Source of the DNA: Dyella acidisoli
Lineage (GTDB): Bacteria > Pseudomonadota > Gammaproteobacteria > Xanthomonadales > Rhodanobacteraceae
Assembly: GCF_030160295.1 (NCBI RefSeq)
Contig: NZ_BSOB01000018.1
Coordinates: forward strand, 124,446-188,445
DNA: 64,000 nucleotides
Direction of reading: 5' to 3'
The translations under genes were made by a program, and so were the position numbers. Numbering within the stretch: position 1 is the first letter of the stretch; each line of letters starts with the position of its first letter. Positions 1 through 64,000 of this stretch are shown here, piece after piece. The notes under the pieces were generated by a model, which worked only from the letters and a program-made list of their open reading frames with translations, had not been told where the DNA came from and searched no databases.

Positions 1-2
1 AC

Positions 3-1289
3 GATGCCGACGTGGAAGAGGACGAAGAGGAAGCCGCTGGCGACGGTGAAGACGAAGAAGCCGGCCCGAGCGGTCCCGATCCGGAAGAAGTGAAGCGCCG
101 CATGGAACTGCTGCGTGACCACTACGGCAAGTTCCAGAAGGCCGCCGCCAAGGCCACCGACATCGAAGACAAGAAGGTGACCAAGCTGCGCGACCAGATG
201 GCCGAGGAGTTCCTCAAGCTCAAACTCCCGTCCGCGCTGATCGACAGCTTCGTACGCCGCTTGCGCGAAGTGGTCGGCCACATCCGCCATCACGAGCGCG
301 TGCTGATGGACGTCTTCGTCAAGCACGTGAAGATGCCCAAGGCTGAATTCCTGAAAGCCTTCCCCAGCAACGAGGGCAACCTCGCCTGGGCGGAAGAGCT
401 CGGCCGCAAGCGCCAGAAGTGGTCGCCAAACATCAAGCAATATCGCGAACAGATCGACGCCGAGCAGCAGAAGCTGCTGGACATCGAGAAGAAGCTGTTC
501 CTGCCGCTGACCGACATCAAGGAAATCAACCGCAGCATGTCGGTGGGCGAAGCCAAGGCTCGCCGCGCCAAGAAGGAAATGGTGGAGGCCAACCTGCGCC
601 TGGTGATCTCCATCGCCAAGAAGTACACCAACCGCGGCCTGCAGTTCCTCGACCTGATCCAGGAAGGCAACATCGGCCTGATGAAAGCGGTGGACAAATT
701 CGAATACCGCCGCGGCTACAAGTTCTCCACGTACGCCACGTGGTGGATTCGCCAGGCCATCACCCGCTCGATCGCCGACCAGGCACGCACCATCCGTATT
801 CCGGTGCACATGATCGAAACGATCAACAAGCTAAACCGCATCTCGCGCCAGATGCTGCAGCAGTTCGGCCGCGAGCCCACGCCGGAAGAGCTGTCCAAGG
901 AAATGGACATGCCAGAGGACAAGATCCGCAAGGTGCTGAAGATCGCCAAGGAACCGATCTCGATGGAAACCCCCATCGGCGACGACGAAGATTCGCATCT
1001 GGGCGACTTCATCGAAGACACCAACGCCAGCTCGCCGATCGATTCGGCTACCGAAACCGGCCTGGTGGAAACTGTGCGCGACGTGCTCGCCGGCCTCACC
1101 CCGCGCGAAGCGAAGGTGCTGCGCATGCGCTTCGGCATCGACATGAACACCGACCACACCCTGGAAGAAGTCGGCAAGCAGTTCGACGTCACCCGCGAGC
1201 GCATCCGCCAGATCGAAGCCAAGGCACTGCGCAAGCTGCGTCACCCGAGCCGCTCGGAACAGCTGCGTTCGTTCCTCGATATCGATTGA
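3..1289 (+). CDS. rpoD: RNA polymerase primary sigma factor (sigma-70), 5' truncated by window edge
   Basis: This is the C-terminal 428 residues of the housekeeping sigma factor, which directs core RNA polymerase to -35/-10 promoters. The frame is open to the window edge, so the real start lies upstream. An acidic stretch comes first. Then come the non-conserved region, sigma region 2 ([19 protein letters not shown], then the melting segment with [10 protein letters not shown]), region 3, and region 4 with the helix-turn-helix [20 protein letters not shown]. It ends in FLDID, normal for RpoD. A strong intrinsic terminator follows within 25 bp. No other sigma family has this combination with the long acidic spacer, so the call is safe. 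Confidence 0.97.
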
Positions 1290-1311
1290 GCCAAACGTTA
1301 GTCGTTACAGC

Positions 1312-1338
1312 AAAAGCCCCGCGAATGCGGGGCTTTTT
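1312..1338 (+). terminator. Intrinsic terminator of rpoD
   Basis: An 11-bp perfect stem (AAAAGCCCCGC / GCGGGGCTTTT) with a GAAT tetraloop is followed by a T-rich tract, 23 bp after the rpoD stop codon. This is a textbook Rho-independent terminator. Confidence 0.95.
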
Positions 1339-1343
1339 CTTTA

Positions 1344-1381
1344 CCCCCTCTCCCCTCCGGGGAGAGGGCTGGGGTGAGGGG
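1344..1381. repeat. Dispersed GC-rich intergenic repeat (CCCTCTCCCC / GGGGAGAGGG type)
   Basis: The sequence contains the imperfect inverted repeat CCTCTCCCCTCC / GGGGAGAGGG followed by CTGGGGTGAGGGG. Elements of this look are common between genes in xanthomonad and related genomes. The family assignment is from general familiarity; copy number cannot be seen here. Confidence 0.5.
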
Positions 1382-1452
1382 CCATCCTCGCCCGAAATCA
1401 CTTCGAAGCCGGACACCAAAACAACCTGAGCGCACATTTACCCAACACGCGC

Positions 1453-1480
1453 CGTCATCCCGGCGCAGGCCGGGATCCAG
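1453..1480. repeat. Short palindromic intergenic repeat (CATCCCGGC / GCCGGGATCC)
   Basis: CGTCATCCCGGCGCAGGCCG followed by GGATCCAG forms an inverted repeat of the widespread 'rCGTCATCCCGGCG' type found between genes in many GC-rich proteobacteria. No coding function is seen. The 1290-1608 stretch otherwise holds only the rpoD terminator and these repeats. Confidence 0.45.
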
Positions 1481-1608
1481 TCAGGCACGTCGTGCGAAGC
1501 ACACAACATAAAAAAATCTCGCTTCACCACCAACTCGCATCGACTGGATTCCGACCTAAAACAACCATCCAACTGAATCGCCGATCAGGAACAACTTACC
1601 TGAGCGCC

Positions 1609-1980
1609 TCAGTGCACATCATAGAAAAACTGCTCCTGCACAACCTTGTCGCCCTTGACGTGATACACGCAGATCTCGCGCATATCCGCCCTGCCACGTC
1701 CTTTCATCGTGACATCCAGATGCATCGCCACGCTGAACCAGCCATCCGCGATCACCGGATCGCTGACTTCATTCTTGTGGATCTTCTCCAAGCTGTCCTG
1801 GAACTGATGTCCCTTCTCCAGAATCGCCTTCAATCCCTTCGCGTTCCCCATCGGGCCACTCGCCATCTCCTGCGGCTCGATGCTGATCGCATCCTTCGCA
1901 TAAAGCTCGTTCTGCGCCTGCTCGTACTTACCCTCGCGGCACAGCGCCACCAACCGCTTCGCAACCGTTTCAGTGCTCAT
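1609..1980 (-). CDS. SnoaL-like / nuclear transport factor 2 family protein
   Basis: A 123-residue protein with the pattern of small SnoaL-like alpha+beta barrel proteins: an N-terminal helical segment (AKRLVALCREGKYEQAQNEL), 'YAKDAISIEPQ', and a beta-rich C-terminal half ending VYHVKGDKVVQEQFFYD. The family includes small cyclases, isomerases and many binding proteins of unknown role, so substrate cannot be given. The start has a good ribosome site (GGAGGTGG, 4 nt before ATG). It is monocistronic and convergent with rpoD. It is host backbone, not part of the mobile elements. Confidence 0.75.
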   Translation of the reverse strand: MSTETVAKRLVALCREGKYEQAQNELYAKDAISIEPQEMASGPMGNAKGLKAILEKGHQFQDSLEKIHKNEVSDPVIADGWFSVAMHLDVTMKGRGRADMREICVYHVKGDKVVQEQFFYDVH

Positions 1981-2126
1981 GGTTCCACCTCCGCGTAAAA
2001 GGGGGAACTTAATCTAAGCCCGGCAACGTTAAAGAAACGAGCACGAGGCAGCGGGCCACGGATTTTTTTGCGGCGCGCAACGACACCAACTGCCGTTGTC
2101 ATGCTGTTATCATTCCCCGCGAGATA

Positions 2127-2453
2127 GGGCCTATAGCTCAACGGTTAGAGCAGGGGACTCATCGAAAGGTGCCGTCGCGCAGTAATGCGCGAACGGGAAC
2201 GGGATGAATTCAGGGAACCCGCAGCGACGCCAGTGCGGATCGGTGGCAACCCTGAGCCAAGCCGGCGGTACACCGCCGGAAGGTGCAGAGACTACCTGAG
2301 GACTTCAGCGTCCTTCATAACAGGCTCGAGCGTCCCGCACCCCACCCGCACGTTGTGAAACGTCGGAGGGTGAAGAGATAGTCCGCGCCGAGAGGAAACT
2401 TTCGGAGCACGCGAATCCCTTGGTTCCAGGTTCGAATCCTGGTGGGCCCACCA
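2127..2453 (+). tRNA. tRNA-Ile2 (CAU anticodon, lysidine type), split by a group I intron
   Basis: The exons 2127-2162 and 2414-2453 join into a full cloverleaf. The acceptor stem is GGGCCTA/TGGGCCC with discriminator A and an encoded CCA. The D arm is AGCTCAACGGTTAGAGC. The anticodon stem is GGGGA/TCCCT with loop CTCATAA, and the T arm is CCAGG-TTCGAAT-CCTGG. The CAT anticodon with this body, not that of initiator or elongator Met, fits tRNA-Ile2 whose C34 is modified to lysidine by TilS. Automatic tools may call it tRNA-Met. The intron sits directly after anticodon base 36. The 3' end is probably also the prophage attachment site, and a Tn7-like transposon starts 23 bp beyond it. Confidence 0.9.
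2163..2413 (+). ncRNA. Self-splicing group I intron in the tRNA-Ile anticodon loop
   Basis: A 251-nt insertion follows U36 of the anticodon and ends in G (the omega G) at 2413, as group I introns do. The catalytic core is recognisable: GAGCCAAGCC (J3/4-P4 region), GAAGGTGCAGAGACTA (P6/J6-7/P7) and GGTGAAGAGATAGTCC (P8/J8-7/P7'). These elements and the position match the small intron in Azoarcus pre-tRNA-Ile(CAU), subgroup IC3, which is 205 nt. There is no homing endonuclease frame inside, so any spread would need help or reverse splicing. Apparent reading frames across it are spurious. Confidence 0.9.
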
Positions 2454-2471
2454 ATCTCTCATCTCAGGTGA

Positions 2472-2476
2472 CCTCA
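2472..2476. repeat. Left target-site duplication of the Tn7-like transposon (CCTCA)
   Basis: CCTCA immediately precedes the transposon's left TGCGC terminus and is repeated immediately after the right terminus at 26828-26832. A 5-bp duplication is the hallmark of Tn7-family insertion. Confidence 0.9.
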
Positions 2477-2541
2477 TGCGCTTTCACTCATAGTTTGGCC
2501 GCTTTGGCCAAACTATGAGATTTTGGAAGCAAAGTTTGGCC
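2477..2541. repeat. Transposon left end with three TnsB-site-like repeats
   Basis: The terminus TGCGC is followed by CATAGTTTGGCC (2489-2500), its inverted copy GGCCAAACTATG (2506-2517) and a partial direct copy AGTTTGGCC (2533-2541). The first two form a 14-bp perfect inverted repeat (arms 2487-2500 and 2506-2519) with a 5-nt loop. Repeated 12-bp units at the ends are expected TnsB binding sites. Confidence 0.85.
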
Positions 2542-2664
2542 AGAATCGAGAAGCTGGCGCGCGTCCTGCGCTCACCGATGAAGTCAATCACGTAAACCAA
2601 ACAGTCGCCATCAGTGTGCCGATTCCCTGACCAAATCGCCTAGGCGCGCTTCTGACTTCGGATA

Positions 2665-2685
2665 GTGGTCTCCCAGGGAGACCAC
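2665..2685. promoter_or_regulatory. Palindrome just beyond tniQ
   Basis: Two perfect 10-bp arms, GTGGTCTCCC and GGGAGACCAC, flank a single A, 7 bp past the tniQ stop codon. No T tract follows on the minus strand, so it is not a clear intrinsic terminator. It could be a weak transcription stop or a protein site. The rest of 2542-2691 shows nothing else. Confidence 0.4.
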
Positions 2686-2691
2686 CATGCC

Positions 2692-4068
2692 TCATAGATA
2701 CCCGGCGGCACGCCCGCGTTTCAACATGCATCGCTGACTTTTACTCAGCATAGTCATCTCACTTAGATTCTTTATCCTTGCGTGCGTCTTCAGCACCTCA
2801 TTTATCAGAAGCCTCGCGACGCGCTTCTTTATCTCGAAGTTCGAATGAAGATGATCAACAAGCTCATCTTGGCTGCGAAATTCGCCTGCTAGGTAACGAA
2901 GGAATGCTCGGCCCTCGGTGAGCTCGGCTTTGGCTTGGCGCTTATGCTGCTTGTTAGCCTGACGAACTTGAGCCTTGTATTCCTGCTTGTATATCTTGCA
3001 GAGAATAGGTTCCCGATAGCTGAGAAAGCCCTTAGAAACGCCAAGCGCTCGCGCAAATTCGGTAAACGCGACCAGAGGCCGCTGGGGGTATTCGGAGATC
3101 GCTTCAATCAGGCGCAAGCGAACTTGCTTCAACATCTCAGGTGAACGGCGCGGCTTTGGGCTACTGGGGAGTGCTTGATGATCGATCAATAGCTGACCCG
3201 CCGCCTTCGCAGCGCCGCGAGGGTCGGCTAGCACGTCAGGCAATCTTACGCCCGCAACGTGGCAGCGCTTGAGCATGGTCGAAAGTGTCGGTCTCTGCCC
3301 CTCTCGCCATGTCCTGGAAGCAAACTCCGGCCGAGTGTTCTTTACATAGGCCACCAGAGGATTGGCCAGCGCACGGAGCTCGTCACAAAAGATCGAAAAC
3401 GCCCTCGGAACAGTCGAGCTAAGCGATCCATCGGCGATGTTCTGCACTAATGCCCTGCAGTTGTCCTCCGCGAAGCAGGGATGCGGAGCCCTAGTCCATG
3501 TCTCAGGTTGTTGCACCAACGATTCAGAGCATTTTGCACAGCGCGCCATTCCCGCACGAGGATGGTATGCCAGCTGATGGTGGCCGCAGTGGCAACACGC
3601 GTGTTCCAGCGCAACCTGGTGTATCGGGCATCGCTCCATGGGAGCTATCGCCCATAGCAGCCTGTCGTAGTGGGGCTCCCCTCGCCGATCAGACCAATAC
3701 ATACAGGCCGGACACCAAGCTCGCCCTCGCTTTAGCACCCCATGTGCGACGGCATCCGCTGCATCTCGAAGAGGAAGGAGCGTTGTGCGATAGAGATCGG
3801 GCTGGTGAGTCGCAGCGGAGACGACGCGGACGTAGTTCGCCACGGCCTCGCCGTAACCGCAAAGAGGCTGACGGTTGGCCTTGTAAAGAAATACATCATT
3901 GAGCTCGACGGGCACTTCGTTATTTCGCTGCCACCACTCGGCAAGGTGCTTAGCCATAGGGATCATTGTCGTAGCGTGAAGCAGGGCAAATCGATAAAAA
4001 TACGAATGAAATTGCTCAATCTCTTCCGTTTCCCAACCCATGGGCTGTAGCGAGAAATAGTTACTCAT
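2692..4068 (-). CDS. tniQ: TniQ/TnsD-family target-selection protein
   Basis: A 458-residue TniQ-family protein that in Tn7-like elements recognises the attachment site and recruits TnsC. The length is close to TnsD rather than the shorter CRISPR-associated TniQ. Zinc-binding residues follow the family pattern: C119-x2-C122 (WCPAC), C147-x2-H150 (RCPIH), then CCHC near 158-161 and C177-x2-C180. The C-terminal part is rich in basic helices, as expected for DNA binding. The ATG at 4068 is chosen because it overlaps the tnsC stop (GATGAGTAA); a longer frame to 4158 exists but has no support. It is last in the operon tnsAB-tnsC-tniQ and lies next to the tRNA that it probably targets. Confidence 0.88.
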   Translation of the reverse strand: MSNYFSLQPMGWETEEIEQFHSYFYRFALLHATTMIPMAKHLAEWWQRNNEVPVELNDVFLYKANRQPLCGYGEAVANYVRVVSAATHQPDLYRTTLLPLRDAADAVAHGVLKRGRAWCPACMYWSDRRGEPHYDRLLWAIAPMERCPIHQVALEHACCHCGHHQLAYHPRAGMARCAKCSESLVQQPETWTRAPHPCFAEDNCRALVQNIADGSLSSTVPRAFSIFCDELRALANPLVAYVKNTRPEFASRTWREGQRPTLSTMLKRCHVAGVRLPDVLADPRGAAKAAGQLLIDHQALPSSPKPRRSPEMLKQVRLRLIEAISEYPQRPLVAFTEFARALGVSKGFLSYREPILCKIYKQEYKAQVRQANKQHKRQAKAELTEGRAFLRYLAGEFRSQDELVDHLHSNFEIKKRVARLLINEVLKTHARIKNLSEMTMLSKSQRCMLKRGRAAGYL

Positions 4069-5092
4069 CGGCCACCGCCGGATAAGCCGGGAGCGCGCGG
4101 TTGGGTTTGCGCATGAAAGGGCGATGGGTCGCCTTGTCCTTGGTCGATTTAATCCCATCTGCCTGCTTTGCAGGCATATCCGTCGTTAGGCTCGCGAGAG
4201 CCTGCTTGCCCGTAGCGATATCATGCTTGATCGCCTCGTGTTCGTGCCTTAAGGGATAGACGGCGTGCAAGCTGCGTCGGTCGATGGCTTTCGACCCGCT
4301 TAGTGATCGGGCAGCCCACAAGACCTTTTCGAGTAGCCCAAAACATCCGTTGGTGACTTGAAGGAGAGGTTCCGCTTCGTCGAGAAGGAGCGTAGACGGT
4401 CGCGTAGCGACATATTTACTGCAGAACTTCAGGATCCGGTCCCATTCGGCAAGATCATCACTACTTTCCGTATAGGGCGCCAATTCGACACAGATCAAAC
4501 GGCCCGCAAAATGCGCCGAATCGAACAGTCCCCGGTAGGCAAGCTCGTATCCACCGACGAGAACCAAGGTCCGATCGATGGCACCCAAGCACTTGATCGA
4601 TTGGATGACGTTCGTGCGAACGTCTCTATTATTCGTGTGTGTCAGGTGGTGTGCCTCATCGAGCAGGACAAAGGACGTCGACCGGGCTGCGAGCGCCACC
4701 TCAAGCGCCACTCTCATCGTGCCTTCGTCTCTACCCCGCGAGGGCCGGTAGTGATCGAGCTCATCGAACTCGCCGACATGCTCGTACATGGGATGACGAA
4801 CTGCCTTCAGAAGGCTCAAAGTCAAATGCTTTGGTGATATCCGTCCATCGTTGCTCGTTCTTACGACGAGCGACACCCAAGGCATGGCATTCCTGTCTCC
4901 AGTCCGTAGCTCGCGGGAAAGCAACTCGGTGAGGCCCTTGAAGATAAGTGACTTGCCAACCTGAGTCGGCCCCACAAGCGCGATCACTTTTCCACCGGGC
5001 GAACAGCGCACCAGCTCGGTAAATTGGCGTCTCGCTTCGACAAAGTTGCGGTGTTGAAGTGGTGCAGGAAAGAGAATGGGCTTCACCGTCAT
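4061..5092 (-). CDS. tnsC: TnsC/TniB-family AAA+ ATPase, transposition regulator
   Basis: A 343-residue ATPase that in Tn7-like systems bridges the target complex and the TnsAB transposase and confers target immunity. Walker A is GPTQVGKS (41-48); Walker B is SFVLLDEAHHL with D145-E146. The N terminus (FPAPLQHRNFVEARRQF) is typical of TniB-type ATPases. The start codon overlaps the tnsAB stop by ATGA, and its end overlaps tniQ, so the three genes are translationally coupled. Tn7 TnsC is about 550 residues; this compact form is common in elements with fused TnsAB. Confidence 0.9.
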   Translation of the reverse strand: MTVKPILFPAPLQHRNFVEARRQFTELVRCSPGGKVIALVGPTQVGKSLIFKGLTELLSRELRTGDRNAMPWVSLVVRTSNDGRISPKHLTLSLLKAVRHPMYEHVGEFDELDHYRPSRGRDEGTMRVALEVALAARSTSFVLLDEAHHLTHTNNRDVRTNVIQSIKCLGAIDRTLVLVGGYELAYRGLFDSAHFAGRLICVELAPYTESSDDLAEWDRILKFCSKYVATRPSTLLLDEAEPLLQVTNGCFGLLEKVLWAARSLSGSKAIDRRSLHAVYPLRHEHEAIKHDIATGKQALASLTTDMPAKQADGIKSTKDKATHRPFMRKPNRALPAYPAVADE

Positions 5093-7575
5093 TCCTTATC
5101 CATGATCAGGTCGCCGATGTCCTCCATGCGTCCGGTACGGCGCAACTCTTGGACGTCCGTTGCTTTAGGCCTTCGTTGAGCTGGCCTCTCTTTATCAAGG
5201 CTGACGTCGCGACTGAGTGCCGACGCCAGCGCCAACCTCTTGGCCTCGTATGTTTCGAGCTCAGCCTCGAAGGCCAGCGCTTTCGTCAAGCTTCGAAGCT
5301 GCTGGTGAACCGCAGTACGCGCGATGACTTCAAAGGTCGGAAGCGCGGCATGGATCTTCGCTTTCGTACTCCGACAGACGTGCCACGTATTGACCAGGCA
5401 CACGTAGGCGATCGAGCCGTCGAAAGGCTCGATCCTTACTCGAACAGTCTTCTTGGGTCCTTTGTAATTGAAAAGAGCGTGGCAGCCGTACCATGTTTCG
5501 TAGACGCGAATTCCGCGGCCTGGAACGAGTTGATAACTCTCCTCAGGAGCGTCCACCGCCGTCTGAATGAGAAAACTGGTATCGACGACTACCCGCTTCC
5601 CGTTGAACGGGAAAGACGCGTCAGATTTCGCCCGCATTCCCGAGCGGCTATCTAACGCATCAGGTTTGGGTTCATGGTTGTATCCGTTGAATGTATAGGT
5701 TTCGAGCATCTCGGCAAGCTGGTGAAAATTGAGGCGTGCGCGATGGGCCGAGTTAAATTTTCCAGACGCTTTGCGCGCGGATGCGACACCGGGAACGAAT
5801 CCGGGCAATCCCCTAGCAAACTTTTCCTTGAATACCCCAAAGAGACGCTCGACCTCTTTACCAAACCGAGGATCTTCGGGAGGCCGCTGGAATCTTGTTA
5901 TCCCAAGCGTGGCCAGCAATGTCACGAAATGGACACTGTCAAACTCCTTGCCTCCATCGACGATCAGGATCTCTGGCAAGCGCCCATGGCGGCTGGCGCA
6001 GTCTCTGATGACCATCGCACATGAGTTACGGCATGGTGCCTTGTACGACAGCCATATTCCCAGCACCTCGCCGCTGTAGCCATCGACCATGGCTGTAAGC
6101 CATGCCCTGCGTGTGAGGGGGCGACACTTTGCTCGGCCCAACAGCAAAGCGATATCGACCTCGTAGTGATCGATGTGCGCGATCGAAAACGCCCGTGTAG
6201 GGAGCAGTGTTCGGTTGAGGGGATCAATGGATGCCGCAGCAGCGTTGCTTGCCCGACGTCCTCCGCGGATAGCATGGAGGTCAGCCTCGCAGGAATAGGA
6301 GTTGTAGTGGCGGTAGAAGGTTGCCGCTACGACCGGCCGATCGTCGCTGTTCTTTGGGAAGGAACGCCATCGGGAGCGGTATTCCAAGTACCCGTTCGCG
6401 ATTGTGCTGAGGTTTGAATCGCCTTTTGTCTCCCGAATGACGTCATGCATCAGCTGAAGATGGGCGGGAGCGATACGCGCCTTTCTGTTTCCGCAGCGTG
6501 CCCAACGAGGATGCAGAGCGGCCGGATCCCCGCCCGCCTCCCTTAGAGCCTTCCCATACCGGCGCTTAGTCCTTTCGGACTTCTGCGAGAGGTCAGGTAT
6601 CGGATCTATCAGACCACAAGCTGCATACCGCGAGGCGACCTCTTGCACGTGCTGAGGTGCCGGCACGTACTCAGTAGAGACCGTATTTTTTACAGCTATC
6701 GCATCTTTGAATCGGAAACCCGTGCTACCCATCAAACGGGTCAAGCTCGGGTCAGCGGTGACCCAGACGTCAGCAGGCGTGCTTAGCAAACAGTGGTCAA
6801 GATCAACGTGTATGCACCCTTGATCCACCAGCTGCAGAATCGGTGTAACGTCTTCGATATGCAGGCGATCAAGAAGCAGTCTGATCTGTACAACTTCAAT
6901 TTCCCGAACGATCGTGAGGACGCGCGCTCTCAGGCGCACGAGCCTGGGTGTGTCATTAACCTGGCGCACGGTCAGCAACGTTCGTAAGTTATCCGCGCGA
7001 ATAGCAGAAGTATTGCTGCTTGGTATCACGCGATGGTTGATGCCCAGTGCGCGAAAATGCGCCCTCGCCGGCACACAGACGTACTCCTCTTGCTCCTGGA
7101 TCCAATCATTCGCCCGTTGTCTGCAAAGCGCCTCAAGAACTTCATCGTGCTTCGCTTCATAGGCAACGACACAGTCATCGTGAATGACCAGAAAGTCGGG
7201 CGTATGGGGCACTCTCGTCGCGACACCTGATCGATTGGTGATGCAGAGCGGCACGCTCTTAGGCTGGTCATAGATGGCCAGGACATCTCGCCGCCATAGC
7301 ATCTCCAGTAGGAAGAAGTATTCCCCCGACGCCGACTCAACCTGCAACACGACTCCCAAGTCAGGCACCGGCACGTTGCCGATGAGGTTTCGGTTCCGGT
7401 GGACACCAACAGCACGAGCCGGGGGGGAAGAGGCCACCTCCAGCACGTACTTACTCCCCTCTTCCGTCAAACCAAGATCGTCGAGGAGCTCCTCCAAAGG
7501 TGTAGAGCCACGAATGATTGGCGACGAAGGCTGTCCGGGAACTGCTACCTCTATTGCTTCTTGAAGAGTATTCAT
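5089..7575 (-). CDS. tnsAB: TnsA-TnsB fusion transposase
   Basis: One 828-residue polypeptide joins the two Tn7 transposase activities. Residues about 25-200 are a TnsA-like restriction-fold endonuclease, with PHTPDF (D127) and E140-A-K142 forming the D...ExK site that cuts the 5' strand. Residues about 440-700 are a TnsB-like DDE integrase, with D469 (HIDHYEVD), D540 (LIVDGGKEF) and E576 (VERLFG) that cut and join the 3' strand. Having both activities predicts cut-and-paste movement. ATG 7575 is preferred because GGAG sits 6 nt upstream. A GTG at 7677 also has AGGTGAG, but its extra residues look like debris of another gene (similar to the end of the protein at 8830-9147). Confidence 0.9.
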   Translation of the reverse strand: MNTLQEAIEVAVPGQPSSPIIRGSTPLEELLDDLGLTEEGSKYVLEVASSPPARAVGVHRNRNLIGNVPVPDLGVVLQVESASGEYFFLLEMLWRRDVLAIYDQPKSVPLCITNRSGVATRVPHTPDFLVIHDDCVVAYEAKHDEVLEALCRQRANDWIQEQEEYVCVPARAHFRALGINHRVIPSSNTSAIRADNLRTLLTVRQVNDTPRLVRLRARVLTIVREIEVVQIRLLLDRLHIEDVTPILQLVDQGCIHVDLDHCLLSTPADVWVTADPSLTRLMGSTGFRFKDAIAVKNTVSTEYVPAPQHVQEVASRYAACGLIDPIPDLSQKSERTKRRYGKALREAGGDPAALHPRWARCGNRKARIAPAHLQLMHDVIRETKGDSNLSTIANGYLEYRSRWRSFPKNSDDRPVVAATFYRHYNSYSCEADLHAIRGGRRASNAAAASIDPLNRTLLPTRAFSIAHIDHYEVDIALLLGRAKCRPLTRRAWLTAMVDGYSGEVLGIWLSYKAPCRNSCAMVIRDCASRHGRLPEILIVDGGKEFDSVHFVTLLATLGITRFQRPPEDPRFGKEVERLFGVFKEKFARGLPGFVPGVASARKASGKFNSAHRARLNFHQLAEMLETYTFNGYNHEPKPDALDSRSGMRAKSDASFPFNGKRVVVDTSFLIQTAVDAPEESYQLVPGRGIRVYETWYGCHALFNYKGPKKTVRVRIEPFDGSIAYVCLVNTWHVCRSTKAKIHAALPTFEVIARTAVHQQLRSLTKALAFEAELETYEAKRLALASALSRDVSLDKERPAQRRPKATDVQELRRTGRMEDIGDLIMDKE

Positions 7576-7773
7576 CCTCGGCTCCACATCGAAATTCGAC
7601 CAGGTGGTTAGATCGAGATCGGCGAAGTAATGGCCTGGCGCCGGTTGATTGGGTGACGCGCGGCCACGACGAGGCACTTCTCACCTGCTTTCCGATGAAA
7701 AGGCCTTGACTTCGGGGAATAGGGCTCTGAAGATAAGTTCGGGTGGTTGCTTCAATACCCGTCTCACCGAAAG

Positions 7774-7802
7774 GCTCCGCATGCCAGTGCGGGGCTTTTC
7801 TT
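7774..7802 (+). terminator. Intrinsic terminator-like hairpin upstream of tnsAB
   Basis: An 8-bp stem (GCTCCGCA / TGCGGGGC, one wobble pair) with a 6-nt loop is followed by TTTTCTT on the plus strand. No plus-strand gene ends here, so it is either a relic or insulates the divergent region. Confidence 0.5.
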
Positions 7803-7825
7803 GTCTCAGCGCCGGTGATTTCGTG

Positions 7826-8116
7826 TTAGTCACTCATGGGACGAACCTCCGTTGGATCCTCGCTGACAGTACGTCGCCCTTGTTGCTTGCTTTCCAGCCC
7901 AAGGCCTGGTGACGCATCTCCTTGGACGGCCGGCTTCATACCGAGGGCAATGGCGATCTGATGCCCGCGGCCACGGGTACAGCGCGACCTGCCCGACAGC
8001 ACTGCGTAGACGGCTTGGCGCGGGTAGCCGTGATCTCGCGCCCAATCGGTCAGCGATATTCCCCTGTCGTAAAACCAGTTTCGCGCCTCTTTGGCGGTGC
8101 GTAGGTGGTCACTCAT
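7826..8116 (-). CDS. DNA-binding protein of the BcepMu gp16 family
   Basis: 96 residues from the ATG at 8116 (a longer frame to a TTG at 8185 is less likely). The core TAKEARNWFYDRGISLTDWA, then HGYPRQAVYAVLSGRS and HQIAIALGMK, is the small helix-turn-helix family typified by gp16 of the Mu-like phage BcepMu. These are presumed regulators of transposable phages and elements. It lies about 250 bp upstream of tnsAB on the same strand, a position suited to a transposition regulator, though that role is inferred from location. Confidence 0.72.
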   Translation of the reverse strand: MSDHLRTAKEARNWFYDRGISLTDWARDHGYPRQAVYAVLSGRSRCTRGRGHQIAIALGMKPAVQGDASPGLGLESKQQGRRTVSEDPTEVRPMSD

Positions 8117-8829
8117 ATCTGATCGCACTGTTGGAAACGGATGCCGCAACTGATTGAGTAGTAGAGAATTTCTTCCGAAAACCAATCCACGACGAAATCG
8201 GGATATCTGGTTAGAAACATGATGATTTGGACGAATATGCGACGAATCACGGTTACACCTACCTGTTGATTGCTTGGTAGTTTCACGTATACGCCTTATA
8301 TTTCAATCACTTACGTTAACATCGACCAAGGTAGCACTCGCCCCGTGACGAGTAAACATGTGCCTTAGCGAACCGGGAATCAGCTCGCTGGGGGATATAA
8401 GTGAACCAAGTGAGAACTGACGCCCTACCCGCTTTCAGTAGCGGGTGGATGCTGGTTGATCGGGGTGGGTACCACACAGACGCCACTTCGGGGCTGGGTT
8501 ATGGGTGGCTGGCTGATGTCACATGGCGCTTGCTTGCTTCGGCCTTGTCACGTTCACGAAGGCGCAACGGATCCACTCGCTCGGTGGCGCCGGCGATCGG
8601 CCAAAGACCTAAGGCAAAGTCATTGCTTGACTAAGATTTCAACCGTCCACCGAGCCCATACAATAGAACTTAAACCTGAAGCGCCCTCGTTTTTCCAGTC
8701 GCTCGAAAGTAGAGGCTGCTGACGACACTCAGCAGAATTTGGATAGCCATTGGGGTCATCAAACTCGTCGAGCAGGCAACTTTCCGAATGGCGGATAAGC
8801 TCATAGCTAAGGCAGAGCCTCTTCGGTCA
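8117..8829. other. Intergenic stretch without a supported gene
   Basis: About 710 bp. Short frames (for example 8401-8634 plus) lack a good ribosome site and family resemblance. The part 8185-8330 is AT-rich and could hold promoters for the regulator at 8116. Nothing else is recognised. Confidence 0.5.
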
Positions 8830-9147
8830 TCACGACAAGTTGTAGTGAATCTCAGTGAAGTAGTGTCCCGCGCCCGGTGGGATCTGGCGCAGGATCTCGC
8901 TTGCGGCTAGGGGAATCCACTGGATCATTGCCTTGACATCCTCGCCAGCATCCGCGTCGATGGGCGTCGTTACGATGCCTCGGTGGAAGTACTCAGGCAG
9001 CTTCTCCTTAAGTATCCGCTCCGCGGCCTCGGCTGTGCCGGCCACGGCCAAGCAGGACCTCAGGCCTTCGCCCGTGGCAGCGTAGTTCATGTAGCTGAGG
9101 TACCAGCCGGCCTCGAGGAGGGTGGGCGGCATGGACTTGTTGGCCAT
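8830..9147 (-). CDS. Hypothetical protein (105 aa)
   Basis: Unrecognised small soluble protein. ATG 9147 has AGGAA at a normal distance. It contains a likely helical middle (GTAEAAERILKEKLPEYF) and ends with PPGAGHYFTEIHYNLS. The same C-terminal pattern (PAPGHYFADLDL) is readable just upstream of tnsAB at about 7590-7650, which suggests a second, decayed copy of this family there. No function can be assigned. It is monocistronic cargo. Confidence 0.6.
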   Translation of the reverse strand: MANKSMPPTLLEAGWYLSYMNYAATGEGLRSCLAVAGTAEAAERILKEKLPEYFHRGIVTTPIDADAGEDVKAMIQWIPLAASEILRQIPPGAGHYFTEIHYNLS

Positions 9148-9453
9148 GACGGAATTCCTGTGGCAAAGAGTGGTCTCGTCTTCGGACTTTAGGCGACCGC
9201 GTTCTCAATCGCTGAGATTGAGCTCCCACAGGGGATCAAACGCTTCCGGACGTGCAGGTTGCATACCGACCTACGTAAAAGTGGTCGGTTACCGCCGGCT
9301 GGAAAGCAAGGGCGACAACCATTGCAGCTTGGCCGACTACGTCAAGTTGAACGGCCTACACGCTGAGCCACGACTCCAGCGCCACTCCTACCAATCTTTA
9401 GTGAGTCTGCAAGGCGGGACTATCATGATCCCGCCTTCCTCTGATTCCTTGGG

Positions 9454-9678
9454 GTGATCACTATGGCGACCTTCGAAATGCGTGAGCTTCACTTAGTGAA
9501 GAAAGCGCTAGCAATTTCCATCTTAGTGATGGAACGCCAACACGGCCCCCTGAGTTCGCCTAGCGATAGGTTCGACATGAAGCTCCTACTGGAGCATTTG
9601 ACGGATACGGCTGAGCTTGAACATTACACACGGTCTGCCTGGATCGCGGTCACTGGAAAACCACCAGAAGGCCATTGA
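9454..9678 (+). CDS. Hypothetical protein (74 aa)
   Basis: A short frame with a helical, charged sequence (MRELHLVKKALAISILVMER). A second ATG at 9463 is equally possible, since only a weak GGGGTGATC precedes it. Convergent with the HNH gene. No family recognised. The 9148-9453 stretch before it holds nothing identifiable. Confidence 0.45.
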   Translation: MITMATFEMRELHLVKKALAISILVMERQHGPLSSPSDRFDMKLLLEHLTDTAELEHYTRSAWIAVTGKPPEGH

Positions 9679-9712
9679 ATACGGGCCAAATTGTTAGCAT
9701 TGAGAAATGTCG

Positions 9713-10432
9713 TCAGCACACTGCCCAGATTAGCCTCATCAGTGCATCATCAGGGTTCAATGGAGTAGGGTTGCACCGTTCAAGAGGCGTCAGTGTTGTG
9801 ATCCCAGGAAGAAGTAGTGCAGAGCAAAGCACGCCACCGCGTTCCACAATTTCGATGGACGGGATTCCCTTTTGAAGGCCTTGGTGGACTTCAACAACGT
9901 CCTCTGGATTGGCGTAAACAGAAAACCACCAATGTTCACCACGCGTGGGGCTTCGTGCGTATCTAATCGCGTCTTGAACTCTGGCTGAGACGGCTACATC
10001 GTAGAGGTGCTTTGCCAGAAGCTCTAAGCCCATTTTTAGCAACATGCGACAGACGGCGAGCGGTTCAGTGACCTCTGCCACTACACGGAACGAAGTAATT
10101 TCATCAGTCATTACTTTTTCTAAAATGGTGTGATTTCTAGGCGCTAACTCTAGTAGACCTGGGATACCAGACGCGTAAATTCTGCCAAGAGTTGCTGAGA
10201 TGGATGTCATCTTTCCTTTTTTTGTGGGAATGCTGTTGAACAGCCGATAGAAAGAAAATGGGAAACTGGCGAGAGCAGGAAGTTCGACCTTCTGACCAAA
10301 ATACTGATTGCATCCGTCGCATGTAATACCAGGAGGGGCCACGGGGGACAGTGCGCCACCTAAGGATTCGGGAATTATGTGAGATATGGATGTGAATGGC
10401 CCGTTCGACTGGCAGAAGATGCACGTTTCCAT
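9713..10432 (-). CDS. HNH endonuclease-family protein
   Basis: 239 residues from ATG 10432, preceded by GAGAGGGA 8 nt upstream. The N terminus carries METCIFCQ (C-x2-C), then SHIIPESLGG with the HNH histidine, then GITCDGCNQYFG (second C-x2-C and the asparagine). This is the classic zinc-ribbon HNH layout, which nicks or cuts nucleic acid. The remaining 170 residues are unassigned and probably recognise the partner or target. The gene starts 22 bp after the DUF3644 gene, so the two are likely one transcript. A defence nuclease is the favoured reading given the island context, but that is inference. Confidence 0.78.
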   Translation of the reverse strand: METCIFCQSNGPFTSISHIIPESLGGALSPVAPPGITCDGCNQYFGQKVELPALASFPFSFYRLFNSIPTKKGKMTSISATLGRIYASGIPGLLELAPRNHTILEKVMTDEITSFRVVAEVTEPLAVCRMLLKMGLELLAKHLYDVAVSARVQDAIRYARSPTRGEHWWFSVYANPEDVVEVHQGLQKGIPSIEIVERGGVLCSALLLPGITTLTPLERCNPTPLNPDDALMRLIWAVC

Positions 10433-10454
10433 CAAGTCGTCCCTCTCTTGAGAA

Positions 10455-11513
10455 CTACTTTGGCTGAGTTTTGTATGTCTGCCAAATCTGCTGGATGTCA
10501 CCGCCATCTTTGATGAAATCTTGCATTTTTTTCAATGCATTGTCTGAGTAACAAGGAAATGTGCTCTTGCCGAACTCAAAGACATGGCAGCAATTTTCGT
10601 CCGAATCTATCGTCAAATGGTGGCGAAGGGCCTTGCATTTTGGTTCGGTCAGTTCAAGCTTTCTGGCAATCTCAGAAGCCCGCATATGGAACTTCTTTTG
10701 CATATCGACTTCACGGATTGCCGCCACAGCGGACGGATCATCCCCCGCGATGTAACGAACGGGGATGCCCTCTTTTTTGGAGAACTGGATCTTTAGAGTC
10801 GGCCCTTCGCCAGCTTGAATGGTCGATATGGCAACAAGGCGTGGAAATACGCGACCTATTTCTTCTCCAGCTTTCAGCGCCTTCTCAATGCGATCTACGT
10901 CCTTTTCACTGATTTCCACTTCTTCGGTAATCAGTGCTTCCATCGCAAGTAAGGATCGGACTCGGGCCCTTGCTTCGTCGCGTTGGCGTCGTCCAGGCTT
11001 TAGCAGGTCATGGATGAGCTTGTATTCCTTGTCCACAAGAAATTCGAAGTCACCAGGGGGAAGTGTTGATACAGGCAGCACGCGTAGCGGGATGTAAGTT
11101 TGAAGGTCAAGGTTTAGAGCAGATTTCAAGTAGGCATCGAACGCTGTTACCAGTGCCCGGGTCTGCATGTAAAGAAGGTCTTCGGAGACGTATATGAACC
11201 AGTGCTGGGCGCTGTCTCGAAGAGCATCAATGGATCTCATTACCCCAGCTTGTTGTGAACTTAGGCCGTGATGGGACTGGCACAATCGAACACATTTATC
11301 AAAACCAATAGACGTTCCTGATTTCTTATCAAATACGTCGACTTTATTTTGAACGAGGACTGCTTTGAGAAGCATCTCGCTTGCATGCTGTAGATGAAGG
11401 AGCACAGAGCAGATGCGCCCCTCTTCGTGATATGAATTGAAAGTAGCCATCGCAATCTTTAGTGACGCGATGGCTTTGTCTTTCAGTGTCTTGGCATCTC
11501 TAAGAAGACTCAC
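10455..11513 (-). CDS. DUF3644-family protein, probable partner of the HNH nuclease
   Basis: 352 residues. The N-terminal third (AKTLKDKAIASLKIAMATFN, LLHLQHASEMLLKAVLVQ, RDSAQHWFIYVSEDLLYMQ) matches the DUF3644 pattern, an all-helical domain with HEPN-like look. A mixed middle section and a C-terminal part that could be a winged-helix segment follow (ASEIARKLELTEPKCKALRH). GTG 11513 is chosen because GGAAG precedes it; an upstream TTG at 11528 has no ribosome site. Its function is unknown. HEPN-type domains are often ribonucleases, but the short catalytic motif is not certain here. It is noticeably AT-rich. Confidence 0.7.
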   Translation of the reverse strand: MSLLRDAKTLKDKAIASLKIAMATFNSYHEEGRICSVLLHLQHASEMLLKAVLVQNKVDVFDKKSGTSIGFDKCVRLCQSHHGLSSQQAGVMRSIDALRDSAQHWFIYVSEDLLYMQTRALVTAFDAYLKSALNLDLQTYIPLRVLPVSTLPPGDFEFLVDKEYKLIHDLLKPGRRQRDEARARVRSLLAMEALITEEVEISEKDVDRIEKALKAGEEIGRVFPRLVAISTIQAGEGPTLKIQFSKKEGIPVRYIAGDDPSAVAAIREVDMQKKFHMRASEIARKLELTEPKCKALRHHLTIDSDENCCHVFEFGKSTFPCYSDNALKKMQDFIKDGGDIQQIWQTYKTQPK

Positions 11514-11574
11514 GTTCTTCCATCCCAAGATGCGACTATTTGCTCATGTTACCAACGGGCTGATGCTACAGCAT

Positions 11575-12039
11575 CTATGTAGCGGTATGACTGTGGCGCG
11601 GATATCCATTCACGTCACATCGCCAGTCAGAAGGTCGCTTTCTGCACAAGTCCTCGAGATCACTGTCTGTCTTGACCTCGTAGATCCGTACGCAGTCGGA
11701 TTCCACTACGAGATAGTCCGCTGTATAGCTGATGCGCGTTTTTCTTCCCGAAGTGTCGGTGATCGATAGAGGAACGCTCAGAGGCTGGTCATAGACCGCC
11801 CGTAAATCGTCGCGGCGGTCGAGTTCCACTAAGAAAAGGTATTCACCGGAAAGCGATTCGGCTTGTAGCACCACACCGAGCCGCTCCATCGGCACGTCCA
11901 GCACGAGGTTCCGCCGACGCCGTCGCCCTACCTTCCGAGCAGGAGGTGAGTGGCATACGTCGAGTATGTATTGGATGCCCGGCTCAGGCGTTCCAATCCT
12001 TCGCAACTCAGCCTCGGTAATCTGGTTAGCTGACCCCAT
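11575..12039 (-). pseudogene. Truncated second TnsA-like endonuclease domain
   Basis: 154 residues closely parallel the TnsA part of the fused transposase at 5089: shared CHSPPARKVG/ASSPPARAVG, ERLGVVLQAESLSGEY/PDLGVVLQVESASGEY, YDQPLSVPL/YDQPKSVPL and DYLVVE...YEVK/DFLVIH...YEAK. The D and ExK residues are intact. It stops right after the nuclease core with an unrelated tail (NGYPRHSHTAT), with no TnsB part downstream. ATG 12039 has a strong GGGAGGG site, so it may still be translated. Read most simply it is the stump of another Tn7-like transposase operon; a repurposed stand-alone nuclease is the alternative. Confidence 0.75.
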
Positions 12040-12187
12040 AGCTTCGCCCTCCCAGCAGCTTCGTTGCTGAGACAGATGCCGCCATGCGCTTTTGCATGGC
12101 AGTCCGAAAGACGCCGCGGAACCTGATTAGGCAGTCTGCTCCCCATCTCGATTTTAGTCAATAACCTTATGATTTATAACGTTTTTT

Positions 12188-12213
12188 GTCCGTATGATGT
12201 ATATCATACGGAC
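12188..12213. promoter_or_regulatory. 11-bp-arm palindrome between divergent genes, likely operator
   Basis: Perfect arms GTCCGTATGAT and ATCATACGGAC with a 4-nt centre. It lies between the TnsA-like gene (minus, start 12039) and the ABC-3C operon (plus, start 12329). No T tract follows on either strand, which argues against a terminator and for a dimeric regulator site. Confidence 0.6.
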
Positions 12214-12328
12214 ATGATTATCCGCACAGGCTGCGGGCCATTTCACACAACATTGACGCTGTAGCCTATCTATTTGAATACCCTGATAAATATGTAAGTC
12301 TATCCTCGTGAGACCAGGGGAAGTCAGG

Positions 12329-13429
12329 ATGACCACAGGGGCAAGTTCGAGCAGCGATGCCGTTCGGCAGCAATTGCACGAGGTGAAACCGAAACGAAAT
12401 CGCCTTGTTATAAAGCGAGGCGCAGTTCCACCGGCCGTGTACTTGATGCATATCTCCGACAAGCAGTGGGAAAAGTTCATTGAAGCTGCTTGCCGTCAAC
12501 GGCCATCACCCAAATATGCACAGGTGAAAGTACTCGGTAACGCCAATGATAAGGGGCGTGATGTCGAAGCTCGCCTCCAGAAAGATCTCGTCGCCGACGC
12601 GTGGGATCTGTTCCAGGCGAAGCATTACTCGGCTCGCCTCGCGCCTGGCGATGCTTATCCGGAGATGGCGAAGTTCTTCTTGAATCTGTCAAAGGGTAGT
12701 TATCCTGCGCCGCGCAAATATTACTTTTGCGCCCCCCAAAACGCAGGCCCTGAGCTTCACGATCTTCTGGCTGATGCTTCCAAGTTGAAAGCGGGCTTTC
12801 TGGCTGCATGGCGGAACAGCACACACGGGCTAGGAGCCAACGCCCTGAAGATATCCGGCGCAGCTGAAGCCATCGCAGAGAAGTTCGACTTCAGTAAGTT
12901 TGAGGAGTGTCTAGTCCATGAGCTTCTTGACTGGCATTCGCGGGACTCCGCTTCGCACTTCAAGTTATTTGGCATCGAGCCCGAGCGCGGCGACGACCCC
13001 GCTGTTCCAGAAAAAGCTCAGCCTCATGAGCAAGTTTACGTAGAAGAGCTTCTTCGAGTTTATTCAGAACGATCCGGAATGCCGGTTCAGATCCAGGACG
13101 TCGATAGCGACAGCAACGGAATCTACGGAGATCACTTCGCGGCTCAAAGAGAGGTGTTCTATGCCGCGGAGGGATTGCGGCGTTTCAGCCGAGATATATA
13201 TCCAGCGGATGAGTTCGAAAATTTATTGCAGATGGTGAAGAAAGGCATTCAGCCAAAGGTGACGAGTCCACGTTTGACCACGGGATTTGATCGGCTGGAT
13301 GCAGCTCTCGATGCCGTATCCGGGCTCTCCCTTCAGGACAGCGTTTTACATCCACGTCTGCGGGGAGGCGATCTTCCGGGCACATGCCATCACCTCGTCA
13401 ATGAGAAGAAACTCAAATGGGTACGATGA
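12329..13429 (+). CDS. ABC-3C system protein with Mrr-like nuclease domain (effector/CTD component)
   Basis: 366 residues. Residues about 45-180 have the restriction-fold order of Mrr-type nucleases: WEKFIEAAC (candidate E), KGRDVEARL (D78) and FQAKHY (Q96-A-K98). The C-terminal 180 residues fit the conserved C-terminal domain of ABC-three-component systems, which links variable effectors to the ABC core. First gene of a tight three-gene operon; its end overlaps the next gene. ATG 12329 is chosen for AGGGGAAG just upstream. The nuclease would be released or activated by the ATPase on phage sensing (family inference). Confidence 0.75.
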   Translation: MTTGASSSSDAVRQQLHEVKPKRNRLVIKRGAVPPAVYLMHISDKQWEKFIEAACRQRPSPKYAQVKVLGNANDKGRDVEARLQKDLVADAWDLFQAKHYSARLAPGDAYPEMAKFFLNLSKGSYPAPRKYYFCAPQNAGPELHDLLADASKLKAGFLAAWRNSTHGLGANALKISGAAEAIAEKFDFSKFEECLVHELLDWHSRDSASHFKLFGIEPERGDDPAVPEKAQPHEQVYVEELLRVYSERSGMPVQIQDVDSDSNGIYGDHFAAQREVFYAAEGLRRFSRDIYPADEFENLLQMVKKGIQPKVTSPRLTTGFDRLDAALDAVSGLSLQDSVLHPRLRGGDLPGTCHHLVNEKKLKWVR

Positions 13430-13914
13430 AGAACTCGAAGAGTCCTGAGCTCTTCAATACGCCATTTGAGCTCGGGCTACGCATGGTCTACCTGCTCACA
13501 GCGCTCCGTCCGGGAGGCGCGGACCTACAGAAACTTGTCTTGCTTGACTACGCCATTGTTTACTCAAAGGACGTCGGAGGTCCTGAAAGCCTGCACACGC
13601 CCGTACCATTTCGAAATGGCGAGCTATTCAGTCGGCGCGAGCGAATTGAGCAAGGGCTCTACCTGATGAGTACTCGAGGGCTAGTCGAAGTGGTGCTCGA
13701 TGAAGGTGGAATGACGTATATCGCCGGGCCTAGCAGCTTCACGATGATTGGCTCCATGACCTCAAAGTACTGGCGCGACCTTGAAGTTAGGTGTCAATGG
13801 GCCTCTGCTCAATTCGGTCAAGCAAGCTCGGCTGAACTCTTGGAAGAATTCGCCTCCCACGGCCACCTTTGGGGCGCGGAGATTGAGACTACGGCAAGGA
13901 GCCTCTTTGAATGA
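13417..13914 (+). CDS. ABC-3C system middle component
   Basis: 165 residues. FNTPFELGLRMVYLLTALRP followed by DLQKLVLLDYAIVYS and LFSRRERIEQGLYLMSTRGL is the signature of the small middle component of ABC-3C systems, predicted to adopt a winged-helix fold and couple ATPase to effector. Start options are ATG 13417 or ATG 13426, the latter giving an ATGA overlap with the upstream stop. Its own stop overlaps the ATPase start by ATGA. The overlap chain implies fixed stoichiometry. Confidence 0.8.
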   Translation: MGTMKNSKSPELFNTPFELGLRMVYLLTALRPGGADLQKLVLLDYAIVYSKDVGGPESLHTPVPFRNGELFSRRERIEQGLYLMSTRGLVEVVLDEGGMTYIAGPSSFTMIGSMTSKYWRDLEVRCQWASAQFGQASSAELLEEFASHGHLWGAEIETTARSLFE

Positions 13915-15710
13915 GTATTGCGCTGATTTCACTGATGATATCGGGGCCGGATAAGGCTGACGCGATAATCGACTTTCGATCTTTCGCGACCCTAGTCCGC
14001 GGACCAAGTGATACGGGCAAGTCCTATATTCGCGATTGCCTCTGGTACCTGCTTGGTGGTGACAAGGTACCCAAAGCGCTCCCGCAAGCTGTGGGCTACG
14101 GGCAGATGGTTCTCACGGTAGTAAGTGACGGCCAGAGCTTCGAGATCGTGCGCGGTCTAGAGGGTGGTGAGGCCCATATTCGACAAGTGTTCGTCGATGC
14201 TTCTGGCTTCGCTCGTAACGAGCCGATTGACGAAGACTTGAACGACTTCCTGGTAAGGCTTTCAGGCGCCCAGGGAAAGGAGCTGTTACGCTCTAAGTCA
14301 AAGAAGGGAGCCGTAACCAGTGGCGATTTCCGGCATTGGTTCCTTCTCTCCCAACCACACATGATTAGCGAAGAGGTGACGAGTGGCGTTGGTGTCAACG
14401 CCACGCAGCGCACAGCCGCCTTCCACCTGTTCTTGACTGGAAGTGACGACTCCGCAATCCAAGTGGCAAAAACAAATGCTGAGCGCGAGCGTATCTCCGG
14501 ACAGATTACCGGCGCGGAGTTGAGCTTGGCACGCATTAACGCAGAGATTCCCTCTGAGCTGGAACGCGACGATGTCGCCCAGTCCTTGGAGCGCGTGGAT
14601 GCAGCGCTTGGAGCCATGAGTAGGCAGTACGAGGCCCGCGCAGCCGCTCTGAAGGAATTACGAGCCAGCATCCTGCCGACAGCTGCAGCACTTCAATCGG
14701 CAACGACTTCACTCGAGCACAGTCGTTCAATGGTCGAACGCTTTGAGCTCCTTGATAAGAAGTATAGAAGTGATATTGAGCGACTCGGTGCCACCTGGGA
14801 GGGCGTTTCAATGTTCCAGGCGCTAGAAGAGGTGGACTGCCCGCTCTGCGGCACACCCGCCTCCGAGCAGCTTGATCCGCAACATTTAAAGCAGGGTGCA
14901 CAGGATAACTATCGGCGAGCCCTCAAAGCGGAGGCGACGAAGATCCAATCTCTGCGTGCAGGCCTATCCGGGGCTCTAGTGCGCGAACGGGAGCGTGTGG
15001 CCCAACTGGATGTCCAAGTGGCTGGCCTCAAGCGTCGGCTGTCGCATTTAGAAGGATTAGAGACTGCCAAATTAAATGAAACAAAGGTCGAGTTTACGGC
15101 CGAGCCCAAGACGTTAGCTCTTCGCCGCAGCGAGCTTTCCGAGATCCTGTCCAAGATGGACGAGATGACCCGCCTCCGGGCAGAGATTGATCGACTTACA
15201 AAATCAAAGCGAAGGTCGAAGGTTGAGCTAAGTAGAAACGTGGGTGACGAAGGGAAGGTCGTTGCAGAGTACGCGAAGGACCTGCTTCACGCGTGGGGCT
15301 TTACGAGCATCGAAACAGTTGCGCTGGACGTAGGTGAATGCGACCTCGTTATTGATGGGCGAGCCCGCTTGAGTTTTGGCGCAGGTAAACGGGCCATCTT
15401 CTTAACGGCCATGACCGTTGCGCTTATGCAGCATGCAATGACCGAAGGGTATCCGCACATCGGCTTTGTCGTCATTGATTCCCCGCTGAAATCCTACGCA
15501 GACCCAAAGAGCGCTGAAGTTCGAGAAGTACCCGTCAGGACGGTTACTGATAACTTCTACGACTGGCTTGCTACTTGGAAGGGAAAAGGGCAGATCGTCA
15601 TTCTCGAAAATCAGGACATTTCTGCCTCGACGGCCTCCACATTACGGCCGATCGAATTCTCGGGTGTTGATGGGCAGGGGCGCTATGGGTTCTACCCGCT
15701 AAGAGAATGA
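13911..15710 (+). CDS. ABC-3C system ABC ATPase (SMC/Rad50-like)
   Basis: 599 residues. Walker A is GPSDTGKS (31-38) in the N-terminal lobe. A long coiled coil follows from about 185 to 470, interrupted by a zinc-hook-like CPLCGTP (310-316). The C-terminal lobe contains a signature-like SFGAGKRA and Walker B FVVIDSP. This is the Rad50/SMC layout of the ABC-3C ATPase, a presumed sensor of phage DNA or of DNA ends. It closes the operon. Confidence 0.85.
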   Translation: MSIALISLMISGPDKADAIIDFRSFATLVRGPSDTGKSYIRDCLWYLLGGDKVPKALPQAVGYGQMVLTVVSDGQSFEIVRGLEGGEAHIRQVFVDASGFARNEPIDEDLNDFLVRLSGAQGKELLRSKSKKGAVTSGDFRHWFLLSQPHMISEEVTSGVGVNATQRTAAFHLFLTGSDDSAIQVAKTNAERERISGQITGAELSLARINAEIPSELERDDVAQSLERVDAALGAMSRQYEARAAALKELRASILPTAAALQSATTSLEHSRSMVERFELLDKKYRSDIERLGATWEGVSMFQALEEVDCPLCGTPASEQLDPQHLKQGAQDNYRRALKAEATKIQSLRAGLSGALVRERERVAQLDVQVAGLKRRLSHLEGLETAKLNETKVEFTAEPKTLALRRSELSEILSKMDEMTRLRAEIDRLTKSKRRSKVELSRNVGDEGKVVAEYAKDLLHAWGFTSIETVALDVGECDLVIDGRARLSFGAGKRAIFLTAMTVALMQHAMTEGYPHIGFVVIDSPLKSYADPKSAEVREVPVRTVTDNFYDWLATWKGKGQIVILENQDISASTASTLRPIEFSGVDGQGRYGFYPLRE

Positions 15711-16130
15711 GATGCTGACTGAGATGTTCAGCGCGATTTCTCACTAAAGACTGCAAGAGTATGGCTGAAGGACGACGAGCGTCTAGCGAAGGTCACTAAG
15801 GGGGAACAAATGGGCGTCTTAGCTCTATCGGCAGATAAGGTGCGCGGACTTGAAGCTCGCATTGGCTCTCAACATTACTCAGTGTGTGCTAGTTCTCACA
15901 TAGCGAAGCGATCGCATCGTAAATGCGGACGTTTCTTCCGTTGCAACAGCAATGCGGAATGGATTGCCTATATGGCGTGGTACCCGTAGACCCTTGCTAG
16001 ATCCCATTTTCTTGAAATCCAATGGTCACGCCGGGCGACGCATTTAACGACCAGCAATGGGCCATTAAAGCGCAAGGTCTTCTTGTCCATTCAAAATGAT
16101 CGAACTTCCTTCAGAACTTAAAGGGAACAC
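15711..16130 (+). other. Intergenic region between ABC-3C operon and STAND gene
   Basis: About 420 bp with no supported frame. The last 20 bp hold AAAGGGAACAC, the ribosome site of the next gene, so a promoter should lie in the preceding AT-richer 100 bp. Nothing else is recognised. Confidence 0.5.
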
Positions 16131-19100
16131 ATGGCGACGCTGATCATTTTTTTGAGTGATATTCATATCAAGCTTCCAAGCGATCCAATTCTCGCTCATC
16201 ACAAGGAAATTGTGGACGCATCGTTCTCAGACTATTCGGACGGTATAACTGACTGCCATCTGGCGATCACAGGCGATATTGCACAGTCAGGAAAGAAGGA
16301 GGAGTACGAGCTTGCGAAGGCCTTCATAGGAAATATCAGCGATCACGTCTTTAATCGCATTGGGAAGCGCCCAGGCATAGCGCTATGTCCAGGAAATCAC
16401 GATTGTAACTTTTCCGACGACCAAGATGTCCGAAACTTGATCATCGAAAAGATGGACTATCGAGCCGAGGTTAAGCAGGGATTGAGTGATGCCTTGGCTG
16501 AGCCGCTCAAGGCCTACTTTGAATTCGCCGCAGACGTAGCGTCGCCCATCCACGGGCCTGGCAGGTGGACAACTGACTACCGCTTTTCTGGTGACGTCCG
16601 CATCAACTACACCTCCTTGAACGTGGCGCTTACATCTGGACTGCCTGAGCGACAAGGAAAGTTGCTTTTTAGCCTAGCTGCGGACGCAGGCTCTAACGCT
16701 ACAGAATCTGGAATATCGATCTATTTGCTGCATCAGCCACTTAACTGGTTGGTGGCCGATTGCGCGCGCGATGTCGGTGATCTCATTAGCACAAGGGCTG
16801 ACATTGCTCTGTTTGGGCATGAGCACCGGGAGCGCGGATTCGTCGTGGCAGGCTTATATGACGAATCAAAGGTCATCAACTTCAACGCTGATGTCTTGCA
16901 GGATCGCAAAGGCAAGTTGCCCAGTGGGTTTCGCACCGTTCTTATCCAGCGCGGAGGGAAGATCAAGTCATCTAGGTATGTATGGCAGAGTTCTAGCTAT
17001 TTGAGAGACGAAGCGAAGTCGGACGATTCATGGCGCGACTGCTTGAATCAGGAATCTCGGCGCAGCGTACTCTCCTTCAAGAAAGACTTTGTGGCATGGA
17101 TCGACGACATAGGAGCCACCTATGCTCATCGTCGGAAAGAGAGATTAACGTTATCTGATATCTTCGTATGGCCCAACTTGAGGATCAAAACTTGGGACAA
17201 GAGTGCCCAGTCGCTTCTCATCGATGCAGAAGAACTGAGTGCGTCCAAGTGCTTTGACGTCGTCGCGCCGTATGGCGTTGTAACAGTCACAGGCGATGAG
17301 CAGCATGGTAAGACCACGCTCGCAAAGCGATGGCTGGCCAAGCTCAAGTCAATCGGCTTCTTTCCACTCTACGTTGATTGTTCGGATATCAAGTCTATCA
17401 AGGGTCCTTACATCGACCAGAAAGTGAAGGAACTCGTGAAAGGGCAATACGCTTGCGCATCAAGTGACGCCTTTGACCAGCTCGACCCAAAGCAACGCGT
17501 TGTGATCATTGATGACTTCGACGACCTGACCTTTAATAGCGAAGGCAAAGCGGAGATCCTCAAGATCCTCAAGGAGCATTTTGGGACTGTGATCCTTCTT
17601 GTCAGTGACACACCCGGAGTAGAACTCTGGCTGGACAATATTCTGAGCGAGGTGAAATTCTCAAAACAATCATCTTTCCAGTTGCTGCCGATGAACTTCC
17701 AGTCTCGCATGCAGCTCATTGAGAAATGGCTACATATCGGCAACGAGTACAGCTTGGAGCGAGAGGACATCGAGTCGACGGCCACGAGGCTGGGCCGACT
17801 TGTGAGTGATGCGCTGGGTCGAAATCTTGTCCCTTCTGTTCCGCTTTTCGTGTTGATTATTCTCCAAAGAGCGGAATCTGAATCCGAACTGGAGACCGTC
17901 ATCAAGAACGGTTCTCACGGATTTCTATATGAGGCCCTGATCACCCGAGCAATTGGAGAGAAGGTCCCGTCTTTTACCGTGGATACTGCCCAAACGTATC
18001 TTACGAACTACGCCGAGACAATCTATTCGGCGGGTGTGGACGGGCTGAGCCTTCACGACGCAGAGGCCTTTCATCGAGCGCATTGCGATTTCTACGAGAT
18101 TGCCTATAGCTTTGAAAGGACGAAAGTCGAGTTGTGCAATGCGGGCATTTGGCGGGAAAAAACTGGCGTCATTGTATTCGCGTACCCCTATCTGTACTTC
18201 TATTTCGTCGCGCGTTTCTTGGCTAATTCAGCCGACCAACCGAAGCGAATGGAAGTCGTCGAGTCCTTGATTTCAACAATACATACTGAAACTTCGGCAA
18301 ATATTCTGCTTTTCTTGGCACACTTGGGTCGGGACGCGGAAGTCCTTAACAGATTGTTGCAGCACGCTGGAACGGTCATGAGTGATGCTCCCTCCTTTGA
18401 TGCATACGAGGCGGTTTCCGTTTTTCAGGAATATCAAGAAGGCAAGGTGCGCGCAATCTACTATGAAGCCTCGCGCGAGGATGCCTTGAAAATCGCTCAC
18501 GACACGGATTGTGAGAGCGATCCAGTCAATATAGTCTCGACCGGCGCTATTTCGACGGTAAGGGATGTTCAAGAATATGCAACCGAGATAAATAGGTCAT
18601 TTCGTACCCTGCAAGTGCTGGGACAGATTCTTCGAAACCACGCAGGATCCATTGAGAAAGGTAAGAAGCGAGAAATTGCGCTCGCCTGTACGAACCTTGG
18701 TCTGCGTACACTGGGGTCCATGTTGACTGTATTTAAGGACGCGGCGCCAGAGATCATTCAATTGCGTGTCGAGTCGATCATCTCAACTGAGAGGGACAAG
18801 CTCCTTTGGAGGCAGAAGGTTGACGAGCAGCTAAAGGCGATGTCAGGGGACTTGAGCGACCTTATTACAAATGTTGCTGTCGGCACCTTTGTCCGCATTG
18901 CGGGCGCAATCGGAGCGGAGGCACTTGCTCCAACCCTGCAGCACATTCTCTATGAAGGTAATGACCCAACTAAGAAGATCGTTGGGCTAAGCGTGAAACT
19001 GGAACACTTCGCAGCGTTTCCTCGCAAGGAGGTCATGGAATTTGTTCCGAAGAAGCCCACGGTCAAGGATGTTTTGGCAGTCGCGCTTGTTCGAGGATTT

Positions 19101-19220
19101 GTGTTGCGAAGGTTCTACATGTTTCCCGATGCAGCTGAACTGAAGCGCGAGGTCTGCACAGCGCTGAATATCGCTCGACTCCCCTTCCAAGTGAAGAGCC
19201 TTGAGAGTAACAAGCAGTAG
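16131..19220 (+). CDS. Metallophosphoesterase-STAND NTPase, probable antiviral sensor/effector
   Basis: A single 1029-residue protein. Residues 1-240 are a calcineurin-like phosphoesterase with all metal motifs: D10-I-H12, G48-D49, GNHD (88-91), H201 and GHEH (229-232). Residues about 380-620 are a STAND/AAA-type NTPase with Walker A GDEQHGKTT (388-396) and Walker B VVIIDDFDD (457-465). The C-terminal 400 residues look all-helical, as the sensor repeats of STAND proteins do. This N-effector, central switch, C-sensor order is that of Avs-like antiviral STAND proteins; a phosphoesterase effector would cleave nucleotides or nucleic acid. Monocistronic, strong ribosome site. Confidence 0.82.
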   Translation: MATLIIFLSDIHIKLPSDPILAHHKEIVDASFSDYSDGITDCHLAITGDIAQSGKKEEYELAKAFIGNISDHVFNRIGKRPGIALCPGNHDCNFSDDQDVRNLIIEKMDYRAEVKQGLSDALAEPLKAYFEFAADVASPIHGPGRWTTDYRFSGDVRINYTSLNVALTSGLPERQGKLLFSLAADAGSNATESGISIYLLHQPLNWLVADCARDVGDLISTRADIALFGHEHRERGFVVAGLYDESKVINFNADVLQDRKGKLPSGFRTVLIQRGGKIKSSRYVWQSSSYLRDEAKSDDSWRDCLNQESRRSVLSFKKDFVAWIDDIGATYAHRRKERLTLSDIFVWPNLRIKTWDKSAQSLLIDAEELSASKCFDVVAPYGVVTVTGDEQHGKTTLAKRWLAKLKSIGFFPLYVDCSDIKSIKGPYIDQKVKELVKGQYACASSDAFDQLDPKQRVVIIDDFDDLTFNSEGKAEILKILKEHFGTVILLVSDTPGVELWLDNILSEVKFSKQSSFQLLPMNFQSRMQLIEKWLHIGNEYSLEREDIESTATRLGRLVSDALGRNLVPSVPLFVLIILQRAESESELETVIKNGSHGFLYEALITRAIGEKVPSFTVDTAQTYLTNYAETIYSAGVDGLSLHDAEAFHRAHCDFYEIAYSFERTKVELCNAGIWREKTGVIVFAYPYLYFYFVARFLANSADQPKRMEVVESLISTIHTETSANILLFLAHLGRDAEVLNRLLQHAGTVMSDAPSFDAYEAVSVFQEYQEGKVRAIYYEASREDALKIAHDTDCESDPVNIVSTGAISTVRDVQEYATEINRSFRTLQVLGQILRNHAGSIEKGKKREIALACTNLGLRTLGSMLTVFKDAAPEIIQLRVESIISTERDKLLWRQKVDEQLKAMSGDLSDLITNVAVGTFVRIAGAIGAEALAPTLQHILYEGNDPTKKIVGLSVKLEHFAAFPRKEVMEFVPKKPTVKDVLAVALVRGFVLRRFYMFPDAAELKREVCTALNIARLPFQVKSLESNKQ

Positions 19221-19526
19221 GTTTTAGCGGCTCCAACAAGAGACGGAGGTAGTTAAGAATGCTGGCCGCTTAGTTACCTTCGACCCTTATACGCATTGAT
19301 ACATTCATTCATGTAACAGTGGCACGAGGCGGCTTGCCAATGATAACTGCTGAGGTCGCCTATATCGCTAGCATCTCGACAGCAAGGGTTGGAGATGACA
19401 CGTTCTTCTCTGATTCCAAGGCATTCCGAGGGCGGCGTTGCGGCGAGCGGAATGTTTGTACGATCTTGAATGACTAGTTGAATAGCAAGCGCCTGGCAAG
19501 GATGAATCTATGAGCAAGTGGACGTC
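19221..19526. other. Intergenic, nothing recognised
   Basis: About 305 bp between convergent genes. No clear terminator hairpin with T tract and no supported frame is seen. Confidence 0.5.
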
Positions 19527-20852
19527 TCAAGGAGTAAAAGCCCCCTGAGTGTTGTATTCAACGAACACCGTAACGCCCGATTGGCCACCGCCGCCATTGT
19601 TGATGCCACCGGAGAGGTTGCCCGAACAATCGTTGTCGATGATTGAATAGTTCACTATGGTCGAGTTGCTAATATTGATCCCATAACGCTGCGAATTGAT
19701 GATCGTAGTGGTATTGATGCCGTTATACGTAGGGCCTATGCGACAGCCGTTAATATGGATGCGATCGGCGCCCGACAGCACCTGGATTCCATCGGTCGCA
19801 CCTGGGTTCGCACTTGAGTTGCCAGTGATTACACTGTCGTTGATGCGCACATCTCGGCAGCCGGTATCGATGAGAATACCCGTCGAGCCGTTGTCGATCA
19901 CCTGCGCATTGATCTTCAGGGTTTTGACATTCTTGAAGTACATACCAACATTGGGAATGGATCCCGCCCAGCAGTTGGTGAGGAAGACGCGACCCAGGAA
20001 TTGCGCGGTGCCATCGAAATACCAGCCACAGTTTGCCGAACTCGGGCCACCCGCGCCATCGCACAGGACGTTAGTGAAAAATAGGTTTGCTAGGTAGCTC
20101 CACTCTGAATTGGTCATGGCCGAAATGGCTACTTCAAACTGCGCGATGTTAGCGTCAGTTACAATGACCGTATCACCAGAAATAAGGTCCAGACCATAGC
20201 CATTGTTGGTGGGTCCACCTTGGAAGTTTAGACGGCTAAATTCCAAAATTCCGTATTGTTGACCGGTTGCAGACTGCGACACATTAACGGTAAAGCCACT
20301 TCCGCTCATGCCTGCACAAGTGATGTCGCAAGCACCACCGCCCGTGCAGCCCTCGCCCCAGGACGCGAGCGAACAGCCGTTATAGGCATCAATGCGGCGC
20401 AGCGCATGGCGGCCATTGGCGAAGCTGAAGAAATTGCCGCCCGTGACATAGCCTGCCGAACGCCCCTCCACCGTCATGTCTTGTGCGGTGAAAAATCCTG
20501 CGCTCGCAGTCATGAGCGATCCGTTAGAGCTGTTGAGGACCAGGGCTGTAGCCGGACCGTCCCCCTGGAAAGTGAGGCGATTAGGGAGACCCCAGGTTAA
20601 GTTTGCTAGTAGATAGCGGCCGTAGGGGAAATAAAGCGCGAGGTCACCGGTCGCCGCACTCAGTACCGCCTGTATCGCCGCCGAGCTGTCAGAGTTGCCC
20701 GTCGGATCGACACCAGAGAGCGTCGTAACATTGAACGTGGGGATGTAATTTGACGGAGTTTGGGTGGTCTGCGCCTCAGAAATATTGGGCTTGAGTATTA
20801 AGGCCCCGCCGATAGCAAGCGGAGCAGCTCCAAGAAATTTGCGCCTCTCCAC
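19527..20852 (-). CDS. Exported right-handed beta-helix protein (pectate-lyase/GH28-like)
   Basis: 441 residues starting at GTG 20852 with GGGAGG upstream. The N terminus ERRKFLGAAPLAIGGALIL is a twin-arginine signal, followed by an Ala-rich cleavage region (SEAQTTQ). The early motif DPTGNSDSSAAIQAVLSAA is the entry of the pectate-lyase-3 family. The rest is rich in N, G, I and V in the spacing of parallel beta-helix coils (INDSVITGNSSANPG, INISNSTIVNYSIIDND). It would act on a polysaccharide outside the cytoplasm or serve as a depolymerase. The substrate is unknown and the role in a defence island is unclear. Confidence 0.72.
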   Translation of the reverse strand: MERRKFLGAAPLAIGGALILKPNISEAQTTQTPSNYIPTFNVTTLSGVDPTGNSDSSAAIQAVLSAATGDLALYFPYGRYLLANLTWGLPNRLTFQGDGPATALVLNSSNGSLMTASAGFFTAQDMTVEGRSAGYVTGGNFFSFANGRHALRRIDAYNGCSLASWGEGCTGGGACDITCAGMSGSGFTVNVSQSATGQQYGILEFSRLNFQGGPTNNGYGLDLISGDTVIVTDANIAQFEVAISAMTNSEWSYLANLFFTNVLCDGAGGPSSANCGWYFDGTAQFLGRVFLTNCWAGSIPNVGMYFKNVKTLKINAQVIDNGSTGILIDTGCRDVRINDSVITGNSSANPGATDGIQVLSGADRIHINGCRIGPTYNGINTTTIINSQRYGINISNSTIVNYSIIDNDCSGNLSGGINNGGGGQSGVTVFVEYNTQGAFTP

Positions 20853-21187
20853 AATTCCCTCCCTTAGTTTACCCTAGCTGATAAAGTTGTATTCGTTAGT
20901 AACGCTTGGAACAGATAGCCACTCAATACTATTGAAATCCATGGCAGCGAATGGTCATGTGCCTTACCCATTGGCGCAATGGCTGCACTAACGAATTCAG
21001 GTTCATTTCGTGACGCATAACAGGACTCCCAAGGTACTCAATCTCCGTGTAATCCTCGAGCCTCTGCTTTCACAGGGAAAACTGTCAGGAGGCATCCGCA
21101 TCGCCGATTAAGACATTCATTGAATGGTTTCACGACGCTCCGCGACGTGGATAAGAATAAGAAGTAAAGAAGCATCGCGCTTAAGCG
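20853..21187. other. Intergenic between immunity gene and beta-helix gene
   Basis: About 335 bp. It contains the GGGAGG site of the downstream gene (about 20860) and no supported frame. No terminator with a T tract is obvious. Confidence 0.45.
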
Positions 21188-21718
21188 CTAGATGTTACCG
21201 ATTGGACCTTCACTCGACCTACCGTTTTCATAAAGCTTGTGACGTGATGCCCAGTCTTTTGCCTCGTTCAAGATAGCGTCCTCAAATAATTTGTGATCCG
21301 CCGGTCTATCCCGCATTTCGCTAGCCGCATAAATAAAGGGATCGAGTTCATGAAACTCTCGCTCGTGACTTCGCAGTACGACATTCCAGAGAAACGTGGC
21401 GCCTTCCATCGGTGTGATAGCCCGGTCAAGAATCGAGATGGAAATTTTCCCTGCGAGCCTACGTATGGCATCTCTATTAGAGATATCGCCACCCTCTTCC
21501 TGTAATAGGAAGCTGTTGAACTTAGTCCTAATGCTATCCGACTCATCCTCCGAAAGAACAAGTATGTCGATAAGCTGATTGGCAACTATGCCGCAAGAAA
21601 GAAGTTCAGACGCTAAGGCCTGAACTTCTTCCACGTTGATCATCCCTAATTTCCACAGTGCCAGCAGGTCCGGCACGTCGGCGGAAAAACGGGGAACATT
21701 ACTTAAATTTAAATCCAC
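21188..21718 (-). CDS. Putative immunity protein for the Rhs toxin
   Basis: 176 residues, acidic and largely helical (LLALWKLGMINVEEVQALASELL). It is not a family I recognise. Its ATG lies inside the last 20 bp of the rhs gene, the placement expected of a cognate immunity gene. This position is the main evidence for the role. It has no signal peptide or membrane segment, so it would neutralise a toxin acting in the cytoplasm. Confidence 0.6.
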   Translation of the reverse strand: MDLNLSNVPRFSADVPDLLALWKLGMINVEEVQALASELLSCGIVANQLIDILVLSEDESDSIRTKFNSFLLQEEGGDISNRDAIRRLAGKISISILDRAITPMEGATFLWNVVLRSHEREFHELDPFIYAASEMRDRPADHKLFEDAILNEAKDWASRHKLYENGRSSEGPIGNI

Positions 21719-24700
21719 TTCTAACTCCCGTTAGCAGCTCTTCCCAGTAATGAATCACGATGTTTTCGCCTGTGACTAGATCCTGATGCACGTGTTCCAT
21801 CTTTGCATAAACGTCTTCAGGGAACGCCGGATCTTTTATTCTTCCGGCCATGATGCGCGCTCCTGCGCCGGCCTTGGCCTCATCAAGAGCGAGTTTCTCC
21901 GCCAGGCTTAAGGCCTCCGTTCTGACTGGAATTGGCGCTGTGCCAGTAAGGGGCGATCCCACCACATATGTGTAGTCGCCCGGACAACCTGGCACCTCCA
22001 CAAAAAGCGCAAATTGAGTCCCCATAAAGAAGCGCCTTAGAGGACCACCATTGACCGTCGTCAAATAAGCGCCCGCATCTCTACTTGCATCGGCCAAGCT
22101 TCCAAATATGTCCCCGGGATTGAGACCTGATGGGTCCGCAAGGGTTATAGGGCTTTCCTCCGCATAAGCATACGTATTGACTCCCGCAGCCAAGCCGAGT
22201 GGATCGGATTCCAGATACCGTCCATTACTCGAATCGTAATCACGAAATCCGTTGCTCCAGTTCCCTGTAAAGTGATCGTAGACCTGCCCTGGCGAACCCA
22301 CGTCTACGTCAGCAATACCTTCGACCACTACTTCTCTATCGAAAGCACTGTTTTGTGCGCGCCAAACGACTGATCCACCACTGTTTGTAATTTGCTCAGG
22401 CCGCCCCGTGTGATCATCCAGCATGTAGTACAGGTTAGGGGTGCCACTACCTATCTGATTGAGCAGCGCTATCGGTTGGCCATTTAAATAAATGTAGTTA
22501 TTTGCATTAACCACACCCGACGAAGATGTCAGTTCGCCGATGAGATGACCGTCCAAATCGTAACCATACATCCACAACCCCAAGGGGCCATTGGTTAGGC
22601 TCAACTGTCCTAAAGCATTCACCTGGTAGGTTGTAGTTCCGCTAGGATACGTCGGACACTGATAACTCGTTTCGCAGTTTGTCAGCGCAGCGCTTCGACT
22701 CACGCTGTTGAGACGATTAAACCCGTCGTATGTGTAAGTCGTGGTCACTCCACTGACTGAGTCAGTCGCCCTGTTCCCGTTTCCATCATAGGTATAAGCG
22801 TGCGAGCCACGCGACGCAATCTGGTTACTATTCGTGGCGATGGCAACAGTGTCGTTCGTCATCCAACTCTGCTGAGTACGATTACCATTCGCGTCGTAAT
22901 TGAAGAAAATGGGCGCGACCTGAGTTTGGCTAGTCAAGCGATTCAGATTGTCATAGCCAAATCCCTGCGTTCCAGCATATACGGAGTCAGTCTTTGCAGT
23001 GATCCGATCGAGGTTGTCCCAGGTATAAGCTAGGCTCTGTATCGTTGTAGTACCCAGCGTCGAGCCAATGCTCTTGAGCCGCTCATCCTGATCATATGTC
23101 TGAGTTCTAGTTATACCGTTTCCATAAGACCAGCTCAGAGGCCGACGAGCCGCATCATAGATAACGTTACTTACCACATTGACGCTTTGGCTTCCGTACT
23201 GAAGATTTACGTTCGTTATCTGATCATCGGTCCAAGCATAGTTAACTGTGTATGCCGTTCCGGACATCATTTGAGTGAGACGATTCATTCCGTCATAACT
23301 GAATGACGTCGTGGACGAACCCAAGAAGGAATTGTCCGTACGGGTAGCAACCAAACCTTCGATGGAATAGGTCAAAGATGAGGAGCCTCCTCCATTTTGA
23401 CCGGCGTAAGCACAGAGCTTTCCCTTACCATAGGTGCAGGAATCATACGTGTATGTATACGTCTGAGAGCCCGCAGTCACTGCTGTGACGCGATTAAGCG
23501 TGTCATAGGTATAAGATGCGACGAATCCATTGTTCGTTGTCTTGCTTGTGACACGCCCATAAGGGTCGATCGAGTAGCTTGTGGTTCCCGAGTCAGGACT
23601 CGTTACTCCCCACACATCTCCAAATCCGTCGTACTTGTAATACGTAGTGAGTCCACGGGGATCGGTTATCTGAAGAGGATTGTCGCCAAAATCATACAAA
23701 TATAAGGTGGATTTTCCAGTTGTATCGACAATGTACTGCAATCGACTGACAGAATCGTACTTATATGTTGTTGTGTTACCGACAGCATCTGTAACGGTAG
23801 AGACGTTCCCGTTTGGATCATACGAATAGGTCCGGCTCTGCCCGCTGTTGCCGTTAATTACTAGCGGTCGCCCAAGCTCATCATAAGTTGCATGAGTTAT
23901 TAAATCGGGAGAGGTCTGCCCCTTTCGGGTGTAACTTGTGGTAGTGACATCACCGTTTATGTCATACCCGTAATTCTTACTTATCACTGCACCCGATGGG
24001 CCAGTCCACATTGAGGAGGTCAGCTTGAAGTCCGGGTCATATACGTACTGAGTGACTTCGCCATCAAACGCTACTAATTTGGATACCTGCCCAGAATTGG
24101 GATCGTAATTTATGGACTCCGTGTTTGTTACGCCCGCATGTGTGTGCGATATAGAAGTGACTCGTCCAAACGCATAGGTGTAATTCAACACATCCCCGTT
24201 GGCTGATGTCTCAGTAGTCGGCAACCCCATTCCGGTGAAGTTGTTGTAGCTCGTGGCCTGACCTAGAGCATTCACAATACTGGTTACGTTACCCAGGCTG
24301 TCGTAGTTATATGTGAGCGTATTCGCTCCACTGGGTGATGGCAGAGTCGTTACAACAGCAGATACCATGCCGTTCGGGTATAGCGAGTAACTGTATGTAG
24401 TAGTCCGCGACTGATTCGCGACACCATTGCTAGCCAAATTCGTCTGAGTGACGCTCGCTAGCCTGCCTTGCGGCGTGTATGCGAACGAGGTCTGCAAGTA
24501 TCCGACTACGGTAACGGATAAAAGTCGATCAGTGCCTGGCGTCGTATCCCATACAAAGTTTGTCACGCGCTGAAAGGGGCCTGGACTTTCTACCTTTTGC
24601 AGAATTTCACCATTGACCGCATATGTGTAGTTAGTGATATTACCGTCATTATCGGTATCTGATTGAACATTTTCATTCGCATCATAAGTGCGAGAACTAA

Positions 24701-26162
24701 ATGTCGCTGCGCAGTGCACGGACGCCTGGCCAGTTATCGACAATATGTTTGAATTTGCATCGAACTGATATACAGAAACGTGGCCAAGCGGATTAGTTAC
24801 GGTGGTAACCGGACCTGTACTATTGCTGCCGTAGCTAATGTTCGTTTGTTGCGTACCATCAGCCATTTCATCCTGAATAGCTTGGCCGACACCGTTATAG
24901 CTTGTCAGATCTTGCGCGATGCCATTGTAGTCAACCTCGGTCAGCGCGTATTGGTAATTACCAAAGCCATATGCGCCGCCGGCGTCACTTTTGTACTTAT
25001 AAGCAACTGACGTTGATCCGCCGGGGAGCGGGAGGGTCGCGGTCTGGAGTTCACCTATCAAATATCTCGTTCCGGACATATCACCAATTGTTCCATATGG
25101 AATAATTGTGGAGTACGAATACGAGTTGCCTGCAGGATCAACAACCGTCAATTGCCTAACGATATCGTAGGCTGAATTAGGACCATCAGGAACTTTGGTA
25201 TCGGTCCAGTGCAACGAGACAGTCTGCCCAGATGTATGGGAAACCACTACGTCTGTCGCATCAGGATAAGCAAAGGTCCAGCCCACGCCAGCCAAATCCT
25301 TGATCGACGTCAGTGTGAAATAAGTTCCATTGTAAAGTGCATTGCTGAACGTAAGGACCTTGGAGTCCTCGTCATGAATGACATAAGACCCGTCGCTATT
25401 GCGCGTCATCGTTGCGATACCATTTTTAAGTTCGCCAAACGATGCAGTTCCGTCGCTATGGGCGGTACCGGGCCCAAATTGAACAATCGTGCCGTCAGGG
25501 CGGACTAGCACGAGAGGACAAACACTTGATGTAGAGGTGTAATTGCAAGCCCCACCTTGCGTCACATCAAGGAACAGCAAGTAGTCGTAGCTTGTCCTCC
25601 ATCCCCCTGCACGCGTACTAGAGAACGATCCGGTGTTATATACATTGGAGCTGTAGTACCGAGTAAAACTCAGCCCCATTTCACCAGAGCGAGCAAAATC
25701 AGTTACCGATTCCACTTTAGCTCCGGTAGCCAACGAAATGGGATCAGCTTTCTTGCAGTCATCCTTAGGCAACTTTCCATTAACTGTAATACGGGCGAGT
25801 GTCGTGACTGAGCCTGGTGTCTTTCCAACTTGGAGCGGCGGCGAGACATTCTGGGGTGGAGGCATACCGATAACTGACCCCGCCCCCAACTGCTCCTGTA
25901 CATCTGGTGCACGGTTGGCAACAACATCCACCCCAGGTAGCTTTTGGGGGCCCGATGCCATCGCGCCTCCAGAACCGCCACCGCCACCGCCATAATCTGT
26001 GGGCACATCGGTTTCCGCAAATACATTGCAACTAGCCACCAGCAGGAAGGCGCAGAAAGATGTCGCAAACTTGCTAAACCAGGAATTCGTCGAACCATTA
26101 GTCCGCAAACCACGAACAATTGCGGACTCGGTTCCGAGCCTTGCCTTAAGGACTGTCATCAT
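21699..26162 (-). CDS. Rhs/YD-repeat polymorphic toxin with variable C-terminus
   Basis: 1487 residues from ATG 26162 (AAGGGG just upstream). A hydrophobic export segment (ATSFCAFLLVASCNVFAE) and a Gly-rich linker come first. A DUF6531-type entry follows (SLATGAKVESVTDF), then many YD repeats (YTYDSLNRL-like) building the Rhs cocoon. The core ends at SNGRYLESDPLGLAAGVNTY and DPSGLN; the last 140 residues are the toxin tip, ending KMEHVHQDL...IHYWEE. The tip family is not recognised; the conserved H and W residues suggest a small enzyme. Downstream overlap with the immunity gene fits a toxin-immunity pair for contact-dependent competition. Confidence 0.88.
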   Translation of the reverse strand: MMTVLKARLGTESAIVRGLRTNGSTNSWFSKFATSFCAFLLVASCNVFAETDVPTDYGGGGGGSGGAMASGPQKLPGVDVVANRAPDVQEQLGAGSVIGMPPPQNVSPPLQVGKTPGSVTTLARITVNGKLPKDDCKKADPISLATGAKVESVTDFARSGEMGLSFTRYYSSNVYNTGSFSSTRAGGWRTSYDYLLFLDVTQGGACNYTSTSSVCPLVLVRPDGTIVQFGPGTAHSDGTASFGELKNGIATMTRNSDGSYVIHDEDSKVLTFSNALYNGTYFTLTSIKDLAGVGWTFAYPDATDVVVSHTSGQTVSLHWTDTKVPDGPNSAYDIVRQLTVVDPAGNSYSYSTIIPYGTIGDMSGTRYLIGELQTATLPLPGGSTSVAYKYKSDAGGAYGFGNYQYALTEVDYNGIAQDLTSYNGVGQAIQDEMADGTQQTNISYGSNSTGPVTTVTNPLGHVSVYQFDANSNILSITGQASVHCAATFSSRTYDANENVQSDTDNDGNITNYTYAVNGEILQKVESPGPFQRVTNFVWDTTPGTDRLLSVTVVGYLQTSFAYTPQGRLASVTQTNLASNGVANQSRTTTYSYSLYPNGMVSAVVTTLPSPSGANTLTYNYDSLGNVTSIVNALGQATSYNNFTGMGLPTTETSANGDVLNYTYAFGRVTSISHTHAGVTNTESINYDPNSGQVSKLVAFDGEVTQYVYDPDFKLTSSMWTGPSGAVISKNYGYDINGDVTTTSYTRKGQTSPDLITHATYDELGRPLVINGNSGQSRTYSYDPNGNVSTVTDAVGNTTTYKYDSVSRLQYIVDTTGKSTLYLYDFGDNPLQITDPRGLTTYYKYDGFGDVWGVTSPDSGTTSYSIDPYGRVTSKTTNNGFVASYTYDTLNRVTAVTAGSQTYTYTYDSCTYGKGKLCAYAGQNGGGSSSLTYSIEGLVATRTDNSFLGSSTTSFSYDGMNRLTQMMSGTAYTVNYAWTDDQITNVNLQYGSQSVNVVSNVIYDAARRPLSWSYGNGITRTQTYDQDERLKSIGSTLGTTTIQSLAYTWDNLDRITAKTDSVYAGTQGFGYDNLNRLTSQTQVAPIFFNYDANGNRTQQSWMTNDTVAIATNSNQIASRGSHAYTYDGNGNRATDSVSGVTTTYTYDGFNRLNSVSRSAALTNCETSYQCPTYPSGTTTYQVNALGQLSLTNGPLGLWMYGYDLDGHLIGELTSSSGVVNANNYIYLNGQPIALLNQIGSGTPNLYYMLDDHTGRPEQITNSGGSVVWRAQNSAFDREVVVEGIADVDVGSPGQVYDHFTGNWSNGFRDYDSSNGRYLESDPLGLAAGVNTYAYAEESPITLADPSGLNPGDIFGSLADASRDAGAYLTTVNGGPLRRFFMGTQFALFVEVPGCPGDYTYVVGSPLTGTAPIPVRTEALSLAEKLALDEAKAGAGARIMAGRIKDPAFPEDVYAKMEHVHQDLVTGENIVIHYWEELLTGVRSGFKFK

Positions 26163-26424
26163 AATTCCCCTTAGTGTGAGGCGAGTATGGACCCGCCTAC
26201 CGAAATCGCTGCTCAATCTATAATAGACACGTATTGTCCGAATGTAGAATCTTTTGACCTTCGCTGGAAAAATGTAGCCACTCAGGGGGCTAATCCGGTA
26301 GAGATGGTATCGTCACGCCCACGCTGCGCTCTCGGCTTGCGAAGATCGAAGCATTGGAGAATTTCTTGGCAGAGAAGATCTCCGAGCCGGAGTGGCGGCC
26401 TCCGAGGAGACCAACGCACCAGAG
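26163..26424. other. rhs promoter region
   Basis: About 260 bp upstream of the rhs start in the right part of the transposon. It contains the ribosome site AAGGGG and AT-rich blocks (26216-26280), but no certain promoter. Confidence 0.4.
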
Positions 26425-26721
26425 TTAGTGACCCTTGCAGGCTTCGCGAATGTTTTTGTTCGCCTGCTCGATGGCGACCGGTGTATCGAAAAGTACATTG
26501 ATGAATTTTTGGGTGACGCCTCGAGCGCCGCTGCATACGTAGAAATTGACGGCGCTAGGAGTATCAAACCCAGGACCTGGGCTTTGAAACTCATTTGATC
26601 GCTCCCGCAATAGGATCCCGGAAACGGTAGAAGTGCCGCGCCATTCTGCGATTGAGGTCGGAGCACCTATAGAAAATACGGTGACCCACTTGAACAGGTT
26701 TCTTGAGATGGCCCGCCACAA
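26425..26721 (-). CDS. Possible small protein near the transposon right end
   Basis: 98 codons from a TTG. The C-terminal two thirds (NFYVCSGARGVTQKFINVLF then DTPVAIEQANKNIREACKG) read like a real protein. However, no good ribosome site is seen and no family is recognised. It could be a gene remnant. Confidence 0.3.
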   Translation of the reverse strand: MWRAISRNLFKWVTVFSIGAPTSIAEWRGTSTVSGILLRERSNEFQSPGPGFDTPSAVNFYVCSGARGVTQKFINVLFDTPVAIEQANKNIREACKGH

Positions 26722-26779
26722 GCGATCGGGGCAACGTGACCGCGTGATAAAGTCATCAGATCATGCGGTTGCGCGTGCC

Positions 26780-26827
26780 GGCCAAACTATGCGAGACATC
26801 AGCGGCCAAACTATGTGAGATCGCGCA
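26780..26827. repeat. Transposon right end with two tandem TnsB-site-like repeats
   Basis: GGCCAAACTATG occurs at 26780-26791 and 26804-26815, both in the same orientation, 24 bp apart, followed by 7 bp and the terminal GCGCA. This mirrors the left terminus base for base over TGCGC and CATAGTTTGGCCGCT. Confidence 0.88.
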
Positions 26828-26832
26828 CCTCA
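26828..26832. repeat. Right target-site duplication (CCTCA)
   Basis: Exact copy of 2472-2476, directly abutting the right terminal GCGCA. Confidence 0.9.
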
Positions 26833-27027
26833 ATTCCTATCACGCGCCGAGCCAATCTCCAATTTCCCGGGGATTTTTGGCTTTTTTCTTTCTCATCTCC
26901 TCTCAAGCCTTCTCACCAAAGCGCGCGTCCGCTGGTAGTATCTTTGGTGGTACAAATGCACTGCCTGGCAGGTGGACTCGCGAGATACCACCTAAGCGCG
27001 TGCGAAGTAGCTACATAGGAGAGAAAG

Positions 27028-28269
27028 ATGACGGAACTGACGGCCTTGGCTGCGCGCAATGCAAAGCCCAGGGACGCGATGTACCGGCTCGCAGCAGGCA
27101 AAGGACTCTATCTGCAGGTGATGCCGAACGGAGCCAAATACTGGCGCCTCAAATATCGGCATCTGAAGAAGCAACCCAAGATGATCAGTCTGGGAGTTTT
27201 CCCAGAGGTTAGCTTGGCTGACGCTCGTGTCGAACGCGATCGACTACGTCAGCTCATTGCGTCAGGCATCGACCCTAGTACGCAGCGACGTGTAGATCGC
27301 CTTGCACGCGAACTCGCCAGCGAGAATAGTTTGGAAGCTGTCGCTCGCGCATGGTTTGCCCAAAAGAGCAGTGATTGGGTGCCTAGCTACTCACGAGGCG
27401 TGCTTAGTCGACTGGAAAACAATGTCTTTCCATGGCTCGGAAAGATACCCATCAGCGAAGTTACACCGCCACAGATTTTAACGGTGATGCAGCGCATTCA
27501 TGAGCGGGGCGCAACCGAGACCGCACACCGTACGCGTAACTATCTGAGCGAGATTTTCCGTTTCGCTATCCGGCAAGGCTTGGCCGAACGCGATCCGGCC
27601 GCTGACGTCATTGGCGCCATTCCACAAGCGGAAACCGCGCACTTCCCTACTCTCACCGATCCAGCTCAAATAGGAGAACTGCTGCGCGCCATTGATGGAT
27701 ATCGCGGCACTTACATAACACGCTACGCGTTAAAGCTTGCCCCACTCGTATTTACTCGCCCAGGCGAGATGCGTTACGCCGAATGGAGTGAGATAGATTT
27801 TTCGCGCGCCGTGTGGACGGTTCCAGGCACCCGACTGAAGATGCGTAAAGCCAAAAAGGCGAAAGCGGAACCACATGTCGTCCCCTTAAGCCGTCAGGCC
27901 GTACAACTGCTTCGTGAGCTTCACGCGCTCAGCGGCGCCGGCCGCTTTCTATTTCCCGGTGAACGCTCGGCGCTTCGCCCCATGTCAGAAAACACCGTCA
28001 ACGGCGCTCTTCATGCACTCGGGTATAAAGGTCTGATCGTCACCCACGGATTTCGACACATGGCCAGCACTGCCCTCAACGAAGCAGGCTGGGCCGAAGA
28101 CGCGATCGAGCGGCAACTTGCTCACAAAGACAAAAATCGCATCCGCGGAATCTACAACAAGGCGCAGTACATGGCTGAGCGCCGAAGGATGATGCAGGCC
28201 TGGGCTGATTATCTCGACAAACTGCGCGGCGACGTTGCTGGTGCGATTCTTCACAGCAAGGCCGCGTAA
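27028..28269 (+). CDS. int: Phage tyrosine integrase (DUF4102/P4-like)
   Basis: 413 residues. The N-terminal arm-binding DUF4102 domain is clear (AGKGLYLQVMPNGAKYWRLK, ISLGVFPEVSLADAR). It is followed by a core-binding domain and the catalytic domain with FTRPGEMRYAEW (R), THGFRHMASTAL (H-x2-R) and the C-terminal YNKAQY tyrosine. Enzymes of this class usually recombine in tRNA 3' ends. AGGAGA precedes the ATG. It is transcribed away from the tRNA-Ile gene, next to which it would lie without the transposon. Confidence 0.92.
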   Translation: MTELTALAARNAKPRDAMYRLAAGKGLYLQVMPNGAKYWRLKYRHLKKQPKMISLGVFPEVSLADARVERDRLRQLIASGIDPSTQRRVDRLARELASENSLEAVARAWFAQKSSDWVPSYSRGVLSRLENNVFPWLGKIPISEVTPPQILTVMQRIHERGATETAHRTRNYLSEIFRFAIRQGLAERDPAADVIGAIPQAETAHFPTLTDPAQIGELLRAIDGYRGTYITRYALKLAPLVFTRPGEMRYAEWSEIDFSRAVWTVPGTRLKMRKAKKAKAEPHVVPLSRQAVQLLRELHALSGAGRFLFPGERSALRPMSENTVNGALHALGYKGLIVTHGFRHMASTALNEAGWAEDAIERQLAHKDKNRIRGIYNKAQYMAERRRMMQAWADYLDKLRGDVAGAILHSKAA

Positions 28270-28305
28270 TTGGGGCGCCGATCATTTTCAGCGCCCCGTA
28301 GTAGC

Positions 28306-28542
28306 TCACTTTGTAGTTAACAGTCGCAACAGCAGATCAGCGCGACTCTTGAGGTCTGCGCTGATCATGTCCAGAAGCTGATACACCGCATCCGGCTGCA
28401 GCACGTTCTGGCGCATGCCTTCGGTGATGCCTGTCGACGCAGCGTCGATCGCGTCGATGCGCTGCCGAAGTGCTTCGGCATGGCGAATCAACTCCGCGAC
28501 TGGCGTGATCAATTCCGTGAGATGGTGAGCCATCATGATCAT
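28306..28542 (-). CDS. Small phage hypothetical protein (78 aa)
   Basis: A helical protein (HHLTELITPVAELIRHAEAL) starting at ATG 28542, which has AGGGAATACG upstream; a frame extending to 28608 is less likely. Unrecognised. It lies convergent with int and downstream of the primase gene. Confidence 0.5.
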   Translation of the reverse strand: MIMMAHHLTELITPVAELIRHAEALRQRIDAIDAASTGITEGMRQNVLQPDAVYQLLDMISADLKSRADLLLRLLTTK

Positions 28543-28720
28543 CGTATTCCCTGTTTTGACTAAAACGGCAGGACGAGTTGCGCGCCATTCCGACGCGAAG
28601 TTCGTCACGAAAGAAATTACGATGCAGGATATCAGGCGAGGCGGCGATGGCCTATAAAGACAAATTGTGCGCCGACGAATTCACATGTTGTGTAAGCGCA
28701 TCGATCGCCCCTGCGCACCA

Positions 28721-31405
28721 TCAATGCTTGCTTGCCACTGCGCGCTCACGACGAAACACCCAGCACTTCACCGATACACCGCGACCGTCGGTAATGCGAA
28801 TGGCACTGTTGACGGTGCGGTAGGTTTGAAATTGGCGCGCGCGGCTCTCCGGTAGCAGCCGCTTCAAATCACTATATGCCGGTACGCGCAATCCAAACTG
28901 CGTCGCACGACTCTGAAATTCCGGCAAGCTCACTGCGATCAGTTCATCGTCACGACTGTGATTGAGCTTTTCCCCCTGGTCGGTCTCATTGAGATGATCG
29001 AACAGCTCCCAGAACTCCTGCACGATCGGGTGATCGGCATTGATCGCCTGCTGACGATCCACGGCCATTTGCGTGAGCAGATCGAAGGTCGCGCGTTTCT
29101 GGTCGGCGGAGATCGGGACGACGTGCTCCAGCGCATCGACCAGCGCCATGATCTGCGCGTGGTTCTTGCAGATGCGCACGCTCTTGAGATTCGGGTGCGC
29201 TTTGAGCATGGCTTCATAGCCCGGTGCGTATTCGGCCATCGTGGCAAGGATCTTCGTTTCACGCCGCACCGCCGCGAGGATGAAGCCGCTCACCTGCTCC
29301 ATGGACCAGTTCTCCAGTGCCTTGCCCGCCGCGCCGCCTTCGGCACTGTGGCCGCTTTTGTCGAAGTTCAAATGCACAATACGTTGCAACACCGCATCGC
29401 TGGCATCGACCACCGCGTTCTGACTGATCACAACGGTTCCGCGGAACGGTGGTTCGTAGGTTTCGTTGCCGGCACTCTTGATGCCGCGTGCGCGACCAAT
29501 ACGGCCGTTGTACAGCGGTTTCAATTCATCCCAATCGAACTGCTTCGCGTGCTGCTTGTCGGCGCCGTTGGAACGATCGGCTTCGATCATCACCATCGGC
29601 AAGTTGCCGACCTGCCCAAACGTACGTGTGCGGCCGGCCAGCGTGCTCTTGGTGGGATCGATGCCCTCATGTTCCCGACCCAGCAGCTTCCACAGAAATT
29701 CGATCAGCGTGGTTTTTCCAGCACCGGCTTCACCGATCACTTCGAGGAAGGGAAAACTCTTGTCGCTCGCACGGATCTGCTCGGCAAACAAGGTGCCCAG
29801 CCAGAACGCCAACGCCACCAACCCTTTCACACCGAACGCCGTCCATAGCTGCGAAAACCAGGCGTCGTTATAATCCGCACGGTTCGCGTTGACCGTTAAC
29901 TTCATCGACTGCAGAAGGCTCTTGATGTTGAGCTTGCCGATTTCGAAGTAATCCTCACTGTTGAGCTCGTACAGCGCACCGTCTTTCACAGCCACGTCGC
30001 CCAGGACATAGGTGCCGTGTTCCTTGCTGTAGCCAATGAAGTCGATCGTCTCCACCGTTTTGATGCCGGCGAGCTGCTCTTCCATCAGCCGCATCAGTTG
30101 TGCGGTGTTGCCCGTGTAGAGTCCGCCGGCGCAGATGCTCGCCAACCGCTTGCCGAACTCCGCCGCCGCCATGATCTGCGCGCCAGTGAAGGTGTTCTTC
30201 ACCGCAGGCCGATCGTCCGGCAAGCTCACGCGGAAGTAGTACCAGCTCTCGTCGGTCACATCGTTGCGCTGGTAGTACAACGCGCGGGGATAGCAGGTGC
30301 TGATGGGCGTCACTGCATTGCACTCCTGCAACGCGGCGTCCTTGAGCTCATCGTCGGTCAGGCCGTTGTCCTTGTCCTCCAGCGCTTCGCGCGCTTTCGC
30401 GTATTTACCGAGATCGAGCTTGAACCACCACAACCGATTGCCGAACTCGAACGGAAATTCAGCCTTGTTCGCTAGGTTGTAGATCAAGAGCGCCTTCTCA
30501 CTTGGCGTGCGCGCGATGAGCAGCGCACCCTCGTGCAGATAGTCCTTGAGGTGCTCGGGACCGAGCCGATCCCGCTGGTGCAGATCGTTCCAGTCGATCT
30601 TGCCGCGACCGGTCTGCTTGATCTGCGCCGCCTTGCAGTCCCAGCCTTGCTGGCGGGCTTCCTTCACCCACTTGCGGATATAGCGCTGACCGGCGCCGTC
30701 GTTATCCGTCCCGTCCGTATCGAGCGCCCACACCAGGGTGGGACGACGTAGGCCATGCAACGTCGCGAGCTGTTCCAGCGCGTGACGGGGATAGTTGTTG
30801 CAAGTGAGCGCCGCCACGGCGGGGATACCATGCAGCCACAATGCAATCGCATCGAAGATGCCTTCGACAATCCACACCTCGTCGACTGTCTTGAGGTCCA
30901 AGCCAGGCGGCACCCACCAATGCCCCGCGTGCTGGCTGCCGTAATTGAAGCGCGCCTTCTTCTTGCCGAACCGCTGTGGCCGATCGATCAGGCGCTCCCA
31001 GTAACCGCCACCGGGCAACGGAAACCGCACCGTGGCCGTGCTGGCATCCAGTTCGCGATCGACATAGCTTTCCTGCGTGTAGCTCCCACGTAATCGGGTG
31101 ATGTCGAACCCACGCGCATGGGTGAGGTACGCGCCAGCGGCGGCATGGGGGTTTGTCTCGGTGACAGCGAAGCGATCCGACCAGCTTTCGAAGAGATCCG
31201 CGTACAGGTCTTTGACGTGCCCCTCCCACCCACATTTATTTTCCCGCCCGCAGCGGATGACCCACGGGCTCTCCGCGCGCGTGTACAACTCTTTCTTGCC
31301 GCAGTGCGGACAGCGGCCCTCACGCAACCAGGTACCTTCCTTGTCCTTGAACTCGTAGTCCTTCAACAGGCGGCGAGTAATGACCTGGTGCAGCGTCGTA
31401 TTCAT
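28721..31405 (-). CDS. Toprim primase-helicase, phage replication protein
   Basis: 894 residues. An N-terminal zinc ribbon (C32-x2-C35 ... C52 ... C58) is followed by a TOPRIM domain with EGIFDAIALWL and WALDTDGTD. A linker leads to an ATPase domain with Walker A GEAGAGKTTLIEFLWKLLG. This architecture fits an initiator of theta-type replication and not the rolling-circle nickase gpA of P2. The ATG at 31405 overlaps the stop of the AlpA-like gene (ATGA), so it is the chosen start. Confidence 0.85.
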   Translation of the reverse strand: MNTTLHQVITRRLLKDYEFKDKEGTWLREGRCPHCGKKELYTRAESPWVIRCGRENKCGWEGHVKDLYADLFESWSDRFAVTETNPHAAAGAYLTHARGFDITRLRGSYTQESYVDRELDASTATVRFPLPGGGYWERLIDRPQRFGKKKARFNYGSQHAGHWWVPPGLDLKTVDEVWIVEGIFDAIALWLHGIPAVAALTCNNYPRHALEQLATLHGLRRPTLVWALDTDGTDNDGAGQRYIRKWVKEARQQGWDCKAAQIKQTGRGKIDWNDLHQRDRLGPEHLKDYLHEGALLIARTPSEKALLIYNLANKAEFPFEFGNRLWWFKLDLGKYAKAREALEDKDNGLTDDELKDAALQECNAVTPISTCYPRALYYQRNDVTDESWYYFRVSLPDDRPAVKNTFTGAQIMAAAEFGKRLASICAGGLYTGNTAQLMRLMEEQLAGIKTVETIDFIGYSKEHGTYVLGDVAVKDGALYELNSEDYFEIGKLNIKSLLQSMKLTVNANRADYNDAWFSQLWTAFGVKGLVALAFWLGTLFAEQIRASDKSFPFLEVIGEAGAGKTTLIEFLWKLLGREHEGIDPTKSTLAGRTRTFGQVGNLPMVMIEADRSNGADKQHAKQFDWDELKPLYNGRIGRARGIKSAGNETYEPPFRGTVVISQNAVVDASDAVLQRIVHLNFDKSGHSAEGGAAGKALENWSMEQVSGFILAAVRRETKILATMAEYAPGYEAMLKAHPNLKSVRICKNHAQIMALVDALEHVVPISADQKRATFDLLTQMAVDRQQAINADHPIVQEFWELFDHLNETDQGEKLNHSRDDELIAVSLPEFQSRATQFGLRVPAYSDLKRLLPESRARQFQTYRTVNSAIRITDGRGVSVKCWVFRRERAVASKH

Positions 31406-31620
31406 AGGCCCTCGTCGCGTGTCGCAATCCACGCGTCGATGGTGCTTTCGCGCCAGCCGACCGCTTTGCCTCCCAGGCTCACGGCGCGCGGGAAATCACC
31501 CTTCGCCATACGGCGATAAATGGTGGCCGCGGAGATGCCACAACGTTGCCGCACCAAGGGCAGACGAAGAATGCAGTCCTTGGGCGCAGGCAATGCATCC
31601 TGCTCAAACGCCACCCTCAC
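31402..31620 (-). CDS. AlpA-family excisionase/regulator
   Basis: 72 residues from a GTG at 31620 that overlaps the preceding stop (GTGA). The sequence RLPLVRQRCGISAATIYRRM then KGDFPRAVSLGGKAVGWRES is the AlpA/MerR-like winged helix used as excisionase or activator of int in P4-like elements, here taking the place of Cox. Confidence 0.85.
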   Translation of the reverse strand: MRVAFEQDALPAPKDCILRLPLVRQRCGISAATIYRRMAKGDFPRAVSLGGKAVGWRESTIDAWIATRDEGL

Positions 31621-31871
31621 GACGCCACCGGCGTCGTCGGGTCCGAGCACTCAGCCAGGATGGCGCGGTAGTGATGCGCCGCCGCGATCAGTGCACTGCC
31701 CACGGCGATGGCTTGCTCGACCGACATGGCGATGCTGGCAGGACCCGCGAGTAAAGCGACCGGATGCTTGTTATCGGCAAAGCTGCTGGTGGTGACATCG
31801 ACGGGGCCATCCGTCAGCGGAACGGTGGTGTGGCTGGCCAACGCGGGGTTGTAGTCTGGGATCATGGTCAT
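31617..31871 (-). CDS. Phage hypothetical protein (84 aa)
   Basis: Ala-rich helical C-terminal half (MSVEQAIAVGSALIAAAHHY). Translationally coupled with the AlpA gene by an overlapping stop/start and only 3 bp after the previous gene. No function recognised. Confidence 0.65.
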   Translation of the reverse strand: MTMIPDYNPALASHTTVPLTDGPVDVTTSSFADNKHPVALLAGPASIAMSVEQAIAVGSALIAAAHHYRAILAECSDPTTPVAS

Positions 31872-31874
31872 CCC

Positions 31875-32216
31875 TCAATGGCGCGTCACGACGGTATCGG
31901 TGCGCGTGGCGTAGTCACGCGCCAAGCGAATCAGATCGGCTGCCGTGAACGCGATCCGCGCGCGCGTCACCGGGTCCACCACGAACACCGCGAAGCTCGT
32001 GCAATGCGTCAACTCGATGTGCGCTTTGGTGGCGCGCGTGTCCAGCTCGCCCAGTGCTTGCAGTGCGACGATGTTCGCGCGTTCAACGGTGGCACCTTGC
32101 GCTTGCAGATGTGCGGCGCAGCGCTCGATCAGATACTGCCGATCGTGCGTGAGGTGTTCGGCCTGGTGGGTAAGCAGGTAGCCGATGGCCACCTCGTGCA
32201 GGGTCGTCTGCGACAT
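31875..32216 (-). CDS. Phage hypothetical protein (113 aa)
   Basis: The start at ATG 32216 (MSQTTLHEVAIGYLL) has GGAG upstream; the longer frame to 32384 is non-coding in composition. Unrecognised early-operon protein, probably cytoplasmic. Confidence 0.65.
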   Translation of the reverse strand: MSQTTLHEVAIGYLLTHQAEHLTHDRQYLIERCAAHLQAQGATVERANIVALQALGELDTRATKAHIELTHCTSFAVFVVDPVTRARIAFTAADLIRLARDYATRTDTVVTRH

Positions 32217-32250
32217 GGTGAAGTCTCTCCAGGTTGTGGGGAATGAGGCG

Positions 32251-32538
32251 TTAGCCGGTGGCTTTCGCCGAGGCGTGGTTCGCCGCGCGCGTGGCGGCGA
32301 AGGGGATGTCGATCGCTGGGTTCGGCATATCGCTGGGGCACAGCGTGCGGATGGCTTCGAGCCCTGCCACCCAGATATGCCCACAGGCGTCGTTCTGGCA
32401 CTCGAAGCGCACCTCGCGGTACGTCGGCGTCAGCAGGTCGCTGCTGCGCGCCCGGGCAAAGCTCAGGCAATGCGGACACTTCACCCTGAAGCGACTCTCG
32501 CGCCGTGCGGAAGCGGCATGCAGTGGGTGGCGGGTCAT
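32251..32538 (-). CDS. ogr: Ogr/Delta-type zinc-finger late transcription activator
   Basis: 95 residues with CPHCLSFARARSS, then EVRFECQNDACGHIW: the C-x2-C ... C-x4-C zinc finger of the Ogr/Delta family, which activates P2-type late promoters through the RNA polymerase alpha subunit. It sits in the early region here, not after D as in P2. Candidate sites (20-bp dyads) are found before V, J and O/P. Its start overlaps the upstream stop by ATGA. Confidence 0.87.
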   Translation of the reverse strand: MTRHPLHAASARRESRFRVKCPHCLSFARARSSDLLTPTYREVRFECQNDACGHIWVAGLEAIRTLCPSDMPNPAIDIPFAATRAANHASAKATG

Positions 32539-32780
32539 GCGCGATTCACTCCAATCGCCGTATTCATGCAACCCGTGATGGCCGACACAGCCGCCGCGCG
32601 TTCGTAGCTTTCCAGGCCGCGCAAGTACATCTGGCGGGCAAAAGCTGCGCTGGAGCAGTCATGGCGCTGGACATGGGCATCGTGGCGCGCACGCTCGGGG
32701 GCGAGCAGACGCAAGGCGATGACCTGTTTGGTGACCCCGCGCGGGGAATAGCGAACCGGGGATTTGCGCATACTCGGCAT
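32535..32780 (-). CDS. Phage hypothetical protein (81 aa), first gene of early operon
   Basis: Basic helical protein (LRLLAPERARHDAHVQRHDC). ATG 32780 or 32771. It is the promoter-proximal gene of the leftward early operon, facing the CI-like repressor. Unrecognised; could be a Cox-like control protein by position only. Confidence 0.55.
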   Translation of the reverse strand: MPSMRKSPVRYSPRGVTKQVIALRLLAPERARHDAHVQRHDCSSAAFARQMYLRGLESYERAAAVSAITGCMNTAIGVNRA

Positions 32781-32804
32781 GGGGTACGATGGCCTCGATG
32801 TGTC

Positions 32805-32870
32805 ACACAATTCGCAGAATACACGCAAATTGCGTGATTGCAATACGCGTTATGCAGGATTCACGCAAAA
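32805..32870. promoter_or_regulatory. Early/repressor operator region with repeated CACGCAA boxes
   Basis: Perfect palindrome CACGCAA-A-TTGCGTG at 32822-32836. A further direct half-site TCACGCAAA lies at 32861-32869. Both are between the divergent early operon and the repressor gene. This is the layout expected for CI-like repressor operators. Confidence 0.65.
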
Positions 32871-32885
32871 CAAGGGAGAGAGGCA

Positions 32886-33287
32886 GTGGCCGAATTTGAA
32901 GCAGCACCGATCATTGACCGAATGCAGGAAGTGGTCGGGGTACGAACGGATATCGCATTGGGGCAGCATTTCGGCCACGGGAGCAGCACGGTCAGTGGCT
33001 GGCGGACCCGCAACAAGATCCCCTACGAAGAATGCATGATTCTTGCAAAACGCAAGGGCGTGAGCCTGGATTGGCTGTTGCTAGGTACGGGTACGATGCA
33101 TGGCGATGCCACCCCCACCTCCATCACAGAGGGGAGCAGCAACGATCCACGCATGCAACGGATCGGCGGGTTCCTGTCGCATTGGACAGCTACGCACAAC
33201 GAAGACGAAAAGGCGTGGCTGGAGATGCAGCTTGCGCGTGCAGTGCCTGAATATGCCGAGTGGGTGGCTACGCGCGGAAAGTCATAG
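32886..33287 (+). CDS. CI-like phage repressor (HTH)
   Basis: 133 residues from GTG 32886, which has AGGGAGAGG upstream; the frame continues to an ATG at 32838 but that part overlaps the operator. IIDRMQEVVGVRTDIALGQH then GSSTVSGWRTRNKIPYEECM is the bacteriophage CI repressor helix-turn-helix, followed by SLDWLLLGTG. No peptidase domain is present, so SOS cleavage is unlikely. Confidence 0.82.
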   Translation: MAEFEAAPIIDRMQEVVGVRTDIALGQHFGHGSSTVSGWRTRNKIPYEECMILAKRKGVSLDWLLLGTGTMHGDATPTSITEGSSNDPRMQRIGGFLSHWTATHNEDEKAWLEMQLARAVPEYAEWVATRGKS

Positions 33288-33481
33288 CCAACTTAGTGCC
33301 CATGCAAGGATGACGTGTCTACGAACGGGGGTGATTCCAAAAACAAGAACCCCTGGTGTAGCGTGATGGATAGGGGTAGGTAACAGCCGCCGGGACGCCC
33401 GTGTAAGTATCGGGATGGCATGGACCTAGTAAAACGCATGCTGGGTGGAAAGCGCAGCGTGTAGCAAAGGGGATGGATGCG

Positions 33482-35173
33482 ATGTCAAAGACCCAACTCA
33501 AGAAGCTGGTCATCGAGAAATTCCGTGCGCTAAATAATGTAGAAGTCGAATTCGGTGACTACATCACAGTTGTATGCGGGAAGAATGGCACGTCGAAGTC
33601 GTCCATTCTTGGCATTGCTGCGCAAATTTTCAGCTTTGACAAGGACTATGTAAAAAACCAAACGCTCTCTTTTCGGCAGATTGCAGGCGGAGCATTCAAG
33701 TCGCAATACAGTGAACACTTCAGGATTTCGGACAGGTTTGATATCCCTGGCTCCATGACGGTCAATATCGAATTATTCGATGGTTATACCGATCAGGCTG
33801 CAACGGCAAAACTTGAGCTGATGAAGCGAAATAAGTCACCGAGGCCTGTAGTAAGGAATAACAGCACAGCGACGGGCAAAAGCAACACGAGCAGAAACTT
33901 CACACACCCGGTCATCTTCCTTAGCCTGAAACGTCTTTTCCCTATCGCAGACAGAGACTACAAGGTTAGTGACTTTGATTACCTGCAAAAGCACAAGCAA
34001 GATTTCATCGGCCTTACCAATGAGCTTCTTAATCGCAATTCTTCTGATGCCACAGGCACGGATGGAACCATCAGCTCAGCTGTGGCACATGGAGAAAATT
34101 ACGACCAAGAATCGGTTTCCGCAGGTGAGGACAATGCAGGTCAAATCATCTTGGCCCTAATGTCTTTCAAGAAATTGAAAGAAGAGTATGCCGACTACAA
34201 AGGTGGCCTTCTTCTGATAGATGAGGCTGACGCAGGATTGTTCCCGACGGCGCAGGTGAACCTTCTGAAGATGCTCGACCGTGAGTGCAAGAACTTGAAT
34301 CTTCAGGTCGTTATGACATCACACTCGCCTGTGTTGATTGAGCATGCGTTCGAGCAAAGTCAGCAGTTCAGAAGAAAATACAAGACGATCTATTTGAGCA
34401 ACACCTATGGTGATGTTCAGGTGATGCAGGATTGGTCTTGGGCGCAAATAAGCGCAGATATAAACACGAGAACTATTGCTGCAGCTTCCGGCACGTCCTT
34501 GCCAAACATCAATGTCTATTTTGAGGATAAAGAGGCTGCAAATTTCTTTGCCGCCTTGATGAGCCGGCAACCAGTAAAGAAGTTTACAACTCCCATGTCG
34601 GAGATCACTCTTGGCTGCTCTAACTATTTGGAACTGATTAAGAAGAAGATCCCCGAATTTGCCGAGAAGAGCATTGTTTGTTTGGACGCCGACCAGACTC
34701 AAAACATAGAGGGCAAGAACTTTAAGACAATTGTTCTTCTGCCTGGAAGTTTGCCGCCTGATCAGCTGATTTTCGAGTACCTTTACAATCTCCCTGCAAA
34801 TCACAACTTCTGGAGAAACGACTTGCAGTTCACGCGAGATGTATTTACCAATTCTTCCGCTGAAGTGATAAGGGAATTCGAAATCAATGGGGGCGTCGTT
34901 GATGTGAAGGAGCGAGTTGCAGCCTATCCTGAAGAGAAGAAAAAACCGCGCGAAATCTTCAAGCGGTTCTACAAGGGCGTGGAATTCCAGAAGCTTGTGA
35001 CTGCTGGCACAAAACCGCACAACCCGTGGAAACATTGGGTCGAAAGCAACCCCGAGGCCAGCAATGAATTTTTGAACAAATTTAAGACGGCTCTCCACGA
35101 CGTAATGAAGAATGGATATGCGGTTGATACGGCCAAGCTGGCCGCGCTCGAAGTGAAGTTGAAAAAGGTTTAA
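33482..35173 (+). CDS. OLD-like ABC ATPase fused to TOPRIM nuclease domain
   Basis: 563 residues. The N-terminal ATPase has Walker A GKNGTSKS (33-40) and Walker B LLLIDEADAGLF, followed by MTSHSPVLIEHAFE (H-loop region). The C-terminal half carries a TOPRIM-like core: INVYFEDKEAANFF (acidic entry) and SIVCLDADQTQ (DxD). Such proteins (OLD, and the fused form of AriAB-type systems) are anti-phage nucleases; the P2 old gene occupies a comparable position. The region is AT-rich against its neighbours. ATG 33482 is favoured by spacing to AAAGGGG. It forms a pair with the methylase 2 bp downstream. Confidence 0.8.
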   Translation: MSKTQLKKLVIEKFRALNNVEVEFGDYITVVCGKNGTSKSSILGIAAQIFSFDKDYVKNQTLSFRQIAGGAFKSQYSEHFRISDRFDIPGSMTVNIELFDGYTDQAATAKLELMKRNKSPRPVVRNNSTATGKSNTSRNFTHPVIFLSLKRLFPIADRDYKVSDFDYLQKHKQDFIGLTNELLNRNSSDATGTDGTISSAVAHGENYDQESVSAGEDNAGQIILALMSFKKLKEEYADYKGGLLLIDEADAGLFPTAQVNLLKMLDRECKNLNLQVVMTSHSPVLIEHAFEQSQQFRRKYKTIYLSNTYGDVQVMQDWSWAQISADINTRTIAAASGTSLPNINVYFEDKEAANFFAALMSRQPVKKFTTPMSEITLGCSNYLELIKKKIPEFAEKSIVCLDADQTQNIEGKNFKTIVLLPGSLPPDQLIFEYLYNLPANHNFWRNDLQFTRDVFTNSSAEVIREFEINGGVVDVKERVAAYPEEKKKPREIFKRFYKGVEFQKLVTAGTKPHNPWKHWVESNPEASNEFLNKFKTALHDVMKNGYAVDTAKLAALEVKLKKV

Positions 35174-35175
35174 CG

Positions 35176-36051
35176 ATGTACTCCAACAGACTGTATAGTC
35201 CCTTGCGCTATCCTGGTGGGAAGGCACCATTCGCCCCCTTTATCGCAAAGGTGATGGAAGTCAATGGCATCGCCGGCGGTCATTATCTAGAGCCATACGC
35301 GGGTGGCGCGGGTGTTGCTCTGGATTTGTTGTTTCATGGCTACGCAAGCCATGTTCATATCAACGATGCAGATCCTGCGGTATACGCTTTCTGGGTTTCC
35401 GTCACCAAACATCCACGTGCGCTTCTGAAGTTGCTGGAAGCTACACCCATCACCATCGAAGAATGGTTCAAGTGGCGGTCAGTTCTGCGTGAAGACTGTA
35501 AGGCAAATTTGATTGAGAAAGGCTTTGCAACTTTGTTTATGAACCGGACGAATCGCTCTGGGATACTCAAGGCAGGCGTTATCGGCGGAAAGAACCAGGA
35601 CAGCGATTACAAGCTGGATGCGAGATTCAAGAAGGACGTTGTTGCCGCACGAATCCAAGAAATTGCCAAGCATGCAAAGGATATTTCGGTGTATTGCGAG
35701 GACTCGCTGCATCTTTTGAATCGTTGTTCGGAATTTCTTCCGAAGAGGTCTTTGATCTATCTCGACCCGCCCTATTACGTCAAAGGCAAAGGTTTGTATC
35801 GCAACTACTACGAGCATGACGATCACGTCGCCATTGCGAAAGCGATTCAGAAGAAAAAATTCAGGTGGCCTTGGGTAGTGTCTTATGACAATTCCGAGGA
35901 GATTTGTGCGATGTACCAGCTGAGTCGGTCACTCAGTTATGGACTTAACTACACTGCGCAACGGCGATATGTGGGGAATGAAGTGATGTTTTTCAGCCAA
36001 AACCTCGTTGTCCCAGATGAGGACATTCCGCAGACAAAAGCAGTTGGCTGA
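35176..36051 (+). CDS. DNA adenine methylase (D12/Dam class)
   Basis: 291 residues. The opening LYSPLRYPGGKAPFAPFI, motif I EPYAGGAGVAL, and motif IV YLDPPYYVKGK define the Dam/D12 class of N6-adenine methyltransferases with alpha order. It follows the OLD-like gene by 2 bp, so both are probably one moron. It may protect the lysogen's DNA from the partner nuclease or change its sensing; either is inference. Confidence 0.85.
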   Translation: MYSNRLYSPLRYPGGKAPFAPFIAKVMEVNGIAGGHYLEPYAGGAGVALDLLFHGYASHVHINDADPAVYAFWVSVTKHPRALLKLLEATPITIEEWFKWRSVLREDCKANLIEKGFATLFMNRTNRSGILKAGVIGGKNQDSDYKLDARFKKDVVAARIQEIAKHAKDISVYCEDSLHLLNRCSEFLPKRSLIYLDPPYYVKGKGLYRNYYEHDDHVAIAKAIQKKKFRWPWVVSYDNSEEICAMYQLSRSLSYGLNYTAQRRYVGNEVMFFSQNLVVPDEDIPQTKAVG

Positions 36052-36112
36052 TAGTCATTACACAAAACAAGGGGATGGATTGGATACGAAAGGATTCCTA
36101 TGCGAAAGTAAG

Positions 36113-37126
36113 TTAGTCGGCAATGCTGTCGCTGGAACGATGTTCCAGTTCCAGTCGCGTGATTAATCCTTGCTCATCGAGCGAATGCTCCGCACGCACA
36201 ATGATCCAATCAGTGTCATCAATCTCTGGCTTGAAGGTTCCCACTCGAATGTGCATTTCCGGATAAAGGTTCGGGCGGCCACGTGAAAGTGTATATTCGA
36301 ACGTCCTGATACCTCGAAGTAACCGCCGATATTCACTGCGCGCAGCGCGCAATGCATTGCTCCTACTGGCGTAGATCGTGCGCAACGTCTTCACACCCTG
36401 GCCGTCATCGGTACCAATAAGCACCGCTTCAGTCTTGCCTGTGTGCACGTCATCGTACAGCGCGCGAATGCCCCCATATGCGTCACGATCCGCCGCGTGA
36501 TAGCGATGCTGGTCACCATCAACCCGTACGAGCGTCACGCCAGGTAGCGGCTTGCCCGTCGCCGTCGTGCCCTGACCAATAGGGCAGAAAATCAGCACCC
36601 CGGACTTGATGGTGGCGACGGCATCGTAGTGCTTGCCTAGTCGCGTCAGAAAGTTGATGTCGCTTTCATTGGTCTGCTCCACGTGGTCAACGAATGTGTC
36701 GGCGAGACTCGCGTGACAGCGCGGCGTGAGTCCGTTGCGCCCTGCAAGCTGGCTGATGATCGCGCCGAGTGTTGTATCGGTATAACTCTGCTCACGCTGT
36801 TGACGAAGATCTCCGCGAAGGTGCGCGCTGCGTCCACGCAAGATGAGCTGGTCGGGTGCACCGGTGTGTTCCAGCTCATCGATCGCAAACGTGCCCATAT
36901 CGGTGAGCCCGATGTCGTCCCAGCCGAGCCATACCTGCAGCGTGGCGGTCTTGGGCGGCAGCGCGAGCTTTCCGTCATGATCGCTCAGTTCGATATCGAG
37001 CTGGTCAGCACTGTATTGACGGCACACGCTGATCTTGAGCGATATCAGGCGTGGCGCGATCGTCGAGGTGAGGTCGTGGCCGTCGAGCGTGACCTTCCAG
37101 CGCGGCTTCGGATTGCTACCGCTCAT
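36113..37126 (-). CDS. D: Phage late control protein D / baseplate hub (GpD)
   Basis: 337 residues of the P2 GpD family, the hub at the tail tube tip. Motifs: VTLDGHDLT, LDIELSDHDG, VWLGWDDIGL, and SDINFLTRLGKHYDA. ATG 37126 overlaps the U stop by ATGA. Last gene of the tail operon. Confidence 0.92.
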   Translation of the reverse strand: MSGSNPKPRWKVTLDGHDLTSTIAPRLISLKISVCRQYSADQLDIELSDHDGKLALPPKTATLQVWLGWDDIGLTDMGTFAIDELEHTGAPDQLILRGRSAHLRGDLRQQREQSYTDTTLGAIISQLAGRNGLTPRCHASLADTFVDHVEQTNESDINFLTRLGKHYDAVATIKSGVLIFCPIGQGTTATGKPLPGVTLVRVDGDQHRYHAADRDAYGGIRALYDDVHTGKTEAVLIGTDDGQGVKTLRTIYASRSNALRAARSEYRRLLRGIRTFEYTLSRGRPNLYPEMHIRVGTFKPEIDDTDWIIVRAEHSLDEQGLITRLELEHRSSDSIAD

Positions 37127-37581
37127 GCGTAACCACACATCCCGCTACCGTTGTTCACGGTCCCCGTGAGGTTGTCATTGCCGGGCGGTGCACTCTGCAC
37201 CCGGCCGTCATCCGTGCGCGCAAGTGAGACCGTGAATTCGGTCCGCCGCGGTATACCGTCCTGCGTGAAATGCGTAGCGCCTTCCTGCAAGTGATCAATC
37301 ACCCAAGCGCCCAGCACGTTGCCCGTGCCATCGACCAATGCATAGGCATTGCCGGCATCGGCCATCGTGCGCAGCGTAAGGAGGCTCATGCGCTTGCCGG
37401 CGATCTCCGGAACCAACACACCGCTCAGCGTGATGGTGTCCTCGCCAGGACCGACGTATTGCCGCGCCTCGCGCGCACCGACACGGCTGTTGCCGGGATG
37501 TCGCCATGCCGTCGAGCGACGCAGTTCGTGATACGCGATGTCCGGCAGTTGAAACACGAATTGGCCGAGTGCCATCAGCAT
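37123..37581 (-). CDS. U: Phage tail protein U (GpU)
   Basis: 152 residues: LGQFVFQLPDIAYHELRRS and VGPGEDTITLSGVLVPEIAG are typical of GpU, the tail terminator of P2-like phages. Three bp from T and overlapping D. Confidence 0.92.
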   Translation of the reverse strand: MLMALGQFVFQLPDIAYHELRRSTAWRHPGNSRVGAREARQYVGPGEDTITLSGVLVPEIAGKRMSLLTLRTMADAGNAYALVDGTGNVLGAWVIDHLQEGATHFTQDGIPRRTEFTVSLARTDDGRVQSAPPGNDNLTGTVNNGSGMCGYA

Positions 37582-37584
37582 GCG

Positions 37585-40338
37585 TTACTCCGAATCGCTA
37601 AGTCGTGAGCGGTTCGCCGCGGCCTTGGCACGCTCGCGGCGATCCAGTTCCGCGGATACGGCACGCGCTGTCGCGTGCGGATCGGCACCCGGTGCCGCAT
37701 GCACCGTGACTGCGTAGGTGTTGGTGATGGTGCTGCCGGCGTTGCCTGCTTTGAGCGGCGGACGGTCATCGATGGCAAAACGTGATGGCGGCATGCGGCC
37801 ATCGTTCCACTCCCATGTGCGTGGTTCGCTGTTACCACTCGGCCCGTCCTGGCCAAGCGAGGCTTTCAATGCGCGCCACTTGTCGAGCAGCCAGTCGATC
37901 TTGTCGCTGATCCAGCGAAAGGCCGTCGCGAACGGTTGCTTGATCACCTCGGTGATGCCGCTCCAGTTCACCTTGATCCAGCCGATGCACTCGCCGATTT
38001 TTGTGCCCAGCCAGGTGAACGCCTGCACCGTCCAGGTAATCGCCGTAACAACCCCGGCCAACGTGACGCCGAGCACGCGACCAAAGGTGACGCCGTGCGC
38101 CGTTGCGCTGGCCAATTGCTCGGATGTCGCCTGAAAGGGTTCGAACAAACTGACGATCCAACGCCACACCGCGCCCAGTGCGTCGGTGATGGCATCCCAC
38201 GCTGGCTTAAGCGGAGCCAGCACGGCGCCAAGCGCAGCCAATGCGGGCAGCAGTTCATCGCGCAAGCCCAGGCCGATGCCAACGAAGAATGCCTTGATCG
38301 GCTTCCAATACTTCCAGACCACAACGCCGAGCGCGACCACCGCAGCGATCAATGCGAGCACCGGCCAGCTCACACCCGTGATCGCGAGCATGGCGGCACG
38401 CGCGCCCGTCGCCATCACCGGAAACACGTTGCGCGCGAGGCCACCTAGACGTGCCAGCATGCCCACGCCGGCCGCTTCGCCGTCGGCTGCAGCACCACCG
38501 CGGGCCGCCCAGCCCAATCGGGCGCGTTCCATCGCGAAGCGCAGCAAGGCGAACTGGCCGATCAGTCCACCCAGCACGACCATCAGTCCACCCGCGCTCA
38601 CCATCAGCACACCCAACCCACCGGCAAGCAGCATCAAACCTTTGGCAATGGCGGGATGCTTTTGTGCTCCCTCTGTCAGCGTTTTCAGCACTGTCACGAG
38701 TTGGCGTAAACCCGCCACATACAGCGGCAACACTTCGCGCCCAAGCGTCAGATAGAGATTGCGTTTCTCCGCTTCGAGATCCGCCTCCTGACCCACGGCC
38801 GTGTCGCCGGTCATGCGATACGTGTCATCGAGACCCGCAAATTTGCTGGCGGCATCGAGCTGTTTCTGGATGTTCGCGCGTTGCATAAACATGCCGGCGA
38901 AGAGGTCGCCGCCCTTGCGCGCACTGAAGAGCGCATTGAGCTTGCTCACCACCTGGTCATCGGTGAGTTTGCCGGTGGGATTAATGCGCGGGATGACCTC
39001 GGTCATCATGTATTCGAAGGGGTTGCTCTCGTAGAGCGTCTGGTTCTTCAGTGCTCCCGGCAGCATCTTAGTGATGTGGCCGTTCTTGCCGTATTTGACG
39101 GCGTCCTTGTTGACCAGGCCGAGCTGCGCCAACGCTTCGGCGGTTTGCTGCGTGCTGCGTCCGGCCGCCCAGTTCTGATAGGCCGACGCAAAGCCGGTAC
39201 CGGCGCGCATACCCCCCATTTCCTGGATGGTGTGCATCGCACCGAAGAACAGCGCCTTTTCGTCCATCAGCTTGGCGGCGACACCACCGACCTTCATGGT
39301 CTCCAGGTAATCGGAGGGTTTCACCAGGCCGCCCGAGCCGACGTAGGCCCGGCTCATCATGTCCAGGAGGTGCTGGAAGTCTTCTGGCGTCTTGGTCGCG
39401 TTGCGCAGCTCACCGGTGCGGATCGCATCGATCAACTGGTTGACCGTCTCCTGCCCATGGCCACCGCCTTCGCCATGCTCGGCCATCAGCGATTCGAAGG
39501 TGTACTTCGCTTTCAGGAGCGAGGGTGCGACCTGCACGGCTTCATGCATGTCGCGGAAGATGGAGTTGGCGTCCTTGAGAATCTCCATCTTATCGTTGAT
39601 GGAGCTGCCGCGCGTGGTGTCGCTGCGGACGAAGCGCTCCGCTTGTGCGACATCGGCGTTGCTGACGCCTTGGGCGCGCAGTTGCGCGAGGTTCGTCTGA
39701 TAGATTTTGGCTTCGTGAATGGCCGGTTGCACCTGATCGATCAGGTGTCGGCCTGTTTGCATCGCGGCGTAGCCCGCGATCGACAGGTTCGCACCCATCG
39801 CTTGGCCGCGCGCCAGGCGCTCGCGCAGGGTCACTAACTGCTGCGCCTGAGTACCTTGGGCACGCAGTGCGGCCGTCTGCTGCTCCACCGCACGCGTGGC
39901 TGCTGTCGATTGCGTGCGCAGACGCGTTTCGGCCACACCGAGGTTGCGCGTGTCCACGCCTGCCGCGGCGAGGCCTGCACGAAGCTGCTGAAGCTTGCGG
40001 ATCTGCTCACCCTTCTGCGCTTTCAGATCACGCGCCTCGGCGGTCAGCCGTTTGAACTGGCGAGACAATGCGGCTGTGGGCCTGTCGGTCTCGCGCATCT
40101 CGCGCGCCACGGTGTTGATGCGCACTTGCAGATCCTTCATGCGTACCACCGTGTCCCGCGTGCCTTGTTTCAGCGTGCGGAACTCACCCGCTTTCTTCTG
40201 CACCTCGTCCAACTGGCGCAGCGTGTCGCGCGTCTTCTTCAGCTGCTCGGCCGCGGCCTTGCTGGCTTGCTGCACCTTCTTGAGCGGTGCCGTGGCCTTA
40301 TCCAGGGTCTGCAGCAGGACCGACAGCTTGAGATCCAC
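37585..40338 (-). CDS. T: Tail tape measure protein (GpT)
   Basis: 917 residues. The N-terminal 200 form coiled coil (LQTLDKATAPLKKVQQASKA). The middle is Ala/Gly-rich, with hydrophobic segments around 570-720 (MLLAGGLGVLMVSAGGLMVV) that could cross membranes during DNA ejection. The order after E/E' fits P2. Confidence 0.92.
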   Translation of the reverse strand: MDLKLSVLLQTLDKATAPLKKVQQASKAAAEQLKKTRDTLRQLDEVQKKAGEFRTLKQGTRDTVVRMKDLQVRINTVAREMRETDRPTAALSRQFKRLTAEARDLKAQKGEQIRKLQQLRAGLAAAGVDTRNLGVAETRLRTQSTAATRAVEQQTAALRAQGTQAQQLVTLRERLARGQAMGANLSIAGYAAMQTGRHLIDQVQPAIHEAKIYQTNLAQLRAQGVSNADVAQAERFVRSDTTRGSSINDKMEILKDANSIFRDMHEAVQVAPSLLKAKYTFESLMAEHGEGGGHGQETVNQLIDAIRTGELRNATKTPEDFQHLLDMMSRAYVGSGGLVKPSDYLETMKVGGVAAKLMDEKALFFGAMHTIQEMGGMRAGTGFASAYQNWAAGRSTQQTAEALAQLGLVNKDAVKYGKNGHITKMLPGALKNQTLYESNPFEYMMTEVIPRINPTGKLTDDQVVSKLNALFSARKGGDLFAGMFMQRANIQKQLDAASKFAGLDDTYRMTGDTAVGQEADLEAEKRNLYLTLGREVLPLYVAGLRQLVTVLKTLTEGAQKHPAIAKGLMLLAGGLGVLMVSAGGLMVVLGGLIGQFALLRFAMERARLGWAARGGAAADGEAAGVGMLARLGGLARNVFPVMATGARAAMLAITGVSWPVLALIAAVVALGVVVWKYWKPIKAFFVGIGLGLRDELLPALAALGAVLAPLKPAWDAITDALGAVWRWIVSLFEPFQATSEQLASATAHGVTFGRVLGVTLAGVVTAITWTVQAFTWLGTKIGECIGWIKVNWSGITEVIKQPFATAFRWISDKIDWLLDKWRALKASLGQDGPSGNSEPRTWEWNDGRMPPSRFAIDDRPPLKAGNAGSTITNTYAVTVHAAPGADPHATARAVSAELDRRERAKAAANRSRLSDSE

Positions 40339-40341
40339 ACC

Positions 40342-40455
40342 TTACTCCGTACCGTTGCGTTGCCGGGCGCGTTCGCGCCAGGCCATCAGTTCGTCCAGCT
40401 CGAAATCGGCCATTGCGGTGGGCGGCCAGTGGAACACCACCGCGATGTCCGCCAT
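40342..40455 (-). CDS. E': Tail assembly chaperone frame E' (GpE')
   Basis: 37 codons (MADIAVVFHWPPTAMADFEL...) matching the short GpE family of P2-like phages. In P2 this frame is expressed mostly as the C-terminus of an E+E' fusion by -1 frameshift at a slippery site in E, and the same arrangement is seen here. A direct start at ATG 40455 is also possible. Confidence 0.85.
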   Translation of the reverse strand: MADIAVVFHWPPTAMADFELDELMAWRERARQRNGTE

Positions 40456-40463
40456 CACGTCTT

Positions 40464-40787
40464 CTACGCAGATAGGAACGCCGCTTTCTGCGAAGGCAGC
40501 AAAAAACCGACGACTTCCGCACCGAGCTTCATGAGATCGCTGGGGTCGAGGTTTTCGACGTCGGCGCCGGTCAGCGTAGGCATGGAGACGCGCGGCAGTA
40601 CCTTGATGAGGGCGCTCACGTCCAACTGCGCCAGGTCGGACAGATTCACGCCGCGCAGCTCGCCGGATTTCGGTCGGCGCAGATCCACGGAGGCGATGGT
40701 TTGCGCGCCGCGCACGATGGGCGTATCCAGCGTGACGTTCACAAAGCTAGCTTGCGCGGTGATAGGGATGTCGTTGGGTTGCGTCAT
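40464..40787 (-). CDS. E: Tail assembly chaperone (GpE)
   Basis: 107 residues (PIVRGAQTIASVDLRRPKSG, DVENLDPSDLMKLGAEVVGF) of the P2 GpE/gp41-like family. It coats the tape measure protein before tube assembly. The slippery sequence lies 12 codons before its stop. Confidence 0.9.
   Translation of the reverse strand: MTQPNDIPITAQASFVNVTLDTPIVRGAQTIASVDLRRPKSGELRGVNLSDLAQLDVSALIKVLPRVSMPTLTGADVENLDPSDLMKLGAEVVGFLLPSQKAAFLSA
40500..40506 (-). promoter_or_regulatory. -1 ribosomal frameshift slippery sequence in E
   Basis: On the coding strand the E frame reads GGT TTT TTG, i.e. T_TTT_TTG, the heptamer used by P2 for the E+E' product. After a -1 slip the frame runs without stop through AAFAESGVPICVEDV into E'. 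Confidence 0.85.
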
Positions 40788-40858
40788 GGTGCGCTCCGAA
40801 GCAAAGGCATAAGGGCATGCCCGCCGAAAGCGGTGGGCAGCAAGAGAAGAAAAGAGGG

Positions 40859-41368
40859 TTAGACGCCGAGCGCGCGGCGCTGGTCGGCCAGGCGATCGAT
40901 GCCGCCGACGTTGAAGATGAAGTTGAGCGGATCGATCTCGATCAGCACCTCACCGTTGACGGTGAGCTTGTAGTAAGCGCAGCTCGTCGTGAACTTGTGC
41001 TGCGTGTTGTCGGCCGGCTTCGCAGTACCGAAATCGATCTCCTTGTGGCGACCGCGCACCACGACTTCCACCGCATCGGTGACGCCGGTGTCGTCGCGCT
41101 GGTAGGCGCCGGCAAAGCGCAGCAGACAGCCGACGGCACTGGTGATGCCAAATTGCTTCAACGCATCCAGCATGAGGCCCCCGGCCGTCCATTCCAGCGT
41201 GATGAGTTCGCCGCCGAGGTCGACTTCCACGCCGGCGTCCATGCCGCCGCCACGCCACTCTTCCATCTTGCGGCTGAGCTTGGGCAAGGTGACTTCGGCG
41301 ATCTGGCCGAGATAACTGTTGCCGTTGTTGAAAAGGTTCAAGTTCTTGAGCTTGCGCGGCAGGGCCAT
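40859..41368 (-). CDS. FII: Major tail tube protein (GpFII)
   Basis: 169 residues: ALPRKLKNLNLFNNGNSYLG, VTLPKLSRKMEEWRGGGMDA and the C-terminal YYKLTVNGEVLIEIDPLNFI are diagnostic of the P2 tail tube protein. It follows the sheath gene by 54 bp, as in P2. Confidence 0.95.
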   Translation of the reverse strand: MALPRKLKNLNLFNNGNSYLGQIAEVTLPKLSRKMEEWRGGGMDAGVEVDLGGELITLEWTAGGLMLDALKQFGITSAVGCLLRFAGAYQRDDTGVTDAVEVVVRGRHKEIDFGTAKPADNTQHKFTTSCAYYKLTVNGEVLIEIDPLNFIFNVGGIDRLADQRRALGV

Positions 41369-41422
41369 AGGTAGATTCCTTCAAAGACAGGGAAAAACGG
41401 CCGGCAGGCCGGCCGTCTTGGG

Positions 41423-42601
41423 TCAGGCGTTGATCGACGCGGCGAAATCGACCAGGTAGCGATCGGTGATGCGCTGGCGAAGCTGGAGGTCTTCCAGCGG
41501 CGGTACCGGCGTGTAGTCGTAGTCGATGAAAAGATCACCGCCGGCGAGGGACGCCACCTGATTGGCCGACTCGTCGTACCAGGCGCTCGCGCCGATGACG
41601 TAACCGCTGCTCTTCATCTCTCGGAACTTGGCGTTGATGCCTTCGAGGATGTCTTTCACTAGGCTGGGATACATCGACTTGTCGACGGCCCACATATGGC
41701 CGTCTGCAATGGTGTCGGCCAGCACCTGCGCGGTGCGCGTCGCGCTCTCGAACACGAACTTGGGCTCATCGGAACAGGTGCGATTGCCCCAGAAGCGGAA
41801 ACCCTGTGCATTGATCAGCGTGGTAACGCCTGCCTGGTTGAGAATGCCCGCATCCGTGGCCGGGTCCTGCAGATCCCAGCTCACGTCGATGCTGATGCCG
41901 GTCACATTGTTCACGGCGACATTGGATAGCGTCTTCTGCCAACCCTGGCTCTCATCGATGGCAGCACGCAGACCCAATGCATATGCTGCGGAAGGTACTT
42001 CCACTGTGGCATTGGTCGTCGTATCCCACGCGGTGAAGTTCGGCCACACCAGCATGACTTCGCGCTGGCTGAAATTCGCACGGTAGGCAATGACCTCTTC
42101 GACCTTCTTGGCATCGGGCACGTTGAGGTACGTCATGCCGCGCAGCTTCTTGGCGATCGTGGCGAGTGCGAGGCCCACCGGCTGCGTATCCAGGCCTGGT
42201 GCACCCAGGATGCGCGGCTTCACGCCCAGGCGTGCTTGCGCGGCGAGCAACGCCTGCGCGCCGGTCAGCCGGCCGTTCGCGGCCGTCGTGCCGATCACAT
42301 TGCTGGTGGTCTCGGCCGCATCTTTGCCTTGCGCGACACGCACAACCACCAACACCGGCTTGGTTTGCGCATCGATGGCGTTGAGGGCGGCGTACAGCGT
42401 GCCCTTTCCAGGACTGCCGGCCTTGCTGATCGCCGACTTGATGTCGGTGACAAGCACGGGCGTGTCGAGCGGAAATACAGCGGGGTCGGCATCCTCGCTG
42501 ATCGCGACCAGACCGATAACCGCCGTGGAAACCGTGGTGATCGTTCGCGAGCCATCGGTGGCTTCGATAACGCGGACGCCGTGGTGATAAGCCTGGGCCA
42601 T
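41423..42601 (-). CDS. FI: Tail sheath protein (GpFI)
   Basis: 392 residues, the contractile sheath subunit. HHGVRVIEATDGSRTITTVS, TDIKSAISKAG and FRFWGNRTCS are family hallmarks. A strong match in length to P2 FI. Confidence 0.95.
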   Translation of the reverse strand: MAQAYHHGVRVIEATDGSRTITTVSTAVIGLVAISEDADPAVFPLDTPVLVTDIKSAISKAGSPGKGTLYAALNAIDAQTKPVLVVVRVAQGKDAAETTSNVIGTTAANGRLTGAQALLAAQARLGVKPRILGAPGLDTQPVGLALATIAKKLRGMTYLNVPDAKKVEEVIAYRANFSQREVMLVWPNFTAWDTTTNATVEVPSAAYALGLRAAIDESQGWQKTLSNVAVNNVTGISIDVSWDLQDPATDAGILNQAGVTTLINAQGFRFWGNRTCSDEPKFVFESATRTAQVLADTIADGHMWAVDKSMYPSLVKDILEGINAKFREMKSSGYVIGASAWYDESANQVASLAGGDLFIDYDYTPVPPLEDLQLRQRITDRYLVDFAASINA

Positions 42602-42625
42602 GAGGGTTCCTCGTGATAGATGCCG

Positions 42626-42985
42626 TTACGAAGCGGCGCTGAGTTGCAGGGGGACGGTGAGGGAAACGGGTGTGGCGACCGGCGTGTCGGTACGCGTGCC
42701 TTCCAGGATCAACACGACCTGACCTGGCGCAGCACCGAGCGCCATCGATACGCGCGTCAACTGCACGCGTGGCTCCCAGCGCATCAGCGCCGTCGCGGTT
42801 GCAGCGTAGAGACGCAGTCGTGTAGCGGCATGGAACGGTTGGTCGATCAGATACGGCAGCAGCGAACCGTACTCGCGACGCATCACGCGCGTGCCGTACG
42901 GTGTTTCGAGGATGTCGCTGATGGACTGCTGCAGGTGTGCAAGCCCTTCGATGGCCTTGCCGGTGGTGGCATTGGTGCCGCGCAT
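42626..42985 (-). CDS. W: Baseplate assembly protein W (GpW, gp25-like)
   Basis: 119 residues: GLAHLQQSISDILETPYGTR followed by RREYGSLLPYLIDQP is the GpW/gp25 wedge motif. Here it lies directly before FI and not between V and J as in P2. Confidence 0.93.
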   Translation of the reverse strand: MRGTNATTGKAIEGLAHLQQSISDILETPYGTRVMRREYGSLLPYLIDQPFHAATRLRLYAATATALMRWEPRVQLTRVSMALGAAPGQVVLILEGTRTDTPVATPVSLTVPLQLSAAS

Positions 42986-42987
42986 GG

Positions 42988-43560
42988 CTATATCGGCTCG
43001 CCGGAGAGATACGCACCCGGTTGCACACCTTGGGTTTTGTGGTGCTGCAGGCTGATAGTGCCAGCAACGACGTCATCTGCCGCCTTGATGCCGGCGTCGA
43101 CGGAGACGTTTTGAGTGACATGCAAAGTACCGGCAATGCGCGTGTTGCCGGTGATATCGACACCAGCCGGCGCGACCAGGATGACTTTGCCACCGGATGG
43201 CAGCGCAACGCTGACCTCGTGTTTTTCTGGGGCGTAGCTGATCAGTGCGCCGTCGGGGTACTGCGTGATGTGCGCGGAGTCGTCGTCGACTGGAGTCGGA
43301 GCGTTATCGGCATATAGCGCCGGAAGTACGGCGCCGCGTGCGGTATCGCCGCCAGGGCACAACAGGATGACCTGTTCGCCAACGCTGGGTGCCCACCACG
43401 TGCGTGCATCCCCCGCGCGATAAGTCAGCCATCGTAGCGGCTTGGTAACCAGCGCGCCGCTACGAACGGTGCAGCGGCGTGCGGCGTGATCGACGGAGGC
43501 GACCACGCCGTAGCGCAGCAGGTTCTGCAGTAGGCGGGAAAGTTCGACGAGCGGGTCCAT
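42988..43560 (-). CDS. V: Baseplate spike protein V (GpV)
   Basis: 190 residues with an N-terminal OB-like domain (VELSRLLQNLLRYGVVASVD, VGEQVILLCPGGD). The C-terminal beta-prism repeats end SLQHHKTQGVQPGAYLSGEP, including the HxH-type tip residues of the membrane-piercing spike. A candidate late activator site lies 48-67 bp before its start. Confidence 0.92.
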   Translation of the reverse strand: MDPLVELSRLLQNLLRYGVVASVDHAARRCTVRSGALVTKPLRWLTYRAGDARTWWAPSVGEQVILLCPGGDTARGAVLPALYADNAPTPVDDDSAHITQYPDGALISYAPEKHEVSVALPSGGKVILVAPAGVDITGNTRIAGTLHVTQNVSVDAGIKAADDVVAGTISLQHHKTQGVQPGAYLSGEPI

Positions 43561-43607
43561 GCCGGCATGCTGCAGGCGCCAAGTATGGTCATGCGAGCCA
43601 GTGGCCG

Positions 43608-43627
43608 TGTGCCAGGTTATTGGTACA
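43608..43627. promoter_or_regulatory. Candidate Ogr-type late activator site upstream of V
   Basis: TGTGCC-N8-GGTACA. The right half is identical to the site before J. It overlaps the left arm of a second dyad GTACAG-N8-CTGTAC (43623-43642). Confidence 0.6.
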
Positions 43628-43642
43628 GTATTTACGCTGTAC
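43623..43642. promoter_or_regulatory. Dyad GTACAG-N8-CTGTAC before the AlbA_2 moron
   Basis: Perfect 6-bp arms with an AT-rich centre (TATTTACG), 49 bp before the moron start and overlapping the late activator site of the opposite operon. Probably its operator or promoter region. Confidence 0.5.
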
Positions 43643-43690
43643 TCTCATCACTATCCGGGAATCGTTTGGATAAACCTCGCAGGAGGATGC

Positions 43691-44890
43691 ATGCCTCGCA
43701 GGCCAGAGATTGATAAGGAATACATAGACAACTTGATCGCTGGCGCGGTACCCGAAGATCAAGGCATGGATTACAAAAGGGAATTGCCCAAAAAAGGGGA
43801 TAAGAGCGACCGAGACGATCTATTGGGTGATGTTTGTGCGCTTGCCAACGCGACTGGTGGCACCCTGTTATATGGGATAGGCGAAGTCAGCAAGGAACGC
43901 ACACCTATTTTGACTCCCATTGCAGATGAGCCATACGACGAAGCGCATTTGCGCCTTCATCAACAACTTGACAAGCTAATTGAACCACGAATACACGGTC
44001 TCGAATTTCAGCGTATCGACGTCGATGGAGGGTATGTACTTGCCCTGCACGTTCCTTCGACTTTTGGCGGTCCTTACTGGTTTGGAGATGAGGGTAAGAA
44101 GCGCTTCAAAGTCAGGCGAGGAGGTCGCGTGACAGATTTCACTTATCAAGAACTTCGAGCAGCGTTTGATCGCACAGCCGCAGCTACGACTCGTGCACGC
44201 GAATGGATTCGTACACGGCAGAACGACCATATACGAGGTGAAAGCTGGCGACCACTGCGAGAAGGACCGCTATGTGCAATACATATTTTGCCTCTAATCA
44301 ACTATCAGCAAGAACCTGAAGAAATAGATCTAAAAGCAGCAACCAACATTTGGCAGAGAATCCCCAAGCCCTGGGAGGACAGCCCCAGGGTTGATACGAA
44401 TTTTGATGGACTGTGTATAAGTTCGCTCGAACGATTGAAGTCGCTTACTGATGACGTAGATGCGGTAAGGATGATGGGCTACGTGCAACTCTATAGAGAC
44501 GGCGCATATGAATCATTGGCCTACGCGGGCTCAAGGTGGGCAGATACTAAGATAGTGCCTGATGGTGGTTTGGCGCATTACATTCGAGATGCTATTCAAC
44601 GTGTCCCGGATGTACTTTACGATCTAGGCAAAGAGGGCTCTTTCCTAGTGAGCGTTGCCATATTGAATGCTACCGGCTATGGATTACCTGCAGGCCGTCA
44701 GTTTGATCAAACGCCACAATATGCTGACCGGCCGCATCTCATCGTTCCAGCGAAAGTCCTTGGTGAGCGAGAAACTCCAGAAGAGAAAGATAAGACGACC
44801 CGAAAGATATTGGACATGATCTGGCAGGGATTTGGATTGTCGCGCTGCCCTTACTTCAAGGAAGATGGAACATGGATACAGCCACGTTGA
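43691..44890 (+). CDS. Schlafen/AlbA_2-domain protein, prophage moron
   Basis: 399 residues from ATG 43691 with a perfect AGGAGG. The N-terminal domain QGMDYKRELPKKGDKSDRDD then DVCALANATGGTLLYGIGEV is the AlbA_2 (Schlafen) putative nucleic-acid or ATP-binding domain. The C-terminal 220 residues are unassigned. It runs against the tail operon between G and V, is much more AT-rich than both sides, and has its own promoter region: the marks of a moron. A defence or exclusion function is likely but unproven. Confidence 0.8.
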   Translation: MPRRPEIDKEYIDNLIAGAVPEDQGMDYKRELPKKGDKSDRDDLLGDVCALANATGGTLLYGIGEVSKERTPILTPIADEPYDEAHLRLHQQLDKLIEPRIHGLEFQRIDVDGGYVLALHVPSTFGGPYWFGDEGKKRFKVRRGGRVTDFTYQELRAAFDRTAAATTRAREWIRTRQNDHIRGESWRPLREGPLCAIHILPLINYQQEPEEIDLKAATNIWQRIPKPWEDSPRVDTNFDGLCISSLERLKSLTDDVDAVRMMGYVQLYRDGAYESLAYAGSRWADTKIVPDGGLAHYIRDAIQRVPDVLYDLGKEGSFLVSVAILNATGYGLPAGRQFDQTPQYADRPHLIVPAKVLGERETPEEKDKTTRKILDMIWQGFGLSRCPYFKEDGTWIQPR

Positions 44891-44905
44891 TGCTAGCCAA
44901 GGTGG

Positions 44906-45565
44906 TTACGGCGGTTCTGTGAGGAAGTTGTTTTCGGGCACCTCTCCTAGTTCCTTGATTTCATGGAGTACACCGTCTTTTGTCCAATAGCGAAAGCCAC
45001 GGTAGTCGAGCACTGCATCCCAGGCTTGCGCGGCGTCATTCCACATTGCGCGCACATGCTCGCCCATCGGCGGTTGGAGCGTCGTCAAGGTATCGGGTAA
45101 CGCCACGCCCGGTAACAAGGATGATGTGCGTTGAGCGGTCGCTTTTGTCCATAGCGTGCAGCGGCTGTAGTCAGGCGCAGCAATCCATGCGTTCGCTTCT
45201 GCGTCCCATGCAGGACACTTATAGTCCTGCACGCCGTAGGCTGGTGGCGGAAGGTGCGTCACGCCCTGCGGCGGCATTTCCCCGAGTGTGAGTGTGTTGG
45301 GCATCGGATGTGCCGTCGAAGTGTCCCACAACATGATGAATCGAAAATCGTCAACGACCTCCCACGCATTTCCATCCTGCGTAAGGCGACGTGCTTTCTG
45401 CAGCCCCGGATCAGCTCCCGGCTCGACAAAGACTGCGTTGTTTGGCAGCGGATAGGTGCCCTCTAACGGAGCCAAGTACGCCTCCAATTCGCCCAAGTAT
45501 TCGCGCGTCTTGGTACAGAAGGTAAATGCACATTTCGTTTGGGGCAGATTCTTCGTGTCAGGCAT
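44906..45565 (-). CDS. Tail fibre assembly-like protein (GpG position)
   Basis: 219 residues from ATG 45565 (AAGGA upstream). Repeated units of the form 'CPAWDAEANAWIAAPDYSRC' / 'MWNDAAQAWDAVLDYRGFRYW' are typical of phage tail-fibre-associated proteins. Position directly after the fibre gene supports GpG or a fibre tip chaperone. Confidence 0.75.
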   Translation of the reverse strand: MPDTKNLPQTKCAFTFCTKTREYLGELEAYLAPLEGTYPLPNNAVFVEPGADPGLQKARRLTQDGNAWEVVDDFRFIMLWDTSTAHPMPNTLTLGEMPPQGVTHLPPPAYGVQDYKCPAWDAEANAWIAAPDYSRCTLWTKATAQRTSSLLPGVALPDTLTTLQPPMGEHVRAMWNDAAQAWDAVLDYRGFRYWTKDGVLHEIKELGEVPENNFLTEPP

Positions 45566-45578
45566 GGATGCGTCCTTT

Positions 45579-47174
45579 TTAATAGGCGATGCAATGGAGC
45601 ATGTAGGTACCGGCAGGCAAGTTGTCCGTGACACCTGTCGCCGTCACGGTCAGCGTGTGGGTATGTCCACCGGCGGCGCCGACATTGACGCCATGGTTGT
45701 GGTCGCCCACTGCCGCGACGTAGATGTTGTGTGAGTGGTTGCCGGGGCCGTTCATGCCGATGGCATGACCGTGATTGCCTTGCCAATCGGTGGAGAAGTT
45801 GTGCGCGTGATTGCCGGCGTCGTTCGTTTGGCGTTGCATGCTACGGAACGATGGTCCACCACCGCCGACATAGCTCGATCCTGATCCGTCACCAAAGACG
45901 TTGTTCAACGTCACGTGCGAGTGCTGCCCCTGCGCATCGGTGGAACCGCTGTGCGCGTGATTGCCCTGGCCATCCGTCCACGCATAGTGCGTGTGATCGC
46001 CTTGGGCATCGGCACTGGCCGCGTGCGCATGCGAACCGGCATTGCTCAACGTCACACTGTGTGCGTGATCGCCCACGGCCGTGGCAGAGGCGGCGTGGCT
46101 GTGCGACAGGATGGTACCCGCGTCATAGGTACCGACCTTCGCCGCTTTGGTCGTCACTCGGACGGACGTGCCTTCTCGCAGGTTCGGAACGTTGAACGTG
46201 TTGGTGCCATCGCCGGCGCCGTACGTCGTGCCGATCGCCGTGAACAGCGCCGCATACTGCGTGCGGGAAATTGCCGATCCATCACACACCAGAGTCATGG
46301 GCGGCGGGGTCGATGCCGCGGTCACGATGATCTGACCGGGGTAATACCGCGAGGCCACGTCCAGCTTCGTGGCGAGTGCCGCCGCAAAACCGATGATGTC
46401 GGCCATCGCATGCTGATGTGGCGCGGAGGGAAAAGCTGCTGGCACGCCGGTCAGGTTATTCCACGCCTGATAGAACGCACCTTCCTGGCCGTCCAGCAGA
46501 TCCGCATCCAGCCCATTGTTCGCGCCGGTGTCCTTGAGCGCAGCACTCTTGAGGCCAAGGCCCGAGCGGAACGTGATCGTATCTACTGCCGCCAAGAGCG
46601 CCTTGACGAACTTGGTGGGTGCATTTGCACCGAGTCGATCATCCAGCCCAGCCTTCAGCGTAGACGGCGTGATCCCCAGCGAGCTATCTGACCCGGCAAC
46701 TACATCGTTTGCGGTGGCCAACTGCACCACGCCGGCCATCGTCGTCGTGGCCTTGTTGAGCTGGAAGTTGGTATCGCCAAACACCAGGCTCGCTGCATTG
46801 ATATCAGCGAACCGTGTATCGATCGCCAACAGCAGCGTCGCCTGTGTGGATTTCTCCGCAAGCACGCCAGCCTGCCCGTAGACGCCGAAAAGCGTGCCGT
46901 CCTGCAGATACAGCCCAATGCCGCGAATGGTGTACGACTCGGCGCTGTTGTCGCGGATCGTGACGTGCACGGTATCCGCAGCCGTAGCACCGCCGCTCAA
47001 GGTGGTGAGTCGCTTGGACTCACTAGGAAGCTTCGTGAGTGACGGATCAGGCGTGAAGGTCGATGCCGTTACGCCCACCGATGCCACCAGCACCGCGTTG
47101 GTGCCATCGTGCTTGGCATTGACCAGGGCGGCGCGGCCGGCCGTCGTGACGGTCAGAGTCAACGCTTGGGGCAT
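45579..47174 (-). CDS. H: Tail fibre protein with iron-type HxH repeats (GpH-like)
   Basis: 531 residues. The N-terminal part is the phage tail-collar attachment domain (LTVTTAGRAALVNAKHDGT, RGIGLYLQDGTLFGVYGQ). The collar domain CDGSAISRTQYAALFTAIGT then GDGTNTFNVPNL follows. Residues about 350-510 hold eleven G-x-H-x-H units (GDHAH, GSHAH, GDHTH, GNHAH, GQHSH, GNHGH...). Such HxH pairs bind iron along the fibre axis in T4 gp12-like fibres. It determines host receptor binding. Confidence 0.88.
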   Translation of the reverse strand: MPQALTLTVTTAGRAALVNAKHDGTNAVLVASVGVTASTFTPDPSLTKLPSESKRLTTLSGGATAADTVHVTIRDNSAESYTIRGIGLYLQDGTLFGVYGQAGVLAEKSTQATLLLAIDTRFADINAASLVFGDTNFQLNKATTTMAGVVQLATANDVVAGSDSSLGITPSTLKAGLDDRLGANAPTKFVKALLAAVDTITFRSGLGLKSAALKDTGANNGLDADLLDGQEGAFYQAWNNLTGVPAAFPSAPHQHAMADIIGFAAALATKLDVASRYYPGQIIVTAASTPPPMTLVCDGSAISRTQYAALFTAIGTTYGAGDGTNTFNVPNLREGTSVRVTTKAAKVGTYDAGTILSHSHAASATAVGDHAHSVTLSNAGSHAHAASADAQGDHTHYAWTDGQGNHAHSGSTDAQGQHSHVTLNNVFGDGSGSSYVGGGGPSFRSMQRQTNDAGNHAHNFSTDWQGNHGHAIGMNGPGNHSHNIYVAAVGDHNHGVNVGAAGGHTHTLTVTATGVTDNLPAGTYMLHCIAY

Positions 47175-47175
47175 G

Positions 47176-47730
47176 TCAGGTTTCCTCGGCAGGCGCGACC
47201 AAGTCCAGGCGCGCGAACAGGCAGGGGCGTGCGACCGCCGCGATGCCGGTCGCCGCGTAGAGGTTCACGCCTTGGGTAAAGGTGAAGTGCGACCGCACCG
47301 GTTTTGTGCGTGTCACTTCCGCGATCACGTCGTCGACATATTGCGCCGCGGCTTCAGCGCCATCTGCACCGGACAGCGTCATCGACAGTTCAAACGTATG
47401 AGGCTCGCCTTTCGGTTCCTTCTGCCACCACTCCGTGATCTCCACCGCACCGCCGAAACTCTCGACCACATCGCTGACGCTCTTGGCGGTGCCTTTGTGC
47501 TTTTGGATTTCGAAGGCACTCGCGATACGCGCACGCTTGATGTGCTCAGGCCAATCGCTACGCCAGGTGTCGAGCGACAGCGCCCAGGCCAGCCAGGGAA
47601 GCAGTTCAACAGGACAGGTCTTCGGGTTCCAAAGATCACGGATCGGAACCGGTACGTCCCCGATACGCGCCATCGCTGCTTCGAGCGCGCGTTCGGCGGG
47701 TTTGGCGTTGGGCGGCAAGAGGCTATTCAT
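47176..47730 (-). CDS. I: Phage tail protein I (GpI)
   Basis: 184 residues: LLPPNAKPAERALEAAMARI and LLPWLAWALSLDTWRSDWPE are the GpI signature. It overlaps the J end by 8 bp. Confidence 0.94.
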   Translation of the reverse strand: MNSLLPPNAKPAERALEAAMARIGDVPVPIRDLWNPKTCPVELLPWLAWALSLDTWRSDWPEHIKRARIASAFEIQKHKGTAKSVSDVVESFGGAVEITEWWQKEPKGEPHTFELSMTLSGADGAEAAAQYVDDVIAEVTRTKPVRSHFTFTQGVNLYAATGIAAVARPCLFARLDLVAPAEET

Positions 47731-48613
47731 CGTTGCCGCCGTAACGAAGATCGATCGCTGTGCAATACGCCGCTTGCGTCCGGCTGATCACGATGCGATC
47801 GGTTGGAGTGTCCAGATCCACGCGCTGCATACCCGGCACGTGGATCGCCGCATCGAGCCCGCTGCGCGTGATGTCGCGTCCGAGCTTGTGCGTATCGACA
47901 ACGAACTTGGCGAGGTTCCTGTCCGAGTTATCCAGCACGACGGCACTATCGGGACCCGCGAGCGTGTAGCGCGTACCAGTGATGCGATAAGGGATGATCT
48001 CCGCGCTCTGCACGATGACTTCATCGGTCAGCGGGCGAACCTTCACCGACGACAGCGCGGCCGCTACAGCATCGAGCGTCGCTTGCGGTGCCGTGCCGTC
48101 GCCGGTGCGCGATAGCACCGCCACCCGCACTTGCCCTGGCGATGGGCTGGTCGCGCTGGCATCCAGCACGTCCGGGCTCGCGCTAAGGGCGTGGAAGATG
48201 TACGCGCCTTCCGGCCCGGCGACGGAGAAGCCTTCCGGCGAGAGACGGATGCGACGCAGGTAGTCCTCGTCGCTTTCCGTGATTTTCGGAATGCCGCGCG
48301 AAGGATCACCCGGATCTAACGTCAGGCGTTCGACGTTGTAGAACGCACCGAGATTGTCCAGATCCGTGCTGCGGGCATACGGCAACATCACCGCCTTAGC
48401 GCCGTCATTGACGCGCTGGCGCAGGAGCATTTCGCGGTACGCAGCGACCTGCAGCACCTTATACGACGGATCGGATTCGGTGAGTGCCGTGAAGGTCACG
48501 TCGCGTGCACGCAGATCCGCAAGCATGTCCGCGAAGATGCGCTCGAACGAAATCGCCTCCACCACGGCGGGTGCCGGGAGTTGCGATAGATCGACGGCGG
48601 TCAGGCCGGACAT
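47723..48613 (-). CDS. J: Baseplate assembly protein J (GpJ)
   Basis: 296 residues, the baseplate wedge protein: LSQLPAPAVVEAISFERIFA, LQVAAYREMLLRQRVNDGAK and RIRLSPEGFSVAGPEGAYIF are family hallmarks. First gene of the J-I-H-G block, with a candidate late activator dyad 74-93 bp upstream. Confidence 0.95.
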   Translation of the reverse strand: MSGLTAVDLSQLPAPAVVEAISFERIFADMLADLRARDVTFTALTESDPSYKVLQVAAYREMLLRQRVNDGAKAVMLPYARSTDLDNLGAFYNVERLTLDPGDPSRGIPKITESDEDYLRRIRLSPEGFSVAGPEGAYIFHALSASPDVLDASATSPSPGQVRVAVLSRTGDGTAPQATLDAVAAALSSVKVRPLTDEVIVQSAEIIPYRITGTRYTLAGPDSAVVLDNSDRNLAKFVVDTHKLGRDITRSGLDAAIHVPGMQRVDLDTPTDRIVISRTQAAYCTAIDLRYGGNDE

Positions 48614-48686
48614 GGATAGCGGGCGAAGAGCGAAGGCATGCCTGCATGCTGCCGACGGCGAGGACGGTGACGCGAGCGCAGGGCGA

Positions 48687-48706
48687 TGTACCGAAGGATT
48701 GGTACA
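48687..48706. promoter_or_regulatory. Candidate Ogr-type late activator site upstream of J
   Basis: TGTACC-N8-GGTACA, a 20-bp dyad in the 282-bp region between J (minus) and the Com gene (plus). It shares GGATTGGTAC with the reverse complement of the O/P site. Confidence 0.65.
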
Positions 48707-48895
48707 TCCGTGTCAGGCTGTCGTGCGCCATGTTGCGCAAGGCATCCTCTCGCTACTACGTGGAGCGGCCGACATCGCGCGGGAACGCGATGCCGACCAT
48801 CCAACCCGCAGCAACACCTGCAAGCCAAACCGAAGGCTCCACACCCCGTCGACGGAGCCTGGCGAGGCTAACACGCCCGTCAATAGGATCTACGG

Positions 48896-49138
48896 ATGCA
48901 GGATGTTCGCTGCTCGCGCTGCGCGAAATTGCTCGCGCGCGCTCGTCATTTCGATGCGATCGAAATCAAGTGCCCGCGTTGCGGCACATTTAATTCGTTG
49001 AGGGCCGTTCCGAGCCCCCTGCCAGAGAGCCAGGGAGCGCCATACGAGAACGACCATGCACGACAAAGTCACTCCCTACACGCTTCATCGCAGCGATGCG
49101 CTGCAAGTGCTGCGCACCCTGCCGGATGCAAGCGTTAA
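48896..49138 (+). CDS. com: Com-family zinc-finger translational regulator
   Basis: 80 residues. C6-x2-C9 and C26-x2-C29 in MQDVRCSRCAKLLARARHFD ... IEIKCPRCGTFNSLRA match phage Mu Com, which unmasks the mom start codon on mRNA. Its 3' end overlaps the methyltransferase start by 83 bp, the same kind of overlap as Mu com-mom. AGGA lies upstream of the ATG. Confidence 0.85.
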   Translation: MQDVRCSRCAKLLARARHFDAIEIKCPRCGTFNSLRAVPSPLPESQGAPYENDHARQSHSLHASSQRCAASAAHPAGCKR

Positions 49139-49799
49139 TGCGGTGATCACCGATCCACCGTATTGCTCCGGTGGTCAGACCATGGCCGCGCGCGCCAAGC
49201 CCACCGGCGAGAAGTACGTCAACAGCGACGCCAAGAACAAGCTCCCCGATTTTGAGGGAGATTTTCGTGATCAGCGTGGATTTCTTGCGTGGGCGAGCCA
49301 GTGGCTCGCCGAGTGCCATCGTGTCACGCGTCCTGGTGGTCACCTCCTGACGTTTATCGATTGGCGCATGCTGCCCACGATGACGGATGCCGTGCAGGTG
49401 GCCGGCTGGGTGTGGCAGGGGATTGTGGTGTGGGACAAGACCAACGGGTGTCGGCCGCAACGCGGGCGTTTCCGTAGTCAATCGGAATATGTGGTGTGGG
49501 CGAGCCGCGGGCCGATCGATACGCAAGCCCATCCGGTGGTCTTGCCCGGCGTGTTCTCGGTGCATCCCCAGCGTGGCGGCAAGCAACATCAGGTCGGCAA
49601 GCCGCAGGTATTGATGGATAAATTGATGGCGATCGTCCCTCCGGCGGGCACCGTGCTTGATCCTTTTATGGGTAGCGGCACGACGGGTGTGGCCGCGCTG
49701 TGCGCCGGACATCGGTTCGTCGGCATAGAAATGTCGGAGGGCTACTTCGGTGTGGCGCGGGACAGACTGAGTGCGGTATCCCAAATCTCTGCTGCGTAA
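49056..49799 (+). CDS. Site-specific DNA methyltransferase (beta class)
   Basis: 247 residues with VITDPPYC (DPPY 33-36) before FMGSGTTG (204-211), the order of beta-class N4-cytosine or N6-adenine methyltransferases. It takes the place Mom has in Mu and is probably translationally controlled by Com. It would modify phage DNA late in infection to evade host restriction. Confidence 0.87.
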   Translation: MHDKVTPYTLHRSDALQVLRTLPDASVNAVITDPPYCSGGQTMAARAKPTGEKYVNSDAKNKLPDFEGDFRDQRGFLAWASQWLAECHRVTRPGGHLLTFIDWRMLPTMTDAVQVAGWVWQGIVVWDKTNGCRPQRGRFRSQSEYVVWASRGPIDTQAHPVVLPGVFSVHPQRGGKQHQVGKPQVLMDKLMAIVPPAGTVLDPFMGSGTTGVAALCAGHRFVGIEMSEGYFGVARDRLSAVSQISAA

Positions 49800-49914
49800 C
49801 GTTGGGCATCTTGAACGGCGTCTACACACATGCGAGGTGGCTCTCAAGTTTTTCCAAAGATCGCCGAACTACTACCGGTAACGGTGGGTGCAAGGGGGCA
49901 GCCTGCCGTCAGGT

Positions 49915-49950
49915 CGGGAGGTTTTACGCACCTCCCGGTGTTTTGTTGTT
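49915..49950 (+). terminator. Intrinsic terminator after the methyltransferase gene
   Basis: Stem CGGGAGGT / ACCTCCCG (8 bp, 7-nt loop) followed by GTGTTTTGTTGTT, about 115 bp beyond the stop. Confidence 0.75.
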
Positions 49951-49966
49951 CGATTCGGAGCTGACG

Positions 49967-50392
49967 ATGTCGACCTATGATCGTACTCAAGAAACGCTGA
50001 TTGCCCTCGTTTTCGCCGCGATTCTCTGCGCTATCGGCGTCAAGACGTGTGCCGATGCGTTTGGTTTGCCCTGGAAAACAATGTTGCAGGAGATCGTGGC
50101 AACCTTGACGGTTGCAGGGCTAGGCATTGCCTCTTGGCTCTATGGGGGTGAGTGGCGCTTCTCCCGGCTGTCGGTTGCATGGCCTGCCTTGCTGGGCCTG
50201 CTTTTCTATGCTTGGTGGCCGGCGCTCGATGCATGGAACACGGTGATCTCACTTCCATCGCTGTTGGACTATGACCAAAGCAACTATGTGATAAAGGGCG
50301 ATGCGTTCTGGGACGCCGCATGGTTCCGATGGAGCATCGTTGCTGTCTGTGTCGCAGGTTATGGCTGGCTCTACAAGCGCGAACCCTATTGA
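49967..50392 (+). CDS. Small inner-membrane protein, prophage moron
   Basis: 141 residues with about four hydrophobic segments (ETLIALVFAAILCAIGV, EIVATLTVAGLGIASWLYG, LLGLLFYAWWPAL, WSIVAVCVAGYGWLY). GGAG before ATG 49967. Unrecognised. Membrane morons at such sites often act in superinfection exclusion; that is only a guess here. Confidence 0.65.
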   Translation: MSTYDRTQETLIALVFAAILCAIGVKTCADAFGLPWKTMLQEIVATLTVAGLGIASWLYGGEWRFSRLSVAWPALLGLLFYAWWPALDAWNTVISLPSLLDYDQSNYVIKGDAFWDAAWFRWSIVAVCVAGYGWLYKREPY

Positions 50393-50426
50393 TCGCGTTT
50401 TCAGAGAAGGGCTGGGAGAACGAGCG

Positions 50427-50885
50427 TCAACGCGTGAGGCTGCTGAGCAGTATGTCCTTCACCAGCACTCGATCTTCCGCACTAAACCCAAGCAGCTCGC
50501 GGCGTGTATAACGCACCCGCGGGCCGCTTGGCGTGACGCGATCGGTAAGGCCGTACTGGTGTACACGTGCTATGCGTGCGGCGCGACCTGTGAATGCGAC
50601 CACCGCTGCATCGGCGGTGGCGTGGGTTTTGAAGTGTTTGGCCGTCCGCAGTTTCGTGAACATCTTACCGCGCTTGATGCGCCCCGCCTTGTTGCGCAGT
50701 TTGTGCATCTTGCGCGGCACATAGGGTGTGCCATCTGGATTGCGCTGGTCCACAATCCGTTGCTGCTGGCTTCGTCGCAAGGCGACCGCCACCGACTGCG
50801 TGATGCGACGACGTCCTGCAGGACGGATGGCCAGCAACAACCCCTCCACCCAATCTTCGAGCAACGCCAGATCTGCATCGCTCAT
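50427..50885 (-). CDS. S: Tail completion protein S (GpS)
   Basis: 152 residues from ATG 50885, overlapping the R stop (ATGA). RITQSVAVALRRSQQQRI and RIARVHQYGLTDRV are the virion morphogenesis (GpS) signature. Confidence 0.92.
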   Translation of the reverse strand: MSDADLALLEDWVEGLLLAIRPAGRRRITQSVAVALRRSQQQRIVDQRNPDGTPYVPRKMHKLRNKAGRIKRGKMFTKLRTAKHFKTHATADAAVVAFTGRAARIARVHQYGLTDRVTPSGPRVRYTRRELLGFSAEDRVLVKDILLSSLTR

Positions 50886-51361
50886 GCGGGCTGATCCCAC
50901 TCAGCGATCAACGCATCATGCAGAAAGAGCCGCCAATGCTTCGCCATCAGCCGTGGCTCGGGCATCGGTTCTTCGACATGGACGATATCCAGGCGACCGT
51001 TATTGCCCTCGGCCACGATCACGCGCTCGGTCAGTTTCAGCGTGAGGCTGAGATCGCACGCGTCATGGCTGATGATGTCCGCTTCGAACGTGATGCCATC
51101 CGGCCGTATATCGACGTTGTCGAGCAGCTCCGGCTGGTTCTCCCGCACCCACATCAAGAGCGGCACCATCACGGTGTCAGGATCGCCCGCATAGTCGATC
51201 AGGATCACGTTGAGGGTGTAACTGTATTCGAACGACAGGCCCGGCACGTAGGTGGCGATCACCGAACCCTTGTCGACGAAGACCAGCAAGCTCTCGGGAT
51301 TGCGCGCGAGATCCGACAAGGCCGCGGTCAACGCCTGGCGCAGACTCGCAGGCTTCTTCAT
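50882..51361 (-). CDS. R: Tail completion protein R (GpR)
   Basis: 159 residues: RQALTAALSDLARNPESLLV at the N terminus and EPRLMAKHWRLFLHDALIAE at the C terminus fit GpR. Coupled to S, overlaps Rz by 4 bp. Confidence 0.92.
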   Translation of the reverse strand: MKKPASLRQALTAALSDLARNPESLLVFVDKGSVIATYVPGLSFEYSYTLNVILIDYAGDPDTVMVPLLMWVRENQPELLDNVDIRPDGITFEADIISHDACDLSLTLKLTERVIVAEGNNGRLDIVHVEEPMPEPRLMAKHWRLFLHDALIAEWDQPA

Positions 51362-51843
51362 GGCGCGGCCTGGTTAGCACGCACCCATGCTTGCAGTGCC
51401 TTCAATTGTTCGATGGCCGCATGGCAGGTGGCGTAGTTGTCGACGACGGTGCCGGCGACTGCAGAGAGCGCAACGCCGCTGGGTTGCGCATCAAGAGTTC
51501 CGGCGGGACCGGGCAGCTCATTCGCGGCGGCAGCGTCGTGCACGCGCACAAAGCCAACAGGCACAGAACAAGCAGCGTCCGCTTGGGCAGTGACATAGAC
51601 AGGGATCTCCTTGGTCAGCGTGGCGCCGCGCTCCTGCACGACGCGTACGCGGTCGACGTAACGCGTGACGATGTGTTCGCTGGCGCGCACAGCGGCGAGC
51701 TGGCCAGTCAGGTCACGCTGCGCCGTTGTGGCGGCGTCAGCACGCGCTTCAGCGAGCGCGATGCGCTGCGTCGTGACGACGTGATAGAGCCACAGTGCGC
51801 CGAGCAGGCCGGCACCGAGCAGCACTTGGCGCACCAGTGTCAT
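51358..51843 (-). CDS. Inner-membrane spanin (Rz/LysB-like)
   Basis: 161 residues from ATG 51843. An N-terminal membrane anchor (VLLGAGLLGALWLYHVV) is followed by a coiled-coil periplasmic part (RIALAEARADAATTAQRDLT). Together with the nested lipoprotein it bridges the envelope in the last step of lysis. It overlaps the endolysin end (ATGA). Confidence 0.82.
   Translation of the reverse strand: MTLVRQVLLGAGLLGALWLYHVVTTQRIALAEARADAATTAQRDLTGQLAAVRASEHIVTRYVDRVRVVQERGATLTKEIPVYVTAQADAACSVPVGFVRVHDAAAANELPGPAGTLDAQPSGVALSAVAGTVVDNYATCHAAIEQLKALQAWVRANQAAP
51402..51596 (-). CDS. Outer-membrane lipoprotein spanin (Rz1/LysC-like), nested in Rz
   Basis: 64 residues in another frame wholly inside the Rz gene. 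A signal segment with a lipobox-type LCAC (RTLLVLCLLALCACTTLPP) precedes a Pro-rich chain. Size, Pro content and nesting are those of Rz1. Confidence 0.82.
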   Translation of the reverse strand: MSLPKRTLLVLCLLALCACTTLPPRMSCPVPPELLMRNPAALRSLQSPAPSSTTTPPAMRPSNN

Positions 51844-52658
51844 GCCATCTCCGAAACCGACGGCCGCGCGGCGGCATGGCGTGCATACGCCTTGGCCAGC
51901 TTCACGTCGTACAGGTTGTCGGCATACCCCGGGCCGTTGTAGCTCCGCGCAAACGCGGCCCATTTGCGATTGCGCAGCGCCTTAAACAGCTCCGCATCGT
52001 TTTCTACGAATCGCACGAACGCCTGCAGCTGTTCGGCTTCGCCGGCGGCGAAAGCCGCAGCCATCGCTGTCGCACTGGCGTATCTGAGTGCTCGTGCATG
52101 GTGGCCCATGATCTGAAACCGCCCCCAACTGCAGGCTTCCATGGCGGGTTCCTGTGCGATCGCTGCAGCTTGCGCGAGGCGTGCATATTCCGCGACACCG
52201 CCGACATAACCACCACGTGCCTGGCTCAGAATCGACACCGGTGCCTGCACCGTGGTCGGATCGATGCCATGGGCCTGCAGCTGCCGCCAGAACACATGCC
52301 GCTCGAACAGGATCACCACCCGCCCATCCGGGAGGTAACCGGTGCGCGGGCTTTCCACTTCCACCACCGCGTTGATCGCCGCGCCCTCGCAGCCGAGTTC
52401 CGCCGCCGCGCGCTCGATATCGGCTTGCGTCAGTGCACGCGGATCGACGGTACCGAGCAATGCACTCTGCGTGCGCGGGCCGGCGATGCCGTCCTCGATC
52501 AGGTGGCGGCTGCGCTGGAAGGCGCGCACTGCGGCTTCTGTGGTCGGGCCATACCAGCCGTCGATGACGACAGGGTGGCCCACGCGATGCAATCGCTGCT
52601 GCAGCACGGTGACGTCCGCGCCGTGATCACCGGTACGTAAGGTGAAGTTAGTTGTCAT
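51840..52658 (-). CDS. Endolysin: N-acetylmuramidase with peptidoglycan-binding domain
   Basis: 272 residues from ATG 52658. The N-terminal PG_binding_1 domain (GDHGADVTVLQQRLHRVG, DGWYGPTTEAAVRAFQ) is followed by a DUF3380-type muramidase domain (INAVVEVESPRTGYLPDGR, ILFERHVFWRQL, CSWGRFQIMG). It degrades the cell wall after holin pore formation. It differs from the P2 K lysozyme fold, a common replacement. Confidence 0.9.
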   Translation of the reverse strand: MTTNFTLRTGDHGADVTVLQQRLHRVGHPVVIDGWYGPTTEAAVRAFQRSRHLIEDGIAGPRTQSALLGTVDPRALTQADIERAAAELGCEGAAINAVVEVESPRTGYLPDGRVVILFERHVFWRQLQAHGIDPTTVQAPVSILSQARGGYVGGVAEYARLAQAAAIAQEPAMEACSWGRFQIMGHHARALRYASATAMAAAFAAGEAEQLQAFVRFVENDAELFKALRNRKWAAFARSYNGPGYADNLYDVKLAKAYARHAAARPSVSEMA

Positions 52659-52932
52659 GGTTCGTCCGAAGGATGGCCGCGACATTGCCCTGGGCGGTGA
52701 GGCTCAACACGCACAGCACGAGGGACACGCCGAGATCGCCGAGATGGATCGGCGTGTTCGCATAGAGGCCGAGCAGCACACCCAGCGCCGTACTGCCAGT
52801 GCTGACGATTAGCACCCAGGCGCACACACTGACCGCGAGGCGATAGCGGGCACCGGCGCGCCGATACAGGAGCAGACGCGCGCAGGTGATGGCGTTGGCA
52901 ATGAAGAGCAGCGCGGCCAAGAGGTGGTCCAT
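52648..52932 (-). CDS. Phage holin (family 3-like)
   Basis: 94 residues with three hydrophobic segments (LLAALLFIANAITCARLLL, RLAVSVCAWVLIVSTGSTAL, LGVSLVLCVLSLTAQG). Its ATG overlaps the stop of the preceding holin gene, and its end overlaps the endolysin start. Confidence 0.8.
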   Translation of the reverse strand: MDHLLAALLFIANAITCARLLLYRRAGARYRLAVSVCAWVLIVSTGSTALGVLLGLYANTPIHLGDLGVSLVLCVLSLTAQGNVAAILRTNHDN

Positions 52933-53282
52933 TAGGAACCTCCCCGACGCAGCCACGTGGTGAGGTCGATCGTCTTGATCCGCTCCAGCACCTGGACAGT
53001 GACGGCAATGGCGAACGCTGCAGCAAGGAATGCGGCGACACCCGTGGCCTGCACGTCGATGCGCGCCGCGACTTCCGGTGCCGCGAGGTAACCCACAATC
53101 CAACTGATGAGCAGGTAGATACCGCGCGAGGTCATCGACACATCCCGCGCATGCAGCGCGACGAGCGCCGCACCCGCAAAAGCGCCGACGATGGCATTGC
53201 CATCGATACCCGGCACGAGGGTGGCAAGTCCCACACCGGTCGCGACGAACGCGAGCGTAGTGGTGGTCGTCGGTTCGGCCAT
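52932..53282 (-). CDS. Second holin-like membrane protein
   Basis: 116 residues with several hydrophobic spans (TLAFVATGVGLATLVPG, IVGAFAGAALVALHA, GIYLLISWIVGYLAAP, VAAFLAAAFAIAVTVQVL). Paired membrane proteins ahead of the endolysin are usual in P2-like phages and may act as holin and antiholin. Confidence 0.75.
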   Translation of the reverse strand: MAEPTTTTTLAFVATGVGLATLVPGIDGNAIVGAFAGAALVALHARDVSMTSRGIYLLISWIVGYLAAPEVAARIDVQATGVAAFLAAAFAIAVTVQVLERIKTIDLTTWLRRGGS

Positions 53283-53293
53283 CGTTATCCCTC

Positions 53294-53503
53294 TCAGGTC
53301 CAGAGCTGTACCTGCGCCGTCACGGACTGCGCGGTTTGAGCGGTATCAGGCAGGTTGACCGGATAGCCCTGGGGCAACACGGGGCCGAGATCGGCCAGGC
53401 CTGGATTGGCGGCGAGCGTCGCTTCCGTCACGCTGGCGGTGCGCCCCAGCACGCGCTGACAGAGCGCATCGAGCGTTTCGCCTTGTAGTGCGCGCACGAT
53501 CAT
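53294..53503 (-). CDS. X: Tail protein X (GpX)
   Basis: 69 residues with a LysM-like core: VRALQGETLDALCQRVLGRT then VLPQGYPVNLP. Classic GpX, between L and the lysis genes as in P2. Its ATG overlaps the L stop. Confidence 0.93.
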   Translation of the reverse strand: MIVRALQGETLDALCQRVLGRTASVTEATLAANPGLADLGPVLPQGYPVNLPDTAQTAQSVTAQVQLWT

Positions 53504-53967
53504 CAGAGCAACTCCACCGTGGCGCGTGGACGGCCCAGGATGTCGCGAATCGCGTAGCGCGCTTGCCGGCGGTAATCGTCGACGGACAATTCCATCGCTT
53601 CGGCGCGACGCTGCCCGGCATCCGTGCTGTCGACATCGCGATAGCGTTCGATCAGTTCGGCTTTCGCGGTCGCGTACACGGCACGCTGATACAGCAACAC
53701 CAGTCGCGAGGTGTCGCCGATCACTTTGCTCGGCACGTCCGCAAGCGACGTGCGGCCCAGTGCTTCCTGCTGCTGTTGCCACGCATCCAGTTCGTCTTCG
53801 ACGGTCGACATGGCCAGCGCGATGCATTCGGTCAGGCGTGCCTCGGTGACGGTGCCGTCCAGACGCAGCACGGCGCGCACCTCAGCAAGCGCGATCGGGG
53901 GATACCAGTCACCCGAACGGATGACGGGTGGATCGGTAGTGGGTGCCGTAGCGACAAAACCGGACAT
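53503..53967 (-). CDS. L: Head completion/stabilisation protein L (GpL)
   Basis: 154 residues from ATG 53967 (GAAGAGA upstream). SGFVATAPTTDPPVIRSGDW then YPPIALAEVRAVLRLDGTVT is the conserved opening of GpL. Confidence 0.93.
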   Translation of the reverse strand: MSGFVATAPTTDPPVIRSGDWYPPIALAEVRAVLRLDGTVTEARLTECIALAMSTVEDELDAWQQQQEALGRTSLADVPSKVIGDTSRLVLLYQRAVYATAKAELIERYRDVDSTDAGQRRAEAMELSVDDYRRQARYAIRDILGRPRATVELL

Positions 53968-54067
53968 CGGGATCTCTTCGATAAGGTGCGGCGGTGGTCG
54001 GTGGGTCATCCGGATGGGAGAGAGGTCATCGGGTGCCCACCGAGCCGCCGCGGCGCTCGGGGCGAGC

Positions 54068-54718
54068 TCAGGTCGCGGAGACAAGCTGCTTTTGCAGCTT
54101 GCTGATCTCGGTCTTGATGCCGAGTCGCGGATTCAGGCGCAGCGCATGCTGCAGGTGATCGAGTGCTTGTGTGGGAACGGTGTCGCGCAGTGCAAACCCA
54201 ATGGCTTTGTGAAGCTTGGCCCGCACTTCATCGGGCATGTCGCGCCCGTCGGTCAGTTGGCCGACGCGCAAGAGCTGATCGACGGTGACCGTGGTGCCGG
54301 GCTTCTCGCTCTGATCGGCGATTTCCTCGACCACCAGGGTGGCGACGTCGCGCTGATAGTGTTCGGGCAGCTTCAGGTCGTGCTTCAGAAGATGCGCGGC
54401 CATGTCGAGTGCGGACTCCAGCGCTCCGGTGTCGATGTGCCACACCATCAGCGTGGCAAACACATCATCCTGCACGGGCTGATCGGCTTCGAGCACCCCG
54501 GCGATCCAGGCCGCGTATTCCGGGAGGCGCTGGCGTTTGACGGCAATCTTCTGCTGGATGGACTGGATGCTTTTCAGCACACGCTTGTCTTCGGCAAGCT
54601 TGGCAAGCATCAGGTCGTAGGCGCTGCCGGTGAGCTGTTGCGCACCGGTGCTGGCGGCCAGGCTCGCTGCCTGGGCCGCCAACACGCGCTCCCGATGACG
54701 CATGGCGGGGCTGGTCAT
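54068..54718 (-). CDS. M: Terminase endonuclease small subunit (GpM)
   Basis: 216 residues. SPAMRHRERVLAAQAA and YAAWIAGVLEADQPVQDDVF then MVWHIDTG are typical of GpM, which cuts cos sites during packaging. Confidence 0.93.
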   Translation of the reverse strand: MTSPAMRHRERVLAAQAASLAASTGAQQLTGSAYDLMLAKLAEDKRVLKSIQSIQQKIAVKRQRLPEYAAWIAGVLEADQPVQDDVFATLMVWHIDTGALESALDMAAHLLKHDLKLPEHYQRDVATLVVEEIADQSEKPGTTVTVDQLLRVGQLTDGRDMPDEVRAKLHKAIGFALRDTVPTQALDHLQHALRLNPRLGIKTEISKLQKQLVSAT

Positions 54719-54729
54719 CGTGGCAGTCC

Positions 54730-55740
54730 TCAGTGCTTGAGCTCGATGTTTTCGAAGAGGGCCACGGTGCCGTAGTGCTCGACCACGTAGGCATCGTTGG
54801 AGGACTCGTAGTTCTCGATCTGATCGCGCTCCGGCCGATCGCGCAGCAAACGGCGGCGTGCACCTTCCTGCCAGTAGATGGAAAGATTGCTGAGCGGCGT
54901 CACCAGCACAGCGTTGTCCGGGAAGCCCGGTACGCGAATGGCCGGCAAACCACCCATTGCTTCGCGGCTGATCAGGATGTCGCTGGCCAATTCATCCGTC
55001 GCGCGCTGATCACGGTTGAGCTTGGCGAACATCTTGTCGTGCAGAAGTTTGCGACCGCAGATGGCGACGAGATCCGTCGCATCGCGGTACGGCTCCTCCA
55101 GCAGCATCACCGCGTCGTACACCAGCGCGTCGATGTTGGCGTAATCGCAGCCGACGACGGTGCCGACCTGAATCTTGCCTTGGGTTGCGCCTTCCTTCAT
55201 CCAGTGGCTGGGTGCCTCGGTGCGGATGTGCTGCAACCAGCCGATGTTCACGTCCTGCAGCAGCGGGTTGGCGGCGCGATCCGTGTCGGCCGCCACCTTC
55301 ACGCCGTTGAAGCCGATCAGGATGCGATCTAGCGCCTGGCGCTTGATGATGGCGTCGCGCAGGCGCGTCTGGAAATCGGGGAACTTCGCCCACGCATCGA
55401 TCTGCTGGTACTTGATCAAGGTGTCGAAGTCGGTTTTCTCGCAGCGATAGCCCTGGTTCTTGAGATCGCTGACGTCGCGCGGCATGCGGTCCTTGGTGCG
55501 CGTATCGGTGCGCCCGGCGATGGTGCCGGTGACACCCAGCATCACTTTCTCGCCTTCCTGTTCCTGCACGCCGATAACGTTGATCTTGCTCAGGAACTCG
55601 CTGCTGGCTTGCAGCTGGTTTTCCAGTGTCTGCTGGACCGTCGGTGTCACGCTGAATTTGCTCGCGGCGCTGTCCACGCCATTGAGCTGGGCCACGCGTT
55701 CCGCGTAGGCGTTGAAGAGGCGGCGGGTGTCGTTACGCAT
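54730..55740 (-). CDS. N: Major capsid protein (GpN)
   Basis: 336 residues: NDTRRLFNAYAERVAQLNGV at the start, MPRDVSDLKNQGYRCEKTDF and VEHYGTVALFENIELK at the end are diagnostic of the P2-type capsid. Confidence 0.96.
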   Translation of the reverse strand: MRNDTRRLFNAYAERVAQLNGVDSAASKFSVTPTVQQTLENQLQASSEFLSKINVIGVQEQEGEKVMLGVTGTIAGRTDTRTKDRMPRDVSDLKNQGYRCEKTDFDTLIKYQQIDAWAKFPDFQTRLRDAIIKRQALDRILIGFNGVKVAADTDRAANPLLQDVNIGWLQHIRTEAPSHWMKEGATQGKIQVGTVVGCDYANIDALVYDAVMLLEEPYRDATDLVAICGRKLLHDKMFAKLNRDQRATDELASDILISREAMGGLPAIRVPGFPDNAVLVTPLSNLSIYWQEGARRRLLRDRPERDQIENYESSNDAYVVEHYGTVALFENIELKH

Positions 55741-55790
55741 GAAGGCTCCGGGGCGGGCAAGCGAGAATCGGAAAAGAAAGCGAGTGCGGA

Positions 55791-56648
55791 TCAGCAGTCG
55801 GTTTGCAAGACACCGCTACCGCCGGTGGCCGGCGGACGTGGGGTGAACGCGGGCGTGGCCTCCAGTTCGGCGCGCAACGTGGCGAAGGCCGTCGTGGTGT
55901 CCTGGCCGGCTTGCTCGATGGCGTCTAGGCGGCGCGTGAACGCGCTGAGCTGATCGGCGAACTGCTGGGTGGTGGTGGTCGAGTGCGTGGCGAGTTGTTC
56001 CAACGCCTCGGTGAGGCCATTCAATGCATCGCCCAGCTCGGCGAACTGCGTGTCCTGCACCTTGGCTTTGCCGGTGAGCTTGGCCAGGCGTTCTTTGATC
56101 GCCGCAAACAACGTCGTGGTGTGGCCATCCGACGATTCCTCTTCCCACTCGATCTCGATCGGCTCGGCGGCGGTGAAGAGGTTGTCGGGCGATTGCTTGC
56201 GGCTTGCGAGCGGATTGCTGGAGGCCTGCGCGGCAAAGGTGAGCATGTCGGTACCGAGACTCGCCGGGCTGTCGGTGACGCCGAGGCCCACGAGGTACGC
56301 GCGACCGGTGCTCGCGAATTTCGGATTGACCTCGATGCTGCTGTAAATCTTCTGCTTGGCCTTGGTCATGCTGACCAGGTCGGCGGTCGGTTCGATCTGC
56401 GCAAAGAGGGCCAATTTGCCTTTGAGATCCCCGTCGGCGATTTCCTCGGCCTTCACCGCCGTCACGTCGCCGTACGCCTTAAATGGACCATCCGGCATCA
56501 GGCCACGGATGTGCTCAAGGAAGATGCGCGCGCCGTAGGTCTGCGGGTTGTAGGTCGCCGCGATATCGCTGATCCAGCTGCGCTCCATCGTGCGGCCATC
56601 GGTGGTCGCGCCTTCAACGGCAACGCGGAAGAACTTGCTTTTGGCCAT
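55791..56648 (-). CDS. O: Capsid scaffolding protein with protease domain (GpO)
   Basis: 285 residues from ATG 56648 (GAGGTG upstream). KSKFFRVAVEGATTDGRTME and DIAATYNPQTYGARIFLEHI open the GpO serine-protease domain. The C-terminal third is a coiled coil that scaffolds the capsid. Confidence 0.94.
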   Translation of the reverse strand: MAKSKFFRVAVEGATTDGRTMERSWISDIAATYNPQTYGARIFLEHIRGLMPDGPFKAYGDVTAVKAEEIADGDLKGKLALFAQIEPTADLVSMTKAKQKIYSSIEVNPKFASTGRAYLVGLGVTDSPASLGTDMLTFAAQASSNPLASRKQSPDNLFTAAEPIEIEWEEESSDGHTTTLFAAIKERLAKLTGKAKVQDTQFAELGDALNGLTEALEQLATHSTTTTQQFADQLSAFTRRLDAIEQAGQDTTTAFATLRAELEATPAFTPRPPATGGSGVLQTDC

Positions 56649-56730
56649 GGCCGACACCTCGTGAACGCAGCGACGTAAAAGGACGGGGCCATCCTCGACA
56701 CCGCACGTCACGCGAGCAACGTACTAGCGC

Positions 56731-56750
56731 GGTACCAATCCACTGGTACC
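56731..56750. promoter_or_regulatory. Candidate Ogr-type late activator site between O and P
   Basis: GGTACC-N8-GGTACC in the 148-bp region between divergent O and P. It is the third copy of the 20-bp dyad found before V and J, here suited to drive both capsid and terminase operons. Confidence 0.65.
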
Positions 56751-56796
56751 GAAGCACAAGCCATCGATACGAACGCGCGCGGGCGACGATGCGCGC

Positions 56797-58557
56797 ATGG
56801 TGATGCCATCCCCTGAAATCGATCAGCGCCGCGGTGCGCGTGCCCTTTATTGGCAAGGGTGGCGTGTATCCGATATCGCGCAAACGATGGGGATCGCGCG
56901 CACCACCGTGGAATCGTGGAAGACACGCGATGCGTGGGACAAGGCGCCGGTGATCGAGCGCGTGGAAACCTGCATCGAAGCACGCCTGGTGCAGCTGGTT
57001 TGCAAGGATCCCAAGACCGGCAGCGACTACAAGGAAATCGATCTGCTCGGCCGGCAGATCGAACGCTTGGCGCGCGTGCGCCGCTACGAAGCCCCCGGCG
57101 GGACCGAAGCGGATCTCAATCCCGCCATCGAAGCACGCAACGCTGGCCCCAAGAAGCAGCCGAAGCGCAACACCTTCAGCGACGAACAGGTCGAGCACCT
57201 ACGCAAGAGCTTCCTCGACTCGCTGTTCGACTACCAGCACACCTGGCACCGCGCGGCGGACGAACGCACGCGCATGATCCTCAAAAGCCGCCAGATCGGC
57301 GCAACCTGGTACTTCGCGCGCGAGGCGCTTTTTGATGCGATCAGCACCGGGCGCAACCAGATTTTCCTGTCCGCCAGCAAGGCGCAGGCGCACATCTTCA
57401 AGCAGTACATCCGCCAGTTCGCACTGGAAGCCTGCGACATCGACCTCAAGGGCGATCCGATCGTGCTGTGGAACGGTGCGCACTTGTACTTCCTGGGCCA
57501 GAACGCACGCACTGCGCAGGGCTACCACGGCAACTTCTACTACGACGAATTCTTCTGGACGTGCAATTTCGAGGAGATCAACAAGGTCGCCTCCGGCATG
57601 GCCATGCACAAGCAATGGCGCAAGACGTATTTCTCCACGCCAAGCGCCAAGAGCCATCCAGCCCACGCGTACTGGTCCGGCGATCGTTACAACCGCCGCC
57701 GGCCGAAGGATCAGCGGCTGGAGATCGTCACCACGCACGAAGCGCTGGTGGGCGGTCTGCGCTGCGCGGACAAGGTGTGGCGGCAGATCGTGACGATCGA
57801 GGATGCCGAGCGCGGTGGCTGCAGTCTGTTCGATCTCGATGAGTTGCGCATCGAATACACGCCGGACGAATTTGCCAACCTCCTGATGTGCCAGTTCCTG
57901 GATGACGGGGACAGCCTCTTTACGCTGGCGATGATGCAGGGCTGCATGGTCGACAGTTGGGTCGACTGGACCGATCTGCAGCCGCTGGCGATGCGTCCGT
58001 TCGGGTATGCGCCGGTGTGGATCGGCTATGACCCCTCCCTGGGCGAGGGCGGCGATAGCGCGGGGCTGGTCGTGGTCGCGCCGCCCAGCAAGCCCGGCGG
58101 GAAATTTCGCGTGCTGGAGCGGCATCGGCTGAAGGGAATGGATTTCGAGGCGCAGGCCGACTTCATTCGCAAGATCACCAAGCGCTACAGCGTGACGTAC
58201 ATCGGCATCGACGGCACCGGCATCGGTGCCGCCGTGCATCAACTCGTGATCCAGTTTTTTCCGATGGCACGGAAGATCCTGTACTCGCCCGATGCCAAAG
58301 CGCAGATGGTGATGAAGGCGCAGAACGTAATCGGCAAGGGACGTCTCGAATTCGACGCCGGCTGGACGGATCTCGCCCAATCGTTCATGGCCATCCGCAA
58401 GACGCTCAGCCACAGCGGCCGACAGGTGACCTACACCGCGGGTCGCACCGAAGAGACTGGCCATGCGGACCTCGCGTGGGCCTGCATGCATGCCCTGATC
58501 AACGAACCCCTGGAAGGCGCCACCGCGCGCAATACCAGTTTGCTGGAGATTTTCTGA
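56797..58557 (+). CDS. P: Terminase ATPase large subunit (GpP)
   Basis: 586 residues. An N-terminal helix-turn-helix (YWQGWRVSDIAQTMGIARTT) is followed by an ATPase with LKSRQIGATWYFAREAL (adapted Walker A) and GNFYYDEFFWTCNF (Walker B). A C-terminal RNase-H-like nuclease follows (VWIGYDPSLGEGGDSAG, YIGIDGTGIG). Divergent from O as in P2. Confidence 0.96.
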   Translation: MVMPSPEIDQRRGARALYWQGWRVSDIAQTMGIARTTVESWKTRDAWDKAPVIERVETCIEARLVQLVCKDPKTGSDYKEIDLLGRQIERLARVRRYEAPGGTEADLNPAIEARNAGPKKQPKRNTFSDEQVEHLRKSFLDSLFDYQHTWHRAADERTRMILKSRQIGATWYFAREALFDAISTGRNQIFLSASKAQAHIFKQYIRQFALEACDIDLKGDPIVLWNGAHLYFLGQNARTAQGYHGNFYYDEFFWTCNFEEINKVASGMAMHKQWRKTYFSTPSAKSHPAHAYWSGDRYNRRRPKDQRLEIVTTHEALVGGLRCADKVWRQIVTIEDAERGGCSLFDLDELRIEYTPDEFANLLMCQFLDDGDSLFTLAMMQGCMVDSWVDWTDLQPLAMRPFGYAPVWIGYDPSLGEGGDSAGLVVVAPPSKPGGKFRVLERHRLKGMDFEAQADFIRKITKRYSVTYIGIDGTGIGAAVHQLVIQFFPMARKILYSPDAKAQMVMKAQNVIGKGRLEFDAGWTDLAQSFMAIRKTLSHSGRQVTYTAGRTEETGHADLAWACMHALINEPLEGATARNTSLLEIF

Positions 58558-59570
58558 TGAGTGAGTCCGTGACGATGCCGCGCGTTGAAGCCTTTGCCTT
58601 CGGCGATCCCACACCGGTGCTCGATGGGCGTGAAGTGCTGGAGTACATGGAAGCGTGGCGTAACGGGCGCTGGTACGAGCCACCGATGTCACTGGAAGGG
58701 CTGGCACGCTCGTTTCGTGCAACACCCCATCATTCCAGTGCGATCTATGTGAAGCGCAACATTCTGGTATCGTCGTTCAAACCGCACCGACTATTGAGCC
58801 GTGAAGCCTTTGCACGTTACGTGCTCGATTACCTGGTGTTCGGCAACAGTTACCTGGAAGCGCCCAAGAATCGGTTGGGGAAGGTGCAGCCGCTGCAGCC
58901 GTCGCTGGCCAAGTACATGCGCCGCGGCTGCGACGACCTGGACAGCTACTTCATGGTGAAAGGTTGGAAGACGGAGTACGAGTTCGCGCCAGGTTCGGTG
59001 TTTCATCTGCGGGAGCCGGATGTACACCAGGAAATCTACGGCGTACCGGAATACCTGGCCGCTTTGCAAAGCGCGTGGCTCAACGAATCGGGCACGTTGT
59101 TTCGGCGCAAGTATTACCTCAACGGCTCACATGCTGGGTACATTCTTTATCTCACCGATGCGTTGTCGGACGAGGCGCAAGTGGACGCGATCAAGACGGC
59201 GCTCAAGAACAGTAAGGGGCCGGGGAATTTTCGGAACCTTTTCATGTATGCGCCTGGTGGCAAGAAGGATGGCCTTCAACTGATGCCAATTAGCGAAGTG
59301 GCTGCGAAGGATGAGTTCTTCAATATCAAGAACGTGACGCGGGACGATGTGCTGGCTGCGCATCGTGTGCCGCCGCAGCTGCTTGGTTTAGTGCCGACGG
59401 GCACCACTGGTTTTGGTTCAGTGGTGCCCGCTGCGCAGGTGTTTGCTGCGAATGAGTTGCTTCCTTTGCAGGCACGGCTAAGGGAACTAAATGATTGGGT
59501 AGGCAATGAAGTAATTACTTTTAATCCCTATTTAGTGGCAGACAACAACGGAGGCGCCACAAGTGGATAG
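58557..59570 (+). CDS. Q: Portal protein (GpQ)
   Basis: 337 residues; the ATG at 58557 overlaps the P stop (TGATG). RSFRATPHHSSAIYVKRNIL, RYVLDYLVFGNSYLEAPKNR and LLGLVPTGTTGFGSV are characteristic of the P2 portal. It is the last recognisable phage gene on this side. Confidence 0.96.
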   Translation: MSESVTMPRVEAFAFGDPTPVLDGREVLEYMEAWRNGRWYEPPMSLEGLARSFRATPHHSSAIYVKRNILVSSFKPHRLLSREAFARYVLDYLVFGNSYLEAPKNRLGKVQPLQPSLAKYMRRGCDDLDSYFMVKGWKTEYEFAPGSVFHLREPDVHQEIYGVPEYLAALQSAWLNESGTLFRRKYYLNGSHAGYILYLTDALSDEAQVDAIKTALKNSKGPGNFRNLFMYAPGGKKDGLQLMPISEVAAKDEFFNIKNVTRDDVLAAHRVPPQLLGLVPTGTTGFGSVVPAAQVFAANELLPLQARLRELNDWVGNEVITFNPYLVADNNGGATSG

Positions 59571-59625
59571 TAGTGATTGCGTTAGTCAGTAATTTCTGCA
59601 GGCACACCCTGGGGAGTCAATGCTC

Positions 59626-59853
59626 TTATGGCTTGTGTCTCACCTTAACGCGACGGGCTATGTATATGGCAATTGACGCAACCATAGAAACAAAGCATAC
59701 CCCCGTTACAGTAAGCAACGAACCCATCCTAGAGTCAAAGGATGCGGGGGTTTTCGAGAAAAAACTAGCCAGCCAAATAGTTTGAACGGTCCAGCCAGCA
59801 AAAAACACGAAAGCGGCAAGAGACAAGAGGAAAACAACCATCCAGAAGCGCAT
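59626..59853 (-). CDS. Putative membrane immunity protein
   Basis: 75 residues with two membrane spans (MRFWMVVFLLSLAAFVFFAG and LLTVTGVCFVSMVASIAIYI). It starts 11 bp after the rhs gene stop on the same strand. Position and size suggest immunity to a toxin acting at or beyond the inner membrane. Unrecognised family. Confidence 0.6.
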   Translation of the reverse strand: MRFWMVVFLLSLAAFVFFAGWTVQTIWLASFFSKTPASFDSRMGSLLTVTGVCFVSMVASIAIYIARRVKVRHKP

Positions 59854-59864
59854 AGCAATATCCT

Positions 59865-61916
59865 CTACAACATTGGCATTGTTCTCAAAGTTTTGTGTTT
59901 GCGGCAGTGTTGTAGGACCTGCTGCACAAATGTGTGGCAGTCATTAATGGCCGGTAAGAATCGGCCCAGATCGCGACCGGGCTTGATCATATCATTCACG
60001 CAGTCTTCGTCCACGTCGTATGGGAGCGGAATTGAGTACGAACCAGACTGGTCAGATTGCCCGGTATGATCAATTGTCCCAACAGGGGTGCCAGGCGAGT
60101 CCGGCGGCTCATCCTGACCAGGTACACCGCCACCCATTGGCCCCATGCCGGCTTCATATGTGTCGGTCTTTATCCATTGATGCGTTATGCCAACATCGTT
60201 CACCCACGAATAGTCACCGGTGATATGGGTTGGCCGCGCATACCAGTAGACAGTGAGACCAAGAGGGTCATAGCTGTTAAGCGGTCCTGCATTTACGTAA
60301 AGATACAAACTTGATTGTCCGCCATTAAAGCCAATTGGATCCGCCTCCCAATACCTCCCTGTCGCTGGATCGTAGTCACGCTGATTGTTGTAGTGCAGTC
60401 CCGTCTCTATGTCGAAGTACTGCCCAGGAAAGCGGAGGTTGTACGTATAGCCACTGCTTGTCGGCCCAACCTCACCCCACGCATTGCTCTGATATGCCCA
60501 TGTCCACACAGTGTTGCCGCTGCTATCGGCAATTGCCCTCGGTGTTCCCAACTGATCAGCTGTCACATAGGCAACCGATGCGGTCGCTCCCTGTGTATCG
60601 AGATTGGCTACAGGAATATCATCCAAGTAGACATATTCGCGATTGGTCGGCCCGTATTCGCTCAGCAGTTGGCTATCGTCGCCGTAGTTATAACGTTCCG
60701 TGGAGCCATTGGCTGTCTTTGCCACACGCTCACCACCGGCGTTGTAGGCATAGGTGGCCACGGTAGCCTGATTCAGTTGCGCCACAACCATCCGGTTACG
60801 CGCGCTATAGCCGAAGCCATACGTACTGCCTGCTTGGCTAATCGCAGTCGTGTTGCCGTCACTATCTACTGTTCTTGCCGCATTGCCGATCGAAATCAGC
60901 TGATGCGTGTTGGGTGTGTAGCTATAGGTGCCAGTGGCGAGACCGCCGCCTGTCTTGCTCAGCCGGTCCCCAGTCTGGTTATACGTCACGCTCTCCGGGG
61001 TACTACCGTCGGCTTCTGTGATCGCCGTGAGGCGATTTAGAGGATCATAGCTGTAGGTCTCAATCGCAGGGTTTGCTCCTGAGATGTTACCTATCGCGGT
61101 GACTTCTCCTATTGCATCCCGTGCCACATGCAAGGTGAACGCGGGGCTGACGAGGTCCGTCAATCGATAATTGGCATCGTAGGTGCGTGTGATGATCTGG
61201 CCGTTGCCTAGCGTGTAGCCGCTCACAGGTCCAAATGGCAGATACGTGACGTCGCTAACCAGAGTACTGGTGCCGCTAGCCGTCGTTGCAGTGATGCCAC
61301 TAACGTGGCCATCCGCGTCGTAGCTGTAGTTCACTTGATCGCCACTAGGATGCGTGATGTTCAGGATTTTGCCGCCAGGACTACGCGTATAGCTCGTCAC
61401 GTCCGTATGGCCATTAACCGTCTGGCTCTTCTGGATCACATTTCCCTGCGCGTTGTAGCAGAACACCGTGGTGACAGTGTTTTCGACGACGTGGGTCAGG
61501 TGACCAATGGGATAAGAAGTGGCGCAACCCGTGACACTATTGGGTTCGTCGTAGGTGTAGCTGATGTTTTGCGTGCTGTCGGCGTAGCTCGCGGTTAGGC
61601 GGCGGTCCTTAGCGTCGTAGCTGTAGGTGACCGTGTTGCCATTGGCATCGGTACCCGTGAGCATATTGCCCGCTGCGTCAAAGGTCTTGGCGGTTACCCC
61701 TGTATCGGGACTGGTGAGCTTCGTCTCGTCCGATAAGCCGTCGTACTGGTAGGTGGTGTTGAGGCCGTTAGGGTCCGTCACCTGAGTAAGGCGGTCCAGA
61801 GCGTCATACGTGTAAGTGGTCTTGGTGTTGGCGGTCTGCGCAACAGCCGGTAATGCGCCATTGACTATCGCCAAGCCCAGCATGATGCCGACCAGCGACT
61901 TCTTCCTTACTTTCAT
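59865..61916 (-). CDS. Exported Rhs-repeat protein with C-terminal toxin
   Basis: 683 residues from ATG 61916, which has AGGGGGACG upstream (a longer frame to 62012 is not needed). A signal peptide (RKKSLVGIMLGLAIVNGALP-AVAQ) leads straight into YD repeats (TYTYDALDRLTQVTDPNGLN). The core ends at GRYWEADPIGFNG and NSYDPLGL. The tip of about 120 residues has a His-containing segment (DVGITHQWIKTD) followed by AINDCHTFVQQVLQHC. An H-then-C order resembles permuted papain-like (NlpC/LRAT) folds, a tentative call. A membrane immunity gene follows. Confidence 0.8.
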   Translation of the reverse strand: MKVRKKSLVGIMLGLAIVNGALPAVAQTANTKTTYTYDALDRLTQVTDPNGLNTTYQYDGLSDETKLTSPDTGVTAKTFDAAGNMLTGTDANGNTVTYSYDAKDRRLTASYADSTQNISYTYDEPNSVTGCATSYPIGHLTHVVENTVTTVFCYNAQGNVIQKSQTVNGHTDVTSYTRSPGGKILNITHPSGDQVNYSYDADGHVSGITATTASGTSTLVSDVTYLPFGPVSGYTLGNGQIITRTYDANYRLTDLVSPAFTLHVARDAIGEVTAIGNISGANPAIETYSYDPLNRLTAITEADGSTPESVTYNQTGDRLSKTGGGLATGTYSYTPNTHQLISIGNAARTVDSDGNTTAISQAGSTYGFGYSARNRMVVAQLNQATVATYAYNAGGERVAKTANGSTERYNYGDDSQLLSEYGPTNREYVYLDDIPVANLDTQGATASVAYVTADQLGTPRAIADSSGNTVWTWAYQSNAWGEVGPTSSGYTYNLRFPGQYFDIETGLHYNNQRDYDPATGRYWEADPIGFNGGQSSLYLYVNAGPLNSYDPLGLTVYWYARPTHITGDYSWVNDVGITHQWIKTDTYEAGMGPMGGGVPGQDEPPDSPGTPVGTIDHTGQSDQSGSYSIPLPYDVDEDCVNDMIKPGRDLGRFLPAINDCHTFVQQVLQHCRKHKTLRTMPML

Positions 61917-62025
61917 GACACGTCCCCCTATTCTTACTCGATTCGCCCGTTCTTCTGCGCTGGTGATCGCTTTCACAACGGCAAAAACCTTCGCTGTTTG
62001 TCCTTGATCCATGGCCGCGCCTCTA

Positions 62026-64000
62026 TCAATTCGTGCCGTTGTAGTTGTCGATGGTCTGCACCAGGCGATTCAGCGCGTCATAGCCCAACTGGCGCTGGAT
62101 ACCTAAGCCATCGGCGCTCTGCACCAAGTTGCCGTTGGCGTCGTAGCTTCCGCTTGCGCTGGCGTCGAACACGGTGTGGCTAAGGCCGTCCATCACCTTC
62201 GTGAGTTGGCCCAGAGTGTTGAAATTGCGGCTCAGGCTCTTATGCAATGTGCCTGTGGAGTCGTAAACCTGTTCGACAGTTTTGTCGCCGGCGGCATCGA
62301 GCGTGTATTGCACGTAGTTGCCTTGGGCATCGGTGACCTTCACCAAGCGGTGCGCGGTGTCGTAGCCGTAGGTGGTAGCAACACCATCCGGATCGGTGAC
62401 CGTCTGCACTGCACCGTACGGAGTGTAGCCGAAGGCCACTTGTGCGCCGCCGACACTGCGTGAGGCGAGCCAACCGCGCGGCGTATAGCTCAGATCCGTA
62501 TTGGTGCCGTTGGCGTCGGTGATACGCGTAGGACGACCATCCGCATCGTAGGAAACGAAGGTGGTGATGTGCCCCTGCGGATCGGTGACCGTGTGCAGGT
62601 CGCCCGCCTGATAGCACGCCGTACCTGGCGTCCCGCAGTTCACGGAGCTGCTGTTTAGGTAATAGCTGTAGGTCGTCGTTTGCGTCAGGTCGGTACGTGA
62701 ACCGGTAGCAGTGAGCATCAAGCCGACGATAGGGCACTGCGTTGTGTCGACGGCAGTGCAGTAGGTATAGGTCCAGCGGCGCACGCCAGCGGGTACGGCG
62801 CCGGTGTTGTTGCAGGTGTAACCGGATGCGGCACTGTTCGTAGGATCGATGTCACAACGGGCCAGCGTTTGACCAGTGGCGTTGTAGACCCACTGCGTAT
62901 TGCTGATGGCGGTACCAGAGGCATTCAGCACCGTGCGCGTCAGCGGGAGACGCAATGCAGAGTTCCATGTGACCGTTGTAGTGCGCTGGTTCGACGCGCC
63001 TTGTGCGTCGACCTGCTGTGTCAGCAAGCCATTGTTGCTATAGGTAGTGGCCGTTACGTTCCCATTGAAATCAACGTATGAAGCAGGATTACCATTTGCA
63101 TCATACGTGCGTGTTTGCCAGGACTGATTGCACTGCGACCCGCAAGGCGCGCTGACACTCGCCGCCTGAGTCAGGCCACTTGTCGTCTTAGAGAATCCCA
63201 TCGTCATGTTGGCACCGAGGGGATACTGCACTGTGGATGTGCCGTCACTGTTGTAGGTAACTTGAGTCGTTCCCACGTTGCCAGCGAAGCTCGAAGACGT
63301 AGCTAGCCCATTGCTGTTATACGTCGCGTAGACATAGCGAACGCCGGCCTCATCAATGATGCCAGTCAGCGTGCTAGGCAGGTTTGCGCCGCTCGTCTGC
63401 GATGATTCGTTATAGACATACTGCCGCGTCTTACCATCTGGATACTGGACTGAAAGTAAATTTCCGACGCTATCGTACGAATACGTCAGCGCACCCAAGT
63501 CGGGCAACGTAACTTGGTGAAGAGAGCGGTTGGAGTTGTAGGAAAAATTGAGTTGGCGGCCTTTGGGGTCGGTCACAGTAAGCAGCAATCCTGCCACTGG
63601 AGCGACGGACGCTGGTGTTGATGTGGTGCTGTAGGCAAGAGTAATGCCTTGCCCAGAGTCGTCAGAGACCGACTGCAACAAGCCGCTTGTCGCATCGTAT
63701 GTTTCGTATTGCCGCAAGTCTGAAACAAACAGCGTGTACGAGACCGCTGTCCCTTGTGCATTGTCGTTTTCCAGGAGCTGATCAGCCACATCTGGATCGG
63801 TTACCCAGACACCGTTCGATTTCGTAAACCCTTCTTGGGTCCCATCGGGCCGAATCAGCACGAGGGATGACGTCGGCGATCCCTGCAGCAACAAGGTGCG
63901 ATCAAAACTGTGCCGCCATTGCAAACCCATTTCCGACGAAGTCGTCGCGGCCGCACTGTTGTAGAAGCGCCGAAATACTAGCCAGCGGTTGTCTGAGTAA
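62026..64000 (-). CDS. Rhs-repeat protein lacking a toxin tip, 5' end outside window
   Basis: At least 658 codons; the frame is open to the window edge (LVFRRFYNSAAATTSSEMGL before the first internal Met), so the N terminus is missing. It starts with the DUF6531-like GLQWRHSFDRTLLL and LVLIRPDGTQEGF. Many YD repeats follow, and it ends abruptly within a repeat (LGYDALNRLVQTIDNYNGTN). It has no DPxG boundary and no tip. The next rhs gene starts 109 bp later. It reads as a displaced or split Rhs core whose C-terminal part was replaced by the downstream gene. Confidence 0.8.
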   Translation of the reverse strand, partial: YSDNRWLVFRRFYNSAAATTSSEMGLQWRHSFDRTLLLQGSPTSSLVLIRPDGTQEGFTKSNGVWVTDPDVADQLLENDNAQGTAVSYTLFVSDLRQYETYDATSGLLQSVSDDSGQGITLAYSTTSTPASVAPVAGLLLTVTDPKGRQLNFSYNSNRSLHQVTLPDLGALTYSYDSVGNLLSVQYPDGKTRQYVYNESSQTSGANLPSTLTGIIDEAGVRYVYATYNSNGLATSSSFAGNVGTTQVTYNSDGTSTVQYPLGANMTMGFSKTTSGLTQAASVSAPCGSQCNQSWQTRTYDANGNPASYVDFNGNVTATTYSNNGLLTQQVDAQGASNQRTTTVTWNSALRLPLTRTVLNASGTAISNTQWVYNATGQTLARCDIDPTNSAASGYTCNNTGAVPAGVRRWTYTYCTAVDTTQCPIVGLMLTATGSRTDLTQTTTYSYYLNSSSVNCGTPGTACYQAGDLHTVTDPQGHITTFVSYDADGRPTRITDANGTNTDLSYTPRGWLASRSVGGAQVAFGYTPYGAVQTVTDPDGVATTYGYDTAHRLVKVTDAQGNYVQYTLDAAGDKTVEQVYDSTGTLHKSLSRNFNTLGQLTKVMDGLSHTVFDASASGSYDANGNLVQSADGLGIQRQLGYDALNRLVQTIDNYNGTN

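Follow-up and report, generated by a model that had tools for sequence, protein, structure and literature searches.

The 64-kb stretch of DNA analysed here (the window) contains a complete Tn7-like transposon of 24,351 bp (positions 2477-26827), which starts 23 bp past a tRNA gene with a CAU anticodon. This element very probably belongs to the branch with a fused TnsAB, and its TnsD-type TniQ probably targets the 3' exon of tRNA-Ile(CAU), with insertion about 25 bp downstream. Protein-guided homing is the best reading because the same tRNA and spacing recur in other genomes, junctions lacking the transposon are seen in relatives, and neither a CRISPR array nor a guide-like match was found. An earlier reading of this DNA, made from the sequence only, had proposed protein-guided homing to a tRNA gene without Cas genes, and the recurrence of tRNA and spacing with homologous tniQ genes, together with the lack of a guide-like match in the element, supports it.

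Ends, genes and cargo of the transposon

The tRNA-proximal end (2477..2541, + strand) comprises the terminus TGCGC and three TnsB-like sites (2489+, 2506- and 2530+), and the tRNA-distal end (26780..26827, - strand) comprises two TnsB-like sites (26804- and 26780-) and a terminus. The left terminus reads TGCGC-TTTCACT-CATAGTTTGGCCGCT from 2477, and the right one, on the reverse strand up to 26827, reads TGCGC-GATCTCA-CATAGTTTGGCCGCT; the two agree over TGCGC-N7-CATAGTTTGGCCGCT and are inverted relative to each other, which bears out the inverted, equally spaced TGCGC-N7 ends of the sequence-only reading. The exact 5-bp duplication CCTCA that it had reported is likewise present, with its left copy at 2472-2476 and its right copy at 26828-26832. 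Inverted TG...CA ends, several TnsB-like sites and a 5-bp target duplication mark the element as Tn7-like, and exact target duplications are present in G113, G424, G115 and G154 too. With up to 2 mismatches allowed, CATAGTTTGGCC matches 10 times in the window against 3.81 expected, a count that 0 of 100 shuffles reached, and its exact copies number four, every one at the two ends of the transposon. These repeats are putative TnsB sites. The middle site of the proximal end is inverted, and an identical three-site layout is found in G115 and G090.

The transposition genes lie at the tRNA-proximal end on the minus strand and point towards the target, as the sequence-only reading had it, but tnsA and tnsB are not separate and form one fused gene within a single ORF. 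The target selector tniQ/tnsD (2692..4158, -; 488 aa; Pfam TniQ above the cut-off) is accompanied by tnsC, encoding an AAA+ regulator (4061..5092, -; Pfam AAA_22 and TniB above the cut-offs), and by tnsAB, encoding a TnsA-like endonuclease fused to a DDE transposase (5089..7677, -; 862 aa; Pfam, phmmer). Upstream of tnsAB lies a gene for an HTH regulator of the BcepMu gp16 family (7826..8185, -; NCBIfam TIGR04111 above the cut-off), with 69% identity over 78 aa to a stretch adjoining the tns genes of G104. The Pfam matches of TnsAB to rve and Tn7_TnsA-like_N are both under the curated cut-offs; its best solved chain, 9bw1_M, is matched by phmmer at E 8.6e-59 across both the TnsA and the TnsB parts. 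The best solved chains for TnsC, 8fcu TnsC and 9g0f, are equal and weak, both at E 1.3e-4. The predicted gene set, a TnsA-type endonuclease, a DDE TnsB and an AAA+ TnsC, is that of a Tn7-like element.

A TniQ profile of 11 rows aligned with the TnsD chain 8v32_J over positions 11-401 of 448 (E 3.5e-46), extending beyond the part in common with the small CAST TniQ 8fcu_P, and TniQ thus has the long C-terminal part of the TnsD type, the profile aligning through it to TnsD 8v32. An AlphaFold model of TniQ from two sequences was too poor for use (mean pLDDT 49.3). Pfam, run on 10 ORFs of the element, named no tnsE; five other ORFs were scanned with PADLOC only.

The remainder of the element is mainly cargo. 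It includes a candidate defence gene, PDC-S19 (10455..11528, -; PADLOC E 2.1e-163), the remnant of a second TnsA N-terminus (11575..12039, -; 57% identity to the element's own TnsAB over 121 aa), a Lamassu-type LmuA-LmuC-LmuB operon (12308..15710, +; ABC-3C, CTD6; PADLOC, Pfam) and a gene for the anti-phage protein DS8, a phosphoesterase-STAND NTPase (16131..19220, +; NCBIfam NF053861 above the curated cut-off). These are followed by an ORF with a signal-like start, as judged by eye, and no PADLOC or PHROG match (19527..20852, -), and by a large ORF (21699-26216, -) that from its translation we take to be RHS-repeat-like, adjoined by a small ORF (21188-21718, -; translation), both without a PADLOC match. 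Because the element carries defence genes, the site is worth searching for anti-phage systems.

The attachment gene and the recurrence of insertions behind it

The tRNA gene (2127..2453, +), delimited from the sequence, intron-less relatives and Rfam, consists of exon 1 (2127-2162, +; boundaries from the sequence and intron-less relatives), a group I intron of 251 nt that interrupts the anticodon loop (2163-2413, +; RF00028, 66.8 bits, match 2150-2405) and exon 2 (2414..2453, +), the 40-bp 3' exon including CCA, which is the probable recognition sequence of TniQ. ARAGORN with default settings found no tRNA in the window, the gene being intron-split. The best E. coli matches, at 81.6% identity, carry a tRNA-Ile annotation in 5 of 5 cases among the matches listed, and we therefore call the gene tRNA-Ile(CAU). 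Its intron-less homologues are named tRNA-Met(cat) by ARAGORN, and phage matches at 89.5% identity are annotated as tRNA-Met in 5 of 8 cases and carry no annotation in 3 of 8, again among the matches listed. The sequence-only reading had placed a tRNA-Ile gene 23 bp upstream, and the spacing holds, as does the name by the best E. coli matches, but the intron that splits the gene had been missed. The 3' end of the tRNA was found in 15 of 16 genus genomes, with the intron detected by Rfam in 11 of those 15; in G070, ARAGORN shows an insert of intron size for which Rfam gave no intron match. Bacterial tRNA genes with group I introns are known, and the intron of Azoarcus pre-tRNA-Ile has been solved (extract of PMC3984707).

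The window TniQ matched 29 of 197 family genomes in a family search. Among the 30 loci examined from this search, each with about 1.5 kb of flank, a tRNA was present in five, those of the top five genomes (G000, which is the own copy, G090, G176, G113 and G115); it was always the CAU tRNA, and the transposon ends lie 22-26 bp past its CCA position in all five. A search by order with a four-row TniQ profile gave 12 of 398 genomes at E<=1e-30. In G424, from another family, an end lies 23 bp past the same tRNA and tniQ is broken by stops. A near-fixed insertion distance past the tRNA gene is therefore found in independent genomes, and the expectation of the sequence-only reading that the same ends and tniQ would occur near this tRNA elsewhere was realised, with the same spacing. 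A related-locus search of genome contigs gave one relative, Dyella sp. C11, and a search of plasmids with TniQ gave 18 records, all with <60% identity and none with 80% coverage.

On a TniQ tree of 34 rows, the tRNA-Ile label (8 rows) requires 3 changes against a shuffled mean of 7.3, with 0 of 500 shuffles as low, and none of the 18 rows across a 100/100 branch is labelled tRNA-Ile; the labels are incomplete, several rows having short flanks only, and G402 was labelled via an intron-bearing tRNA 3.4 kb off that is a candidate tRNA-Ile. After the tree was made, the same tRNA was seen on the contigs of G401 (~9.5 kb away), G106 (13 kb) and G011 (18 kb), with tniQ pointing to it; no transposon end was found at the tRNA of G011. 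Several rows on the tRNA-Ile side of the tree speak against the reading: G446 and G374 lie elsewhere than next to this tRNA, no tRNA match was obtained for G032, tniQ of G196 is on a different contig from the tRNA, and the G005 operon is oriented away from the tRNA. The sequence-only reading would have counted homologous tniQ elements at unrelated sites against itself, and such sites occur only in distant relatives (G446 and G374).

A census was also taken of ends behind the tRNA. The tRNA end is joined to GTTTGGCC at 28-54 bp in 14 of 197 genomes, from 8 of 26 genera, and the reversed-pattern control gave 0. Tn7-type ends were found at 8 of 15 genus sites (~0.1 expected), which were treated apart, and at 11 of 40 others (~0.3 expected), at a background of 0.0074 per 20 positions and a score threshold of 13, with an end consensus that was written after most sites had already been seen. 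The tRNA was matched in 141 of the 197 genomes, and the 40 non-genus sites, one per genome and chosen regardless of transposons, come from alternate genomes among the first 79 that remained. Thirteen previously fetched sites were left out before sampling, 11 with an end (G070, G030, G140, G176, G113, G090, G027, G126, G095, G005 and G106) and 2 without (G081 and G136). G001, with a score of 12, falls under the threshold. Two of the 11 non-genus matches (G179 and G162) lie behind partial tRNA copies, and at least 3 of the 40 non-genus sites are such copies (G179, G162 and G086); G179 and G162 had been considered as intron-bearing, which was rejected because they are partial copies.

Followed up in 28 genomes, the tRNA-side ends are accompanied by tniQ and tnsC in 7, by a tniQ fragment in G115, by a weak tnsAB fragment in G192 and by none of these in 19, within the stretch retrieved; most of the stretches span 20 kb or less, and an exact duplication with an inverted end was found in 5 of the 28. 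The tniQ-side end, or the operon, faces the tRNA in 7/7 sites that hold tniQ and tnsC. In G115, left ends and right ends are piled up, several in all. Judged by eye, the position is used by at least three families of ends.

A prophage at the same tRNA, and a second transposon end

The DNA to the right of the transposon is a prophage. Identified from gene matches, the prophage occupies 26833..64000, runs on past the window and hosts the transposon in its left end; it carries the integrase gene int (27028-28269), a primase gene (28721-31432) and genes for terminase, portal, capsid, sheath, tape measure, baseplate and endolysin, and is contractile-tailed. The transposon sits between the tRNA-borne attL and int. 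A short-word search found a 15-bp copy of the tRNA end ~5.5 kb beyond the end of the window, which is a putative attR; the 25- and 21-mers of the tRNA end matched nothing but the tRNA itself and gave no attR copy.

Two integrase relatives, G081 (75% DNA identity) and G136 (67%), have int directly behind the same tRNA; int was not seen behind the tRNA in a third, G094, and the empty junction is thus present in 2 of 3 loci. The distance from CCA to the start of int is 216 bp in G081 and 196 bp in G136, against 218 bp when the flanks in the window are joined, and the flanks align. Because G081 and G136 show the empty junction, the prophage came first and the transposon later. The sequence-only reading had called for alignment with an empty site holding one CCTCA: the empty junction was found in both relatives, but CCTCA is absent from them and no exact empty site was found, and because the motif is unconserved there its single copy is shown by colinearity and length only.

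Another Tn7-type end, resembling that of G154, follows the putative attR, 26 bp beyond the discriminator base of the 15-bp copy; neither a partner end nor tns genes were found in the stretch read, and the sole candidate for a partner end was rejected, as it lies inside the end itself. The simplest order of arrival is an older transposon, then the prophage, then the present transposon. Three further genomes (G162, G179 and G171) have a full tRNA followed by 17 kb, a partial tRNA copy and a Tn7-type end 27-28 bp past the discriminator base of that copy, which suggests the same interleaving, and the 17-kb segments between the tRNA-end copies look like islands. Because several families of ends and a prophage have all made use of one gene, the order of arrival becomes readable. 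A wider scheme, which we offer tentatively and regard as doubtful, is that the tRNA exon is used alternately by two unrelated integration machineries: prophages and islands would recombine into it and TnsD-type selectors would land ~25 bp behind it, prophage entry would free the site again, and transposons bearing anti-phage cargo would separate the att core from the integrase and so lock prophages in place, leaving a readable, growing stack.

Target recognition and relation to known systems

The 18 bp behind CCA are unconserved (0.28-0.52 per column) in 25 end-bearing sites, an alignment from which sites without CCA and G401 were left out. Measured from the discriminator base, the terminus lies at a median distance of 26 where there is an intron (n=8) and of 27 where there is none (n=23; range 24-29 and a single outlier at 34), with Mann-Whitney p 0.43. 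Because the spacer is unconserved and the spacing is independent of the intron, TniQ likely targets the 40-bp 3' exon, which is the information that these sites share and probably the DNA that TniQ binds; the group I intron in effect provides a natural experiment that narrows the target to 40 bp. The TnsD site of Tn7 is 36 bp and spans +23 to +58 from the insertion centre (extract of PMC2918618), and mapped onto the present insertion it would cover 2416-2451, just within the exon. It could be argued that recognition needs the complete tRNA gene, or the fold of it, and not the 3' exon alone, given that every tRNA gene immediately next to a tns operon is complete and that the ends behind partial copies (in the own genome, G162, G179 and G171) could be older insertions displaced by the entry of a prophage or island. 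However, the intron separates the exons by ~250 bp in seven end-bearing hosts confirmed by Rfam (G000, G092, G066, G115, G154, G140 and G126), with no detectable change in spacing, and we consider this proposal quite unlikely.

That the prophage att region is recognised rather than the tRNA gene, landing here being owed to the presence of the prophage, would fit the position of the transposon inside the prophage, between attL and int, but relatives are inserted at the same spacing, and, with no conservation over the first 18 bp past the tRNA in the 25 sites, no shared phage arm is visible; there is very little chance that it is correct. A further rival is RNA-guided homing, in which a hidden guide resembling a crRNA would be directed at the tRNA gene as in type V-K; in its favour, type V-K CASTs are said to have tRNA genes as their usual att sites (extract of PMC11406308). 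Yet no cas match was obtained in the 15 element ORFs scanned with Pfam (10), PADLOC (10) or both, no CRISPR array and no direct repeats of >=20 nt within 120 bp were found across the element, and the element has no stretch of >=14 nt in common with 1991-2476, the one shared stretch of 13 nt comparing with 0.34 expected. The match of the TniQ profile to TnsD beyond the part shared with 8fcu_P also speaks against a guide RNA. CRISPR guidance was accordingly rejected, there being no array or guide-like match, and the chance that a hidden guide operates is very small; with no Cas effector, array or guide found, the element is not classed as a CRISPR-associated transposon.

In the protein-guided reading that we favour, the TnsD-type TniQ would read the 40-bp 3' exon of tRNA-Ile(CAU) as DNA and, on the exon, would load TnsC. 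TnsAB would then excise the element on both strands and insert it, at a 5-bp stagger, ~25 bp downstream, so oriented that its tniQ-side end faces the tRNA. The tRNA would be left whole, and the cargo (Lamassu, DS8 and the other candidate defence genes) would win a safe place. This recruitment chain is what we infer from the sequence comparisons, and the element may still be active. Three genes and the ends would make up a compact homing system free of Cas genes.

The structure entries 8v32, 9bw1 and 8fcu we take to be of the type I-B2 PmcCAST, with 8v32 and 9bw1 presumably structures of the type I-B CAST of the Peltigera membranacea cyanobiont. Structures of TnsC-TnsD-att and of TnsABCD are available for the type I-B CAST of this cyanobiont (PMC12585508). 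By its solved relatives, the closest known group appears to be the TnsAB-fused, tRNA-homing subfamily behind types I-B2 (PmcCAST, Tn7744) and I-D (McCAST, CyCAST). The extract of PMC11406308 derives the I-B2 and I-D CASTs from elements with a fused TnsAB and a TnsD that uses tRNA genes, and the present element resembles those ancestors in its fused TnsAB, its TnsC, its long TnsD-type TniQ and its tRNA att site. The sequence-only reading had called a tRNA gene a less usual site, which is only partly right, as tRNA-homing TnsD with fused TnsAB is already published there; CyCAST homes 30-33 nt past tRNA-Leu (extract of PMC10293859), and sites downstream of tRNAs are mentioned in the extract of a survey of 6,549 Tn7-like elements (PMC8649781). 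The entries that we take to be of the I-B2 system also contain the closest solved chains to TniQ and TnsAB and, for TnsC, one of the two tied for best. In contrast to those CASTs, the element has a single TniQ and no Cas genes were found in it, its hosts are Lysobacterales (named relative, Dyella sp. C11) rather than cyanobacteria, and its target is tRNA-Ile(CAU), often intron-bearing, with a spacing of mostly 20-26 bp past CCA.

Tn7 at glmS likewise makes a 5-bp duplication and inserts ~25 bp from its TnsD site, which occupies the 3' part of a conserved gene, with no need for the sequence downstream (extract of PMC2918618). Unlike in Tn7, the target is a tRNA gene and not glmS, TnsAB is fused and the operon runs towards the target. 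In Tn7, the right end abuts the target. By the convention that the right end is the end upstream of the tns genes (extract of PMC11406308), the left end abuts the target here, because the operon points towards it. The element also resembles the tyrosine-integrase prophages of tRNA genes, the prophage in the window using the same tRNA, but those recombine within the tRNA end by a different enzyme whereas the transposon lands behind it. No paper on the present site was among the matches listed from the open-licence literature, as judged from titles and the starts of abstracts. A fused TnsAB and homing to tRNA genes were thus known already, and here they are found at tRNA-Ile(CAU), often with an intron, in Lysobacterales.

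The interrupted tRNA gene

A group I intron (window 2163-2413) splits the CAU tRNA gene, 23 bp from the Tn7-like element (window 2477-26827), within its anticodon loop; Rfam detects the intron at 11 of 15 sites in the genus and does not detect it at the other four.

Additional genes within the element

Inside the element, window 11575-12039 encodes a partial second TnsA N-terminus, related in sequence, which is a remnant of a different transposon. Upstream of the fused tnsAB gene lies an HTH gene of the BcepMu gp16 type (window 7826-8185); a 69% identical stretch adjoins the tns genes of a compared genome (G104), and the HTH gene is possibly a regulator of transposition.

The adjoining prophage and a second transposon end

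A contractile-tailed prophage with a primase occupies window 26833-64000, with RHS-repeat-like ORFs in its right part. Approximately 5.5 kb past the window, near position 193955 of the same contig, is a 15-bp copy of the tRNA end, a putative prophage attR. Beyond this copy, at the customary distance, lies a second Tn7-type end, which belongs to a different family.

Signs of repeated insertion in relatives

Multiple left and right Tn7-type ends are stacked behind a single tRNA in genome G115 (locus L055, 1271-12510). Regions with one tniQ also carry second or partial tniQ copies in G135 (L018/L066) and G090 (L050), hinting that insertions were repeated there as well.
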